A stretch of DNA of 64,000 nt from Sipunculus nudus (lineage: Eukaryota; Annelida; Sipuncula; Golfingiida; Sipunculidae). Positions 1 to 64,000 of the stretch are shown piece after piece. The stretch's first letter is position 1. Every line of letters starts with the position of its first letter. The notes below the pieces were generated by a model. That model saw only the letters and a program-made list of their open reading frames with translations. It was not told the origin of the DNA and made no database searches. Both the position numbers and the translations under genes were made by a program. The stretch lies in NCBI GenBank assembly GCA_026874595.1, contig CM049321.1:6563979-6627978 (forward strand). The letters run 5' to 3'.

Positions 1-50
1 TCTCGAAAGTACGACCACTTATGAGATATGGTCGGTTGTTCCTATTTTTA

Positions 51-51
<1 letters not shown>

Positions 52-87
<36 letters not shown>

Positions 88-100
88 TATATATATATAT
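52..100. repeat. (TA)n microsatellite
   Basis: Nearly pure TA dinucleotide array with one interruption. Short open frames read through it are artefacts. Bases 101-521 after it are AT-rich intron sequence of the plus-strand VWD gene with nothing else recognisable. Confidence 0.95.
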
Positions 101-521
101 GATTGTGTTTTTATATTATTCCTATGGTCTTCGATTAAATTTCATTATCACCTCTCGATCCATTTCATCCAATTCACGATTTTATTCATGTGAAGACTCA
201 TGATATTGTTAGGGAAAGGTGTATATACTGTAAGCTTTCCTGCAAGGTGATCTTGTTTAGATGAATTTTAAAATGTACCTATGCATATGTGTAGACCTAC
301 AATATTAAATCTATAAATTGATAAGAAAGGAGTATTAACTGCATAAATTATATGCAACAAAAAATTTGTTTAATACATTTGCTGTAAATCAGTGTAATTT
401 TACATTGTAATACATACATAATTGTCCTTCTTAGAATCATGTGTTGAATATTTTCTTTATTTTATAGCTATTTTTAAGAATACCAAGTAGGGAAAAATAC
501 TATTTTTTTCTTTCACTGTAG

Positions 522-629
522 TAGTACTGATGATCTTGTAACAAGCGCTGGTTCACCGGTTTCAAATGACATGGCCGGACACCACATATTTGGTGAGAGC
601 TACGCCGTCCAATGGGCCGACGAGACAGA
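522..629 (+). CDS. VWD-domain gene (plus copy): last exon of VWD domain 1
   Basis: Exon of 108 nt between a pyrimidine-rich acceptor ending at 521 and a GTAAGG donor at 630. It reads as one base, 35 codons, then two bases. The peptide begins STDDLVTSAGS and contains FGESYAVQW. It aligns with the equivalent exon of the minus gene (PEDDVMTSDGS, then FRRSWRV) and has the same start and end phases. This is the C-terminal strand region of a VWD domain, after the CGN(F/Y)NG motif; the exons carrying the rest of domain 1 and the signal peptide would lie left of base 1. A second AG three bases downstream (522-524 is TAG) makes a NAGNAG acceptor, and both choices keep the frame. Confidence 0.75.
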
Positions 630-1587
630 GTAAGGCAAACCAACATGTCTCACAATCCAGAGGAGTATCTACTCAAGTCTCTTTACCCTCTGAAAAAAGC
701 CCCGGACCCCCCCCCCCCTCCCAATCGCCCACGCCCCCCGAAGACAGAAAGATGAAAATCCCTCTAAGAGACTATCATAATTTTCTTCACTTCTCCTTTT
801 TACTGTGAAGCGTTAAGTTTTATCGTAATAAAAACAAATTTGATCAGTTTTAATAATTTATTATTCAATAATTAATTTTGATTTATACATTCAATCATTA
901 GCTGATAGTTGTGATAATTTAATGACGAATTCGACACATCTAGATTTCAAAATTTTCTAATTAAGAGATGCGTTATTAAAAAATTACGGGAAAAAATCTG
1001 ATTGAAGGAATTAAATTATTACGGAATCTAACAATTAACTTTCATTTCTCCAAAGGTGAGGGGAAATTTCGCCCAAACCCCCGAACTATTTAAGTGTACC
1101 CAGTTTCAGATCCCCCCTAATTTCAAGTCACAATCAAGTAACGGGGCCATATTTTGAGGGGGGGGGTATTACCAATGGGGGGGGGGGGGGACTTGAAATC
1201 GATTTCATCGATTTCTTCTATGGTTTCAGATTATCATTCGAAATATTTCTAATTTATTTAGATATTTATTTGATATTTCAGCGCAAACTGATAATAACAA
1301 CCATAATAATTGATGTGATTACTGCAATAATACTGTTGCTTTGGTCATAAACCTATTAGCAAGCTTAAATTCAATTGTTATTGTGACTCATAATCCTTGC
1401 CGTAGTGACACACAGATGCCCCTGAACTTAAGTCATCAACATAAGTCAGCAGCTTGTAAAGGACATATGGTATATTTTTGAGTTTCATCGGCCAACAGCC
1501 TACTCAATTGAGTTTACAGCTAGTCATCCATTAACTATACTATAGTTTTATATAATATGTATATATTGTTTGTATTTTTTTCAACAG
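630..1587 (+). other. Intron of plus VWD gene
   Basis: AT-rich intron between the domain 1 exon and the 8-nt microexon. It holds a C-rich tract near 707-735 and G tracts near 1141-1190. I see no other gene or mobile element here. Confidence 0.5.
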
Positions 1588-1595
1588 CTGTCCAA
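1588..1595 (+). CDS. 8-nt microexon of plus VWD gene
   Basis: Eight bases (CTGTCCAA) between a strong acceptor (a T-rich run ending CAACAG at 1587) and a perfect GTAAGT donor at 1596. With the flanking exons it reads D-C-P-R: the first base completes GA from the previous exon, then TGT and CCA, and the last A joins GA of the next exon at 4285. The minus gene has a microexon of the same phase at the same place, which also supplies a cysteine after the domain. Phase, splice signals and homology support it; transcript data are lacking. Confidence 0.6.
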
Positions 1596-1744
1596 GTAAG
1601 TGTACACGTACCTTTTTGGTTTATGTTTAAACGTAACATTGTTCTATCACAAAACCACGGAAGCAGATTCACATTTCTTTTATATTTAGTGGGGTTGTTC
1701 AGGTATCACGGTATAAATGTTATCTTTCTGTTAACTAAGCCTTA

Positions 1745-2215
1745 TTCACATAACATGCCGAACTCCGGTGGATTTTTCAAATCGGCCAGAAGCGAGCTCC
1801 TCACTCATTTTAAAAATCCCGACGAAATCCTTCGATTTTTTTTAATTGTGGTCAGATTGTTATCGAGGCCCGGCCTAATCATAAGATTTTTTCATCACTT
1901 GAAATTTGAAGGGGCCCGTCAAGACGTTGGAAGCACGTCCGAGCTCCTCCGAACATCGTTCGTAACTCGTCCGGGATCAAATGAATTTTATTGGCCTTAA
2001 AGAAGCGCCAACTTCCGACGATCCCAGAGATCCCCCAGCGGTGCTCGCTGGAGAAACCCCGGCGATCCCTTCCCGAGCTGTTACTGAGCAAAACATTCGT
2101 TGAATTTCCAGCGAGTCCTGGTCGCTCTTTAACTCCTCAACGATCTGTTAAAATACTGACGAGGCTCGACCGAGTAAACAATGTCCGACCGAAGCTTGCC
2201 CAATAAATCCACTTT
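1745..2215. other. GC-richer unidentified stretch in intron
   Basis: About 470 bases with clearly higher GC content than the surroundings, containing overlapping short open frames on both strands (for example 1991-2206 plus and 1879-2091 minus). No splice pattern or recognisable domain fits. It could be an old mobile-element remnant. Confidence 0.3.
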
Positions 2216-2365
2216 TTGGCAATAAAAACGTTATAGGGGCTCGTTGACGTGATGTGAATGGGGCTCTAGGAAAATTTCTTCTGTTTTTTCTTTTCGAAAG
2301 AAGGCCAAAGAATGCCAATCCCACATTGCATAGGCTGTTCGGTTGCATATATCCATGTATTTTTT

Positions 2366-2704
2366 AAATGGGATTCGGGCAAAATAAACCAAACACATGC
2401 ACTCAACAAAGCTATTTTGGGTATCTCAGTGAACTCGAGTTTTGCAAATACCATTTTGCAGCCAGTGGCCTTTCAAAATCTGCACAAGTGTAACGTCTCT
2501 GTTTATTTTTTTAACAAAGACATACTCTGAGCAAATGGGATTCGGGCAAAATAAACCAAACACATGCACTCAACAAAGTTATTTTGGGTATCTCAGTGAA
2601 CTCGAGTTTTGCTAATACCATTTTGCAGCCAGTGCAGTGGCCTTTCAAAATCTGCACAAGTGTAACGTCTCTGTTTTTTTTTAACAAAGACATACTCTGA
2701 GCAA
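2366..2704. repeat. Tandem duplication, about 167 bp x 2
   Basis: Two adjacent, nearly identical units begin at 2366 and 2533 with AAATGGGATTCGGGC and end CATACTCTGAGCAAA. Differences are a few indels, including a 4-base CAGT expansion and T-run length. The high identity implies a recent event. It lies in an intron and has no coding signal. Confidence 0.9.
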
Positions 2705-2802
2705 AAGCTTGTTAATCACATATTTGAGTTGTAATAACAGCCTACTTTGTAGGATTTAACTTACAGTTAATTCAGTTGCGTAACTTTTTTTAAAGGATGG
2801 AT

Positions 2803-2848
2803 GGGGGGGGGGGGGGGGAGGGGTGACTTGTAGTACACATACGCATAA

Positions 2849-2905
<57 letters not shown>

Positions 2906-2978
2906 GAAAAACAACACTGTAAATTCACGTCTGTTTCACGGGATGCGATCCGATCATCAGGTGAATTTGGTTAGAATC

Positions 2979-3014
<36 letters not shown>

Positions 3015-3020
3015 TATATA
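2803..3020. repeat. TA-flanked repeat with hammerhead-like motif (copy A)
   Basis: A poly-G run (2803-2818) is followed by (TA)n at 2850-2902, a unique block of about 75 bases, then (TA)n at 2979-3020. The unique block is also present near 16,710-16,800. On the minus strand it contains CTGATGA (2954-2960) and GAAA (2934-2937) separated by a weak hairpin. See the finding on hammerhead-like motifs. Confidence 0.6.
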
Positions 3021-3189
3021 CCTTTTAAGCGTCTGTATAATATATACATAAACACATTCTGAATATATTACAATTAATTATTAGGTTTTTAGAAAATAAA
3101 GAAAATTAAGTTTAGATATATTTCAAAATAAACTCGTTAATGGAACCACAGTCTACAAATCTATTGATCAATATGTTTCATTTGCAATA

Positions 3190-4412
3190 TATATTAATAT
3201 TTTTCTCTGAAAATTGGGCAGGGGAGGGATTGATTACATTGACCATCTCCCTTGCAAAAAAGTTGGGGGATATATACCCCATCCTCCTCTAATGACGCCC
3301 ATGAGTTCATTAACATGTATCCAGAGTATGCAAGAAATTTTACAGATAAGGCAGATGAATAGCCGCCGCTTGCTTGAGGAGAATATTTAAATGTACCTTT
3401 TATATAGGTTTTGTGTTTTGTCATACGTTTTCCCCAATATAACAGATGGAACACAAGTGACCCATTGGTAATGCAGTTGATAAACATCACACAATATACA
3501 ATCTAAATTGTTATTTACCAAATTGCTAGTTTTGCTAAAACTTTTCTTGAGGACACGACATTTGAGGAGCACTTCTTGGTAGTCGACGTAGAGGCATATA
3601 TATGAATAAAAATTAAATAAATAACAGATTTCAGCAGCTCTGATTTATCAAGACACAAATGTTAACTATTAGACAAAGAAATTGCAGACTCTGAATCCTG
3701 AGAGATCCCATGCAGAATTTAAAAATTAGTTTACCGTGACGTATATTCTATGAGTAACGATACACACAAATTTTGTAGAAAGAAGTTATGATACAAATAT
3801 TCAGCAAAAAACTATTTTGAAATAGTTTTCTTATTGTTGATTGAATCAGGCTAGCCGTCTGAAAACAATTTGTTTTCTTAACAAATGTTTGTAGGTCCGC
3901 AGTTTCTTGTAATCCAACAGAATCAGTAAAATCAAAGACTTCTGAACAATACCAAGCCCGTAGTACAAAACATTTCTCTATGAATATGTATTTAATAATT
4001 CAAAATAAGACGTCATCTAAAGTTTGTTTGCAATATTGTTCTGTATCATTTAATTTAAATTGGAATACCAACTAATACTTTACGCCATACCAAAAAACAT
4101 CAATCCATGGTAATATTTTTAATTTGTGCTGTGGTCTATACACCATGAAAGACATTAAATTTATATCTGAACCGGTAAAAAAATAAAATATCACCTTATT
4201 TTGTTCCACGAATCATTAGAAGAAAAACAAAACATTGTGTGGCCATTTTTCTATGAACTTTTTTTGTTTGTACTCGTTTCACAGGACCCTGGGGGTTCTG
4301 CTCCGTGGTACTAGATCCACACGGTAACTCAACTGATGGAGCTGAGTTTAAGGTTACTGACGTATGTACTTATGATCTGGCTCTGTATGATGCCAACCTG
4401 AATGTAGCTATG
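3190..4412. repeat. Segmental duplication, copy 1
   Basis: This stretch matches 22,850-25,356 over its length apart from the MITE inserted in the other copy. Shared landmarks are TTGGGGGATATATACCCC, TTTAAATGTACC, GTAGTCGACGTAGAGG and GTAGGTCCGCA, followed by the first exon of a VWD domain. The duplication therefore carried an intron and part of an exon. Confidence 0.85.
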
Positions 4413-4526
4413 GAGACGTATCGACGAAACGTCATAGACGAGCGTCGTGGCGTCAGCTTCGTGAAGCGACTCATCATTCAGCACAATGGAGTAGAGTACA
4501 GCATGTACCCAAACTCTCTCAATGTG
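4285..4526 (+). CDS. Plus VWD gene: first exon of VWD domain 2
   Basis: Exon of 242 nt with acceptor TTTCACAG (ending 4284) and donor GTGAGT (4527). It starts with two bases completing a codon and ends in phase 0. The peptide opens PWGFCSVVLDPHG, has DGAEFKV and DVCTYDLA, and then ERRGVSFVK and HNGVEYSMYP. This is the N-terminal half of a VWD domain: Cys, then the Asp-Pro-His of the usual GDPH motif, then the G/D-x-C-x-Y pattern. It is about 60% identical by eye to the minus gene's domain 2. VWD domains act in secreted proteins in calcium-dependent folding and multimer formation; the role here is unknown. Confidence 0.88.
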
Positions 4527-5734
4527 GTGAGTTTGTAGGGAATTGACCCATCAATGAACTTTATGTGACCTTTAATTGCAAATTCATTCTGTAAATAATC
4601 ATAAGCATTGAGCTAAAGAGCAACCAATCAGGTGACGGTAAATATTGTAAAGCGTAAAAAACAAAAACAAAATTTGTATAATTTGACAGAGCTCTGTCAA
4701 ACAGAACATATGTAGTCTTTTGCAGTACCCATGTCGGCATGTTTTCCGGGATATTTTTTTTATACAAAGGAGACAGAGTAAAAAGTGCTATGCTATAGGT
4801 TGCAGGTGCCATTCCTCCAACTAGCGTGTAAAAGATACGTAATTCGTATGAGACAACTTGTGCAAAATACTGCAAGACAGTGCACAATGACTGCGATATA
4901 TATTAACAATGGAGAAAAGCGATACCAGCTGATTACGTCAGTTAGAGCGTCATACGTCATAAACCTTTGTGATGTCATTATTATGTTGTAATAACTCTCG
5001 CTACCATGGGTATAGAAGACCTTCTGTGAAGGAGCGTTTTGGGGCTCATTATATTAATTAAAAGGGCGGATCATTTGGGCTGTGGTGGATATGTCAATTC
5101 CATCTTGCCATACATTGTTTGGTTGACTTTATATTCGCGAGGTTGAGTTTCTGTTTCCCTTTTTATCGCGAGAGATCCTCTTTCGCGGTCTTACCATAAC
5201 CTTAATTAACCTACACAGAGTATATTCATTATTTAAAGAATTACAAGTCAGTGTATTAAATATAAACATGTAATATTTTTTATTAATCAACTTAAAAAAA
5301 ACAGTATTACTAACATTCCTATTTGCAGGGTTTTGACGCGGAGACGCTGCTGCCTCAACAGATCTTAAACCATATGTGATTTATGATGATGCCATGGACT
5401 GGCAACCATAACTATAATTATAAGCCAACTACTCTCAAAGATTCAAATATAGTATCAAACCCAACAGTGTACTTGTTATTTTTATAATACTTTACATGTT
5501 GTACTAATTCTGTACGTATAGAGACAAGAAACATTCATTTCGGATCAAACATATTGTCGTCGCCTCAACCTTTATTTATGGGTTTTAAACCAGGAGGTCA
5601 TATTTTCAGGAAATAAGGATCTTTAGTAAACCTTCTCATAAGTCTTCCCTTTCCACAATCTTATATTCGCCCCTGTATAATATCTTTGTAGATTTACGAA
5701 AGAAAAATTATATTACAAACGTTCCTTTTTGCAG
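4527..5734 (+). other. Intron of plus VWD gene
   Basis: Non-coding sequence with two short overlapping open frames (4561-4887 minus and 4785-4991 plus) that show no domain or splice pattern. I see no repeat that I can name. Confidence 0.5.
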
Positions 5735-5916
5735 GGTAATGGCGTTGTGAACAGTGATGCTAATTTCGACTGTAACTTCGGGAAGTACAAGTTCTGCTGT
5801 GTTTCAAGAAAGACACAGTTCAAGGTTTGCTCGGATCGTAAATTGTCTTTTTACCTTTACTACGGGCCCTACTTCAATAATGCCCTGTCTGGCCTGTGTG
5901 GAAACTTCAATGGCGA
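5735..5916 (+). CDS. Plus VWD gene: second exon of VWD domain 2
   Basis: Exon of 182 nt with acceptor TTTTTGCAG (ending 5734) and donor GTAAGT (5917). It begins in phase 0 with GNGVVNSDANFDC and ends with two bases (GA). Motifs are KYKFCC, KVCSDRKLSFYLYYG and the VWD hallmark LCGNFNG. Cysteine positions match the minus gene exon at 37,551-37,741 one for one (C, CC, C, C). Confidence 0.9.
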
Positions 5917-6109
5917 GTAAGTATTTTTCTTTTTCTGGATATATATTTTATGAAACAAAAACAAGCAAATACTGAGAAACAGGAAAGTGACTTTTAAGAA
6001 TTTTTCTTTGCTCCCGAGGTAGCGGAAATCTTGCACTTCTAAAGAAGCAACTGATTTTTACGCTGCCTGCTTTGACTGTTTATGATACATATAGACATCA
6101 GATGGTGGT

Positions 6110-6660
6110 TCGTTGTCCACTGAAAAAAAGGTGCGTATGATGTGAAAAGCAGCCAACAGATGCCAATAAACAAACACTCGACAGGCATCCTGGCTCCGCC
6201 CATAGCTGCGCTTCAAGCGCCGCTTGATGACAGTTTATGGTCGAATTTTAATTGCTCCCTCTTCATTTTCACATCATCGACCAATTCGATAATGACATTA
6301 TGACTGTGTTAGCGTGGCCATGTATCTGTTGTCTGCAGAACTGAAACCAACAAGCGAGGTGTGCACGCAGCCTTTGTTGTAACGTTTTGTTTGAATTACA
6401 GCTCACAGGCCAGGCATCCTATGTGCCCAAGGCCCTAAGCAAACCACGTCTTGGGCCATTCTCTCTGAGCCTGTCTTTCAGATGGTTACCGGGGCGATGA
6501 GCTGTCACTCAAAGAGAAATTAACATCATTGGCTCCGTGTACTCAATGCTTGGCTCTGTCTTCAAGCACAAGGTCTCATATAATTGGACAAAAATACAGT
6601 GCTCCCCTCTGGTGTAGAAATTCAGGATGCGAGGTCATAACAAACAGCGCTTACGATATA
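6110..6660. other. GC-richer block inside intron (unidentified)
   Basis: In the intron 5917-8143, bases 6110-6660 have higher GC content and a near-palindrome around 6209-6228 (CTTCAAGCGCCGCTTGATG). GGCATCC occurs at 6184 and 6414 next to CAGGC-type sequence. This suggests a non-autonomous element, but no clear terminal repeats or target duplication could be fixed. The rest of the intron holds (TA)n at 7097-7174. Confidence 0.3.
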
Positions 6661-7093
6661 GTAGCCTATAGGTAAAGCGCTGTGTAAAGAGCGTAGAATT
6701 TTCCAAGAAAACTTAAATCACGAAAACTAAAGGCATTTATTAGTCCTTAGCCCCAAAAAAATATTGATCCTTCTTAGAATAAAGGTATACGACACAAGTT
6801 CTTGTTATAAATTAGTGGTTAATTAGAACTGGTATGCCCAGGCTCCAACGATAATCGATGTGACAGAAATTCCAAAATGGTTGCCTGGGAGACAAATTTG
6901 ATTTCCGATGTGTGCTAAATATTGAATACTTCTGAGGTAGTGCGCTCAAAATGCACTCGATTGCAGCAATACTGGAATTTCTAAAGCGTGGCTGAGTATC
7001 TCCGACAAATTGCATATTGCCATATAATGCGATATGAGGTAGCCTATTTCCATACGTATTGCAATGCATTTATTGTATCAAATTTATAGAAAG

Positions 7094-7096
<3 letters not shown>

Positions 7097-7167
<71 letters not shown>

Positions 7168-7174
7168 ATTTATA
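7097..7174. repeat. (TA)n microsatellite
   Basis: TA array of about 78 bases with interruptions, inside the intron between the second and third exons of VWD domain 2 in the plus gene. Confidence 0.95.
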
Positions 7175-8143
7175 AAAACTTTAAAATGTATTGTTATTAT
7201 TTAACATTCGTTATCATGTAAAACATAATGAGGAAAGAAAATCATGCAGATCAGTTTAGTTTATGTAATCAGTAAAGTTCTTACTTTAGGTTGACATTAG
7301 TCAAAGATACCCGTAACATCAAAGTTTCTTTAGCCATTACGTGTAGAATAACTTGTAAATTAGGGAATTCTGGACAATGATTCAGCGGTGAGCAGTATGG
7401 GTGGTGTTGCGAATCACAGCCGTGTACCACATCGCAAGGTATCTTACACGATGGTGCTGCTTACTTGACACTCGATCTTAATGCATGTATCAAAAGATGC
7501 GAGTCGAAAACTTAATGTATGGTTATTTTATTATGAACGTGTTGAAAACTTTTCCTTTTGTTGTACGGCAATATTTCTCATTTACTTAAAAGTCACCGAC
7601 ACAGAATCAGACAAATTTCCTGGGACGGATCTTTCATCTGTTGTATACCAGGCCTACTTGAACATTTCATACTAATCGCCCAAAGACAAACTAGCGGTTT
7701 TTACCTTAAGCCTGTCATTAATTCCACTCCATTTAGAAGTCTTTTTATTAAAAACATAAAGTTTCGGCACGTTTTATTAAATATCGAAAAATATAGATAC
7801 ATGAATTTATTTTGCGATGTGCAATTCCTTTATAGCCACTTTTTCTAAGTCCTCTTGCTCTTTGGCAATAACTATTTTTTTTAACCCACTAAATAATTCC
7901 TTCCTCTGGTACATGTGTTTTTGTTCAGACGGCACGATTACAGTGTAGTGTTCGCATTTTATTTGTTTGATTTGTCTGGCAGTTGTGATTTTAGTCACTT
8001 GCAGGCCTGTTCAGTGTTCACGAAATAGGCGCCAATGGACTCTGTAAACATCGCCATAAACTTGGTAGTACGAAAATAACTGTCCCATTCATATTTGCTC
8101 AGAACCATCGCCATTAAGTACAGTATGATTTAATATGTTTTAG

Positions 8144-8224
8144 TCCTTCTGACGACTACTTACTCCGAGGAGGGGGTGCGGCTAACGGAATGGAAGACTT
8201 TGTAAAGAGCTGGGAAAGGCCGAA
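8144..8224 (+). CDS. Plus VWD gene: third exon of VWD domain 2
   Basis: Exon of 81 nt with acceptor ATGTTTTAG (ending 8143) and donor GTAAGT (8225). Its first base completes an Asp codon with GA of the previous exon, giving CGNFNGD. It then reads PSDDYLLRGGGANGMED and FVKSWERP and ends with two bases (AA). PSDD after CGNFNGD and the FxxSW motif are usual for the end of VWD domains. It is too short to appear as a long open frame and is identified by phase and homology with 32,342-32,434 on the minus strand. Confidence 0.85.
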
Positions 8225-9306
8225 GTAAGTAACATCCAAGCCAAATATGTTCCTCATATCTTGATCCTGACATGCTTAGCTAATTACCCAGTTGATTGAT
8301 TTTCAATTTAGCGAGGAAGGGGGCAGGTTGCTGATATAATGTAGGTAAGCCCCGAGTCGATGATAACGCTGGATCCTTCTGTATTATGAAATGATACAAG
8401 ACATACTGGTGATCTCCGTTAGTTTAGCACTAAAGGTCTTAATATGCTCAGACATCGTGAAATGTTAACTTATAACAAATTTGTTTTATGTCAGGTCATT
8501 TCTCCTACCTTAAGAACAAAAATATGTGATAGGAAAATTAGTACGTCGTTCAGAAAAAGCGTACAATTTCAACTTACTTGTGAGGCGAATGTTGGGTGTA
8601 AACAGAATAACATTTATAACAAGAAAGAACCAACACGGTCTTCAATCACTGATTTGCTAACACCTTATTACCTCGGGTCATGACCTGTTTTGAGCTTGAG
8701 CATTGATTAACTTGATAAGCTCTGTATCATATTTTGTCCCTTCAGCAGTGGGAGGTAGGGTGGTCAGGGGATCTAATAAGTTGTTGTTTTCCTGAGACCA
8801 TGAGCTCTGCCTTCCCCTGGGTGTCTCACGTACAGACCTGACATTTGGCCGCATAAAAAATACTTCAATCTATACCAAAACAGTTAGGAGTAATTAAAGA
8901 GTAATGGAACAATATCAGATCATGAGTTGGATCCATCTTATACAATCGTCACTTGCATTTACATTTCAGTGAGCCAACTAAGACGAAATAACTCTTTCCT
9001 GTATTTTATTTGGAAAAAGTTATTTATGGTTTAGAAATTAGATATATAAGAGTTATATTATTTTTGTTTCTGTACACTAAGTAAATTATCTTCTAGGAAT
9101 GTAAATTTTAGTATATAAGATGTATTGTATATTGTTCAGTGAGCAAAGAATAGCAATATGCATTATATTGCAAGCTCATGTATAGAAGGATTACTGAAAT
9201 AAGTAAGTAATCTGAAATAATTCAAGTAAGACAATGAATGAAATTGAACGTAATACTGCATAAACAAAAAAAATAGAACATAAGTCATGATCTCTCTTAA
9301 TTGCAG

Positions 9307-9316
9307 CTGCCAGTGA
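9307..9316 (+). CDS. Plus VWD gene: terminal exon, stop codon
   Basis: The acceptor TCTCTTAATTGCAG ends at 9306. The first base completes AAC (Asn), then TGC CAG TGA follow: N-C-Q-stop. The minus gene ends the same way (D-C-stop, 30,773), so the cysteine just after the domain is conserved and the very short coding part is probably real. The protein thus ends right after VWD 2. An alternative use as a 14-nt internal exon (donor GTGATG at 9321) would contain the in-frame TGA. Confidence 0.6.
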
Positions 9317-9533
9317 CGATGTGATGAGTGGCACGTTATCCCGGGGAAGCACCTACTATATCACGAATCATCAAGGCCCTCCGCGCATATAAGTATGAGA
9401 ATATCATAGATTATGAGGCCGCCTAGACATTGATAAAGAACATTGATACATGATATTCAATATTTGAAAGTGGGGAATGTTAAGCATATTCCGAAGCTAA
9501 CTTGTTACTCTTCTTTGGTGGTAAAAGTATATT

Positions 9534-9539
9534 AATAAA
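9534..9539 (+). terminator. Candidate polyadenylation signal (AATAAA) of plus VWD gene
   Basis: AATAAA about 220 bases after the stop codon at 9316. A second AATAAA is near 9632. AT-rich sequence makes chance matches common, so this is a position candidate only. Confidence 0.35.
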
Positions 9540-12500
9540 ACTAACCATATTCACCGTTGCATAAGCTTGCAGTCATTGTAACACGTTTCGATATATATCA
9601 TATTCACTTGCATCGGGTAGAGTCTGGATCTTAATAAAGAATATCAGTACACCCGCTATTATCTACTCTTTGTCGATGTAATTTATATACACGTGTGCAT
9701 TTGCGTGTGCATGTGTGTGTGTGAGAGAGATAGATACCGACGGGAAAATAGTGAATGGGTGGTGCCAAGCACACAAGAGTGATAGTTTGAATGATAGAGA
9801 GAGTGAGATAGAATTTGAAATGCGTGTATGTGTGTGTGGATGTATGTAGGCAAAATAAACTCTCATCAATGTTACAGTCATATTCCGATTGGCTATACTA
9901 ATGATTAAGTATGAACCTATTTCCTTACTATATAGATACACCTGATGCGTGTCCAGCAAAACGGACCTACAATGGGTCTATATAATAACCACTGACGTAG
10001 GCCTAATGCTCCAACACAGTCGTTGTAGCACATGTGATTTTACCTTAAATCAGATGGGTTTACTTATTTTGAGTGCTATTTAGCCAAAACGATGACCTTA
10101 TCCTCTGAAAACGACTTGAATAAAACTGATCACCCTGCCGTTAAGAGTGAACGAATATTGTATAATGACAGAATGAAAAGGTGATGAAAATTGTTTTACA
10201 ATTTAATAAAACTAATAAAAAACTTTAAAAAAAAACTGTGCAAAAAGTTATTCTTCTTCATCAGTCATCCGATACATTGGACTTCCACCACTTTGGTCCT
10301 GTTCCCGGCAAGACTGTTTTCTCATAATTGCTTCGCCAGGATGAAAGCGTTCATCTCCGTCCGTGGGTGCATTATGTGTTGTTTACAATATATCTCGCTC
10401 AATCGTCGACGGAATCTCATGGAATATCCAGGGCATATCAGGAATAGGCTAATGAATAACTAATTAGATTTTATCGTTGATCGGGCACATGATTCGAATT
10501 CAGGAACGTCATCACACATGTACCGTCACTTATGAACGAATGAACTTAAGAATATTGGCCGAATTAGCGAGTGCAAACACAGTTTTTGAACACACATGGC
10601 AAGGCTTGCATTCTTTAGAATGCAGATTTCTAGCTTAGAGTATATTTTCGGCATCACTTACCTCCCTGCTGGTACATAACATTTCACAACTTTTATGTTC
10701 ATGTGGCCATAAGGCTATGCTGCAACGTTTCTTATTTAACATAGTAACACCGTTGTGATTACATAATCAAAAAACACTTTTAACAAGCTGTACCAGGATA
10801 ATTATTAGCAATGATGTCACAACAATTGGGAAGGCGTAATTTGGTTTTAAGACAACGTTGTTCTCTTACGACAAGCACACATTTCAATAACGTTTCACCC
10901 AACTATACATTTTGATAAAAAATATACTACTTTATTTAAAGGCCTATGTGCCACCTGATCTGAAATGGCATAAGAACAACAACAATGTAGATTCTGCCGT
11001 TTGATATTTTTCCAGCTTGTTGATGTTTTGTTGTCAAGAATATTCTATTGACATTTAACAAACAAAGATGATTATTATTTGGTATTAAGATTAAAATTTT
11101 ATCAAACGTTAACAGACTTTTCAGGTACCTTTTATCATAATAATATGTAGTGTTAACATATAAGGTTAATTCACTGAAAATCATATATGTTTTCTCTCTG
11201 AAAGTGGATAGAAACCTTACAACTGAGAATTACTGATGTTTAATATTAATGCAGCTGTTTGCGTTTTATTTCCCCTATGGCTAACGTACTTTTAACATTT
11301 TAATACAATTTACCTTTCAATAATTAAAGGTTATCAATTAGTTTTAAAACTACAGTCTTTTCAGACAGTTGGCAAACATATATGTAACGTGTCATTTTAA
11401 AATAATGTTTGGTGGCAAATATCTTCTTTAACCAAAAATATAATATCGAATATTTTAACTTGAGAAGAATTGAAGCCGCCTGAAACAGAATTAATATTTT
11501 ATACAACTTAACCTGTTTTAATTTGGTACCATTACGTTCTTAAAATATTTAAAAGAAGTAATTTCAAAGGCAGGGCGGAAGTAACCAAATATACTAAATT
11601 AACAAATGTCAATCTTTTATACTTTATCTAAAGATGTTTAAAACCTGCACAATACAGAGTCATAGCTGTTTTACATGACTTACACTGTATGCTGTTAATT
11701 TTATCCTGAAATGTTTCACAACGTTTAAAAAAGGTTCACTTTAAAAGTAAAACAATGCGGTATTGTATATTATCTGATTTGGAATTACCTAGCCTGAATT
11801 AATGCTACAAATATTTTCTCAATTGAAAAGTGGCTGTTTTTCATGCTTCTCGGGTTATATTTGATATGTACAAGGTGTAGATTATCTCTTTTCGTTTAAA
11901 ATTTTCTGATATTTGTACATATATGTTAATTTAATATTATAAAATATTTTTTAGGCAAAAATATCAGCAGACTTTTGTCATTGTATAACCAATAAAAAAA
12001 TTGTTATGCGTCCGTCATAGGACGTTAATTGTTAGTGTCGCCGCGATAACTTACCGGGGCTTTGATAGGATTTAGATAAAACTACCCATGACTACTTACC
12101 AACAGATTTTTTATAAGTTCCACGCATATGTAATGAAGTCATAGATCGATAGGCCACTTTGTGGTGTCGCCGCACGAAATTACGAACACTAAAAAGGATT
12201 TTTTTTTTAAATTCATCATATAATGTTTATCATTATAATATCTAGCCTACATTTGATATCAGCCAAATCCATTCATATTTAATAAGGTCAGAGGTCAACA
12301 AGCTTTGGAGGCACCTAGGAGTCTCCTATGGATATTCAGGGAACTCATTATACTAATTTACCAATAGAGGTTGTCACTGAATTACGCTGTAACTCCGACC
12401 ATCGGAGAATCGGTGCTATTTCAACACTATATTATTATTATTATTGTTATTATTATTACCTTTTCATCAAAATTCACGCATATTTAATGAGGTCAGAATA

Positions 12501-13840
12501 TGAGTCTTATTCAAATTCTTAAACTCTTCATTATCAGTATGCAAACAAAATTTCAGGGGAATATATTAACCCTCATTGCAGAACATCACATGACTCAGAC
12601 TGCGATAAAATAGCAAAGATAAACAAGAGCACCGCAAAGATGCATAAAACGCCCGTCGTGAAAACCCTACCCTTTGGAACTCATTTAAGCTTATCATTAT
12701 CATGTGTTTGATATTAACAACCATGTTACTGTGGTTGTCCTTCAGCATTCTACACTCTACATCATTAATTTCACAGAGTATTGAACATTTTAAGTTTATA
12801 ATGTTATTTGACCAACAGCTTCCATTTGCCTTGATTCTTGGTCTTACATAAGCAGAGATGTAGTCGTATCAGTTATCAGTTATATATTATGCATAGTTCA
12901 TTATGTTATAATAGTCTCCATATTTTAACTCCTAAAATAGATCTAGTTTTACTCCTCCCCAGGCTGTGTATTTTAGTCTTATTACATGATCAGTATTCTC
13001 CCTAAATAGCCTAGAAAGGAGAAAGAGGCACAGCGGTTACTTTAACGTAGCTGGTTACACTAAATGAAAAAATTACAATGTCTGCTTCACAAAAATGAAA
13101 AAACAATGAAACAAAAGACTATTCAATATTGATTCATTCTATGTGTCAAATAAACTAACTGCCTCGAAGGAAACCAAGCTAACTAGAAGGACAGTTTGGT
13201 GCGCTTTATATGCCCCCCGCCCCTTTCAGGTGCGTTCTGCTATCAGATAAAGATTACTATCCCCAGGAGTGACACGTTTGATAAACTGGCGGTAATAAAC
13301 CCATTACTTCACCCAGGGCCCCCAAGTTATGGGTTAATTATGGACGAGTGGAAATTATCAAGCACCAATGCTTCAAGATTAACGTTTGATACTGTGCTTT
13401 ACTTATGGTAGTGCAATTTTATATAATAAATCTAGAAATTATTTCACTTATGCATAATTGTCTTCAGTAGATGGGTTCAGCATAGAATAGCATGCTGTCG
13501 ATTGTATAGTTTCACATTCTTTTGTCAAGTTCAATAGGAAAATGTTTCGAAACTCGATTCCACATTTGTTCACAAAGAAACTGGGAAGGAGCTATTGGGC
13601 AGGTTAATGTGATTTGAGTAGTCATATTTGTGACATCTACAGCGTTGTTTACAGAAAACCCAACCATAAAGTTTCTTTGGAAAATCTAGGAATGTTGTAG
13701 GTATAATTTATTTCCGTTTTCACAGAAGGCATCTTTTATAACATAATGTCCTGCTTATCTTAATGGTAAATGGAATAATGGTTTATTGAATTTTATTGAG
13801 ATTCCTTAAAAGAACACTGAATTAATCCCATTTCCCTGTT
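9540..13840. other. Intergenic stretch without supported genes
   Basis: AT-rich sequence. Bases 9690-9845 are rich in GT and GA dinucleotides (imperfect microsatellite). Bases 11,995-12,520 show weak, diverged internal repetition (CACGCATAT, AATGAGGTCAGA, GTGTCGCCGC) and a short ATT trinucleotide run near 12,430-12,460. No open frame here has a domain or splice support. Confidence 0.5.
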
Positions 13841-13846
13841 GTTCCA

Positions 13847-13875
13847 GAATGTAATGTGCATGGCAATGGCGTTTA
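13847..13875 (+). other. Exon-like 29-nt block, low support
   Basis: A good acceptor (CCTGTTGTTCCAG, ending 13,846) and a perfect GTAAGT (13,876) bound 29 nt reading C-N-V-H-G-N-G-V-Y after two leading bases. Read through, the frame runs on to a TAA after 31 residues. No homologous exon is seen in the other VWD copies. It may be chance. Confidence 0.2.
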
Positions 13876-14317
13876 CGTAAGTTCCCAGTTTATTAGTTCC
13901 AAGGAATGTTCTGTCTATCATAACTACGTCACACTTCAATAAAGCTGATCATAAACATGTTTAACAAGTTAAAAGGTAGTCTTAAACAGCATACAGAAAA
14001 TTGTAACGAAACGGAAATGCGATATACAGGCAACATTTTAAAATACAGAGAAGCACATGGTCGCTGTTGCATGTGCCATACCACTTTTCTTGTAATATTC
14101 AGGAAAAAATTCCGGACTACAAAACTGCTAATAAGAAAATTATTGTATTGAAGTAGTTTTATCCATGAAAATATCGGTCATGTTTACATCGTTTCATTAT
14201 CGCACCGTATCATCTGCAGGTAAGAATTTAAACACAAAAAAAAATTCGTAATTGTCCCCGTCATACAATGAGTCATAGGTGACGCTCTTCCTTTTGAGTC
14301 TGATTTAGTTTTGGGAT

Positions 14318-14370
<53 letters not shown>

Positions 14371-14511
14371 AGATACTTAGGTTAGCAGTTTTACAGGCAA
14401 GAACAAGGACAACGTGCTAGAGCTTTTCATACACAGCCATATACTTACATAATATTTACACAATATTTCACCAGCCATATAAGCCATATACCTACATAAT
14501 ATTTCACACAA

Positions 14512-14553
<42 letters not shown>

Positions 14554-14598
14554 CGGGACATTTAATGAATCATATATATATATATATATATATATATA
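14318..14598. repeat. Cluster of (TA)n arrays
   Basis: Three TA arrays (14,318-14,369, 14,515-14,549 and 14,573-14,598) separated by short unique spacers. Confidence 0.9.
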
Positions 14599-14599
14599 A

Positions 14600-14960
14600 C
14601 ACTGGAGAAAAACATCACTGTAAGGTCAGTCTGTTAGTCTGCGATTAGAATGAAGCTGACGGCGTAGTTTGAACAGCCGAGCCTTTACGAGATTACGAGA
14701 TAATGTTTCGTGTGTATCAGGGGGATCATGATCACATTACTTGGTAGTAGACGTAGGGGCAAATATGTAATTACAAAAGAAATTACAGCCGGTCAACTAT
14801 GAGACCAAGGAATTTCAAACTCAAGGTCCTTAAAGGTCCGTGGAGAATTTAAAAAATCAGGTCACCGTGAAAAATATTCTCTGTGTAACGACGCAAAAGT
14901 CATTTCATGTGCTGTGTATTTAGCTAAGGATCATGGCACATTGGCAAGTAGTTAGACAAG
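14600..14960. repeat. Diverged copy of intron repeat shared with the two duplicated segments
   Basis: Bases 14,738-14,940 share landmarks (TTGGTAGTAGACGTAGGGGC, CTCAAGGTCCTTAAAGG, CACCGTGA, GTAACGA) with 3,590-3,780 and 24,420-24,560. Bases 14,603-14,735 resemble the TA-flanked repeat at 16,710-16,860 but lack its hammerhead-like core. This is a third, older copy of the repeat. Confidence 0.55.
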
Positions 14961-15485
14961 ACTTATAAGTGTTAATTCAATATGCTAAACAGATGACTAG
15001 GTCCTTTTACAAATAACATATTATTTTTACATCATGACAGGGCCACCATAAGGTCAAGAGCCTATCCTTAATAAAGAGAAGTTTGTTATGAAAAAGGTTG
15101 AGATGATGACCACTCTATCGGTGCCTTTAACATGCTATCGCGTGAAAATAAAGCAGGGGTTCTTCAGGGAGAGAAGGTGTAAAGTAAATCCCCCCTCAAA
15201 TAATAAGCCTTAATATAAGGATAAGATATTTAAGAATAGGGCCTGGCAAAGTTATCTTTATTACGATAGAATACTATTTAGTTGAGAATACCTATTATAT
15301 ATAACTCCATAAGCCAGCTTTATGTTCCTGAAACATGGTTGGGGGGCGGGGTAAAACATGGGGAAATAAAACTCATTTGAAAAAGGACTCAAATCCATAT
15401 TGGACAACGTTAATCTTGTGGGTGTTGTGACGTCAGGAGTCTCATTTAAGGCGTGAACCCCAGTTATCATTATAATGAGCCGGGG

Positions 15486-15503
15486 CGCTACGCGAGCGTA
15501 GCG
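15486..15503. repeat. GC-rich perfect inverted repeat
   Basis: CGCTACGC, two-base spacer, GCGTAGCG: a perfect 8-bp inverted repeat. It is followed by two direct copies of AACCGGCTGTTCTG (15,530-15,562). The patch is much richer in CpG than its surroundings. It could be the edge of a mobile element or a regulatory site; nothing decides between them. Confidence 0.6.
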
Positions 15504-16708
15504 TCTGCTTAGAGTGTTCCAGCAGTCGAACCGGCTGTTCTGAGTCCAACCGGCTGTTCTGCCAACCTCGTGTATCCAGCTGTGTGTAGTGAAAAACTAC
15601 GTCTGAGAAAGGCCACCTTTTTCTACTACTTTCGAGACAGTGTTACTGTATGCCGAAAGAAAGGGATTTTCGTGATGTTGCGCGCTTCCAGGAACAGGCA
15701 AAGGAAATTTGTCTTGACGCAAAAATGTGATGGTAATGAATCTTGCTTAAGAGTGCGTATATTCGGCATATTCGGTACTTTGGGTGTGTTACTGGAGGGC
15801 TACAGAAGACTATAGGCGAGAAATACTTTGATTCGGGGCTTTTTTGGAACATTCGGTGATTGATGGACGATAAATAGTTAAACCGCAATGAGAACCAGCA
15901 GTGTGTTTTGACCATCAGTATAATACTCGGATTACACTGTGCTCCGTGTTCATGTATTACATCAGGGACTAGCGGAACGTATAGACGTCACGTGAGATGT
16001 CATCTGACCTGGAACATATGGAACTGTTTCTGTGATTAGCGTTTTGTCGATTAAGGGACTTGGTGAACTATCGTGAGTACTGCTTTATACGTGTTGAATG
16101 ACCCCCCCACACCTGTAAGTAACCCCTTTATTTGTGATTATATTTTTTGGTTATCTTACGACTTATTTAAAGTTTTTCCGTGTGTGTGTTAATGTCTAGT
16201 CTGCCTGTAATTTTGACGAACTGAAAAAAATCTGGAAGTAATCATCCCCAAAGGTATGACCTGAATAGCGAGCGTGCATTCAGGATTGATTTAGCCCTTT
16301 TAGAGCTAACATCTTGTCAGGAAATTTATTTCCTGAGTATTTGGTAAAATGTTCATGCTGATTTGTTAAAGAACTTCTTTGAATGTTTAACTGGTTTGTT
16401 ACACTTGAAATTGAAATTCAGGGCTGAGAACTGATATGTACACACTCTACGTTAACTTAATGCAGGTTAATATTTTGAAACAACACATTACGGTTTTATC
16501 CTTAATTTTACTCAGTGATAAGACAGAACATTTTTATACGTTTGATATTGACTCACATTAGAGAAAAATATGTGCAGTCAGAGCCGTTTAGCTTTATAAA
16601 CTTACCTTAGTTTGTTGTGATTTTTCAAGTGAATATATATATAGAAGGTAGTGTTACTCTCCGATGTAAAGTGCTCTATGGCCTACAGACTAGGCCAAAG
16701 GGGTACAA

Positions 16709-16860
16709 CTCTGAAGAGAAAAACACTGTAAATTCACTACAGTCTGTTTCCCGGGATGCGACCCGATCATCAGGAGAAATTTGTTAGAATGAAGCTAACG
16801 ACGTGGTTTGAAATCCGAGACCTTACGAGATTATGCTTTGTGCGTATTGGGGGAACATTT
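16709..16860. repeat. Dispersed repeat with hammerhead-like motif (copy B)
   Basis: Matches the block at 2,905-2,978 and 14,600-14,735. On the minus strand it has CTGATGA (16,767-16,773), a 16-base helix II region that can form four GC pairs plus a U-G closing pair with a six-base loop, and GAAA (16,747-16,750). After GAAA, ACTGTA and TACAGT can pair across a seven-base loop. Confidence 0.6.
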
Positions 16861-17046
16861 AATGACTGACACTGATCCTGTTGTCCTCGGGGGAACAATA
16901 GGATTGGGCTGGGTACAAGTGCGATACTGGAGCATAACAGGGCACAGAGGTTTATTGTGGTTTTAATGTTTATAATATAAACATTATATTATTATTAATA
17001 TGTTTATATTGTGTTAGTTTATATTAGTGTTATATATACATTCAGA

Positions 17047-17050
<4 letters not shown>

Positions 17051-17102
<52 letters not shown>

Positions 17103-17109
17103 ATATATC
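17051..17109. repeat. (TA)n microsatellite
   Basis: TA array of 59 bases with one interruption, just left of the duplicated block that carries the first Thr/Pro exon. Confidence 0.95.
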
Positions 17110-17669
17110 ATATTTTGCAACCATGTTTTATATTTTTCAACCAGGCCCCTGTCAACATGCTGTTCCTGCGCTTTTAAATAGCTTGTATTGGATGTATTGA
17201 TGGAAAATAAGGCTAAAGTCCAAAATAAACACAAGTTGCAAATCTAATACCTATCTGTGTTAATCTGACCCAAAGTAGGTTTTCAATATTCAGCCGTGTT
17301 GGATAACTAGCTCGGACAGGGACAGAACCGAGCGATAATCGGTGATCGGATATAGTGTGCGACCTTGGATATTAGTTTAAGATAAAAAATAAATATCAGA
17401 CGCAGGTGTGCAGTGCCTAACTCAGGGCTTTTTTGTTAACAAAGTGGGTACGAGTGTAGGCTGTTCTGTAGAAATTTGTAATGTAACCATTTCATGTTAC
17501 TATTTTGTATATGTATATATTATTTATTATTTCCAGATGTATATTTCATGAATATAAATGGAATTTGTATCTCATATATGATACTATAACATTTCCCTTG
17601 TGGGCTCAACAAAAATGGGCTGCAACATCAATATATTTCCGATATCATATTATTACATCTATATTGTAG

Positions 17670-17754
17670 CCACCAACGACGACAACGCCAGCACCTTCAC
17701 CCCGAAAAACGCGACAAATTGGGCCACCGCCAACATTTGCACCAACCCCAAGAG
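17670..17754 (+). pseudogene. Thr/Pro-rich linker exon, copy 1 (frame disturbed)
   Basis: Exon-like 85 nt between acceptor ATATTGTAG (ending 17,669) and GT at 17,755. One frame is Thr/Pro-rich (PPTTTTPAPSP at the start, FAPTPR at the end) and leaves one base, as needed to join a VWD first exon. But this frame must start in phase 0, while the copy at 21,648 and the minus gene start after two bases. The lengths (85 versus 57) differ by 28, not a multiple of three. With the conserved start phase the Thr/Pro frame is lost, so this copy is probably broken. Confidence 0.5.
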
Positions 17755-17904
17755 GTGTGCCCTTCTAAACTGTTATCCGCGCTAGAATGACCTGTAACCC
17801 TCTGTTTAATCATGCTGACTGAAACACACTGGCCATTTTGAATTTTAAAATAATGAGAATTTTCCTCCATAAATGACAAGTTGAGGTAAACTCTTCGTAG
17901 AGTT

Positions 17905-17985
17905 ATAACTGTGCTGGGAATTGAACCACTCATGCTGATCGAGTGGATTTGCTCTTCCTTACCAGTAGGTCACCACGTGATAGAG
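17905..17985 (-). mobile_element. tRNA-derived SINE head (family 2, copy 1)
   Basis: On the minus strand a box A-like TGACCTACTGG (17,962-17,972) and a box B-like GGTTCAATTCC (17,917-17,927) lie at tRNA-like spacing. The SINE body would extend towards about 17,830. The related copy at 21,850-21,920 shows the same structure. Confidence 0.6.
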
Positions 17986-18588
17986 TCGGACAATGAAAAT
18001 ATGTGGAAACTTTTACAGAACCTTAGTGGAAACTTTGAAAGAAGTCAACTTCTTTCGGAATTTTTAGGCACCATTCGTACTGACTGTTCCTATTCACGTC
18101 GGGTGTTTCAAAGGTTGCTGTAACTCATTCAAGTCATAATACCCATATGTTAGTGTGACTTTCCCTTGATGGAAAATTGGCGAAAACAGTAAAATAGAAT
18201 CCACTGGGCCGCAGATCTCTCAAATATGTTATAAAAAACTCAATTCGAATGATTTGAACGAACAAGAAGAAGAATGGGGAAAACCTTTAGCAACCTTTAG
18301 ACATTGGTTATAACAAACTTGACCCAGTACCAACGACTTGTTGTTCATAATAGTGGGCATTTTGAATCAATTAAAATAGGAACGTTTCCACTGCGATAAA
18401 AATGTGAAATCAACAGGAATAATAAAAAATCCCATTGATTTAATAAACGTTTTCTTATACCAATTATGCTTCAGTCATCCCAGTTCCATATAATTCCATG
18501 AGTCCTATGCTATAGTTTCTATAGACAAAAGGACTCACTGATTTTTTTATTAACATATCAATTGTCAAAAGGTTACAAATCGAATATC

Positions 18589-18629
18589 GATGATATATCA
18601 TCTCGATGACATATCGATGATATATCATC
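18589..18629. repeat. Two copies of a 14-bp palindrome
   Basis: GATGATATATCATC at 18,589-18,602 and again at 18,616-18,629, each its own reverse complement, 27 bases apart. Possibly a protein-binding site, possibly simple AT-rich repetition. Confidence 0.6.
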
Positions 18630-19937
18630 CAGTATTGATGGTATGACCTAGTACTTGGTACTTGTGATATAATATTTAACAATTAAATGTGTCTGGACTA
18701 TCCCAGGTGTGTTCGAACAGTATTTTAGTTATTTTGTTCTTAACATTACCGAAATACCAGCTTCTGGTCGTCAGGAGTATAGCATAGAACGCAAACCGGG
18801 AGTTCTTGAGTACGCAATTTTCACGGTCGGTCCCGAATAACCTCCACGGTTTATTGGAAAGCCGTGTCCAGCACCCATGTTTCACTTACAAACGAGTGCA
18901 CCTTTCACGGATTCATTGATTGTATGTCCCAACGACGGAGACGATTATCCACCCAGGGCCCGCAGGTGCAGTATTCGTAGGTGCGAGCCTGTTAAACGCC
19001 TGCTGTCGGCTGATAAAGCCAACGTAGGAAGTAGGGTGCGTGAGCAAAGACTTACTTGACTAAACTATTGGCGAGAAATCCAAAATTAACCAGTGGAAAA
19101 CCAACAGCGTAAGGCTCAAATGGTTTGCAGAGCTGACTGACAAGAAAAAAAAAATACATACACATTATTGATTTCTACTAATCAACATCTGAAGACCTAT
19201 TTGATAAATCCCTTGCATAGGCTGAAAAATCTGTAACAAAAGAAAATAAAACAAGAAGTGATAATGAAATCAAGGAGATCATTAATGTACGAAAACAACG
19301 GCAAACCCTGGTTGAAAAGATACGCCCACAAATTTTTTACGTCACAATGGGCGCTGTTACGACCCATATTGTGATAACCGGCCCATATTATGAAAAACGA
19401 CCTATATATATATATAACACAACCTCCAAGCATGTTATATATTCTGCAACCTGCAATACTTTTAAATAAGGATAGCTTTGATTGGCTATGTAGTTTGCAA
19501 ATTAGGTTCAGGTCCTAAATTAACACCAGTTGCAAAATTATTACCTGTCTATATTACTCCGATATAGAATATGAACTTGGATATAAGATCAATATAAAAA
19601 TAAAATATAAGTAGCAGCTCTGTTTGCCGTGACTGATAATGAAGCCGAAGGTCTGGTTTTTTTTCAGAAAAAAAGTCATAATTCAGCTTTAGCACACAAG
19701 GGCAAGAAAAAGAAAATCTTTAATCGGAGGTTTTGCACTGGGGGATCAAGAAATTCCAGTGTGTAAACATCGGTGCAAAACTCCGTGGAGTAACTCGATG
19801 TAACTGTTATGTGGTCTACATTCAGTATATATATATTTACATATAAAAATATACATATATATTGTTCATGGGTTGGTTGTTATATAGAGGTTTTACTCTA
19901 TCGCTCCTCCCTCTCTGTTTCTTTCTGTCTCCCATTC

Positions 19938-19977
<40 letters not shown>

Positions 19978-21380
19978 CCGGATCATTTGCTTGTTACATT
20001 GCTTATCATATTTATTATATCTGGATCTTAGCTAGCCGTTGAAACTGGAAATAGTCGTCGTTTCTCGGCTAGATTACAACATCTAAAATTGATACTACCA
20101 CCTAACGGCTTAAATTTCCGTTGGTTTTATACGAAATGCAAATCTGGGAGTTTTGGAATTCGTGGAAAGACAATGCAAATTTTAGGAAATCTTGTTAATA
20201 AATCTTTATATGGACACAGGGAGTACATCGATGGCTTATCGACTTAGATGCTGATCACATGGTGCGCCTGTACATCGGTCAATCGGGTTAGTGTTGAGAA
20301 AAAAAGCTTCACCAGATCCAAGCCTAACAAAGGAATAAAGTCGTGAGCGACGGGTGCCGGACGATACAACGGCGGCTATTACCTGAAACGCCCGATACCT
20401 CGGCTATGAGTTATAATACCCGCTCATACCACATTCATAAAAAACATGAACCGTCACTAGATTGGAGAAAAAATGAAATGGGTCCGTCCACATGAGGATT
20501 TTTAACTTTCTTAATCATGGCGGTATTCATATTTGCGCCTGTAAATCCCGGACGGGGCGGTGAGACAAAAGACAAGGTTCGTTCTGCATTCAACGTGTCA
20601 ACTATTTGGAGATACAGAAACCCTGCTTAATGGGTCGACTAGACAGGAGTTTTACTAGTCTGAAAATTAGTGAGGCAAAATTTGCATACAAGTATTTTGC
20701 GATGCTTGCTTACGTTAACATTTATGTAATATTGAAATTTCGGCAATATTCTAAAAGATGTACCGCCTCACTTATTGATGGCTCACTTCTATGCACTCAA
20801 CTATGGTCTGCAATATTCGGAAAAATAGGGAGCGTAAGTCTCGTTATCTTTATTAAAAGAAGGTAGAAAAGACCGGTTAAAAAGCTGTACCTTCGTACTG
20901 ATGGTTACGAACATGGGAACATATGTTCCGTTCTTGCCGTGTCAGAACTACCACTTTGCGCGAAAGGATTTTTTTTTCTTGAATATTTCACCCCCAAATG
21001 TTGAAAAGAGATGTGAAGATATGTTTTTAAGTCTGATATTTTGTATATATTGTAAACTTAATTTAAGATGCAGAAAGAGATAAATAATTACAATATATAA
21101 ATGAAGTCGACCACCGGATGCCTTCAAGATATTCTCTGACCGTGTGATTTTTTTTTATTTTAGGAATCACCTAGATCCACGAAAACCACAATAATAAAAT
21201 CCAAAATAATATTTCTGAATATACAGTACCTAATGTATGCTTGTTTTACCGTCGTAGCTTTTTTCAGAAGCCATCAAACAGGTTGCGCTTGCACATCATT
21301 ACATTTGTCAAAACATCGAGTAACATTTTATTTTACATATTGTGTTCGATAAAATGTGAATCTTACCTAAAGCCTGACAT
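18630..21380. other. Stretch without supported genes
   Basis: Non-coding sequence. Bases 19,440-19,570 are related to 17,110-17,260. (TA)n lies at 19,941-19,973. I see no exon with domain support here. Confidence 0.5.
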
Positions 21381-21647
21381 GTCTAAATCAGGGCTTGTTT
21401 GTTACAAAAGTGGTCTTCCACTGTAGGCTGTCCTGTCAAAATTCGTAATATTAATATTATATTAAACTGTTTTATATGTGTATATATTAAGTATCATATC
21501 CTGATATATATTTCTTGAACCCTTAATGGAATTTGTGTCTCGTATATGCTACTATTACATTATCCTTGTAGGCCAAACAAAAAATGACCCCCGGTTACCT
21601 CAACATCGATATGTTTCCAAACTTGTATTTCTCCGTTTTTATTGTAG

Positions 21648-21704
21648 CCACAACCACGCAAGCTCCAACAACGCCTATGCCAGCAACATCAGCGCCGTCA
21701 ACAG
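21648..21704 (+). CDS. Thr/Pro-rich linker exon, copy 2
   Basis: Exon of 57 nt between acceptor TTTTTATTGTAG (ending 21,647) and a GT at 21,705. Two bases, 18 codons, one base: TTQAPTTPMPATSAPST. The trailing G joins GA of the VWD exon at 25,227 to give Gly, so linker and domain meet in frame. It has the phase (1-1) of the linker in the minus gene, where linker and first VWD half are fused in one exon. Such Thr/Pro/Ser linkers are usually O-glycosylated spacers in secreted proteins. Whether this exon is expressed is unclear, because the VWD exon it would join is truncated. Confidence 0.55.
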
Positions 21705-21849
21705 GTTTGCTCTTCTAAACTGTAATCCGCGTTAAAATGATCGGTAACCCTCAGTATAATCATGCTGACTGGACCACAGGCCATTTTGAATTTTAAGATT
21801 GGGTAATTTTCCTCCAACAATACCTAGTTGAGGGAAACTATTTGTAGAG

Positions 21850-21920
21850 TTATACCTGTCCTGGTAATCGAACCTTGGATGCTGCTTTAGTGGAGTCTCT
21901 TCGGAGGTCACTAAATGATA
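21850..21920 (-). mobile_element. tRNA-derived SINE head (family 2, copy 2)
   Basis: Minus-strand box A-like TTAGTGACCTCCG (21,902-21,914) and box B-like AAGGTTCGATTACC (21,862-21,875). It is paralogous to 17,905-17,985; both sit about 200 bases after a linker exon, so the SINE was inserted before the block was duplicated. Confidence 0.65.
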
Positions 21921-23129
21921 TAAATGGGTAATACTGTTTTGTCAGTATGACTTTCCCAGCAACCGGCCCTTGTAAATCAGGCCCTTTCACAATAAAACAT
22001 GTTTGGTTAAAGATCCGATATTGCTTTGTTGCACTCAAATATATTAAAAATTATTTTCGAACGACAGTAGCCAGTAATGTTTTGTTAATAACATTTTCAC
22101 AGTCGTCTTTTTTTATTTTTTTTCTAAACCTAACTGTCATCCAGATCTTTTCGGAAATACGGCTAAAAGCAATTATATAGAGTACTCTTAAATAATTTGC
22201 AAGAATTCGGGGAGTTCGGGCTACTGGTATCAGGCTTTCCGAAGCCCTTAATGGGCCGTGTGTGCGACTAGTAAAGGCTGCTTATTCGGGAAGATCTGAT
22301 GGCTTTCCAGTGTGCTTAAACCAGCTGCTCGCTGGCTCAGGTTCACACCTAAGATGGCAAGGGCCTCATTGTATTAATAAGGTCTCCACCTGATATGAAC
22401 TGGCACGTCCTTATTTGAGCCAGCATAAAGAACAATCTAAGGAATAGAGTAGGGTAAGGAGTATTATTGAGGTAGGTACCTCAGCCAAATAAAAATTATT
22501 TAATATTAAAGTGTCCTCAGTAATATCTCTAATTTGAATCATTTGTCTTGGTAAATAAAAAGTTATTCCGTTCCAAAGTTTGCCCATACATGCCCTCTTG
22601 CTACTAATCCCTCTATACACATATATTCTCGCCCGGACGTTGTTCTTTTTGTGCTTTTCAACCATTGAAAGGGGTAATTATAACAGTTTTTTTTTTCAAA
22701 CCGCTATTGGGTCTGTATTTTTGCCTACACAAAATGCCTGGACGTCACAGAACACCGGCCGAAATTATTGACATAACGTTTGTGGTTTTAACTGGTGCCC
22801 TTGATTGGATCCCTCACATTTATTACAAGCTATAAAAATAATTCTCTGAATAGTGGGCAAGGGGGACAATCCCCTTTGCCAAATAGTTGGGGGATATATA
22901 CCCCACCCTCATATTGACGCCCCTAAGCACATAAACATGTCTCCTGAGTAATCCAGAAAAATTACAGATAAGGCACATGAATAACCGCAGCTTGCTTGAG
23001 CAGAAAAGAATATTTAAATGTACCTATGTACAAAAAAAAGATTTTATGTTTTTGTCATTTGTTCCCCAATATAACAGAAATAATACATACACAAGTGAAC
23101 CCATTGGTCATGAGGCTGATTATCATGAC

Positions 23130-23195
23130 CTTGCATTCAATCCAAATTGTTATTTACCAAATTGTAATTTACCAAATTGTTATTTACCAAATTGA
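23130..23195. repeat. Short tandem repeat, about 17-18 bp x 3-4
   Basis: AAATTGTTATTTACC/AAATTGTAATTTACC repeated. The matching place in copy 1 (near 3,505-3,530) has a single unit, so the expansion followed the duplication. Confidence 0.85.
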
Positions 23196-23270
23196 CAGTT
23201 TTGCTCAAACTTTGCTTGAGGACATGACTTTTGAGGCGCACTACTTTATAGTCGACGTAGAGGAAAAATA

Positions 23271-24354
23271 CAGTGAAACCTGCCTAAAGCTGACAGTCAA
23301 GGGACTCAATCATTTTGTCCTTAATAGTGAGGTGTCCTTATTAGTCAGGTTAATCTTGGTTGATAACTGAAGGATTATAAATAAAGACAACGAACAGCTG
23401 CAAGAACGTGTTTTTATATTATATCAGGTTTCATGTACATGTTCAACATATTAATGCACACATCATGCAATCAATAGTCATATACAAGGTGTGATTATTT
23501 TTTCTAATCTCAAGTAGTAAACAATATGAAGAGAAAGGTCTATGAAAACATCCGAAAAAACAACGTTCATAACTTCTTCTGCAAGTGCGCGAACCCTCAT
23601 TTTCGCGGATTCACTTAGTCCAATAAGCTTGACTTTTTCAGATAGCGAAAGCTCCCGACTGAAGTACGGATGGTGCCACCTGGCGGCATCGTCCAAACTA
23701 TTCTGTTCAGCTGCCCAAATGCGATAATCTCAAAGATAATGACGACACTGATAATGCGAAGATTGCGACGGATACGGACCTCGGAACATTCGTTTTTACA
23801 GGTGAATGTAGCTTTAGCCTTAAATAAACTTTCTTTGATGATGGTTGTTTGGTTTGAGTTGCTTTGATGTTGATGGCACCCGAGATAAAACGAACCCCGA
23901 GGAGCTTGTGCACGGCTGCATGATACGCTTAAATGCAGAGCGAGCACATGGTTGACACTTAGCAGATCAGTTTGTGATATATTGAGCAAAACTAATTAAT
24001 TTAGATCAGACAGCCTGCCACAACAAAGTGGGTAGTTCACGGTTAGATATTGCGTTGTGAAATCAGGGAGGCACGGGTAATTCGCAGCCGTTAATCATTT
24101 TAATGACCCCGCGGTCGAGCGAATAATATGCAGCTTCGCAAAGTGTGAATGATCAACCGTGAAAAAGTGACAGGAAGTTTACCGCTTCACCCTTCCAGTG
24201 TTTATTCTATAGGCACATCACACCGTGACATGAACACCTGCACGCATTAAGATTAAAACTGGGGATTGCTAAATCATTTGTGTTCAAAGGATATATTGTC
24301 CGTTATAGCCAGTTGTCCGTCTAAGTGACGTGTCCGTTAGACCAGTTTTCACTG
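23271..24354. mobile_element. pogo/Tigger-like MITE, 1,084 bp
   Basis: Left end CAGTGAAACCTGCCTAAAGC and right end (reverse complement) CAGTGAAAACTGGTCTAACG form terminal inverted repeats of about 24 bp, flanked by TA on both sides (23,269-23,270 and 24,355-24,356). TA target duplication and CAGTG(A)AAC ends are typical of the pogo/Tigger branch of Tc1/mariner. The paralogous segment at about 3,590 lacks it, giving an empty-site comparison. No open frame long enough for a transposase is present; short opposing frames at 23,478-23,989 show no DDE signature I can read. Confidence 0.85.
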
Positions 24355-25226
24355 TATATGATTACATATTTCAGCCGATTTAGTCATTAAGCCACAAATG
24401 CAAATTATGGGACAATGGAAATGCAAACTCAAACTCCTGAGAGATCCCGTGGAGAAATAAAAAAAAATAGTTCAACGTGACGTATATTTCATGAGTAACG
24501 AGACACACACATTCCATATGCTATTTACTGAGTAAGTGCCGTGGCAAGCAGTTGATACAAGACCGTGTAGTGAAAAGTTATGATACAAATGATGAGCAAA
24601 ACTTATTTTTGAAATACTTATGTTATTGTTGAATGAATCAGGCTGGTCGTCTGAAAACATTATGTTTATTTAACAAAAGTGTTGTAGGTCCGCAAGTTCT
24701 TGGAATTTGTTTCCAACATAATCAGTAAAATTAAACACTTCTGAAAAAGCCTGTAGTACAATACACTTCTCTATGAATATGTTTAACATAATTCAAAATA
24801 ACACGTCATCTTAAGTTAGTTTGCTATTTTAAATTAGAATATCTACTAATACCTTAGGCCATACAAAAACGTCAATAGTTCTATTGATTAGCCTCCTACT
24901 TTTTTTGTGGATAATTTGTATTGCTTATGAAAAAGCAAGTCCACCGTAATATTTTTTTATTCGTGCTGTGGTACAAATACATTAGAAGACTGATTACAGG
25001 TATGGAACATTGGCTTAACCTTTTACCGATCTTATTTGCCGTTTTTTTTTTAGAATTTGAGCCAATTTAGTATTTTCTGTGGTAGAGGGCAACCATTCAT
25101 ACCTTTTATCTCAACCAGTAAAGCAATATAAAAAAAAAATCACTATAATTTGTTCCTAATATCCGTACAAGGAAATAAAATGTGTGGCCTTATTGTATGA
25201 ACATGATTTTTGTACTCGTTTCACAG

Positions 25227-25356
25227 GACCCTGGGGGATCTGCTCCTTGGTACTAGATCCACACGGTAACTCTACTGATGGAGCTGAGTTTAAGGTTACT
25301 GACGTATGGACCTATGATCTGGCTTTGTATGATGCCAATCTGAATGTAGCTATGGA
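25227..25356 (+). pseudogene. Truncated VWD first exon (third copy)
   Basis: Acceptor TTTCACAG ends at 25,226. The peptide begins GPWGICSLVLDPHG and runs to LNVAME, nearly identical to the plus gene exon at 4,285. Two defects are visible. The conserved Cys of DVCTYDLA is changed to Trp (TGT to TGG). Homology also stops at about 25,356, roughly 112 bases before the expected donor, and no further VWD exons follow. The frame stays open to about 25,499 in unrelated sequence that looks like a dispersed repeat. It is most likely a dead duplicate. Confidence 0.8.
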
Positions 25357-25840
25357 AAGTCAAGTCCCTCTGCAACTTGACCAAATATCTCCCTTTGACC
25401 TGAAAATGTTGCCTCTGACATTTGTGCCAGGGTATTCAAGAAATTTTGAAATAAAAGATCTCTTAATGATACCAAATCCATACACTGTGGAAGGTATTTG
25501 AATATTTTGCTTAAACAAACTGCACATGGAAATTGATCAAATTACTATAGATAATGCTCATTCATTATAAGACTTGATCTTGTAAAGCGATTTTGTTTAG
25601 GACAATTCAGAATTAATAGATCTTCAATAAACTGTTGGCTGCTTTACATATTCAATCTTACAGAAAGATATATTGCATTTTGAGGTATATTGTGAATGGA
25701 TGTTCATGTATATCTGACTAATGATTGGTGATTGTGATCCGTTAAAAAATCCCCACAAAAATAACCCATTAATACCCATCACTCGCTTGTTTTGATGTTC
25801 TGGTTTAGTGAGCGCTCATTGTAATTAGGCACACCAGGGT

Positions 25841-26769
25841 CGAGCGCTCGGCAGCAGATTACTTCGTACCATTTCCACTTCGTACCTTACAACTTCGTAC
25901 CCCTACAAGTTCCTACCTTTACTACTTCGTACCCTCTCCACTTCTTATCCCTGCGACTTCGTAGCCACAGTGACATTAATGCAAGTTGCTTGAGGCGGGC
26001 TTCATTGGATAGGGACAGACAAGTTAGCTTGACCAAGAATCGAACTTGACCCAGAATGTTACTTATAGCAGACAAGCATTATTAATCCTTAATCAATAAT
26101 CGATTCGTGTTGGTAGTAATTTATCAACGTTTATGTACTAGACACTTTACGATTCTGTAGAGGGGGGTTGTAGTTGAACGAGGGGCGGGACCTATTGCCT
26201 CGCCCGGGGTCCATAATAATGTTAAGGGCGGCCTTGGTTCGCCCAGGCTTTTATGGAAACGCTCTTTAGATACAGTATAACTTTATCTTTGTTATTTGTT
26301 CACTTTTTGGTAGAAATTATTAATCCAGATCCCGTCTACAGTCATTATGAATCCAAATGAATACTGTGCATAGGTCCAGAGACTCAAGTACTTCATGAAT
26401 TACAAATATAGAAATAAAATAAATTCTTAATATAGCCATACACGTGAATATTGTTCGTTTCATTGTATCGATCGTGTATGTTTGTGAGAGTGAGAGAGAG
26501 AGAGAAGTCAGCCTGACAGACACACAGAGTACTACAATAAAATAGGTAAAATTATTATTGGTTACATGAAAATACACTTTACCAGTCATTCGTAAGTGTT
26601 ACTTTGATTTTTTGTTAACCTCTGTTGAGGATAGGTAGAGATAGGTACGAAGTGGAAGCGGTACGAAGTAGTAGAGGTACGAACTGGCGGAGGTACGAAC
26701 TGGCGGAGATACGAACTGGCGGAGATACGAACTGGCGGGGATACGAACTGTCGGACATTCGAGCGCTCG
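25841..26769. mobile_element. Foldback-type element with repeat-rich arms
   Basis: Both ends carry the palindrome CGAGCGCTCG (25,841-25,850 and 26,760-26,769). The left arm (25,861-25,966) has about seven imperfect units ending ACTTCGTACC. The right arm (26,642-26,752) has about eight units of the reverse complement (GGTACGAAGTGG, then GATACGAACTGGCGG). The two arms are inverted relative to each other around a centre of about 680 bases. This is the layout of foldback elements. No transposase frame is seen in the centre (25,967-26,641). Confidence 0.7.
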
Positions 26770-26930
26770 GGTCAACTAGTTAGGAGTTGAAGGGGCATGC
26801 CTGTGTAAAAGGTATGGTTAGCGTGTCGAAGCTAATGAATATTCATAGGGCAACCGAGCACTTTGCTTATTGATAAGTTTTTGTGATTCATGCATCTCAT
26901 GAATAGTCAGTAGCTTTCAGTGGAGACCAG

Positions 26931-26936
26931 TATAAA
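26931..26936 (+). promoter_or_regulatory. Candidate TATA box (TATAAA)
   Basis: TATAAA in a GC-richer context (CCAGTATAAAGGGGC). A transcript starting about 30 bases downstream would have a first exon ending at 27,032 before GTAAGG and could splice to 27,558. No start codon with a long frame is seen in that first exon, so it could be a gene promoter, a non-coding RNA promoter or part of an LTR. Confidence 0.4.
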
Positions 26937-27557
26937 GGGGCTGAATTCCCGGTCCATGTCGCACATGAACTGAAGCCGCCAACGAGTAGAGATCGCCAGC
27001 AGGACAGAAGCCGCAGATCTTAGAGTGTCATCGTAAGGTTGAAAACCATTAAGTTGTTCTCACTTGTCTCTTTCTTGTAAATGTAATGCTTAGATTTTTT
27101 TACTTTTAAATCACATTATGAATATAATTTAAAGTAAAAGTATATCCTGTTTTATAGGCTTCATTTAAAATATAGTTAACTCAAGGTTTCGAGAAGTAAG
27201 CGTATTTGTTATCCGCAGTGCACAGGATCGTATAATTTTAATAATAATGTATTGTAAAGCCAAAGACGGCTTAAATGTTTATTTGAATGTTTTAGTCGGG
27301 GCTGTTGGTCATTTCATATGCAAGTTTAATTGAGGGAAATACTGGGTTTTCCCATAATGTCAGTATGTGATGTATCACAAGGATAGTTAATAATGATGAA
27401 TTAGTAAGGGTACACGCAGTTAAGATACGTTTATATCATATGCTGGTCCCCGTTATTATTGTGAGCCTTTAGTGAGTGTGTGTGTTCATGAGCGCGTGGT
27501 TCATACAGACAGAAAACGATGTCACAGTGATTTATTTCATATGTTACATAATTGCAG

Positions 27558-27700
27558 GCAGCAGATGGAGCCTGTAAGATCCTTCAAGATAGAATGAACC
27601 CTGAAGGGTAGCCCACAGGAAAGGACAACCCACTTGCCACATTGGTCAACATGATTTCCAGGAGCCATCAAGCACTCACAGACCTGAAAGTTCAATACTG
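27558..27700 (+). pseudogene. Exon-like block of an unrecognised gene, one in-frame stop
   Basis: Acceptor ATAATTGCAG (ending 27,557) and donor GTGAGG (27,701) bound 143 nt. One frame codes for 47 codons interrupted only by a TAG: AADGACKILQDRMNPEG, stop, then PTGKDNPLATLVNM and SHQALTDLKVQY. The other frames have early stops. The composition looks like a real protein, but I do not recognise the family. The stop suggests a decayed gene or a stop at the end of an alternative product. Confidence 0.4.
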
Positions 27701-27884
27701 GTGAGGAGACACACTTGGAGACTGGCTATTAATTCAAATGTTTACTTATATGGCTGAAGACAGAAAATGAAAAAAAATATGTAAACGTTTACTTAAAATT
27801 AGCAAGTTTTACTACATTAGAATACATACGTGTCACAATAATAATCTATTTTAAATAAATGACTTATTATACACCAATCCAAAA

Positions 27885-28022
27885 TTTCAGTCAATTTGTC
27901 AAATAATTGGACTGATTTTTCAGTCAATTTGTAAAATGCCTGATAATTTCAGTCATTTTGTAAAATACCTGAGTGAATCAGGCGATTTGTAAATTGACAT
28001 AAAAATTCAGGCAATTTACAAA
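27885..28022. repeat. Short direct and inverted repeat cluster
   Basis: Units of about 34 bases (CAGTCAATTTGTAAAAT, CAGTCATTTTGTAAAAT, CAGGCGATTTGTAAATTGAC) followed by an inverted copy (CAGGCAATTTACAAATT). The right part can fold back on the left. Confidence 0.75.
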
Positions 28023-28047
28023 TTAACTAATTTTACATATTCACTGT

Positions 28048-28049
<2 letters not shown>

Positions 28050-28132
<83 letters not shown>
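28050..28132. repeat. (TA)n microsatellite
   Basis: TA array of about 83 bases with one C interruption, between the two exon-like blocks of the unrecognised locus. Confidence 0.95.
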
Positions 28133-28136
<4 letters not shown>

Positions 28137-28753
28137 TAAATATCTTTATCTGAAGGGTTTTCATTGTGTCATAGTAGTTGCTTCCCAACCAAACAGTACA
28201 GTGCCTAAAGCATTTGAGGTATGTACTTATGGAAGCAATATTACAATTCTGAACAGTAAATACCAAATTAATCAGGCTGATTTCTGATGGCTTTTTAGTT
28301 GCACATGAAATTGAGAATCATTAAGATATCTCTTGTTGCAGTTTTCTGTCCTGCAATGTTTACAATGTTTCCATATTACATTATGAAACTTAAGTTTAAA
28401 TATTTGTTCTATATGTTTTGTTTAAGAATACGTTTAAAAAACTTTAAAATTGCAATTTAGGATTTTTTTTTGTTCTACGTAATTATTAGAATGATTCAAA
28501 ATAACAGATATATTGTTGTATTTATATTAATAATTAAACTATATATAACAACAATGATTACATATGTAAAAGATCAATATTGCATTATAAACCATGCAAT
28601 CATTAGAACTGTCATATTGAAAAAAAGTTAATCTGATTGAACATAACAGTTTCAGGTTTCAGAAATTAAGGATATATTATGTTTTCCAGTTTCATTATGT
28701 GTGGTTTTGTAATTGTAATATTTAATTAAACAGTTACCTGATTTGTTTTACAG

Positions 28754-28878
28754 TATGAACCCAATGCTGGACGATGGTCAGACAGAGGCAGCCTCCATGA
28801 TGGATATGGGCTATATGTTTACATAAAAAGAGATCATGGACCATACAACCAGAACATGACTGTTCATACAGCACACAG
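28754..28878 (+). CDS. Exon-like block of an unrecognised gene
   Basis: Acceptor TTGTTTTACAG (ending 28,753) and donor GTGAGG (28,879) bound 125 nt. Frame 0 is fully open: YEPNAGRWSDRGSLHDGYG, then LYVYIKRDHGPYNQNM. But the phase left by 27,558-27,700 selects another frame, which starts with ATG (MNPMLDDGQTEAASM) and stops at TAA after 23 residues. Which is used cannot be told. No domain is recognised in either. Confidence 0.4.
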
Positions 28879-29479
28879 GTGAGGTTCATTGCAGTACAGG
28901 AGTACAGGCATATGGATCACACCCTACTGAAGTGTGGTATATAGGAATTTAAGTAGATGTTATAACTCCCTTATCCTGAACAACTATAGATGTGTTAAAC
29001 ATTTTTATTGGGAATTGTGATACAATATATTTCTGACTAGTTTAATAAATTAAGTTCTATATGCGTAGAACGATGTATTCATGAAAATGTAAAACCATGC
29101 AACATTGTAAAATTATCACCCATCTGTTATACTTGACAAAGTTATTACATCACAGTATACCTCAAAATCGGTCTTGTGAAGGACAAGCTGCCAGTCATCA
29201 GGGCCAATGGTAGATATGTCTGAATATATAAATCAGATTTGTACAGACCATGTCGTAACAATTTCTGAAGCAAGTACACCTAGCTGAGAATAAGAGATGT
29301 TGCATCTACAAATGCTGATGGAAAGTTTGGTCCTTCATAACCATTCATTGTCAGCATAACCCTTGTTTGATTTTTTTTCAGTTCAGCTGACTATAGCCAT
29401 TACTCTTTGTCCCTTGACCGCCTGTCCAGCAGGCTGTAAACAGGGCACAAATTGTAACAGTTGGACAAATATACTTCTA

Positions 29480-29975
29480 ACTATACATCCAGAGAGGTCC
29501 TAGGTAAATCTCCTTGTTCATGGTGACCTATAATTTGCGAGCTACGCACAAGTCAAAACATGATTTAAAGCACAAAGACTGTCAGGTAAAGCACAAATGG
29601 TATCCATTAGGCCTAGAATATTCTAATGTGACATTCATAGAGGAAAAAACAATGTCTTTAGAAACCTGAAATTAGGTCATGGTGACATATTTTGTAAGCT
29701 CTTGGCAGAAAAATGATTTTCACACCCTGACAGTCAGGCCTACAGTTAGGCCTAGAGCTTTTAAAAGTGACATTTAAAACCTTAAATAAGAGCACTGTCA
29801 CTTATATTCTGCGGGTAATTGGGAAAAAATGATTTGAGCACCCTGTATATCAGAAAGGCACATTGTACCTTTTCGGTCTAAAATCTTCTAACCCAGCATC
29901 CAGGGAATTTCTTGGCAAATCTCCTTTGAGACCTGAAAATAGGTTATGGTGAGCAAAATTCTGTAGGCTAAGGTT
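29480..29975. repeat. Diverged dispersed repeat, two to three units
   Basis: Three related stretches near 29,490, 29,650 and 29,890 share CCAGGGA, CTCCTTG, ACCTGAAA(T)TAGGT(C)ATGGTGA and a block with CACCCTGACAGTCAGG. Related sequences occur at 46,650, 46,935 and 47,290. It is a dispersed family, tandem here; its nature is unknown. Confidence 0.5.
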
Positions 29976-29985
29976 AAGCTAATTG

Positions 29986-30003
29986 TTGGGGGGGGGGGGG
30001 GGG
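29986..30003. repeat. poly-G tract
   Basis: Run of 18 G on the plus strand. The proline-rich minus-strand open frame across it is an artefact of this tract. Confidence 0.9.
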
Positions 30004-30428
30004 TCAAGGTGGGTCCCTCAAACCTACGGACTATATTAATATATAAAATAAGTTTGTGTGGAGAGTGTCTGACGGCGTTGGAGCAAGGGGAACGCCCTGC
30101 TGTTGTGGGAACTTGTGCCGGGAATGGAGCCATCTCAATTCCAAAATGAGCTTAAAACAAATGATCTCAATATACATTTAATGAAAGTTATGGACAATGA
30201 AGTCAGCAATTAGCAACCTCTTCTGTCTGCATCAACCACTAAAGCCGGAGGGAATTGGCAATACCTCATGCGTGCGCACTCCTACTGGTGTGGCAGGAAG
30301 GGAAGCCCTAAAATATATTTATATTAGCTGAAACAACTGTCATACATTTTCATCTCAGCCTTTCACACTTCAAACGTAAAGACATTTAAGGAAAGACAAT
30401 GAAGACAAGTAGACATTTGACTTGTGCT

Positions 30429-30434
30429 TTTATT
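30429..30434 (-). terminator. Candidate polyadenylation signal (AATAAA) of minus VWD gene
   Basis: AATAAA on the minus strand about 340 bases after the stop codon at 30,773. It is one of several possible signals in AT-rich sequence. Confidence 0.35.
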
Positions 30435-30772
30435 TTGAATCAGTCCCAAAAAGTGGTGCGAGTAGGTAAGATCTATCTTATCTTATGCAATGACGAAAAA
30501 CAATATTAAACCCCTAATGTATTAAATACCACCTAGAAGGTGAATGTCTATGTATACCTATCGAAGAAACCATGGTTTTGTCGTCGAATCTATCCGAAAA
30601 CATATTAGCTTATTTTATGGTATTTATGTCTTGTTTTTTATGGACTAATGGGCACATCTATTATAGAGACTTGGCTCTAATGAGCAAGGTGAGTTGACTG
30701 GTACTCCATATATATATAGTGGGTGCTTGGTGCATGCCTGGCCCGACGTGGTGACGTGACATCATTTCATCT

Positions 30773-30779
30773 TCAGCAG
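30773..30779 (-). CDS. Minus VWD gene exon 10: terminal coding part
   Basis: The acceptor on the minus strand is TTTTTTAATCCATAG, ending next to 30,779. The first base completes GAC (Asp), then TGC TGA: Cys, stop. The parallel ending of the plus gene (N-C-Q-stop) supports it. The 3' untranslated region would continue towards about 30,400. Confidence 0.65.
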
Positions 30780-30919
30780 CTATGGATTAAAAAAGGAAGA
30801 ATGTTTATAAAGTAAAAAATAACGAACAATGAATGATTTGTGTTATCTTATGGTTGCCATGTAATTATATTAATAATTAAGAGCTTAGATAAATGCTGTA
30901 TTTTTGTAGAGGTACTAAT

Positions 30920-30974
<55 letters not shown>

Positions 30975-32700
30975 TAAAGCTATTCTGGCATACATTTGAA
31001 CCATTAGGCTGCAACTACGATCATTTGCAATGCCAGAGAAAATTTAAGTCGTTTAATTCTAAAGTCTGTTTTAAATATATACCATGCAACTCCTACATCT
31101 TTTACAAGCAAATGAACAGATTTTAAAAAAATGGATACATGCCCTGGTTGTAATAAAAGTATATTTGACCTAGCTCAAATCACTGAATTGATATTGCAGA
31201 AGTCCTGTTTATTATATAGATCAACATTCGGGCGTATTTCATATATGTTTAAAAACGTTAAAATACTCGTCAAGGCAAATTCCGCCTAGGTCGTTGGTTT
31301 GTGCGTCTTATACCACTTACAAAAGGCACATGTAAACCGGTTTGAATACGTTTTGAATGCGAAGTGAGCGTTCACACGCCAATCCAATGCGTTTTCAAAC
31401 AGTGTTGTCCAAAACGTTTAGGATCAAGCTCATGAGGTAGTTTCAAAGCGTTTGAATGCGTTTTTTATCCGCTCTGCTAATATAAAAGTGTCGAGTGAAC
31501 GCTCAATAAGGGACATTGCTAATACTGTCGTGTGTTGTAAAACTGCAGGCAAACAACTAGTGGCCCAAGCGTCCATCTGCCCAGCCCATTCATTAAGCAC
31601 GAAACTGTAGGCACCAGACATAGTGTTTTTTTTTATTGCCGATCTTCTTTATACTTATTATTTTTCATATTTAGTATGCCGTGTTAAACTTGTTAAACTT
31701 ATCACAGAAACATGAAAAAACATCCGATATTGCCGTTTTTGGCACATTTTACATTAGAATTTGATCTTAAAACAACTGCCTTGTAGTATAATATAATTGA
31801 AACCTACACAGGGCCTTCAGTCATAGATAAACGTCAGATTTTCCAAGCTTCCTTGAATTTGTCATATATACAAGTACCAAAGAATTGTAACAACTTATTT
31901 ATTCAATGGTCATCTTAATTAGATAGAGTTCATAGCTTATATATAAGCTAACAAAATAGGAATTGTTAATTCCGTCTGTGCTCATGAGTGTCCGGCCGAA
32001 TTATGCTTGCCTACGAAAAACAGGTTTCCTGCTGCGCCAGCCAGTCGTGTCTCCTCTACCTACACGAGTGCATCATTATAGATATCCCGTTTTTACATAA
32101 AAAACGGTTTAGACCTAATTTTCAAGCAGCAAATAGGTAAGCGCAATCGAGACTGCTTGTGTCAACATGTTGTTACATTGTTCAAAACGTAAAATGTGCA
32201 CCGCATGTATTGGTGCGAGATGGCCGTGAGAACGCACAACACGGATTCAAGATGATTTGGTCAAACCGCTTTTCATTTTAAAACTACTGACATTTATAGA
32301 AAATAAATTTATATATATATCAGGAATGAAACCATACTTACTCTGAAGACTTCCAATCATCAACGAATACCTCCATTCCTTTTGACTGGTTACCCACGTC
32401 AGTTCCGTTCCTCAGTATGTAATCATCGGTAGACCTGCAATATACCAAATTAAATTCATTTAATTTCAATTTATATATGTTATCCTTTTATATAATACAT
32501 TTTAATATATATATATATATTTTTATAGCAGTTTAAAGTATATGCCCTCTCGGTATTGTCATTAACTTTGGTAGGATTTAAGGGGAGAGACTAAATTTGA
32601 CAGTAGATCAACCCAAACACGAAACATACATTATGTAAAGAATATTTTCAATTTAATTTATAATATTGTTTAAAATTTAAACCTCTTTAAATCATAAATA

Positions 32701-32756
<56 letters not shown>

Positions 32757-35700
32757 ACTAAATGTTTTTAATTGGAACACGGAAATAAAGCAATCAATAA
32801 TGAAACAGTTGCATCTGTATTATTGCAAATCGATTTATTTCCAGTTGTTATTTTATCATGTATGTTATTTATTAAATATATCTTCTATCATACTATAATT
32901 GTTACTATCAGATAGTGTCTATACATGAAGCAAACGTTGGGTGAGAGGGTTGCGCCTTTCCTTGTCCCCTATTGCTAGGGCCCTGGCATTATTTTTTCTT
33001 AGAATACTCTATTCATAAGCAGTATAAGAATAAAGAAAAACTGCATTTGTGACATAAATGTAATAATAAAACAGCATTTACTAATTGCGCATTAATTTGG
33101 TTTGTTCACTAATCATGCATGACTCTTTCAAACATAAGTATTTTCATTTTAACTTAATGAACAATGTGTTAAACTGGTTTATAATAATTTTAATTAGTTA
33201 AACATAAAATGCATATAGATTAGATAAATGTAATTCTGAAGTTCACTAAATCAGTCGCTTCCATACAATATACTTGATAGTTCTTTGAGTCCACGTAATG
33301 TATGGTTGCAACTTTTGTAAAATTATTCCGGTATAAAAATTGTTAGGGTATATATTACATTGTTGTATAAATACATGGTGTTGTCTAACAGAAACAAGGC
33401 AGCTGTATGCCGCTTGTATGCATGTTGTGTGATGTTAAATCAATACGACGGGATCGAAGGGGGTATTGCAAAGAAAGGTATTATATACACATACCACATG
33501 GAGAAATGGGAACTTATTTTGAATTTTGAGACGGAGGCCTGTTGCTCTTGAAGCTGCACTTTTGCAGATAATTTCAAGTATGTTTTATAGTATGACTATT
33601 GTGTATGTATTGTGAATAAAAAATGGTAAAATGTACAAGTTGATCACACAAATATAAAAGAATAATGTTTGCATTTTTTTTCTCTTTTGTCTACTTGTAT
33701 CAGAACAAAGTGTTAAGTTTATAACCTTATTATGTGACGAAAAATTATATTATTTATTCCCCTATAGGCATATTTTTTTTCAAGTCAATGGCGGGTAAAG
33801 ATTATTTACAATTTAAGAACTGACATATTTAGAATTACAGCCACACTTCACCACTTATACGTGTACAGATGTGATTCTACTCCACGTTGAAATATGCCAT
33901 GTAGAATTGGAATATCAAGATTTCATTCATACATGAAAAATATTTCTTAAGATGATAAAATAAATTAAAAAGGAAAAAACTGACTTCTTTTAAAGATCAG
34001 ACTGTAAAGACTATTGATGAATGGAACTGGTATAAATGAATTATTTTTTTTACTAGCTACGTATATGCTTATACAGTGTCCTTTATATTATTAGGAGCTT
34101 GTTCTCGCATCTCCCATGTATTATATACAGATTATCTCTTGTATCTTTTAAATGAAGCAGGCCAACCTTAAGTTACCAAGGCTGTTAATATACAGGTGAT
34201 TATAACAAATCCAAAAAGGACAATCTGCGACAAATCAAACTTACGCATAACTTAAATGTGACGTTACTTTATGTGCTCTCACCAACAATAACCGATAAGT
34301 TGTCAGTAAGTACGTAACCAGCCATATTTACTTTCCGTTTGTCTTCAGTTACAAATGCTCATGTTTATTAATAACTATTGATAATCAAACAAAACATGCG
34401 TCACAATTACATTATAAGAGATCAGCCCCAGGTCATTCATATTTACAGTGTGCCTGTAATAAATATTCTTCATATTAATCAGGTTGATAGGTGGCTTTAA
34501 TGTGTGAAAGCAATTAAATTCCAGTAATTAGGGATTTGGAAATATGAATGGGACTTTTACAAGTCGTTACATTGTAATGTTTCTTTACTAAATGTCTTTA
34601 ACCATGTGGCAATCTTTAGAAGTCAACGTTAACTCAAGATCTACTAGAACATTTACTGTTCTGCAGTATAATGGACTCATAATGCTTATCAATTTATTTA
34701 TGACATTTACAGAGCAGCAATTTTATACATCGAGCATGTTTAAAAGCACTTTACATAAAAAAATGAAGAAAATCAACGCAAAGGAGATACTGAACGTTGA
34801 AAACCCCCAGATTCAAGCTTTATATTCAAGCAAATAAATGAATTTATAATCTATTATCTAAAGCCAAAAAGGAGTAGAGGGTGTGATTTGCTACTTAGTC
34901 ATATACAGAAGAGAATTTTTGATTAACCACTAGCATATATCCTGATGAACTAATAATAGCAAAACAAAACTGTGCTAAAAAAGGGGAAGGTATTCATTAT
35001 CTGAAAATTGTAGGCCAATATTATTTTACCAAGCATTTCAAAAATATTTGAAAAAGTAATATACCATTAATTATATGAATTTCCTCAAGCACACGATTAA
35101 CTATGTAAGAACCAATATGGATTGAGAAAAAACATTCAACCGAACATGCAGTATTAGAATACGCAGACAGAATATTTATACAAAATGACCAAGGAAACAC
35201 ATCCCTCTCTATATAACTTATCTAAAGCATTTGACAAATTAAATCATAACATGCTTATTCATAAACTAGAATTATACGGCATTAAAGAAGAAACACTACT
35301 TTGGCTGATTATTATCTAACTAACAGAGTTCAATATGTCGATTTTAAACGACATAAGTCAAATAATTATCTTTTTCTACTGGTGTACCTCAGTGATTCAT
35401 TTAAGACCACTTCTTATACTTAAAATATATGAATCGCATTAATCATTGCAGTAGCTTCTTTAATTTCATTATCTATGCAGATGACACAACATTATTGAAA
35501 CCCTTAACAAAGTACAATACACAAAAAGACCATAGTATCATCAACAATGAATTATGCAAAGTACATAACTGGTTAACTGCAAACAAACTCATAAAATGTA
35601 AAAAAAAAACTAATTTCCTGATATTTCTCTCTAAAAAATGACATACAAGAAGGCAGCCTTGAACTTAAATTGGATAATGTATCTATAGACAAGGTCTCAG

Positions 35701-35827
35701 ATTTCTACTTTTTTTAGGTATTGAACTGCACGAACATATGAAATGACAAACATACATTAACAAAGTTTCAACCAAAACTTCAAAATATATTGGAATATTA
35801 ACAAATTAAAACATTATCTACCTATTT

Positions 35828-35877
<50 letters not shown>

Positions 35878-38800
35878 ACACTTATTCTATCACAATTTAA
35901 TTATGGAATTCTTATATGGGGCTTTGTTATTAAAAGACTAGAGAAACTAAAAGGAAAAGGCATTTTAACAAAAAGCAAATACCATGCCCACACTGAACCG
36001 ATTTTTAATCATTTAATTCCTTTCTCCTTTTGTCATGCACAGGTGGCTGTAGTGTCAGTGGATTAAAATAATCCTTAACAACAGCCTCCAGATATAACAA
36101 GTGGCCCATGGGCCATGACGCTCAACTGAACTTGAAATACAAAGATTGTATTTTAAGATGTATTTGAAATATGATAAACATCAAATTTTTAATTATTCTG
36201 TTTAATGCTTCTGAGCCCCATAGCTCGGGGAATATGGGTAACAGAGACCTAATTTCAGATTTCCAAAGAGATATATCCATGAACCTCCTTTGATGTCAAG
36301 TTAGAAAATTCCAGGTCCAGTGGAAAGGAATTGTGCCATGTTAACAGTTCACATTTTCATTGTCTAAAAGAACAAAAAACATCATTTAAATTGGACAAAA
36401 TATCAATGTTCATCCACATATTCATGGTGATCAATGCAGTAGTTATTCAGATACTTGAGCTTTTGTATCAAAATTTTGATTATTGGGGGGGGGGTACTTA
36501 ACAGCCCCATAGCTAAAAGAATATTAGCAACAGAGACCTAATTTCAGGTTTTCAAAGAGATTTTTTTCATGGACCTCTCTTGATGTCAAGTAAGAAGATT
36601 CCAGGCACAGTGGTTACGATTTGTGCCCTGTTAACAGATGACCGCATCTTAAGAAGTTTCAAAAATGGAGAATAAAAATTCGTAAAAATCGAAAAATACA
36701 GGTGGCGCCACCAGACTGAAGATACTGATGAAACATTCCATGATCAATAAATATGCAAATAATCATGATGATCAATGCAATAGTTGTTCAGTTACTTGAG
36801 CTTTTGTATCAAATTTTCCATTATTCTTGTGGGTATTTCGGAGCCCATAGCTCAGAGTTAATGAGTAACAGAAACCTAATTTCAGGTTATGATAGAGACT
36901 TTTTATGGGCTTCCCTGCATGTCAAGAGAGAAGATTCTAGGTCCAGTTGTTAAGATTTGTGTCCTGTTAACATATAAACGCATCCTAAGAGTTCTCAAAA
37001 GTAGAGAAAATATTCGTAAAAAATAAAAAAAAATACAGTTGGCGCCCCCAGTCTGCAGAAACTGATGAAACACTCCTTGATCAATATCCATGCAAAAAAT
37101 CATGGTGACCAATGCATTAGTTCATCAGATACTTGAGCTTTTGTATCAACTTTAGCATTATTGTTGGGGTACTTCGGAGCCACATAACTCAAAGAATATG
37201 GGTAACAGAGACCTAATTTCAGGTTTCCAAGGAGATATTTATGGACCTCCCAGGATGTGAATTTAGATTCTAGGTCTAGTGGTTACGATTTGTGCCTGGT
37301 TAACGGACGGACAGACGGACAGATAGACGGACGCCGGACAAAGGGTGATCGCTATAGCATAGATGACTTTCAGTCAGCTGAGCCAATTAAAACTAAAATA
37401 TTGACATATTGAATATATTTGATATGGATACTTTACTTTTATGTCGTATAAAATATTCTCTCTCTCGCTTGACTTTTATATGCCTAAAACAAGTGAGTCT
37501 AGATGCTGATTAGGCCTTTTAGAGGATTCAACAAAACAAAATCAACATACGAGCCATTGAAGTTTCCGCATAATCCATTGAGTCCATTTTGATACGCATT
37601 ACCAAAGTAAAGGTAGAATGAAAATTTGCGATCCGAGCAAAACTTGAAAGGGCTCGTCTTTGAATCGCAGCACAGTTTGTATTCCCCAAACGAGCAATTA
37701 ACGTTCAAATCGCTGTCCGGAAGCGTCACAACGTTGCCATTCTGTGAACAAAAGAATATTAAAATTGATGACGTTATTTTGAAAAAGTAATGTATGCTAA
37801 TTTCTGCTCCACTAGTCTGTTTCCACCTGCTTTCTGTATCACACTTTCGAGATTTTTATGAAATATTTATCGTTGTTCATGTATTGGTTTAGCCTGTCTT
37901 TTTGCAACTTTATTAAAAATGATATATATACATAAAATGGAAGTCAGTATAACCTTAGCTACGTTCAGCTTAAATATTTTTAAGAATCTATTTGTTTGGA
38001 TATATATGTATCTTTATATCCGGCACTGCCAATTTGCACAGGTATTTTGCTTTAGTGACTGTTAGCAATTTTACTCAAAATATATGCTCGGCTTTTGATT
38101 AAAAATAATGGTAGACCATTCAGTCTCACACTTACTGGACAATCCAGTCAATTTGTTTTTATTCTCTAATCTCAAGGATTATTTAAATTTGGGAGATTTG
38201 TTCACCTTGCCCGTCGATTATTATGAGGGTACTATACAAATATATCGTTAAATGCATATAGAATTATTACATAACAGATTCATCCTCTGAGAAGTGAATA
38301 CATCTTGCATTAATACCTTGTGGAAAAGTCAACTCACCACAGAGAGTGCATTGGGGAACATTTCGTAATTATCACCGTTGTGACTTATCATTATTTTTTT
38401 CACAAAACTGATGCCTCGACGTTCGTCTACGATGTTTCTTCGATATGTCTGCATACCAACACTGAAGTCTCCGTTAGTCGCTACAGCCAAATCGTACGTA
38501 CATACATCGTTGACCTGGAATATTTGTCCATCTGGTGTTTCTCCGTGTGGATCTAGCCTCACCGAACAACATCCCCACTGCTGAGAAGGTGCAGTCGTTG
38601 TTTGTGGTGCTCGAGAAGATGATGTCGTTGTTGTTTGAGCCTGGGTGATTGTCGTTGATACTGGAAGTGGTTCTCCGCCAGCTGCAAAGTAATGGACACA
38701 TTAAAAAGAGCCACTTTTTTTTCACATTAACATTTTTTGGATAATCCCAAACTCGCTCTGTGATTGGTTGACAGCAGTAAGAACAGAACCCAGGAGAGAT

Positions 38801-40230
38801 ATTTGTATCCGAATGGTAAAGCTGTGTCCCTCCTATACAAATTGATTACAATCTCAGAATCTAATGTCATCAGTGTTCACATTTTCCTGTATTTTCACAC
38901 AGTCAAATACAAACAAGCGCGCACCAAGCGGGTGTTGGAGGAACTAATTAGTGCAACCATATACATTTATATCTGCCTTGCAATTTAACTGCTTCTTTCG
39001 TAGTTCAGCAAGTTCCTCTTACAGTAGCCAATCATTCTGACATTCATTTTTTAAGAATATACATGATAACATATCAAGCTTATTTTCATATCCGAATTAA
39101 TAATATGAAAGAAAAAAGAAAAGAAAGAACATTTATCACCGAACAAAAAACTTGACAGTTCCTATTTAACAAATAAGGAGGGATATTATTTTCTAAAATG
39201 GGGCCGTAATTTTTGCTCAGAATGTCAAATTGTCCATATACATGCGAGTAGATACAAACGAGAGAAGATGAAAATTTACTATTTTTTTTATAGTATATAT
39301 ACATATATATGAGTGTGTATGTGTATGTGTGTTGGTGCGGGAGTGTGTCGGTTTGCTTCGTAGGGTATTGTATTCAGTTTTGCCTGTCCATTAGAAACAA
39401 AAGTAAATAGTAACAAAATGACATCATATATTATCATTTGTATATATAGCAAGCATAATATATGACAAGATTCCATATTTTTAATTAGTCGGCCATTCTA
39501 GTGTGAATAATACTTTTTCAGGAAACATGCCTCTGTATAATTTGCAAAAAAGTGATTAAAAATAATTAAAATATTAAAAAAATACAAATAAAAAATAAAG
39601 TAATAATTTCTTTGTATTTTAGATTGTAATTGGCGCTTTTGCAAGTGGCTGTAATTGTAAGGATTACCTTTTACTGAAATCAGACCCAACCCAAGTACTA
39701 TTAGGCCTTCATTTAACGTTTATGGTTAATTTTTATAAGCGTTTAGCTCTGTACATTTTACTCAAGATAAAGTATTTTAATTTTATGATAAAAAAAATAG
39801 AGAATTCATATTGTAAGCATACTCACTGGTGGTCTCACACCTGTAAGAGAATAAATAACAATTATTTAGTAATTACTTACGTGTTCTTTGAATTAATTTT
39901 TCAGCCAATTACTAATGCTCGATACGGATGTCATGTATGTGTATTCCACTACCAAGTCAGCGAATGAAATAGAAACAACCGATCCTTTGGAGTGTGTATA
40001 TTGTTCACTTAAACGGACATACTAGCATGTTGGCCATGTCAGCTAAATAAGTCGTATGTTTATATATATGCATACATGTATGTACGAATATATGTATGTA
40101 GGTATGTCTTTATATGTATGTATGTACGTAATTTAAACCTCGTTCCAAAATCCTCCTTAATGCATTTAAAATTTTGATATTTTCACCTAATGTTTATTTA
40201 TTACCAGCTGACGATTTTAAAAGTTTTTCA

Positions 40231-40316
<86 letters not shown>

Positions 40317-43300
40317 GATAGAAAGAGTATTGTTTTCCTATCCTTATATGTAAGGAAGTAACTTACCCCTCTTCATTTCCAACCCTCCAGCTTCTTCTAA
40401 AGACTTCTTCATTTAATGCTTGAGACCCATCACTTGTCATGACGTCATCTTCGGGTCTTAAATACAAATTAACTAAATTAATATTATTAAGTACCCACAG
40501 GACGCTTTTTTTTTTAGTTTTTAAATACGTCTTTATATAAACTATATAACATGATTTACTTGACATCAGCAGAGAACTCATAATGGCAAAAGTACCAAGG
40601 ATGCGACATATTTCTTATTTTGCTGCTCAATCATCATTATGCAGGTATAGGTGTTTTATTAAAAACAACTTAGTGAACAAAACAATAACTAAACGTTTGA
40701 CGTGCAAAATGCGGGGTCAATAAACACTAAACCTATGGACCCACATTTTTGTGGACCTATACTTTTTTGCAAGATGCAAAATTTGTTTGTGTGAAACACA
40801 ATATTCAGTCGTGCAATCTTCTTCCTGTTAATTAACATGCAATATGATTTAAAGTCATATATAGAACGCAAACACAATAACAGAGTTAAAAAGAAATATT
40901 AAATATTTGCCAGAAATAGGATTTTATTATATTCCTCATTTTCACTAATAAGGAAGTGGGACCTCCTGCCTGAAGCGTTAACTAAAATAAAAGAGTGATA
41001 TTAATTCAAAGTAGTTATATGTTCGTTCTTTTATATGTAACTGTTGCGACCCGAATTCTGTAGTCTATTGTAGAGCACAGGACCCTACGCCCGGATGTCG
41101 TGAGCTCGAAGATGCGATTTCTCATGGGTGACCGCTCTGAAAGTTTAATTGGAAGGTTTGGCGCCACAGCCGTGTTTAAGTTACAAACTAGTTTTTTATT
41201 CTAATGTACTTTATATAAACAAATCCGGTATTTCTAATTTTATCTGCTCTTATTTTGATATTAGAACCATTTCTTGTATTCGCACATCGGTACGTTAATT
41301 AGAACCCACTTTCCCTGTATATATTGTATAAAGTTTGATAAAACAGGGATGTGGGTGCACTTAATGAATGCTCTTTAGCTTAATGTTTAATTTAATAAGG
41401 TATGGACGAAAAATTCGTGTTACCTTTATTCATTATGTAATTGACCCAAACTAACCTCCCGTTGTAGTTACCACATAACCCGTGCACAAGTCCGGGATTC
41501 TGCTTCCACTGATCATCCAGACATATTTCTAGGCCTTGTCCCCCTTCCAACTTCATCCTAACAGATTTGGCGACAATATCAAACTCTAAAATGTTCCCAC
41601 TTTTTTTTATTCTGATATCGCCGTTGGCGTAAGCTTGAAACTGGTCCGTTGGGTACTCAGGCTGGTTGTCCTGGTGCAGAAAGGGAAAAAAAAACAAGAA
41701 ATCAAATATTAGTGGGCCACAATTTATCTGACAGCTCATATAGAACATACAACATATACATGTTTTTCCTTCATTGGCAAACGGCCAATGGTGTCAATCA
41801 ATCTAACATAGATGTCTCGGACAAATATCCCTTTCACCATTGAATCAGGTTCCAAGTCCGCACAAGTTAAACGGACTCGAGCTCGAGAAATAAGTCCGAG
41901 GTTATATCGAATTAAGTAAAAAAAAAACTACGTTACATTTTACTACCAACAAAATATTATACAATCGGCTATTATACTAAATTTTAGCAAAATGTTATTT
42001 ATCTTTAAAGTTTAAAAATATTAACATTTTGCTTATCATTTTGATTATCTAAATATTATTGGTAAACCGCTAGTTCTGTAAATAAAAACATACCACTAGA
42101 AGAGCTGATTCTGTCATTATGTACTCTACTCCGCCATAGTGTACCCAAACTCGTTCAGGAATAAAATAACGATTATTGTAACGTTCTGCGTCTACCCAAA
42201 CGCTGAAGGTCCTTGCGTTATCCGACACGAAATTGTAGGTACAGTTGCCTTGAAAATAATTTGCTGGGCGATCGTCGAATGGCGCGTAGATTCCAGAACT
42301 CAACATGCAGCAACCTACCGAAATATTACACAATTTGGTTTAGGCTTTGCGTAGGTAGTTATGAGCTGATATTAATATTGATAAATATATTAAGCGAATG
42401 GACAATTACGAGCATTGACATCTGTGCGTAATGGTATTGACCTAGAATCAACTTGGAGACACGAGCACAACGCGTCAAATTTGCGCTAGTATGGAAATAT
42501 GTTTTCCAAGGGCAGTGTGACAGGGTGTACTTCCACCAACGCCGGCAAAACGTGAACCTAAGCACAAGGATGGCCATTAATACTAATAAATGACTTGCCT
42601 TCCGCCGGATATCTTGCAAAAGGTTTACGTACGGGGGCATACACACACAAATACACACACACTTATGACATTAATCAAAGTAAAAGAAAAAGTGGATAGG
42701 TATACCAACTAGGTTTCTGTATTCTTTGTCCTATTTGTATTTGTCTTGTGTAATTATTTTGAACAAAGTATGAGCATTATACATTATACACTTATAATAA
42801 ATGGAGACATGTCAAGTGTTGTTGTGCAAAACGCTTGTGTTTTATTTCAATATACGCGTTTTTGTAAGTACCGCGAGAAACTATCAGTGTTTAAGCTTAA
42901 GACACTCGTGGTTTACGATAAACATAAGACGCGTTTCATGCTGGCTGTTTATAACCCGATAAAGTTTATTAGCTCTAAATGCCACCTGATCGTCTGTCTA
43001 TCCATCTGCCTGCCACTGACAATTTTACGATAATGATTCTGCTGTATATCAGACTCATGAGTGGACACAAGTTTATCAGGAATTACCTTTCTTCATTATT
43101 GTACAGGCACTAGACCCCAAAATACTCTAGTCTTGCTTTGTTTAATTCAAGATTAAAGCCCTTTACATACACCAGCGAGGGTTTGAAAACAGACCAGAGA
43201 AAATTGAAGTCAGTCAGTTGAAGCCCAGTTTAACAGTGAAGCTGACTACAGCTGGTATGTATACACTGCTCTGTTTGTTTCCATTTCTAATTGCGCACAG

Positions 43301-46300
43301 AATACCTGATATATATATTTAAAAAAAAGCCAAGGAATTACAAACTCCACTCCACATTTTATTCAAACAATGCACTACATAATCCACCTTCCTGTTCAGT
43401 TGCAGCAATACGGCCCATTGATGTTTAAGATATGAGGCCAAGCATGGTTTCTTCAAGTCTCACAAATGGAAAAAATTCTAAAAATCTCCCTCAGTTTGGC
43501 CAACAAGCATCAGTTATAGATGTGCTATAAGCCGACAGGTCTTGTTGGCGACAGTTGAGAGCATTTCCTGTACTCAGGGGATGAAATTCACGAGAGTGAC
43601 TTGGTGAATCTTGTACAGGAGTATCCAAAATATTTGAAAAAAACGGAGGATATACCTGATACTCTCAGAAGTCAACCGTCCACATCTGGATACAGGGTAA
43701 AGTACATGAAAACTCGTGAATACTTGTACAAAGTTTGGAGTGTCATTGCACTCAGGTATGAAGGTGAAAGTGACTCCCCAATTTTTGTCAAATTGAACTT
43801 CTAGTGGTAAACAAGGAGAATTATTTGCTTGTGAAACAGCTGGCATTAATTGGATTCAACTAGCATTTGATACCATATGCAGTCGAAAATGTTAAATATA
43901 ATGTCAAACAAAGTGACCTAGAGTTCTCAAGAGCATATGATATATTTTCTTTCAAATGTCAAAACTATGTCATGTTGAGATCATGTTACTTTGTAGAACC
44001 TTTGTAAATAGAACGGATCGCCGAGGACCTAACATTGAACTCTTCTTTTTACTGATGTTTAATGGAGCTTTTTTTAATAGAAAACCTATGAGCTATAAGA
44101 ATAATGTTGTGTTCATTTTCTGTTATCAAACTGACCTTCCATTATCTGTAAGCAAATGAGGTATCAGTGCTTTTATGTACACTTAGTGAAGATGAGAATA
44201 CAATTTTCCTTTATTTGTCTTTTCTCCTATAAATTACAAATTATATAGATATACATCATCACAGTTCAAGAACCTTAAATTTGAAACAGCCAGTTGTTCT
44301 TGCACCTAACCAGCAACGGGCCTATAGTTAAAAATATTTCGTTTTTACTGATATTGAACCAATGCAGATAATTAAAACTGATTAAAAAAGAAGAGATACA
44401 TTTAAATGAGTAATAAAGTCAATTTCCTTTGAAAATGTCATTTTTCCTTTAACATAAATTATACAGTAAAGAATGAGACACCCAATCATCATGTTTATCA
44501 TGATTTAACCAGAGGATTCCCGCATTATCGCCCAATGCTGCAGCGCTTTCACGATGACTTGCAGTCATTAACAAATCATACAATATAATGTCACATAACT
44601 GTTGTACACTTTAATTAAATGACAAAGACTACAGCTGAAGGTTGTAACATTAGATTCTTTCCCTCACCTGACTTCTAGCTATGTTACTCTCCAACGCAGA
44701 TTTACCAGAAACTTGTCATGCCGATCTAAAATGTGACCTTCACCTTGAGGTGTCTTTGATAAAACTTCGGCCCTTTATATAACAACCGAAATAATTAAAG
44801 TGTTTTTCTTTTCCTTTCTCCCGGACAGTACTGCTGCTCAACTGTTCGCAGTTGAATTGCATGATGAATGTATAAATCTAAATAATCCTCAGTTGATATA
44901 AAATGGCAAAGTTAAGAATTCTGAAAACTTGATATATTACTTTAAATGGATGAAACTGTTTCACAGAGACTCGTCACGGACAAACGGAGCGGAAGAAACT
45001 GTAACGTGAACCATAAAAGAGAAACCAAAACCCTGGATAACGTATGTGGTCAAGGGAAGAGGAGGCGTTTGTTCCGAACCCTGGCTGCTGACACACCAGT
45101 GTCCAGAGTGAAAGGTGAGGATGAGTACCAGGAGTCCCTAGGAAAACTTCACAAGGGATAGGCAAAACAGGAGCAAGACAGCTAAGTGGAATTTATACAG
45201 AAGAAACACATGGCAACAGGAACGAGTGGCTGAAGACACTGGCGGATGGGACAGTCAAAGAGTTGTTGGAAGTATTCTCCTGTCTATCAGAGATCCAATA
45301 TGTAAGTCACAAACTCATCTTAAAATTTTAAACCATCCTATTATTTAGATATTATGTCACAGATAGCTCTATTTCAATATGCGTTGTGACTGTTTCAGAT
45401 ATATAAAATAAGTTAGAAGTACAATTTGTACTGTACATCTGGTTTACATTGATTATAACAGGGCCAAACTTGGCATATTTCAGCTCTGTGCAGAATATCA
45501 TCTAACTTTATAAGCATTTGTATAGTGGTTCCCCTTAAGAGTAGCTGAGATGCCTTTTATTTTGGATTGAACTATTCACCTGGTAGAATATTGCAAATCT
45601 GTGTTTCCTTCATAGATATTATTATACCGGTACAGTAGTTTACTGAGACTTATCTTCCTTTAATATACAATACTTTTTAGCCATTACATTAACGGAATAA
45701 ACAATTACAGAAGACTTAACTTTCTTTAATATGTTCTACTTGTGTGACATTCAAACAAAGGAATATACAATAGTTTTAACAAAAAAATATATTGTAAGAA
45801 TGTATTGATTTTACCTGAATGACTGACGATGGAAATATCTTTTCATCTTACCACTGAATACAAATTCTGGCGTAAACAACAAACACCAAGCATCACTTAC
45901 CGACAGGAATTTGATAATTTTGCAGCTGTTCTTTGAAGCTGTCCTTAACTTGATAATGAAAGATCTACAGGTAAGAAATTTTCCAGAAAAAAAATGTCTG
46001 AATAAGTTTTCCATTTGCGGCTGAGTTATAAATTCCTAAGGGGGTAGGGGAAAATCGACATACCTATATGTATGTGTGTATGTGTGTGTGTGTGTGTTTC
46101 TACGCGCTGAGAGGGTAGTCTATTACAGTCCTGTAAAGGAGATTATATACTGACTGTAAATCGAGAAATACTGGCACTCGTTATGGCTTTCCATCATAAT
46201 TTTGGGGCAAATGTTTTCTTAATATTTTATAATAAACATATGAGCTTTTTACACTGAAAGGATTTTTTTTTTATTTAACAAGTTAAGAATGATAAACCAG

Positions 46301-47960
46301 ATGACAAAAGAAACCTAAGAAAACTAAAAAAAATAATAAAAGAATAACTTGTTATGCTTTAGAAAATGATTCTTATTTTTTCTTATAATTTTAAAAAGGG
46401 AACTGAAAGCCAGGTCGAGCTTGCTGTCATCAAGTTTGCTGGAAAGAGCTCCGCATTCGACAAAGGGAAAGGCAGCAAAACTAAACCAATTGTGACAGTT
46501 CTGCAGGTATGTAATATTAATAGTATTTTCCTTTTGTTATCTCTGATGCTGCAAACAACTGTTATCCATCATCAAATTGTATGTAAACAGAGCGGACACA
46601 AATCAAAACTGTTTGAGCAAGAAAATTTTAACTGAATAGCCAAGGAGGTCCTAGGGACACCTTGATTAATTGAAATTCGGTCAGGGGGAACTATACTCTG
46701 AGCTACGGGGATGTGGGAATCATAATGCCCAGAAACTTAAATTTGCAGTCAGGTGTTCTTTCCTGTGTATTTTGATCACATGCTGTTCAAGTAAATATTA
46801 GTTTTGCTATACTATTGAAAACCACTCTGTGGTTTGATTATCCATGTGGTTGTGTATTGTCATTTCATGGGATAGCAGAATTCGAATTGGAAAGACAGCT
46901 ATAAAATCAAAGAAAAATGTTTCACCCAACCTCAAAGCGTTCCTGGAGGTCTAGGGATATATGACGGATGGTGTCAATCTGGCGGATGGCATACACATGT
47001 TCACCAGAAGTAACAGTATTGTCCAGGCTTTACACTATCTCTATAGCTATATTATATGTGTAACCTGGACTTCCCCAGGAATTACTCAATTACTGTGGGC
47101 ATCTTCTAACATATTATGTTGCGGAACGATATTGACTTCAAGAAGTATAGCTTGAAATATCAAAATTTTAAACTATATTAGGAAGACGAGATGAAAAAAT
47201 ATGACGAATCCTATAGACTGGTATATCTTATTTCATAGTGATAATTTTAAATTTTCAAATTATAATGATTTGACCTAGAAACTTCTATCTTAGCATCCAG
47301 GGAGGTCCTGGGGAAATTTCCTTGGAAATCCGATATTATGTCACTGTATACTATTTTCTGCATATTTAAAATTGTTTGGCCCAAACATCACACTCGTGTA
47401 TATACAATGCTGTTATATGAATGTTTTACCCTCAACCAAAAAAATGGAAGGTTTTGCTACAGCCCCTTATATATCCTTGTCACAATGTGCAATTTGAAGA
47501 ATCTTTTACTGCCAGTTCTTCAGAACTGTTGTGGACACAATTGTAAAAAATTAACATGTTGGGCAAAAAATGTCTGAAATTAATATTTTAGGTCAGATAT
47601 CTCAGTATTGATTGCATCAATTGAACTGCAGTTTCGGAAAGCTTTCAGATCTTGAACACCCTTATGACCTCTCTAAGACTGGTGTTATGTGCTTGAGGTC
47701 ATTATTTCTATCTTAGGATATTTTAAAATTTAAATTGTCAATTTAATGCAACCTTCAGGCTTAACAGATTTTCCCAATAATTTCTCAAAGTTTGGCCAAG
47801 TATCAATTTTACCTTCATGCACATTAAGTGTCGCTTTGCAAAGTTTAAACAGTAAGAGGTTGATACCAGCTTTTCATGGTTTTCATAAATATCAACAACA
47901 GGATTGTAAATTTCACTAAAGATGACACTTTTCTACCACTTACTCTACAAATAACAAATG

Positions 47961-48002
<42 letters not shown>

Positions 48003-48256
48003 TTTTGAGAAATTTGATTTATTGACAGTTTTTTTTAGACAGACAAGAAAGTGATTGTAAAAGTCGCCTTATATGTTGACCATATAAGATTTATTATTGG
48101 ATATGTGAGACAAGTACTGCCTGTAGAAATATAGCCTTAGAAATATATCTTACTTTAAGCTGTACTGAGCTATAGATATATGTCCTATACCATATGTGAA
48201 AATGATATAATCTATTCACAAACAATGAACCAGCATGGCTATTCATTCGTATATAT

Positions 48257-48320
<64 letters not shown>

Positions 48321-51300
48321 TGGTGGCTATTGTCGAGTAAATGCAAGAATAAGGTATAATGCATTTCTGTAAGGATTTTTTACCTGTTTACCTGTTTACC
48401 ATCGTTTAGTATTCAACATGCGGTCCCGCTTATTTTTTTAAGAATTGTTTTGAGAATTCACTTTTTTAAAAAAATTCTGATATTCTGCAGTGTTTAATAA
48501 GATTATATACCTGGTGGTAACCTGTTGTACCTTTACCCATCTATTCATTATTAGCAGGGCACGAACTGTGACATATATTTATAGTGCAAAGGATATTGTA
48601 GAGTCAATGCAGGAATAAGGGTTAATGGAATTCTATAGGTATTTTGCACCTGTTTACCATCGTTTTTATTATGCAGTTCTGCTTATTTTATGAAAGTGTT
48701 CTGAGACATCACTTCTTTTCATAAATTTCTGATTTTCTGCAGTGTTTGAATAAAATTATATACATGGAAGTGTTCTGAGACTTCACGTCTTTAGAAAAAT
48801 TATGATTTTCTGGAGTGTTTGAAAAAGATTATACACCTGATGTTAACCTGTTTGTTTGAAAGATCATGGTTCAGCTACCAATTCAATTTTTTTACATCAT
48901 ATATTTTGCATTCTATTTTATTGCCTTATGCGTATTATATTATCATTGTATTTTTTCCTGTTTTGGTAATAGCTTTGTCTATATAATATTTTTTGTCTGT
49001 ATCTGTAAATGTCAAAGAGATACTGCATTTTATGTCATTGTGCAATATGACCATGTTTTGATGAATTGATAATAAAACACTAGTGAACAATACCAAGTAA
49101 TATTACTTATTTTGCCTGGTCATTTTTATCCTGAATGATGCATGTAGTAATCTAAATAATTCCAGATCAAGCCAGAGGCTATACAGTCAGGGACCTCATT
49201 GACCAGATGACACAACTATTGTTACATAAACCCTTTTTTGGAGGTTAAGTCATGTAATATCAATCACTCAACCAAGAAAATAAACATTATACTTGTATTA
49301 AGATGGTGTTTACATTTTTTTTATATTAACTGTAGACATATCTTTCCAGGTATTACAACACATAATCTCTTTAAGCTATAATTAAGACGTCATTCTGAAA
49401 AAAAAACTTGACATGTTTACAACTGACTTCCAAACACACTAGACGTGTTAAACTATAAACGCTAGACGTGTCTATCAGCAATTTATGGCCAGGATTACTA
49501 ATATTAATATTACTTTCGCCAGGTTTGATGAGACATTGGTTAGTTATAACCATGTAAACCATGATTCTCAGCCAGACCTAGTAAAAACGTTCTTCCTTTT
49601 ATATTATCATTAATCTTGCACGTTTATGTCATTTAAATTTTAAAGATTCATTTGATAGTTTATTATTTAGTTGTTTGAACGTTATAGGACGGCATGGCTT
49701 TTTAGTTCAACTGATCAATTGACAATATAACAAGAAATGTTATTTGTAATGTTATGGTTTTGTTTATACTGATCTCGATAATAGGAGGAATATATTTTTG
49801 AACTGGTACCGCTTGGTTGAACGATTGCAGGAATATACGAAAAAAATTAACAATTGAATTTTTCAAGAATCAAGGTAGTTTAATTAAGTGTAACGGGTCT
49901 TAACTACTTTAGAAGGACATGTTTATACACGGGATAAAAAAATATGACATAAACTTACAAGAAACCTACAAATACAAAGATAGTTGGAGGACCATGTTAA
50001 AATGAGTGATAAGGGAAATATAACATATAACCATAACAGTACAGAACTGACATAGCAGGTGTAAAACTTCTTCCAGAAGCATTTTGTTTACTTGTGTAAT
50101 ATTTACTCACCAATCCTTGCAAGTAAACATCATATGTTTTAAAAGGGAATCAGAAAAACATAACAGCAGCTTGGGATAATTAAGGATATTTATTTTATAA
50201 TGGAAGGATATTTTTATATTGATATAGAATATATTGATCTGTTGGTAAACAAAATATTAAATTTAAATGGGGAGATTATTTGAAAAATATAGCCAGAATA
50301 GACACTTCTAGATCTATGGAGACGGAGAAATGAAACTGAAATATTTCACATGGACCGAAAAGCAACCACCAATAACAGGTAGATAAGACGTGTTCGCTTT
50401 CAATATTTAGAAGACTTTTTTCACTTGAGATGAAATATTACCACCGCAACGTGAGACCATGCTAAATTTCATTAACAATATGAAACTGTCGTTGAATATC
50501 CCTGGCGAAGAAATATGGGAAATTAAATGATAAAAAAAAGTAGAAGAGGCTATTGTCAGATCTTAAGTTAATATGGAGATAGAGGTACAAGATACTTCTA
50601 TCAAATGGAGAAAAGAAATAGCACTAGAAAATATATTCAGAAATTAATATGACAGTCAATCTTAGTTGTTGCAAGTAAAAAAAAAATCTATTCTGGAGAT
50701 TCCGAAAACATGTTTTGATAATCTTTATAAAAGAAGGAAAGTGGAACACACCTGTTCGGAAGATCAATAACTATTAGACAACTTAACCCAAAAAAAAACT
50801 TAAAACTTCAGAGAAATGGCTATTGGAGGGACCAATACTATTATTAATTGCCAAAATAGAATTACACATTAAAGGATAGTGTCTCCAGGAAATGATGGGT
50901 AAAATGCAGAATGTTATATATATATGTATATATATTTTTTAAAAAAAGTAGGATTTTTTAATTAACGATTTGTTCAATAGATCACTTCCTCTCGGTTAAA
51001 TGTCTCTCTCTCTCAAATCAGTCTGTTATAAAACTTCTGTCTATGAAAGTTAATGTAAATTATTATTAAAATTTGGAGACAAATTTTCCTTTTAAACAAT
51101 CATTATAAAAAAGAAGCCAAGGTTATTAAAGAAAGAATAAGAAAATTCTACCTTCAACTATTAGTACTGATCAACGAGGTTTTGTTTAAAGCAGATAAAC
51201 AGGGGAAGCATTAAGAACAGTTTTGGACACAGAATATCTTAAGATAATTAATCAACAAGGGGTACTACTCAGTATAAAGTTGGATAAAAACGCTTTGATT

Positions 51301-51985
51301 TATTGGAATGGAATAATGTCAAAGGTTTTGAAAATATCTTATATGGAGGAAATACAAGTTCATAGGTCAATTTTTTTCATACTAACATTTGTGTATGTAT
51401 AAAGAAAAATGGATACTCTTCGAGTTGTTTACAGAAACAAAATATTGTTACCCACTCTTCCCAAATGTGGCATTGAAATATCAGATTCGTGGAATGCCTT
51501 TAGATAAACACAGTGTGTGTGTGCATTTTCGTCTGATTGTTTTTGTTCCTGCTTATATTTGTTGTTCCCATTCTTTTGTAAATGTTTATTTTGCATAATT
51601 ACAATATATATATATAGAAAAACACTGTCTTAAACTTTGGTGAATAAGAACATACCGAAATCGTTTTTATTCTGTTTTGATCCTGATCATGACGAAAATA
51701 AACAGTGCAGAACGTAACCGATATTTACGTATGAAATTTCAGAGTAAGGATTTCAAATTGTTTAGTTTCATGATTACTTTATAACACAATATAAATCATA
51801 ATGTAAGTTCGGGAACAATTTAAAGTTTTACCGACAGGGAATGGGCTGGGGTAAGGTGAAGGACCAGGTGACTCGTAAGTATATTTGATAGTAAAATAGA
51901 AGTAATATAAATAGAAGCAAAGTGATAACAAAATTAGACTCAATCTGGGACAGGCCCGCCTTTATATGCATCCCCCGTAACAGCC

Positions 51986-52024
<39 letters not shown>

Positions 52025-52683
52025 TGTAGACCCCCCCCCAAATAAGGCCGCCTTATATAGTCAGAAGTCATCTTACCGTTTCCGCCTCGAGCTTGCTGTG
52101 CTGAAACTAAAAGAAAAGATTGATAATAATGTTATGTTTGAATTATCACAATTTTATAACTAGTGTTGGTAACAACTCTCCTAATTTCACGATAGCAATC
52201 GGTTTCCAAAGACATAAGATAATGCTGGAGGTCATCTCCAATCAGAAAACATATTTACTTTTGTATGACTGCATGGTTTGCGCAAAATTCCTGCTATATG
52301 TCCCTTTTCACATTTTATGTTTATTTGGTTTATAATACGGGACCTCGCTAATACTGATATGCCATATCTCAAATTTAACCTTTGAGCATGATATAAGTCA
52401 TGGTTATAGGTGATCACCCAATATTTGTTTCTCTCGTTGGATTAATTCCGAAAGTCTTACATTAGAAAAAAATTCTTGCTTTTAGTCATTATTAACTAAT
52501 GTAAATAACACCACTGCATAATATGAGATGATAAGAGTCCTCTTTATCTCCTGTAGTTTAATTAACCACTTTATCGTCCATTTTCTGAAGCTTGAGCCAT
52601 GGACTTGTTTCTAAGCTTTGAAGGCAAATAGAAAACTTACCTAGCAGTACCAGTAGCGGGAGAAGGATTCCCTCGCCTTGCAT
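30773..52683 (-). CDS. Complete two-VWD-domain secreted protein gene (gene span)
   Basis: Ten exons: 52,683-52,641, 52,106-52,077, 42,314-42,094, 41,670-41,456, 40,456-40,367, 39,840-39,827, 38,681-38,338, 37,741-37,551, 32,434-32,342 and 30,779-30,773. All have GT-AG borders, and their phases add to 1,248 nt without an internal stop. The 415-residue product has a signal peptide (about 1-20), VWD 1 (about 25-200), a Thr/Ser/Pro linker (about 201-239) and VWD 2 (240-415), which ends in a cysteine followed by stop. It would be secreted; the linker is likely O-glycosylated. VWD domains usually come with C8 and TIL modules (mucins, VWF, zonadhesin), which are absent here. Paired VWD domains without them occur in a few secreted proteins, for example ostracod luciferase, but nothing here indicates that activity. 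The gene faces the plus paralogue tail to tail. Confidence 0.8.
30925..30971. repeat. (TA)n microsatellite
   Basis: Pure TA array of about 47 bases within the last intron of the minus VWD gene. Confidence 0.95.
31430..31621 (-). other. Open frame of 63 codons, unrecognised
   Basis: ATG-to-stop frame starting MSGAYSFVLNEWAGQMDAW. It lies in a CpG-richer part of the last intron of the minus gene. Composition is protein-like, with no domain I can name. It may be a fragment of a DNA-transposon protein or chance. Confidence 0.2.
32342..32434 (-). CDS. Minus VWD gene exon 9: end of VWD domain 2
   Basis: Exon of 93 nt (acceptor TATATTGCAG, donor GTAAGT at 32,341-32,336). One base, 30 codons, two bases: S-STDDYILRNGTDVGNQ, then MEVFVDDWKSS. 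It matches the plus gene exon at 8,144 (PSDDYLLRGG, FVKSWERP). The first base completes Ser from TC of exon 8. Confidence 0.88.
32704..32753. repeat. (TA)n microsatellite
   Basis: Pure TA array of 50 bases in the intron between exons 9 and 8 of the minus VWD gene; a shorter one is near 32,500-32,521. Confidence 0.95.
32755..35035. other. Intron stretch without other supported features
   Basis: AT-rich sequence of the 5.1-kb intron of the minus VWD gene. Short frames (33,360-33,551 and 34,592-34,837 on the plus strand) show no domain or splice support. Confidence 0.5.
35040..36010 (+). mobile_element. CR1/Jockey-like LINE remnant: reverse transcriptase region
   Basis: Broken reverse transcriptase read in several frames. 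In order: TVLEYADRI-like start, then YLSKAFDKLNHNMLIHKLE and LYGIKEE, YLTNRVQYVDFK, a degraded GVPQ(GS) motif, then MNRINHC and the intact active-site region FIIYADDTTLL (35,470-35,505), followed by CKVHNWLTANKLIKC. The YADD box and its neighbours are typical of CR1/Jockey-type LINEs. Stops and frameshifts make it inactive. (TA)n at 35,830-35,874 splits it. The part after 35,880 is nearly identical to the element at 62,880. Inserted in an intron of the minus VWD gene, opposite in sense. Confidence 0.85.
35830..35874. repeat. (TA)n microsatellite inside the LINE
   Basis: TA array of 45 bases within the reverse transcriptase remnant, after the ILTN-like segment; expansion or insertion after the LINE arrived. 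Confidence 0.95.
36205..37345. repeat. Satellite-like array, four units of about 285-335 bp
   Basis: Units start near 36,210, 36,495, 36,833 and 37,163 and share CCCATAGCTC, GTAACAGAGACCTAATTTCAG, GACCTCC, GATGTCAAG, ATTCCAGGTCCAGTGG and TTTGTGCC(C)TGTTAAC. The array ends in GGACGGACAGACGGACAGAT and a CGCCGGACAAAG tail, which is a tail type I recall from dispersed repeats of marine invertebrates. The 36,480s hold a short G run. It lies in the minus gene intron. Confidence 0.8.
37551..37741 (-). CDS. Minus VWD gene exon 8: centre of VWD domain 2
   Basis: Exon of 191 nt (acceptor TTTTGTTCACAG, donor GTATGT). Phase 0 start, 63 codons, two bases. The peptide starts NGNVVTLPDSDLNVNC and has EYKLCC, KFCSDRKFSFYLYFG and LCGNFNG. 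It matches plus exon 5,735-5,916; the start is three codons longer. Confidence 0.92.
38338..38681 (-). CDS. Minus VWD gene exon 7: linker plus start of VWD domain 2
   Basis: Exon of 344 nt (acceptor TTACTTTGCAG, donor GTGAGT). Two bases, then 34 codons of Thr/Ser/Gln/Pro-rich linker (GGEPLPVSTTITQAQTTTT, then SSRAPQTTTAPSQQ), then WGCCSVRLDPHG, DGQIFQV, DVCTYDLA, YRRNIVDERRGISFVK and MFPNALSV. Linker and first domain half share one exon, whereas in the third copy the linker is a separate exon (21,648) followed by a 3.5-kb intron. Confidence 0.92.
38700..39800. other. Intron stretch without other supported features
   Basis: Intron of the minus VWD gene between exon 7 and the microexon. It has a GT-rich tract near 39,308-39,345. 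Nothing else is recognised. Confidence 0.5.
39827..39840 (-). CDS. Minus VWD gene exon 6: 14-nt microexon
   Basis: GTGTGAGACCACCA between acceptor TATTCTCTTACAG and donor GTGAGT. One base, four codons (C-E-T-T), one base. It is required to connect exon 5 (two bases left) with exon 7 (two bases at start); without it the frame breaks. It supplies the cysteine that closes VWD 1 and begins the Thr-rich linker. The plus gene has an 8-nt exon of the same phase (1588-1595). Confidence 0.75.
40247..40317. repeat. (GA)n microsatellite
   Basis: GA array of about 70 bases with two A interruptions, following a short TA run. On the minus strand it becomes a pyrimidine tract starting about 45 bases after the donor of exon 5. 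Confidence 0.95.
40367..40456 (-). CDS. Minus VWD gene exon 5: end of VWD domain 1
   Basis: Exon of 90 nt (acceptor TTTGTATTTAAG, donor GTAAGT). One base, 29 codons, two bases: PEDDVMTSDGSQALNEEV, FRRSWRVGNEE. This is the C-terminal part of VWD 1, equivalent to plus exon 522-629. Confidence 0.88.
41045..41180 (+). mobile_element. tRNA-derived SINE head (family 1, copy 1)
   Basis: Box A-like TAGTCTATTG (41,061-41,070) and box B-like GAGCTCGAAGA (41,102-41,112). The stretch TAGAGCACAGG...GTGAGCTCGAA matches the minus strand of the SINE at 55,906-56,262 (TAGAGCGCAGG...GTGAGTTCGAA). Only the head and a short body are recognisable. Confidence 0.55.
41456..41670 (-). CDS. Minus VWD gene exon 4: centre of VWD domain 1
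   Basis: Exon of 215 nt (acceptor TTTCTGCACCAG, donor GTTAGT). Phase 0 start, 71 codons, two bases. The peptide starts DNQPEYPTDQFQAYANGD and ends VHGLCGNYNG, the VWD hallmark. It lacks the CC pair found in domain 2; domain 1 is the more diverged of the two. Confidence 0.9.
42094..42314 (-). CDS. Minus VWD gene exon 3: start of VWD domain 1
   Basis: Exon of 221 nt (acceptor ATATTTCGGTAG, donor GTATGT). Two bases, 73 codons. The leading GT joins G of exon 2 to give Gly, so the sequence reads N-G-C-C-M-L-S-S-G. The usual GDPH-like site is replaced by FDDRPANYF, followed by the G-N-C-T-Y pattern and VWVHYGGVEYIMTESALLV. Domain 1 thus has no clear Asp-Pro-His calcium site. Confidence 0.88.
42700..43320. 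other. Stretch without supported genes
   Basis: Part of the 9.8-kb second intron of the minus VWD gene. Open frames here (for example 42,746-43,033 plus) show no domain or splice support. Confidence 0.45.
43330..44007 (+). pseudogene. Decayed member of an uncharacterised multi-copy protein family
   Basis: A coding-like stretch with at least three frame changes and stops. In order: HYIIHLPVQLQQYGPLM, RYEAKHGFFKS, TNGKNSKNL, then a 68-codon open frame (43,601-43,804) with VNLVQEYPKYLKKTEDIPD and YEGESDSPIFVKLNF, then a shifted frame with LLVKQLALIGFN, YAVENVKYNVKQSDLEF and a last segment ending YVMLRSCYFVEPL before TAA at 44,007. The order (HYP-like, FGPL-like, MRFEAKH-F-like, NF-NLP-like, then C-terminal hydrophobic motifs) resembles, from memory, a protein family often annotated only as uncharacterised in invertebrates and fish. 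It lies in an intron and is not functional. Confidence 0.5.
44946..45305 (+). pseudogene. Broken coding-like block, unrecognised
   Basis: First part: open frame starting MDETVSQRLVTDKRSG, with GQGKRRRLFRTLAADT and DEYQESLGKLHKG, then a stop (45,160). A +1 shifted frame continues as IGKTGARQLSGIYTEE, RNEWLKTLADGT and LLEVFSCLSEIQY before GTAAGT at 45,301. The charged, helical composition and the good donor suggest a former exon with a frameshift. Family unknown. Confidence 0.35.
46390..46506 (+). other. Exon-like block, unrecognised
   Basis: Open stretch between AAAAAG and a GTATGT at 46,507. It reads GTESQVELAVIKFAGKSS, then AFDKGKGSKTKPIVTVLQ. Together with 44,946-45,305 it may belong to one old gene or retrocopy on the plus strand. 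No domain is recognised, and the acceptor is weak. Confidence 0.3.
46640..47340. repeat. Diverged copies of dispersed repeat also at 29.5 kb
   Basis: AAGGAGGTCCTAGGG (46,640s), TTCCTGGAGGTCTAGGGA (46,940s) and GCATCCAGGGAGGTCCTGGGG (47,290s) correspond to blocks near 29,490 and 29,890. Spacing is irregular, and there is no coding signal. Confidence 0.4.
47964..48319. repeat. Two (TA)n arrays
   Basis: TA arrays at 47,964-47,999 and 48,248-48,319, with about 250 bases of AT-rich sequence between them. Confidence 0.95.
48329..48860. repeat. Tandem repeat of about 255 bp, two and a half units
   Basis: Units share TATTGT(C/A)GAGT, AATGCA(A/G)GAATAAGG, CCTGTTTACCATCGTTT, GTTCTGAGA, TTTCTGCAGTGTTT and AAGATTATA(T/C)ACCTG. 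Starts lie near 48,329 and 48,590, with a partial unit from about 48,770. Confidence 0.8.
48866..49920. other. Stretch without supported genes
   Basis: AT-rich intron sequence. The open frame at 48,866-49,069 is rich in Phe, Ile and Tyr because of base composition. No feature is supported. Confidence 0.45.
49925..51420 (+). mobile_element. L1/Tx1-like LINE remnant (endonuclease and start of reverse transcriptase)
   Basis: Heavily broken ORF2-like sequence. The endonuclease part begins near 49,940 with INLQETYKYKDSW (compare LQETH in APE-type endonucleases). Further on, KIARIDTS-type linker sequence is seen. At 51,160-51,310 the reverse transcriptase entry motifs appear over three frames: LISTDQRGFV, TGEALRTVLDTEYLKI, QQGVLLSIKLDKNAL. 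These correspond to the ISPDQxGFIKGR, ENIR and LxLDFEKAFD blocks of L1-type elements. The catalytic centre is missing. Confidence 0.7.
51603..52076. other. Intron 2 end of minus VWD gene
   Basis: Holds a (CA)n run at 51,986-52,008 followed by (TA)n, and a C run near 52,030. A 40-nt proline-containing block near 51,831-51,870 looks exon-like on the minus strand but its phases do not fit (see rejected items). Confidence 0.5.
52077..52106 (-). CDS. Minus VWD gene exon 2: end of signal region
   Basis: Exon of 30 nt (acceptor TTTCTTTTAG, donor GTAAGA). Two bases, nine codons, one base: V-SAQQARGGN. VSA-QQ fits a signal peptidase cleavage site (A-x-A-like). The phase joins both exon 1 (one base left) and exon 3 (two bases at start). 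Confidence 0.7.
52641..52683 (-). CDS. Minus VWD gene exon 1: start codon and signal peptide
   Basis: ATG at 52,683-52,681. MQGEGILLPLLVLLG then donor GTAAGT at 52,640. This short hydrophobic run with a small polar start is a signal peptide, continued by V-SAQQ of exon 2. The start was chosen because the other upstream ATG (52,698) is in another frame and gives no hydrophobic sequence. The promoter must lie in the TA-rich region to the right; no TATA box can be singled out there. Confidence 0.75.
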
Positions 52684-52712
52684 GGTGTGTTCTGTTCATA
52701 AAAATTAATAAG

Positions 52713-52713
52713 A

Positions 52714-52757
<44 letters not shown>

Positions 52758-52969
52758 GTCACACGTTCCCACGTAATTACCACCTGACGAGGAAGTCTTC
52801 GTACTTCGAAAGCTCATGGTTAATAAACTAGTTAGTCTATCTAAAAGGCGTCACTGTTTATCTTAACCTTCGCTATATATATATAAATATATATATATAT
52901 ATTTATATATATATATAGAGAGAGAGAGAGACGCAAAAAATTATTCTCTGTAGATATAATTTGCATATA

Positions 52970-53015
<46 letters not shown>

Positions 53016-53020
53016 TCATA
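52713..53020. repeat. TA-array cluster with hammerhead-like motif (copy C)
   Basis: TA arrays at 52,713-52,754, 52,874-52,918 and 52,976-53,020, with a short GA run at 52,917-52,931. Between the first two is a unique block with, on the plus strand, CTGACGA (52,784-52,790), a perfect 5-bp hairpin GAAGT/ACTTC, and GAAA (52,808-52,811). Just upstream of the minus VWD gene start. Confidence 0.65.
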
Positions 53021-53029
53021 TTTTAATAC

Positions 53030-54120
53030 TTTTGCACCTACTTCTATACATCTATACTTCTAAGCTGTCAAAGCATAAAACGACTTAGAAAAGTAAGTTT
53101 CTTGTTAATATTTTTTTTATAATGAAATAAAACGATATCGGTTAGATATTTTATGAGATTGTCACTCATTTCTCTCTGCTTTCTGAGTGCTATTGTTAAG
53201 CCAACCTGTGTTCTTTCCTACTCGAAAGCCGAATATATTCCAATATTAATTTTTCAGCCACACGGAATTAATGAATTATAGGCTTGTTAGGCTTCATCAA
53301 CAGGTCTATGTTTCTCCTGCAAAAGCAGTCCCAGCTTGAAACATTATTTTTTTTTTATTCAGCGAACTCGCATAAATACCGGAATAGGTCCTCATAGGTA
53401 TAGCGCCTGTAAACTTCCTAGGTGATTTATTCATGGTGAGATGTTGGTTGTTAGCATTGGTGTATGATCGTTCCAGGCGGAACACAAAATAAGTTATATG
53501 ATTAAGTTCTTTGTTGCATCAGATTGTATTTATGTTGGGGATGGGGAGAGGAAAGTCCATTTATTGTTAATAAATTACTGCCGAAATTCGGGTCTTCTCG
53601 TTACCACATTGAGTCCAGAAAATAATTCTCTATAATGTGTTTTGGTATTCATTGTTGTAATATGAAATAAATCTATGTTGGTTTACTTATTTATTTCTGT
53701 TTTACTGCTATGGTCACCACAAAGCAGACCCTACAGTCATTCATATCTAAAAATGAAATTGCTTTTTTTATATAAGTCCTCATAAGTGTATGATAGAAAG
53801 TTCAAAAGTTCATAAGTTGAGTATTCTTTTAAAACAGAAAGAGTATATATCACGAGTATACATTATATACTGTTTAACGTTTAAGTAAGCCTGAGGTATC
53901 CAATTATGAACTTTTTTTCTGTTTTTCGAAAATTGATATCAAAGTCGCAGGATGATGTTGCTATTTTCACAAATGGTGGCATGTAGGAATGATATTTATT
54001 GAATTCCTTGTGTGATATCAACTTGCATTTACTTGTTTGAAAAGAGAGAAAACGTGTATGTTAAATTAAACCTGCTGGTGGATGTCACGTCCTCAAATAT
54101 CTTAAGGAAAGCAAGAAACA
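53030..54120. other. Upstream region of minus VWD gene, no supported features
   Basis: AT-rich intergenic sequence between the TA cluster and the LINE. Promoter and any untranslated first exon of the minus VWD gene should lie in or near it, but I cannot point to a specific site. Confidence 0.4.
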
Positions 54121-55093
54121 GTTCCCTAATTTGTGTTCCGGATATTCCCGTTCTTCTTTTTGGTTAAAAAACACAATAAAAAACTATATGTATAATCTGT
54201 AGTTTCTTTTTTGCAAAACGAACAGAGATAGTCCTTGCGGCACCCCTCCACCGTCTGACTGCTTAGTCCCCCCAGTAGCAATGCCAGGCTGGATTAGCAT
54301 TCTAAATTATATTTTTTCATAATATACGTCTTGGCTGCCAAAAATCAATGGCCACAGGGCCTGTGAAGGTTTATAAATAGTTATTCTAGTTTTTGTAGGC
54401 GTTAACTTTATCTGTGAACAAGTTGGTTTTTCCTACGACAGAATGAAATAGTCCACATAATCTGTTAATGTTTCTTTTTTTTATTTGTAAATAATGGCGT
54501 GTATACCCCCGAGTATACATAATCTACTATTTGGTTTCGAAAGTTTACTCATGAAATAGTATAAAAATTGAAATAGTTCTTATAAGATCAGCATTTTTTA
54601 AGGAAAACAGAACCATGAGCATGCATAATAAGGTTTGCTTCCAAATTTCTACATTTTCTTTAAGCCAGTACAGGCCAGTGATATACGACGCGTTTTGCAG
54701 ATGTATACAGATTCGGAAAACCTTACATTGAATTATGAAAAGTCATCGTGAGTCTAAGATGAGTAATTAATTTATAATCAGAATTATGGTGTATGTACTA
54801 AGTATACCTATTATACTGTTACATTTGTCATGAACATAGCAAGCTAGTGTTTTTATTTATTTATTTAAGAAATAAATACAAAACAAAAACATAATGACTG
54901 TATACAACATACGACATACAATATAATACTTCTACATAGTACACCTGGACCGTATTATTCTCAAACGTCTCTGTTCAGGATACCTATCATGTCCATCATG
55001 AATTGGATTATAGTTGTTTAATTACCGATAATCCAATACGTAACGTTCGATCTGATATTATTTTACCATTTATGTTCAAATAGCTAATTAATG

Positions 55094-55655
55094 TTTATTG
55101 AAGTTGCGTTTTTCCAAATTCAAAAAATATTTTGTTGATTTCTCACCTTCTCCATACCATCTGACATTACTACTGATAATAGCAAATTTAGTTTTGTCTT
55201 CATTGAGTTTATTAAGCTTTTATTCTAATTCTTTGACTTCCTTTTGTGTGTTTTCATTCTGAATAATAGCATTTTTTTTATTTTATAAAACTTTGTTCTA
55301 ATTCAGATATCTGATTTTTAATGGATTTCTGCTTTATGAAACATTACTAATACTGGTCCTGCTTGTTACATTTTTTATTGAAGTTGCGTTTTTCTAAGTT
55401 AAAAAAAAATTTTGTTGATTTCTCACTTTCTCCGTACCATCTGACATTACTACTAATAATAGCAACTTTAGTTTTGTCTTCACTGAGTTAATTTAGTTTT
55501 TATTCTAATTATTTAACTTCCTTTTGTGTGTCTTCATTCTGAATAATAGCATTTTTTTTTATTTCATCAAATCTTGTTCTAATTCAGATATCTGACTTTT
55601 TATGAATTTCTGCCATATGATACCATTACAAATACTTGTTCTTCTTATTGCCATT
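55094..55655. repeat. Tandem duplication of about 281 bp within the LINE
   Basis: Units starting at about 55,094 and 55,375 both contain TTTATTGAAGTTGCGTTTTT, CTGACATTACTACT and TTTTGTCTTCA(T/C)TGAGTT. Near 90% identity by eye. The segment covers the GEGEKSTKYFLNLEKRN coding block. Confidence 0.85.
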
Positions 55656-55905
55656 TTCATAGTGTCCAATAGGAAGGCTGGATGTGCAGTCTGAGTTTCT
55701 TTCTACTGTTGTCTGTGTACAGTTTTTATTTTATTTTATTTTTTTTTTGTTAACAAGTTTTTCATCCTTTCAAAAATGAAACATTAAATTTCTAGAATCC
55801 AGGAGATCTCTGGTTTTGGGAGTTTTGGTATGTGATATTTTTATCGACAGCTGAGGCATCAGTTTTAAAACAAGGTTATATATATTAAACATTTTGTATA
55901 TTTAA

Positions 55906-56262
55906 TTTTTTTTTGGTGGAGGTAACCGCCTCCATTTTTTAGTACTTGCTTAACTAAGTATGTACATCTGCAGAATACCATTCCGATTTCGGACTACGTG
56001 ACAGGGGCTTACACAAGATTTTCTGTCGTCAACCAGGCTCGATGCGGGTCCTGGGTGTATCTCATCCCCATTGCTGGGTCATAACACCGAGGAACCCCCG
56101 AAAGGCGCACTCGTTTGTGAGGGAAACACGACTGATGGGAACATTCTCCCCATTAAGCCCGCAGATCGCTCACCCTTGGTGGGGGCCGACCGTGAAAAAT
56201 CTCACCGGCTCGGCTGAGATTCGAACTCACGATCACGGCTTTGAGCCCTGCGCTCTACTCCT
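55906..56262 (-). mobile_element. tRNA-derived SINE (family 1, copy 2)
   Basis: Minus-strand tRNA-like head (TAGAGCGCAGGG, box B-like GAGTTCGAATCTC at 56,217-56,229), a body of about 250 bases, and a 3' end with the hairpin GGAGGCGGTTACCTCC followed by an A run (55,906-55,935). The body and tail match 60,818-61,140. It interrupts the minus-strand LINE. Confidence 0.75.
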
Positions 56263-56899
56263 GATATTTAATAAGATCTCTAGATAAAAGAAAATAATCT
56301 AACCTATTAGTGGTGTACTTATTGATTCGGCGCATCATGGTGTACTGATCTTATTTGGATTGAGATATCGCCATATGTCAATTAGATCTAATTCGTCCAT
56401 CCGTTCATGACTGACTGAATTACCGGATTTCTTGTGGTGTATTTACTTGTTCTATTGTATACTGGATTTGAAAACCTATTCCAAATACCATCTTTTACAA
56501 TACTGCAGTTATGGTTGTTCTCAATTTTATTAAAAATGTTTGAAAAAAAATCCTTCTCTATATATGGAGTTGGTCCATATATATTTGTTAAGTTTAACCG
56601 CACTTTTCCAATACTAATTATGTCAATTATAATAATCTTTATATCTTCAACTTTATACATATTGTTTTTTTTCATATAACATTCTGTTCTTTATCGTTAA
56701 TGTCATAGGGCATTGAATCTGCCATGATTAAAAATAAGGGTGTGTCCCCATTCTGCACTCCATTCAGCAGCAGCAGCAGGAGAACTATGTGTTTCCTGCA
56801 AAAATATTATTCTATGTTCTTTTTGCTGCAGCCAATTAAACACTTGTTTGCGTTTGTTTAAGTTGTTTACGCCTCTCATATTGAAAGACATTATTCTTT

Positions 56900-59735
56900 A
56901 GTATACAGGCCTTTCATAAACAGAGACCACAAAACGCGAAGTTAATCTTTTTTATATCCACGTGTTTATAACATTCAATCGAAACACATTTACCAAGCAC
57001 ACATCGTGGCATGTCACTCAAAAAAGTTTTCAGTGTTGTTTTGCAGCGATTGTCCTATTTACCTTTTGCACAGATTCAACCAACACCTTGTCGATAAAAA
57101 AAATTTACATCCATCACAGAGGCATTTTACATTTATCTTCGGCAGAAACTACTTGCAATTCCTTTATATGAGACTGCGATAAATCACATTAAAACTACAT
57201 AAAGGGCAGCTGAAAAGATGGCTGTAATTGATTAAACATTGATATGTTCACATGTGTCATTGATTTGTTGTTAATAACAATAACCTAACTTTGAAATGTC
57301 CACAATAAGTATAGAGAAACGACTGAGGATATTTAAGAAGACAGTGCAATTAATAAAACAACAATAACTAAACTTTAGAAGCTTTAACTCACTGTAAAAT
57401 TACCAGACATGACAAAAGCCATTTGTACAGCCAAGGTAAACCCAGGTGTCAGACCAAAAATTATCTGAGATGAAGTAGAATTAATGTTTAAGCAATATGC
57501 ACAAAAAAGTCTGTATCAATATTTTTTTCAACAAGAGATTTGAAATTATTTAATGTTTTTACATTTTATCATTGAAATATATAAAAAAAGTTTAGCCTGC
57601 TGTAGGGGCGACTGAAGAGTACAGCTTATATTTTAGGAGAATTGATCGCCATCTCCTTACTTGAGAGGCCTCACTGGCTGTATTATCTGTCATTATAGGA
57701 AAATGTCAGAACACATTGGGCCAAATGAACCATCTATACGATCTATATCGTAAAGAAATATGGAAGCATCTATCGAAAAGTAATAATTGGATGCTTTATT
57801 TGCAATGGGAAGTTATTAAATAAGGCTGGAAGAAAAGCACTGGAAGTATATTTCATAATTTTCATTATTGTTTCACATAGACTTATAAATGTGCCTTGGC
57901 ATATTTACACTTTAACAGAAATGCATCACGTGGTTTGTGCTAAAAATGACATTTATGATATACATTTTAGACTGTACTCAATGAGGTAGCCCCAAATTGG
58001 CGTTTGAGTATTTTGCGATGACTGGGTGTGAAAAGGGAATGGAAGTACAACAGAAAAGTACTTCGAAGTGGGACTCTACCTGCCAGGACAGATTGATGTA
58101 CATTAGGCCTGTATCTCTTAATATTTCTTTAGCCAGAGTGGGTGTTAGATACCACTTGTGTTGGCAAATTTTAAAGTTATGAGGATCCCAAAATTACATA
58201 ATTTTTATTTTTATATGATTGCAGTGTCAAATGAGTAGCGTTAAATATCACACACATATGAAAATATAGGCACCTAATCAAGAAACCGAACAGCATTTTC
58301 ACAGGCCGGTAATGTGAAGCAATAGTCACGATACAGTGTCAAAGATAAGCATGCACCTTATTTAATCACAGTAGTTGTGTGTGAGAGAAACAGAAAATAC
58401 AATTAGGAAAACTTTTACTTTCAGTATTATTACCCAATTTAATCATTTAATCATATTCCTATGAATCCAATTTTGTGCTGTTTTCCCTGGTGTCATGCAT
58501 TCTTCACATTTTTTAATTAGTGTATGTAATGGTTCATGGAATACTCCATGTAGAGGGAAATGTCTTTTCATATAAATGTAAAAATAGGCTTGTTTATTTA
58601 TTTGTTATATACCGCAAAACCTGTTTCGGCATTAAGAAATGTTAAACCAATATGTAAACCATGTTATCCAGCTGAAGGTTTCATTAGTTTCCATCTATCA
58701 ACCTATGAATTGATGGAAGGAAACACAACCGATGTGTAATATTATACCTATCTTGCCAAAGGCCTCTTCAAATTTATAATAGAGCAATGAACTCCCAAAT
58801 CAGAATAAATTCATCAGTCTAACCCGTCGTATTTGAGGCATCTGTATTCTTGAGGTGAAGGTACACGACAGTTGAGGAAAAAATGCTTCCGTGTACGATG
58901 TAGTTATTAAGAAGTAACTGGAAAAAGACAGTACAGAATAACAATAAAAAAAGTACGATTTATTAGGGGTTGTTGGCGAAGCAATTTTTGCACTGTCCTT
59001 TCCTAACAATGCACAGAGGCTTCAGAATACACAGAAAGCGAAGGTGTAAATGCAGTGAAGGGCGTAGGTATAGCGTTTTGAAACGTGTTGGGTTAGAGTT
59101 GTTTCAAAGCAAATACTCTGTGCATGATATCAAATGAACAGCATATGCAAGGTAACATATGTTCAATGTAGAAAAAAAAGGCTTACTCTTGGATTGTGAT
59201 GAACTTTTTTTTTATAAGTTTGACATTTGACACTTTGAATTATATATACCAATAAGATAATGATTCAGCCTGGAAAATACAGGGTTTCGAGTGTGAGAAA
59301 TAAAAAAACTTAAAATGATCATGCATAAACTATAATAGTTCAAAGAAAATGGTTTTAGATGGTATTATATGGTATAACATGTTCCAACACCATTCCAGGA
59401 AAGACAAACTATAGCAGCTTCATCCATAATAAAGTTAAATAGTCAACGTACTCTTCTGCATACAGAGAGACATATTTACATATGATTTAGTGACATTGTC
59501 AAATTAAACTTAGCCATGGTCAGTCTAAAGTTACAAGTGTCAAACTTACACTTCAAACTCTGTCAGTCATGAAAATATAACTACCAAGAACCCTGTTTCA
59601 GTTGTAGTTGTACACCACTTTTACTTGTCCGTGTAACAGTCTCAGGAATTACAGGTCTGGTTTAACTGATTGAATAACTCTAATCCACTAATAACTGAGA
59701 AGGTTCACCAACTCTATCAAAGTTAAATAAGTCTA
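56900..59735. other. Intergenic stretch without supported genes
   Basis: AT-rich sequence with short open frames only (for example 57,997-58,182 plus and 58,800-59,009 minus), none with domain or splice support. Confidence 0.45.
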
Positions 59736-59741
59736 CCTGGA

Positions 59742-59963
59742 CAGAAGCGGATCAAGTGGAAGTGGACCCTGCCCCTCTCCCCCCCCCCCCGGCCCTCTTT
59801 TCCAGCCGCTGCAAATATATTTTAAGGGTTTCAGACCAATTTTCGCCATCTGGAACCCCCCCCCCCCTTCCCCCCTTTCCGGACCTTGCGACTTTTTGTA
59901 ATTCTTTGTTTTTCGTCCTCCTGGTTTTGACCCCTTTGCTAAATCCTGGATGCGCCCCTGCTG
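59742..59963. mobile_element. MITE, about 222 bp
   Basis: Left end CAGAAGCGGATCAAGTGG and right end (reverse complement) CAGCAGGGGCGCATCCAGG are imperfect inverted repeats. The interior has long C runs (59,778-59,790 and 59,857-59,876). CAGnnGCGGATCCAGG ends are seen in MITEs of many animals (from memory). The target duplication is unclear. Proline- and glycine-rich open frames over it are artefacts. Confidence 0.6.
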
Positions 59964-59969
59964 GACGTT

Positions 59970-60800
59970 TGCTCTCTTAACTTTATGGCCTGAGAGAATC
60001 CAAATTTTGCTTTCTTTTCCCTGATAAATACATTTGATATTGAACCGTGTTACGCAGTCCATTCGTGTTGGTATACCGGAATGGTATCCATTATTAAACT
60101 AACAGTTCTACCATAGAACGGGCCATTTCTTGTTTCATTGCACATTCTTGCACAATTCTTTTCATGGACTAGATTGCAGTATGCATTGGAACCAGTGAAT
60201 ATGTGTCGAGGAACAAAATGCCGATATTTGTGGTCACCGCCCGAGAGTTTGAAACCTGTAGACAATTTACGCGTCCCCTCTAGTTTGATGGCGACATATG
60301 CTGATAGAAACACTACGGATCTCTATTATAAATCACAATGACGCCCCTTTTAGAGGACTGATGATTTTAGGAATGTATATAAAAGACAATGTTGTCTGCT
60401 TCTGTATGTCAGCATTCACATAATATCTCCTAGTTGGTTTACTTAAGCGACGATATCAAAATATTTTTTGACAAAAGAGCTGACCTAATGTCATATTTCA
60501 GTTTTCCGTTACTTTGCTTTTACCAAGTACAATATGTTGAAATTATTTATTGTCTTTTCATTTTTGAGTTTATTGTAATGTTTGTGTGGTGGGAATTTTT
60601 TTTCATTACTTTGCCTGTGACATTTTACATCTTGTCCTCTAATAGGCTTCGCTCACTGCAGCATCTTCTGACAAATTCAAATAAACATTTACCCGTTTCC
60701 TAAAGATATAAAACTTAAATTTACAACTAACTGTCCTTTCATCTACATGACAAATTATGAAAAGCTGCCAGATGGTAATAATCTGACCAACAAACAATTT
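59970..60800. other. Stretch without supported genes
   Basis: Opposed open frames at 60,050-60,313 (minus) and 60,138-60,341 (plus) lie in a less AT-rich patch. Neither has a recognisable domain or splice signals. Confidence 0.4.
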
Positions 60801-60817
60801 TTTTATATTTCTTTTTG

Positions 60818-61140
60818 TGGAGGTAACTGCCTCTGTTTTTAATTATTATTTAATGACGTAAATGTACAATTTCAGAATTCAATTCCTGTTTCGGACTACA
60901 TTACAGGGTAGTATCACACACTTGCTGTCATTTTATATTCTGGCGTCAACCAGGCAAAGTGATTACTGCATCTGCGGGTCCTGGATGCGTAATCGTCCCA
61001 AATAATTGGTAATTTCACCGCAAAACTCCCGAAACCCCGCCCTCTATTGGTGACCGTGCCCTTACTAGCTAATTAAAGAAGGATAACGCTCACAGAATCG
61101 GACTCACGAAGAACAACTCGGCTGGTTAAGTCAAAATCTG
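60818..61140 (-). mobile_element. tRNA-derived SINE (family 1, copy 3)
   Basis: Matches the SINE at 55,906-56,262: GTGAGTCCGATTCTGTGAGC head remnant, CCAGGACCCGCA, CTGGTTGACGCCAGAA, GTAGTCCGAAACAGGAAT, and the GAGGCAGTTACCTCCAC tail hairpin followed by A-rich sequence. More diverged in the head. Confidence 0.7.
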
Positions 61141-61604
61141 CCACTCACAATACACCGGGGCTTTTGAATACACCAGCAGCGTAGGTATAAATACATTCCA
61201 TTTAAAATGATGGATAAGAATTATAGCATGGCAAATTTCATTCACATGGGTGTTTTTGTTTATGGTAAGGACTTCCCAAAATAATTTTGTAAGCATACGC
61301 ATGTGAAAGGTGAACAAAAGGTGTTTCCGAAAAATGTATTTATTATTATTAATATTTGACATTAATTTATTTTTAAATTGAGACAATTTGTCCCTGGCCG
61401 TCTCACATTGCCTTACCAGAAAAGGGTCGTTTTAATTTAAAACGAGACCTGGCGGAAGAGTGATTTACAACCAGCAGGACCATCGCTGAAACGGCGACAA
61501 ATTACACCCAGTATACAAGGGGGATTTTTAACTAATTCCCCAGAGCTGCTTATCTCATATATTTTTACTAAACCGCCGTTTGGTTACCACTTCCTTTACC
61601 GATT

Positions 61605-61830
61605 ACACCTACTAATGATCAGCTGACTGTCCAAAGAGATGGAGGATGACAAACCAAAATACCGACTGTGATGTTTGCTTCCTTTGTCAGCGTGTGAAAT
61701 TGTATCTAACTACCATATACCTTCTAAGGATCAGCTATGCGAAGAGAAGTCATCCTACCTTCAGGAAGTCAAATCAAAATACCGACTATGATGTGTTGCT
61801 TCCCGTCTGTCAGTTTGCTTATCTTGTCAG
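61605..61830. repeat. Tandem duplication of about 120 bp
   Basis: Two units share GATCAGCT, AGTCAAATCAAAATACCGAC, TATGATGT and GCTTCC(C)..GTCAG. The units begin near 61,615 and 61,730. Confidence 0.7.
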
Positions 61831-61839
61831 CCAACACGT

Positions 61840-62870
61840 ATACGTGTGTTCTACTCACCGCTCTAACCTCACCTCCCGTGCTTCTGCCAACCAGCCAGAG
61901 TAGAGGGTTTATATACTTTCTTAATCTTGCAGGTGTGCAAGTTGTAAAAAAGCGGCTTGTAATAAACAAGGCCCAAATATGTTCATTATTTTTGGTTAAT
62001 GGACACACAGGTGCGTCTTGGCTTGAACAAACCTCTCATGCAGATTCGTGAAAAAAGGCATTAATGATCCACGATTGTGTCTGATCGCAAAACGATTACC
62101 CCAATTCACACATAAACAAGCAGCAAAACTGTATACTATTTTCTAAACTTTATTGCGTAGCCTGCAATGGACAACGATACAATTCTGAACAAATAACAAT
62201 ATTTCCCAAATGCAGACGACGGTTTCCAAAATGTGAGTTTTATTACAGTTTCTCTTAAATTGGTGAATGGAGCACATCTTCTATTCAAGTAAATACAGGA
62301 CTAATACCATATCATGGTAAATGGTTAAAAGATGTCCGGCTGCATCGGAACGTCACCTCGTCTAGATATTCGAATGGAAATCCAATAACTGAAGAAGTCA
62401 TATGGAGACTGTAAAGCGCTAAATGCGATTTAAATTGACTTTAATATAATTTTATTGTTTACTCTATGGCACAGCTGGGCAGCATTTACTGTAAGTCATG
62501 ATCAGGTTATGTGATTGTTGACACACCCAATTGTTTTGCACAGTATTTTCATTATATTCTAGGCCACTCCTTCGGTGCAGAATGTCGCTTTCATATGAAC
62601 TGCATTCCTACGTCCAAGCTGGGGCTTGGTTACTTTTAGTTATGATTCACATACTCATAGAGAATACTCAACGTGATGATGTGTCAGTACACGTTACAAA
62701 TACGAACAATACAACTTAATAAAGTCTCACGCTACAGCTATACTATTTCCCCCTTAGTCCACAATTCATAAAGAATTTATGTTGTTGTCAGTCGTGTTTT
62801 TTTTTTTTGCGTTCATATCAACGTTCACACATGAAAGGGGTTAGGCGGTGTACGAGACCCCCCCCCCCCC
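61840..62870. other. Stretch without supported genes
   Basis: No coding signal. A C run lies at 62,859-62,872. Short open frames overlap on both strands around 61,737-62,051 without domain support. Confidence 0.4.
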
Positions 62871-62879
62871 CCTTATGTA

Positions 62880-63595
62880 TGGGATATCATGGAATTCTTA
62901 CATGGGGCTCTGATATTTATAGACAAGAGAAACTCAAAAAAATCCATAAGAATTATCACAAATAGCATATATAATACCCGCACTAAAGCAATTTTTTTTA
63001 AATCATTAAAAATCCTAAAAATTAATGACATCTTCGGACCAAATTTATTAAAATTTTACTCTTATAACTCTTAGGAAGCGCTACCAAAATATTTACAAAC
63101 ATTTAATTTTTCAAAAGGACCATGACACACAAAAATGACACAACACATTTTGCATAATAAAAAAACCTAAAAATGAATGACATCTTCAGACCAAATATAT
63201 TAATATTTTACTATAATTACTGTCATGAATCGCTACCAAAATATTTTCAAACATTTAATTTTTTCGACAAGGACCATAACAAACAAAAATGACACAAGAC
63301 ATTTTAAAAAATAAAAAATCCTAAAAATTAATGACATCTTCAGACTAAATATATTACAATTTTACTTTAATTACTGTCATGAAGTGCTACTAAAATATTT
63401 ACAGACATTTAATTTTTCAACAAGGACCATGACACACAAACATGACACAAGACATAAAGAGATCCTTGTTACAAATAAAACCAGAACTAAGATAGCGGAC
63501 AACTGTCTGAAAAACATAACAGCAAAAGTCATCAATGAATCCGACCAAATCATTGTTGACAAAATCTTCCCTCATCGTCTTCAAGGTTAGATTTG
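62880..63595 (+). mobile_element. CR1/Jockey-like LINE, 3' end with internal triplication
   Basis: C-terminal part of a LINE reverse transcriptase protein: MEFLHGALIFIDKRN, KKSIRIITNSIYNTRTKAI, LKILKINDIFGPNLLKFYS, then after the repeats HDTRHKEILVTNKTRTKIA and VINESDQIIVDKIFPHRLQ before a stop near 63,590. These motifs fit the end of CR1/Jockey-type elements. The start is nearly identical to 35,885-35,995, so both belong to one family. 5'-truncated, as usual for LINEs. Confidence 0.8.
63008..63455. repeat. Three tandem units of about 153 bp inside the LINE
   Basis: Landmark TGACATCTTC(G/A)GACC/TAAAT at 63,026, 63,178 and 63,332, giving periods of 152 and 154. Each unit runs through CTACCAAAATATTT, CATTTAATTTTT and GGACCAT(G/A)AC to AATGACACAA. 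The unit length is close to 51 codons. Confidence 0.9.
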
Positions 63596-63596
63596 C

Positions 63597-63599
<3 letters not shown>

Positions 63600-63642
<43 letters not shown>
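63600..63642. repeat. (TC)n microsatellite
   Basis: Pure TC array of 43 bases directly after the stop of the LINE remnant; possibly the LINE's 3' simple-repeat tail. Bases 63,643-64,000 hold no feature that I can support. Confidence 0.95.
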
Positions 63643-63646
<4 letters not shown>

Positions 63647-64000
63647 GAGGCATCTTACATATGCAAAATCTTTTCAAGTTTTCTCAGTATGGAAGGTTTC
63701 TCAGAACGACAAGTTATTGGTTGGAGAAAATATATGTATAAATATATGTATGACAAAACTATAGATTTATTGAAGATGGAAAATATGTGTTTGTATTCCA
63801 TTGATAAATGAAGTTGGCCAAATGTCCCGCGCCCATTAAAAATATACGAGGTCATGTCTCACTGTCCCTCGGCAATCCCCCCACCGAGGATAAAAACAGC
63901 CCAACCAAATATATCAAAAGAAATCTGCATTCTAAGGAATGCAAGCCACGTCGATGGGGGTCCATGTCAAGGGATGTTCAAAACACCATGCTTGAATTCA

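Follow-up and report, generated by a model that had tools for sequence, protein, structure and literature searches.

The minus-strand gene at positions 52,683 to 30,773 of the window, by which we mean the whole 64,000-nucleotide stretch of Sipunculus nudus DNA analysed (Chr16:6,563,979-6,627,978; gene coordinates are window positions), belongs to a large clustered gene family. From its sequence, we read it as a working gene for a secreted, disulfide-rich and probably O-glycosylated structural protein of the mucus or adhesive type, and put the probability of this reading at about 0.6. The gene first described here is real, and it is one of many rather than an isolated case.

The gene was rebuilt independently from the DNA by stop-to-stop reading and splice-site scoring, and the resulting structure was identical to the complete ten-exon, 1,248-nt gene of the original prediction. 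The ten minus-strand exons, from 52,683 to 30,773, sum to 1,248 nt and encode 415 residues plus stop, with no internal stop, GT-AG at all borders and matching exon phases. The product consists, in order, of a signal peptide, a VWD, a Thr-rich linker, a VWD, and a Cys followed by the stop. We refer to the first VWD of this gene as VWD1 and to its second as VWD3, with VWD2 being the middle type found in relatives. The exons are as follows.

Exon 1, 52641..52683, minus strand, 43 nt: ATG and signal-peptide core MQGEGILLPLLVLL, donor phase 1.
Exon 2, 52077..52106, minus strand, 30 nt: signal-peptide end, VSA/QQARGGNG; a tandem acceptor gives 30 or 24 nt (from 52100), in frame either way.
Exon 3, 42094..42314, minus strand, 221 nt: VWD1 first half (CCMLSSGIYAPFDD...CTYNF).
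Exon 4, 41456..41670, minus strand, 215 nt: VWD1 second half, GLCGNYNG at its end.
Exon 5, 40367..40456, minus strand, 90 nt: VWD1 end (PEDDVMTSDGSQALNEEVFRRSWRVGNEEG).
Exon 6, 39827..39840, minus strand, 14 nt: micro-exon, phase 2 to 1, with the Cys expected to close VWD1.
Exon 7, 38338..38681, minus strand, 344 nt: Thr/Ser/Pro linker and VWD3 first half (LDPHG).
Exon 8, 37551..37741, minus strand, 191 nt: VWD3 second half, four extra Cys, GLCGNFNG.
Exon 9, 32342..32434, minus strand, 93 nt: VWD3 end (STDDYILRNG...VFVDDWKSS).
Exon 10, 30773..30779, minus strand, 7 nt: CTGCTGA, the closing Cys and then the stop.

Related loci lie nearby. To the left of the window, P1 (window-relative -9320 to -4694) has a VWD with the canonical GDPHY motif and, after it, a C8 exon; its modules are VWD1, VWD2 and C8, with no VWD3 present before the start of P2, and P1 and P2 may be two genes or one. 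P2 extends into the window on the plus strand.

P2 first two VWD1 exons, about -1342 and -321, plus strand, outside the window.
P2 VWD1 end, 522..629, plus strand.
P2 candidate 8-nt Cys micro-exon, 1588..1595, plus strand: phase 2 to 1; best of five candidates, about 7 bits ahead, its acceptor being common to three of them.
P2 VWD3 exon 1 (PWGFCSVVLDPHG...), 4285..4526, plus strand: 60% identical.
P2 VWD3 exon 2, 5735..5916, plus strand.
P2 VWD3 exon 3 (PSDDYLLRGGGAANGMEDFVKSWERP), 8144..8224, plus strand.
P2 terminal exon CTGCCAGTGA, Cys-Gln-stop, 9307..9316, plus strand: aligns and is conserved with P3 at window-relative 100,596.

Elsewhere in the window, positions 25212-25350 (plus strand) hold a truncated copy of the first VWD3 exon of P2 whose frame continues into unrelated sequence, and the sequence upstream of P3 has further matches to blocks at 17.4-25.4 kb; because of these two features the region looks like a scrambled duplicate. 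An endonuclease-like fragment lies at 56706-56897 on the minus strand (Pfam PF03372, E 6.9e-5, under the cut-off), and its assignment to the LINE type is a guess.

Evidence from the single gene is uneven, and the gene model rests on conservation. The exon-3 acceptor (0.45 bits) and the exon-8 donor (-0.81) score poorly, and exon 10 taken by itself is within chance, with an acceptor-Cys-stop present in 267 of 1,000 shuffled 1.6-kb stretches. The micro-exon 6 is the sole candidate of its type inside its intron. Exon 5 with the micro-exon fits the phase, the Cys and the VWD pattern, and for this reason an 80-nt exon considered between exons 4 and 7 was discarded. Searches of the 9.8-kb intron that separates exons 2 and 3 gave no additional VWDs. 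A chance assembly of exons is rejected by conservation, as every exon of the gene is matched by a counterpart in at least one relative. DNA searches with exons 1-2 gave three further places, each beside family loci, at 3.734 Mb (95% identity), 2.765 Mb (72%) and 18.274 Mb (66%, partial query). Exon 1, with start codon and signal peptide, is kept in two of these three relatives (C16:2,765,285-2,765,948 and 3,733,838-3,734,509) and was not seen in the alignment at 18.27 Mb; exon 2 is kept in all three, the 18.27-Mb copy having an in-frame 6-nt insertion. The 18.276-Mb locus shares 54.7% identity with exon 3 and 53.5% with exon 4, and exon 5 has relatives at 3.745 Mb, 18.278 Mb and C9 62.580 Mb. 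At both 18.278 Mb and 3.745 Mb, the micro-exon agrees in length, in phases and in its Cys; in the decayed copy at C9 62.58 Mb the DNA aligns, but no usable micro-exon candidate was found.

Exons 7-9 and the terminal exon also occur at 2.74-2.75 Mb and 18.29-18.30 Mb, with the exon 9 relative at 18.297 Mb. We looked for the terminal exon in seven loci (the window gene, 2.74, 18.30, 3.57 and 6.35 Mb, P2 and P3), and in six of the seven a Cys(-Gln)-stop exon directly follows the last VWD exon; the relatives' terminal exons were picked for a first Cys and for mutual alignment, and nearby acceptors score equal or higher, so that the evidence here is conservation and not score. It is CTGCTGA in the window gene, at 2.7426 Mb and at 18.2979 Mb, and CTGCCAGTGA in P2, P3 and at 3.57 Mb. 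For the 6.35-Mb relative, no acceptable terminal exon was found in the approximately 1.4 kb after the last VWD exon. Separately, aligned blocks between the window gene and 2.741-2.753 Mb of Chr16 are about 74-89% identical, yet the 3' ends of exons 7 and 8 show no differences along tracts of about 90-125 bp that reach or cross the exon-intron border, possibly through gene conversion.

Pfam analysis of the protein, run on a 405-residue version with exon 2 left out, returned only VWD (PF00094), in two stretches (E 4.6e-31, 108.7 bits against a curated cut-off of 22.9), in agreement with the claim that the product has two VWDs and neither C8 nor TIL. Each VWD alone scores E 1.8e-15 (about 58 bits), with an additional insignificant match of VWD1 to PF03633 (E 0.2). 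The two domains are only 26% identical, and as such do not derive from a recent internal duplication. Both CGNYNG...DD in VWD1 and CGNFNG...DD in VWD3 are intact, residues that we take to be the VWD calcium site. The GDPH motif is missing in VWD1, and VWD3 has LDPH, in which DPH is kept and the Gly is not. Self-cleaving GDPH VWDs are cut between Asp and Pro. In FCGBP D10, changing the Asp or the His abolishes or inhibits self-cleavage, according to excerpts of PMC10880436, which say nothing about replacing the Gly.

Of the 415 residues of the protein, 15 are Cys. None lie in the signal peptide, six are in VWD1, and VWD3 has the four expected Cys, four extra ones and Cys242. Of 16 translated second exons of last VWDs, 15 keep the four extra Cys and the one at 26.11 Mb does not. 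Among the rows compared, Cys242 is absent from 12 other LDPHG-type rows and present in all six GDPH-type last VWDs, and may therefore be old or a chance change. An odd number of Cys points to a single free thiol or to a dimer. The linker, of 36 residues with 13 Thr, 5 Ser and 4 Pro (22 Thr/Ser/Pro), is by its composition probably a short mucin-like, O-glycosylated spacer. The signal peptide of the original prediction is likely: a hydrophobic core can be read by eye, with V-S-A before QQ as the putative cleavage site, the n-region is acidic in the window gene, and the exons concerned are conserved in relatives.

That the protein ends right after its second VWD, as first proposed, is upheld by the search past 32,342 (minus strand 32,341-22,001), which turned up neither a C8 nor a TIL exon. 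On the minus strand, stop-masked three-frame Pfam scans over 22,001-38,337 and 38,682-52,640 gave no C8 or TIL, only VWD and a weak unrelated BCAS2 match under the cut-off (E 0.052), and tblastn with the C8 of the neighbouring P1 against the window gene region found no missed C8 exon. The same kind of scan recovered the C8 of P1 at E 2.8e-9, above the cut-off. An overlooked C8/TIL exon in the window gene is rejected on these tblastn and Pfam searches, which found none, with the reservation that a TIL split between exons could be missed, because the split VWD exons themselves scored under the cut-off in the scans. In the 3.3 kb behind the C8 of P1, no TIL was found. C8 and TIL after each VWD, the arrangement that defines a D assembly (VWD-C8-TIL-E), were not found in the gene. 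The original observation held that VWDs normally come with C8 and TIL modules; bare VWDs are, however, already known from the end of human FCGBP and from MUC4 and RGMB (PMC10880436, excerpts).

Searches of the genome (1,426,538,692 bases in 153 contigs) gave at least 102 exon matches with the whole protein as query and at least 119 with VWD2-C8, clustered on chromosome 16; scoring was limited to the best candidates in each search, which makes both counts lower bounds, and a missing C8 match is not proof of absence. First-type and last-type VWDs occur on the same strand no more than about 15 kb apart, and with no C8 match between them, in at least 15 places including the window gene, most of these read from matches without gene models. 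Eleven of the 15 lie at 3.57-6.39 Mb, and the others are P2, the window gene, one at 6.69-6.70 Mb (chromosome 16) and one on C9; at 5.7-6.4 Mb the first and middle VWD labels are close in score. Longer relatives occur on the same chromosome. Read as exon matches by place and not as transcripts, the order at 2.75 Mb is signal-peptide exons, VWD2, C8, VWD2, C8, Thr linker and VWD3, with no VWD1 match among the matches listed, and at 18.28 Mb it is signal-peptide exon 2, VWD1, micro-exon, VWD2, C8, VWD2, C8, Pro/Thr repeat linker and VWD3. The linker at 18.294-18.295 Mb of Chr16 is a tandem (PPPPPPPTTQA)n in one open frame with the VWD3 exon. In a quick tree of first-half exons, VWD3 of the window gene groups with those at 2.75 and 18.29 Mb (support 0.88), and the first-type VWDs fall together (0.94), with VWD1 of the window gene at their base and not beside that of 18.28 Mb (0.70). 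Other VWD/C8 matches, at C16:27.33-27.44 Mb, C15:54.10 Mb, C11:74-75.7 Mb and C3:24.3 Mb, probably belong to other VWD-C8 families.

The exon phases suggest how short and long forms may be related. The VWD1 exons run in phases 1-0, 0-2 and 2-2, followed by the micro-exon at 2-1. In P1, VWD2 starts in phase 1 and ends in phase 2, and the C8 exon begins with the split codon and then a Cys. By eye, a GTGAGT donor gives a phase-1 end to the C8 exon at 2.75 Mb and in P1, where C8 could also be the last exon, since the frame meets a stop two codons past this donor. On this reading, VWD1 with its micro-exon and VWD2 with its C8 exon are symmetrical 1-1 cassettes, whose loss, gain or exchange leaves the frame intact, and the bare two-VWD form accordingly looks like a short combination of modules and not a broken gene. 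A Cys heads the C8 exon, the micro-exon and the terminal exon at the same place. The end of VWD1 aligns with VWF in the region of this Cys, by sequence match; we assume that in VWF the Cys at that place is disulfide-paired with the Cys of the CTY motif. In VWD-C8 modules the C8 exon has this Cys as its first complete codon, and here it would be supplied by the micro-exon for VWD1 and by the 7-nt terminal exon for VWD3, so that each VWD should be able to close without C8. We tentatively propose, as a conjecture that could well be wrong, that VWDs in S. nudus are closed interchangeably, by a C8 exon or by a very small one with only the first Cys of C8. The 1-1 cassettes would be swapped between a fixed signal-peptide head and a linker-VWD-stop tail to give lineage-specific secreted connectors, the shortest having two bare VWDs and the longest four VWDs and two C8s, with polymer-forming capacity tuned by exon content.

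The family is under purifying selection, as seen from dN/dS of the window gene against the 18.28-Mb relative (0.37; 320 codons in exons 3, 4, 7, 8 and 9) and of P2 against P3 (0.40; 159 codons). Per exon against 18.28 Mb, dN/dS is 0.41 and 0.75 for exons 3 and 4, and 0.14-0.32 for exons 7-9. Silent sites are saturated between the window gene and P2. Against its nearest copy, the window gene has a dN/dS of 0.59 on 28 differences, with 1.7 in exon 8, where there are 8 differences. Among the near copies are several broken ones, exon 7 being frameshifted at 3.75 and 3.76 Mb and exon 8 carrying a stop at C9 62.58 Mb, so the family also decays, in birth-and-death turnover. Such broken copies, and the existence of long relatives, would fit the window gene being itself what is left of a longer VWD-C8 gene, truncated and dying. 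We consider this very unlikely, as its frame is intact with each exon kept in at least one relative, its dN/dS against the 18.28-Mb locus is below 1, and the same kind of end is found in six of seven loci, both long relatives included.

A working gene for a structural protein is the reading that we carry forward. In this proposal the signal peptide would send the protein out of the cell, and each VWD would fold as a disulfide-closed, calcium-binding beta-sandwich. Without C8 and TIL the protein would probably not build disulfide polymers like those of VWF or mucins, and it may instead link other mucus or matrix molecules as a two-headed connector, perhaps dimerising via the extra Cys. The family would evolve by tandem duplication with gain and loss of phase 1-1 cassettes, the window gene being a short form. 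A role in mucus or adhesion is suggested by family resemblance only: the best solved-structure match of the whole protein is FCGBP (E 5.9e-38), followed by VWF and mucins, and VWD-C8-TIL proteins are recurrent in aquatic adhesives (PMC8621496, excerpts). The original prediction rightly cautioned against inferring function from VWDs.

The same match to FCGBP would also suit a role in defence. FCGBP-type proteins are thought to aid the clearing of trapped microbes, and the family could be a diversified, FCGBP-like recognition or defence set of the coelomic fluid or mucus, its tandem copies having different binding faces. The number of tandem copies and the faster evolution of VWD1 than of VWD3 against the 18.28-Mb locus are consistent with this, as is the fact that, in the available part of the S. 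nudus genome paper (PMC10212961), the terms listed for expanded families include immune response. We nevertheless consider it unlikely, given an overall dN/dS well under 1. Less likely still is a gamete or egg-coat protein for species-specific egg-sperm contact. Zonadhesin has VWD arrays (PMC1325057, excerpts) and quick turnover of tandem copies would fit, but no Pfam family other than VWD, and hence no MAM domain, was found in the window protein. A luciferase-like enzyme of the ostracod type, which a signal peptide followed by two VWDs could recall, is improbable in the extreme. VWD1 does match PDB 24ne, "Luciferase" (537 aa), at E 2.8e-4, and from its name and this match 24ne would be the ostracod enzyme. 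This match is far weaker than that of VWD1 to FCGBP (1.7e-30), however, and there is none for the second VWD (E <=0.05) or for the whole protein (E <=1).

We favour the structural, mucus or adhesive type of protein, and the clustered family is a candidate for sipunculan mucus or adhesive chemistry. The S. nudus genome paper reports 543 significantly expanded and 717 unique families, and the word mucin is absent from its main text (PMC10212961, available part). Among the papers listed for sipunculans together with VWD, FCGBP, zonadhesin or mucin, no title or opening of an abstract describes such a family. Isolated VWDs are known already, but it is seldom possible to see how they arose beside VWD-C8 modules. 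In S. nudus, one chromosome holds both short and long forms whose head and tail exons are alike, with the C8 exon and the Cys micro-exons at the same kind of junction. Because the two forms coexist, the role of C8 in folding and polymerisation is testable within one family. Exons of 14 and 7 nt are of the kind that automatic annotation can miss.

The window gene resembles several known systems in part. Like it, FCGBP is a secreted mucus protein that ends in an isolated VWD without C8 or TIL (PMC10880436, excerpts). In FCGBP, however, 12 D assemblies precede the terminal VWD, and the window gene has none; even its relatives carry VWD-C8 modules, unlike the D assemblies of FCGBP, with no TIL behind the one C8 scanned (that of P1). 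The tandem D assemblies before a terminal isolated VWD that mark an FCGBP-like protein are thus not found in the window gene. Likeness to gel-forming mucins and VWF lies in the VWDs, and in the VWD-C8 modules followed by a Pro/Thr-rich repeat linker of the 18.28-Mb relative. In contrast to these proteins, no C8, TIL or cystine knot was found in the window gene and its linker has 36 residues; in place of a long PTS domain and C-terminal cystine knot, there is a stop right after VWD3. Polymerisation of the window protein through disulfides by the known route is as such unlikely.

The original comparison with ostracod luciferase is weak. The Cypridina enzyme is also secreted with two VWD-like domains, but it continues beyond the second of these with a region (453-553) whose removal sharply lowered production, and it has 34 Cys in 553 residues (PMC8859458, excerpts), whereas the window protein stops immediately and has 15 Cys in 415; the region behind the second domain that belongs to the luciferase layout is absent from it. 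The adhesive proteins of sea star (Sfp1), limpet and Macrostomum (ap1/ap2) are secreted and have VWDs, as has the window protein (PMC8621496, excerpts). These adhesive proteins carry C8 and TIL, with lectin, EGF, LDL or TSP-1 as well in Macrostomum (same excerpts), while the window protein is built from VWDs only.
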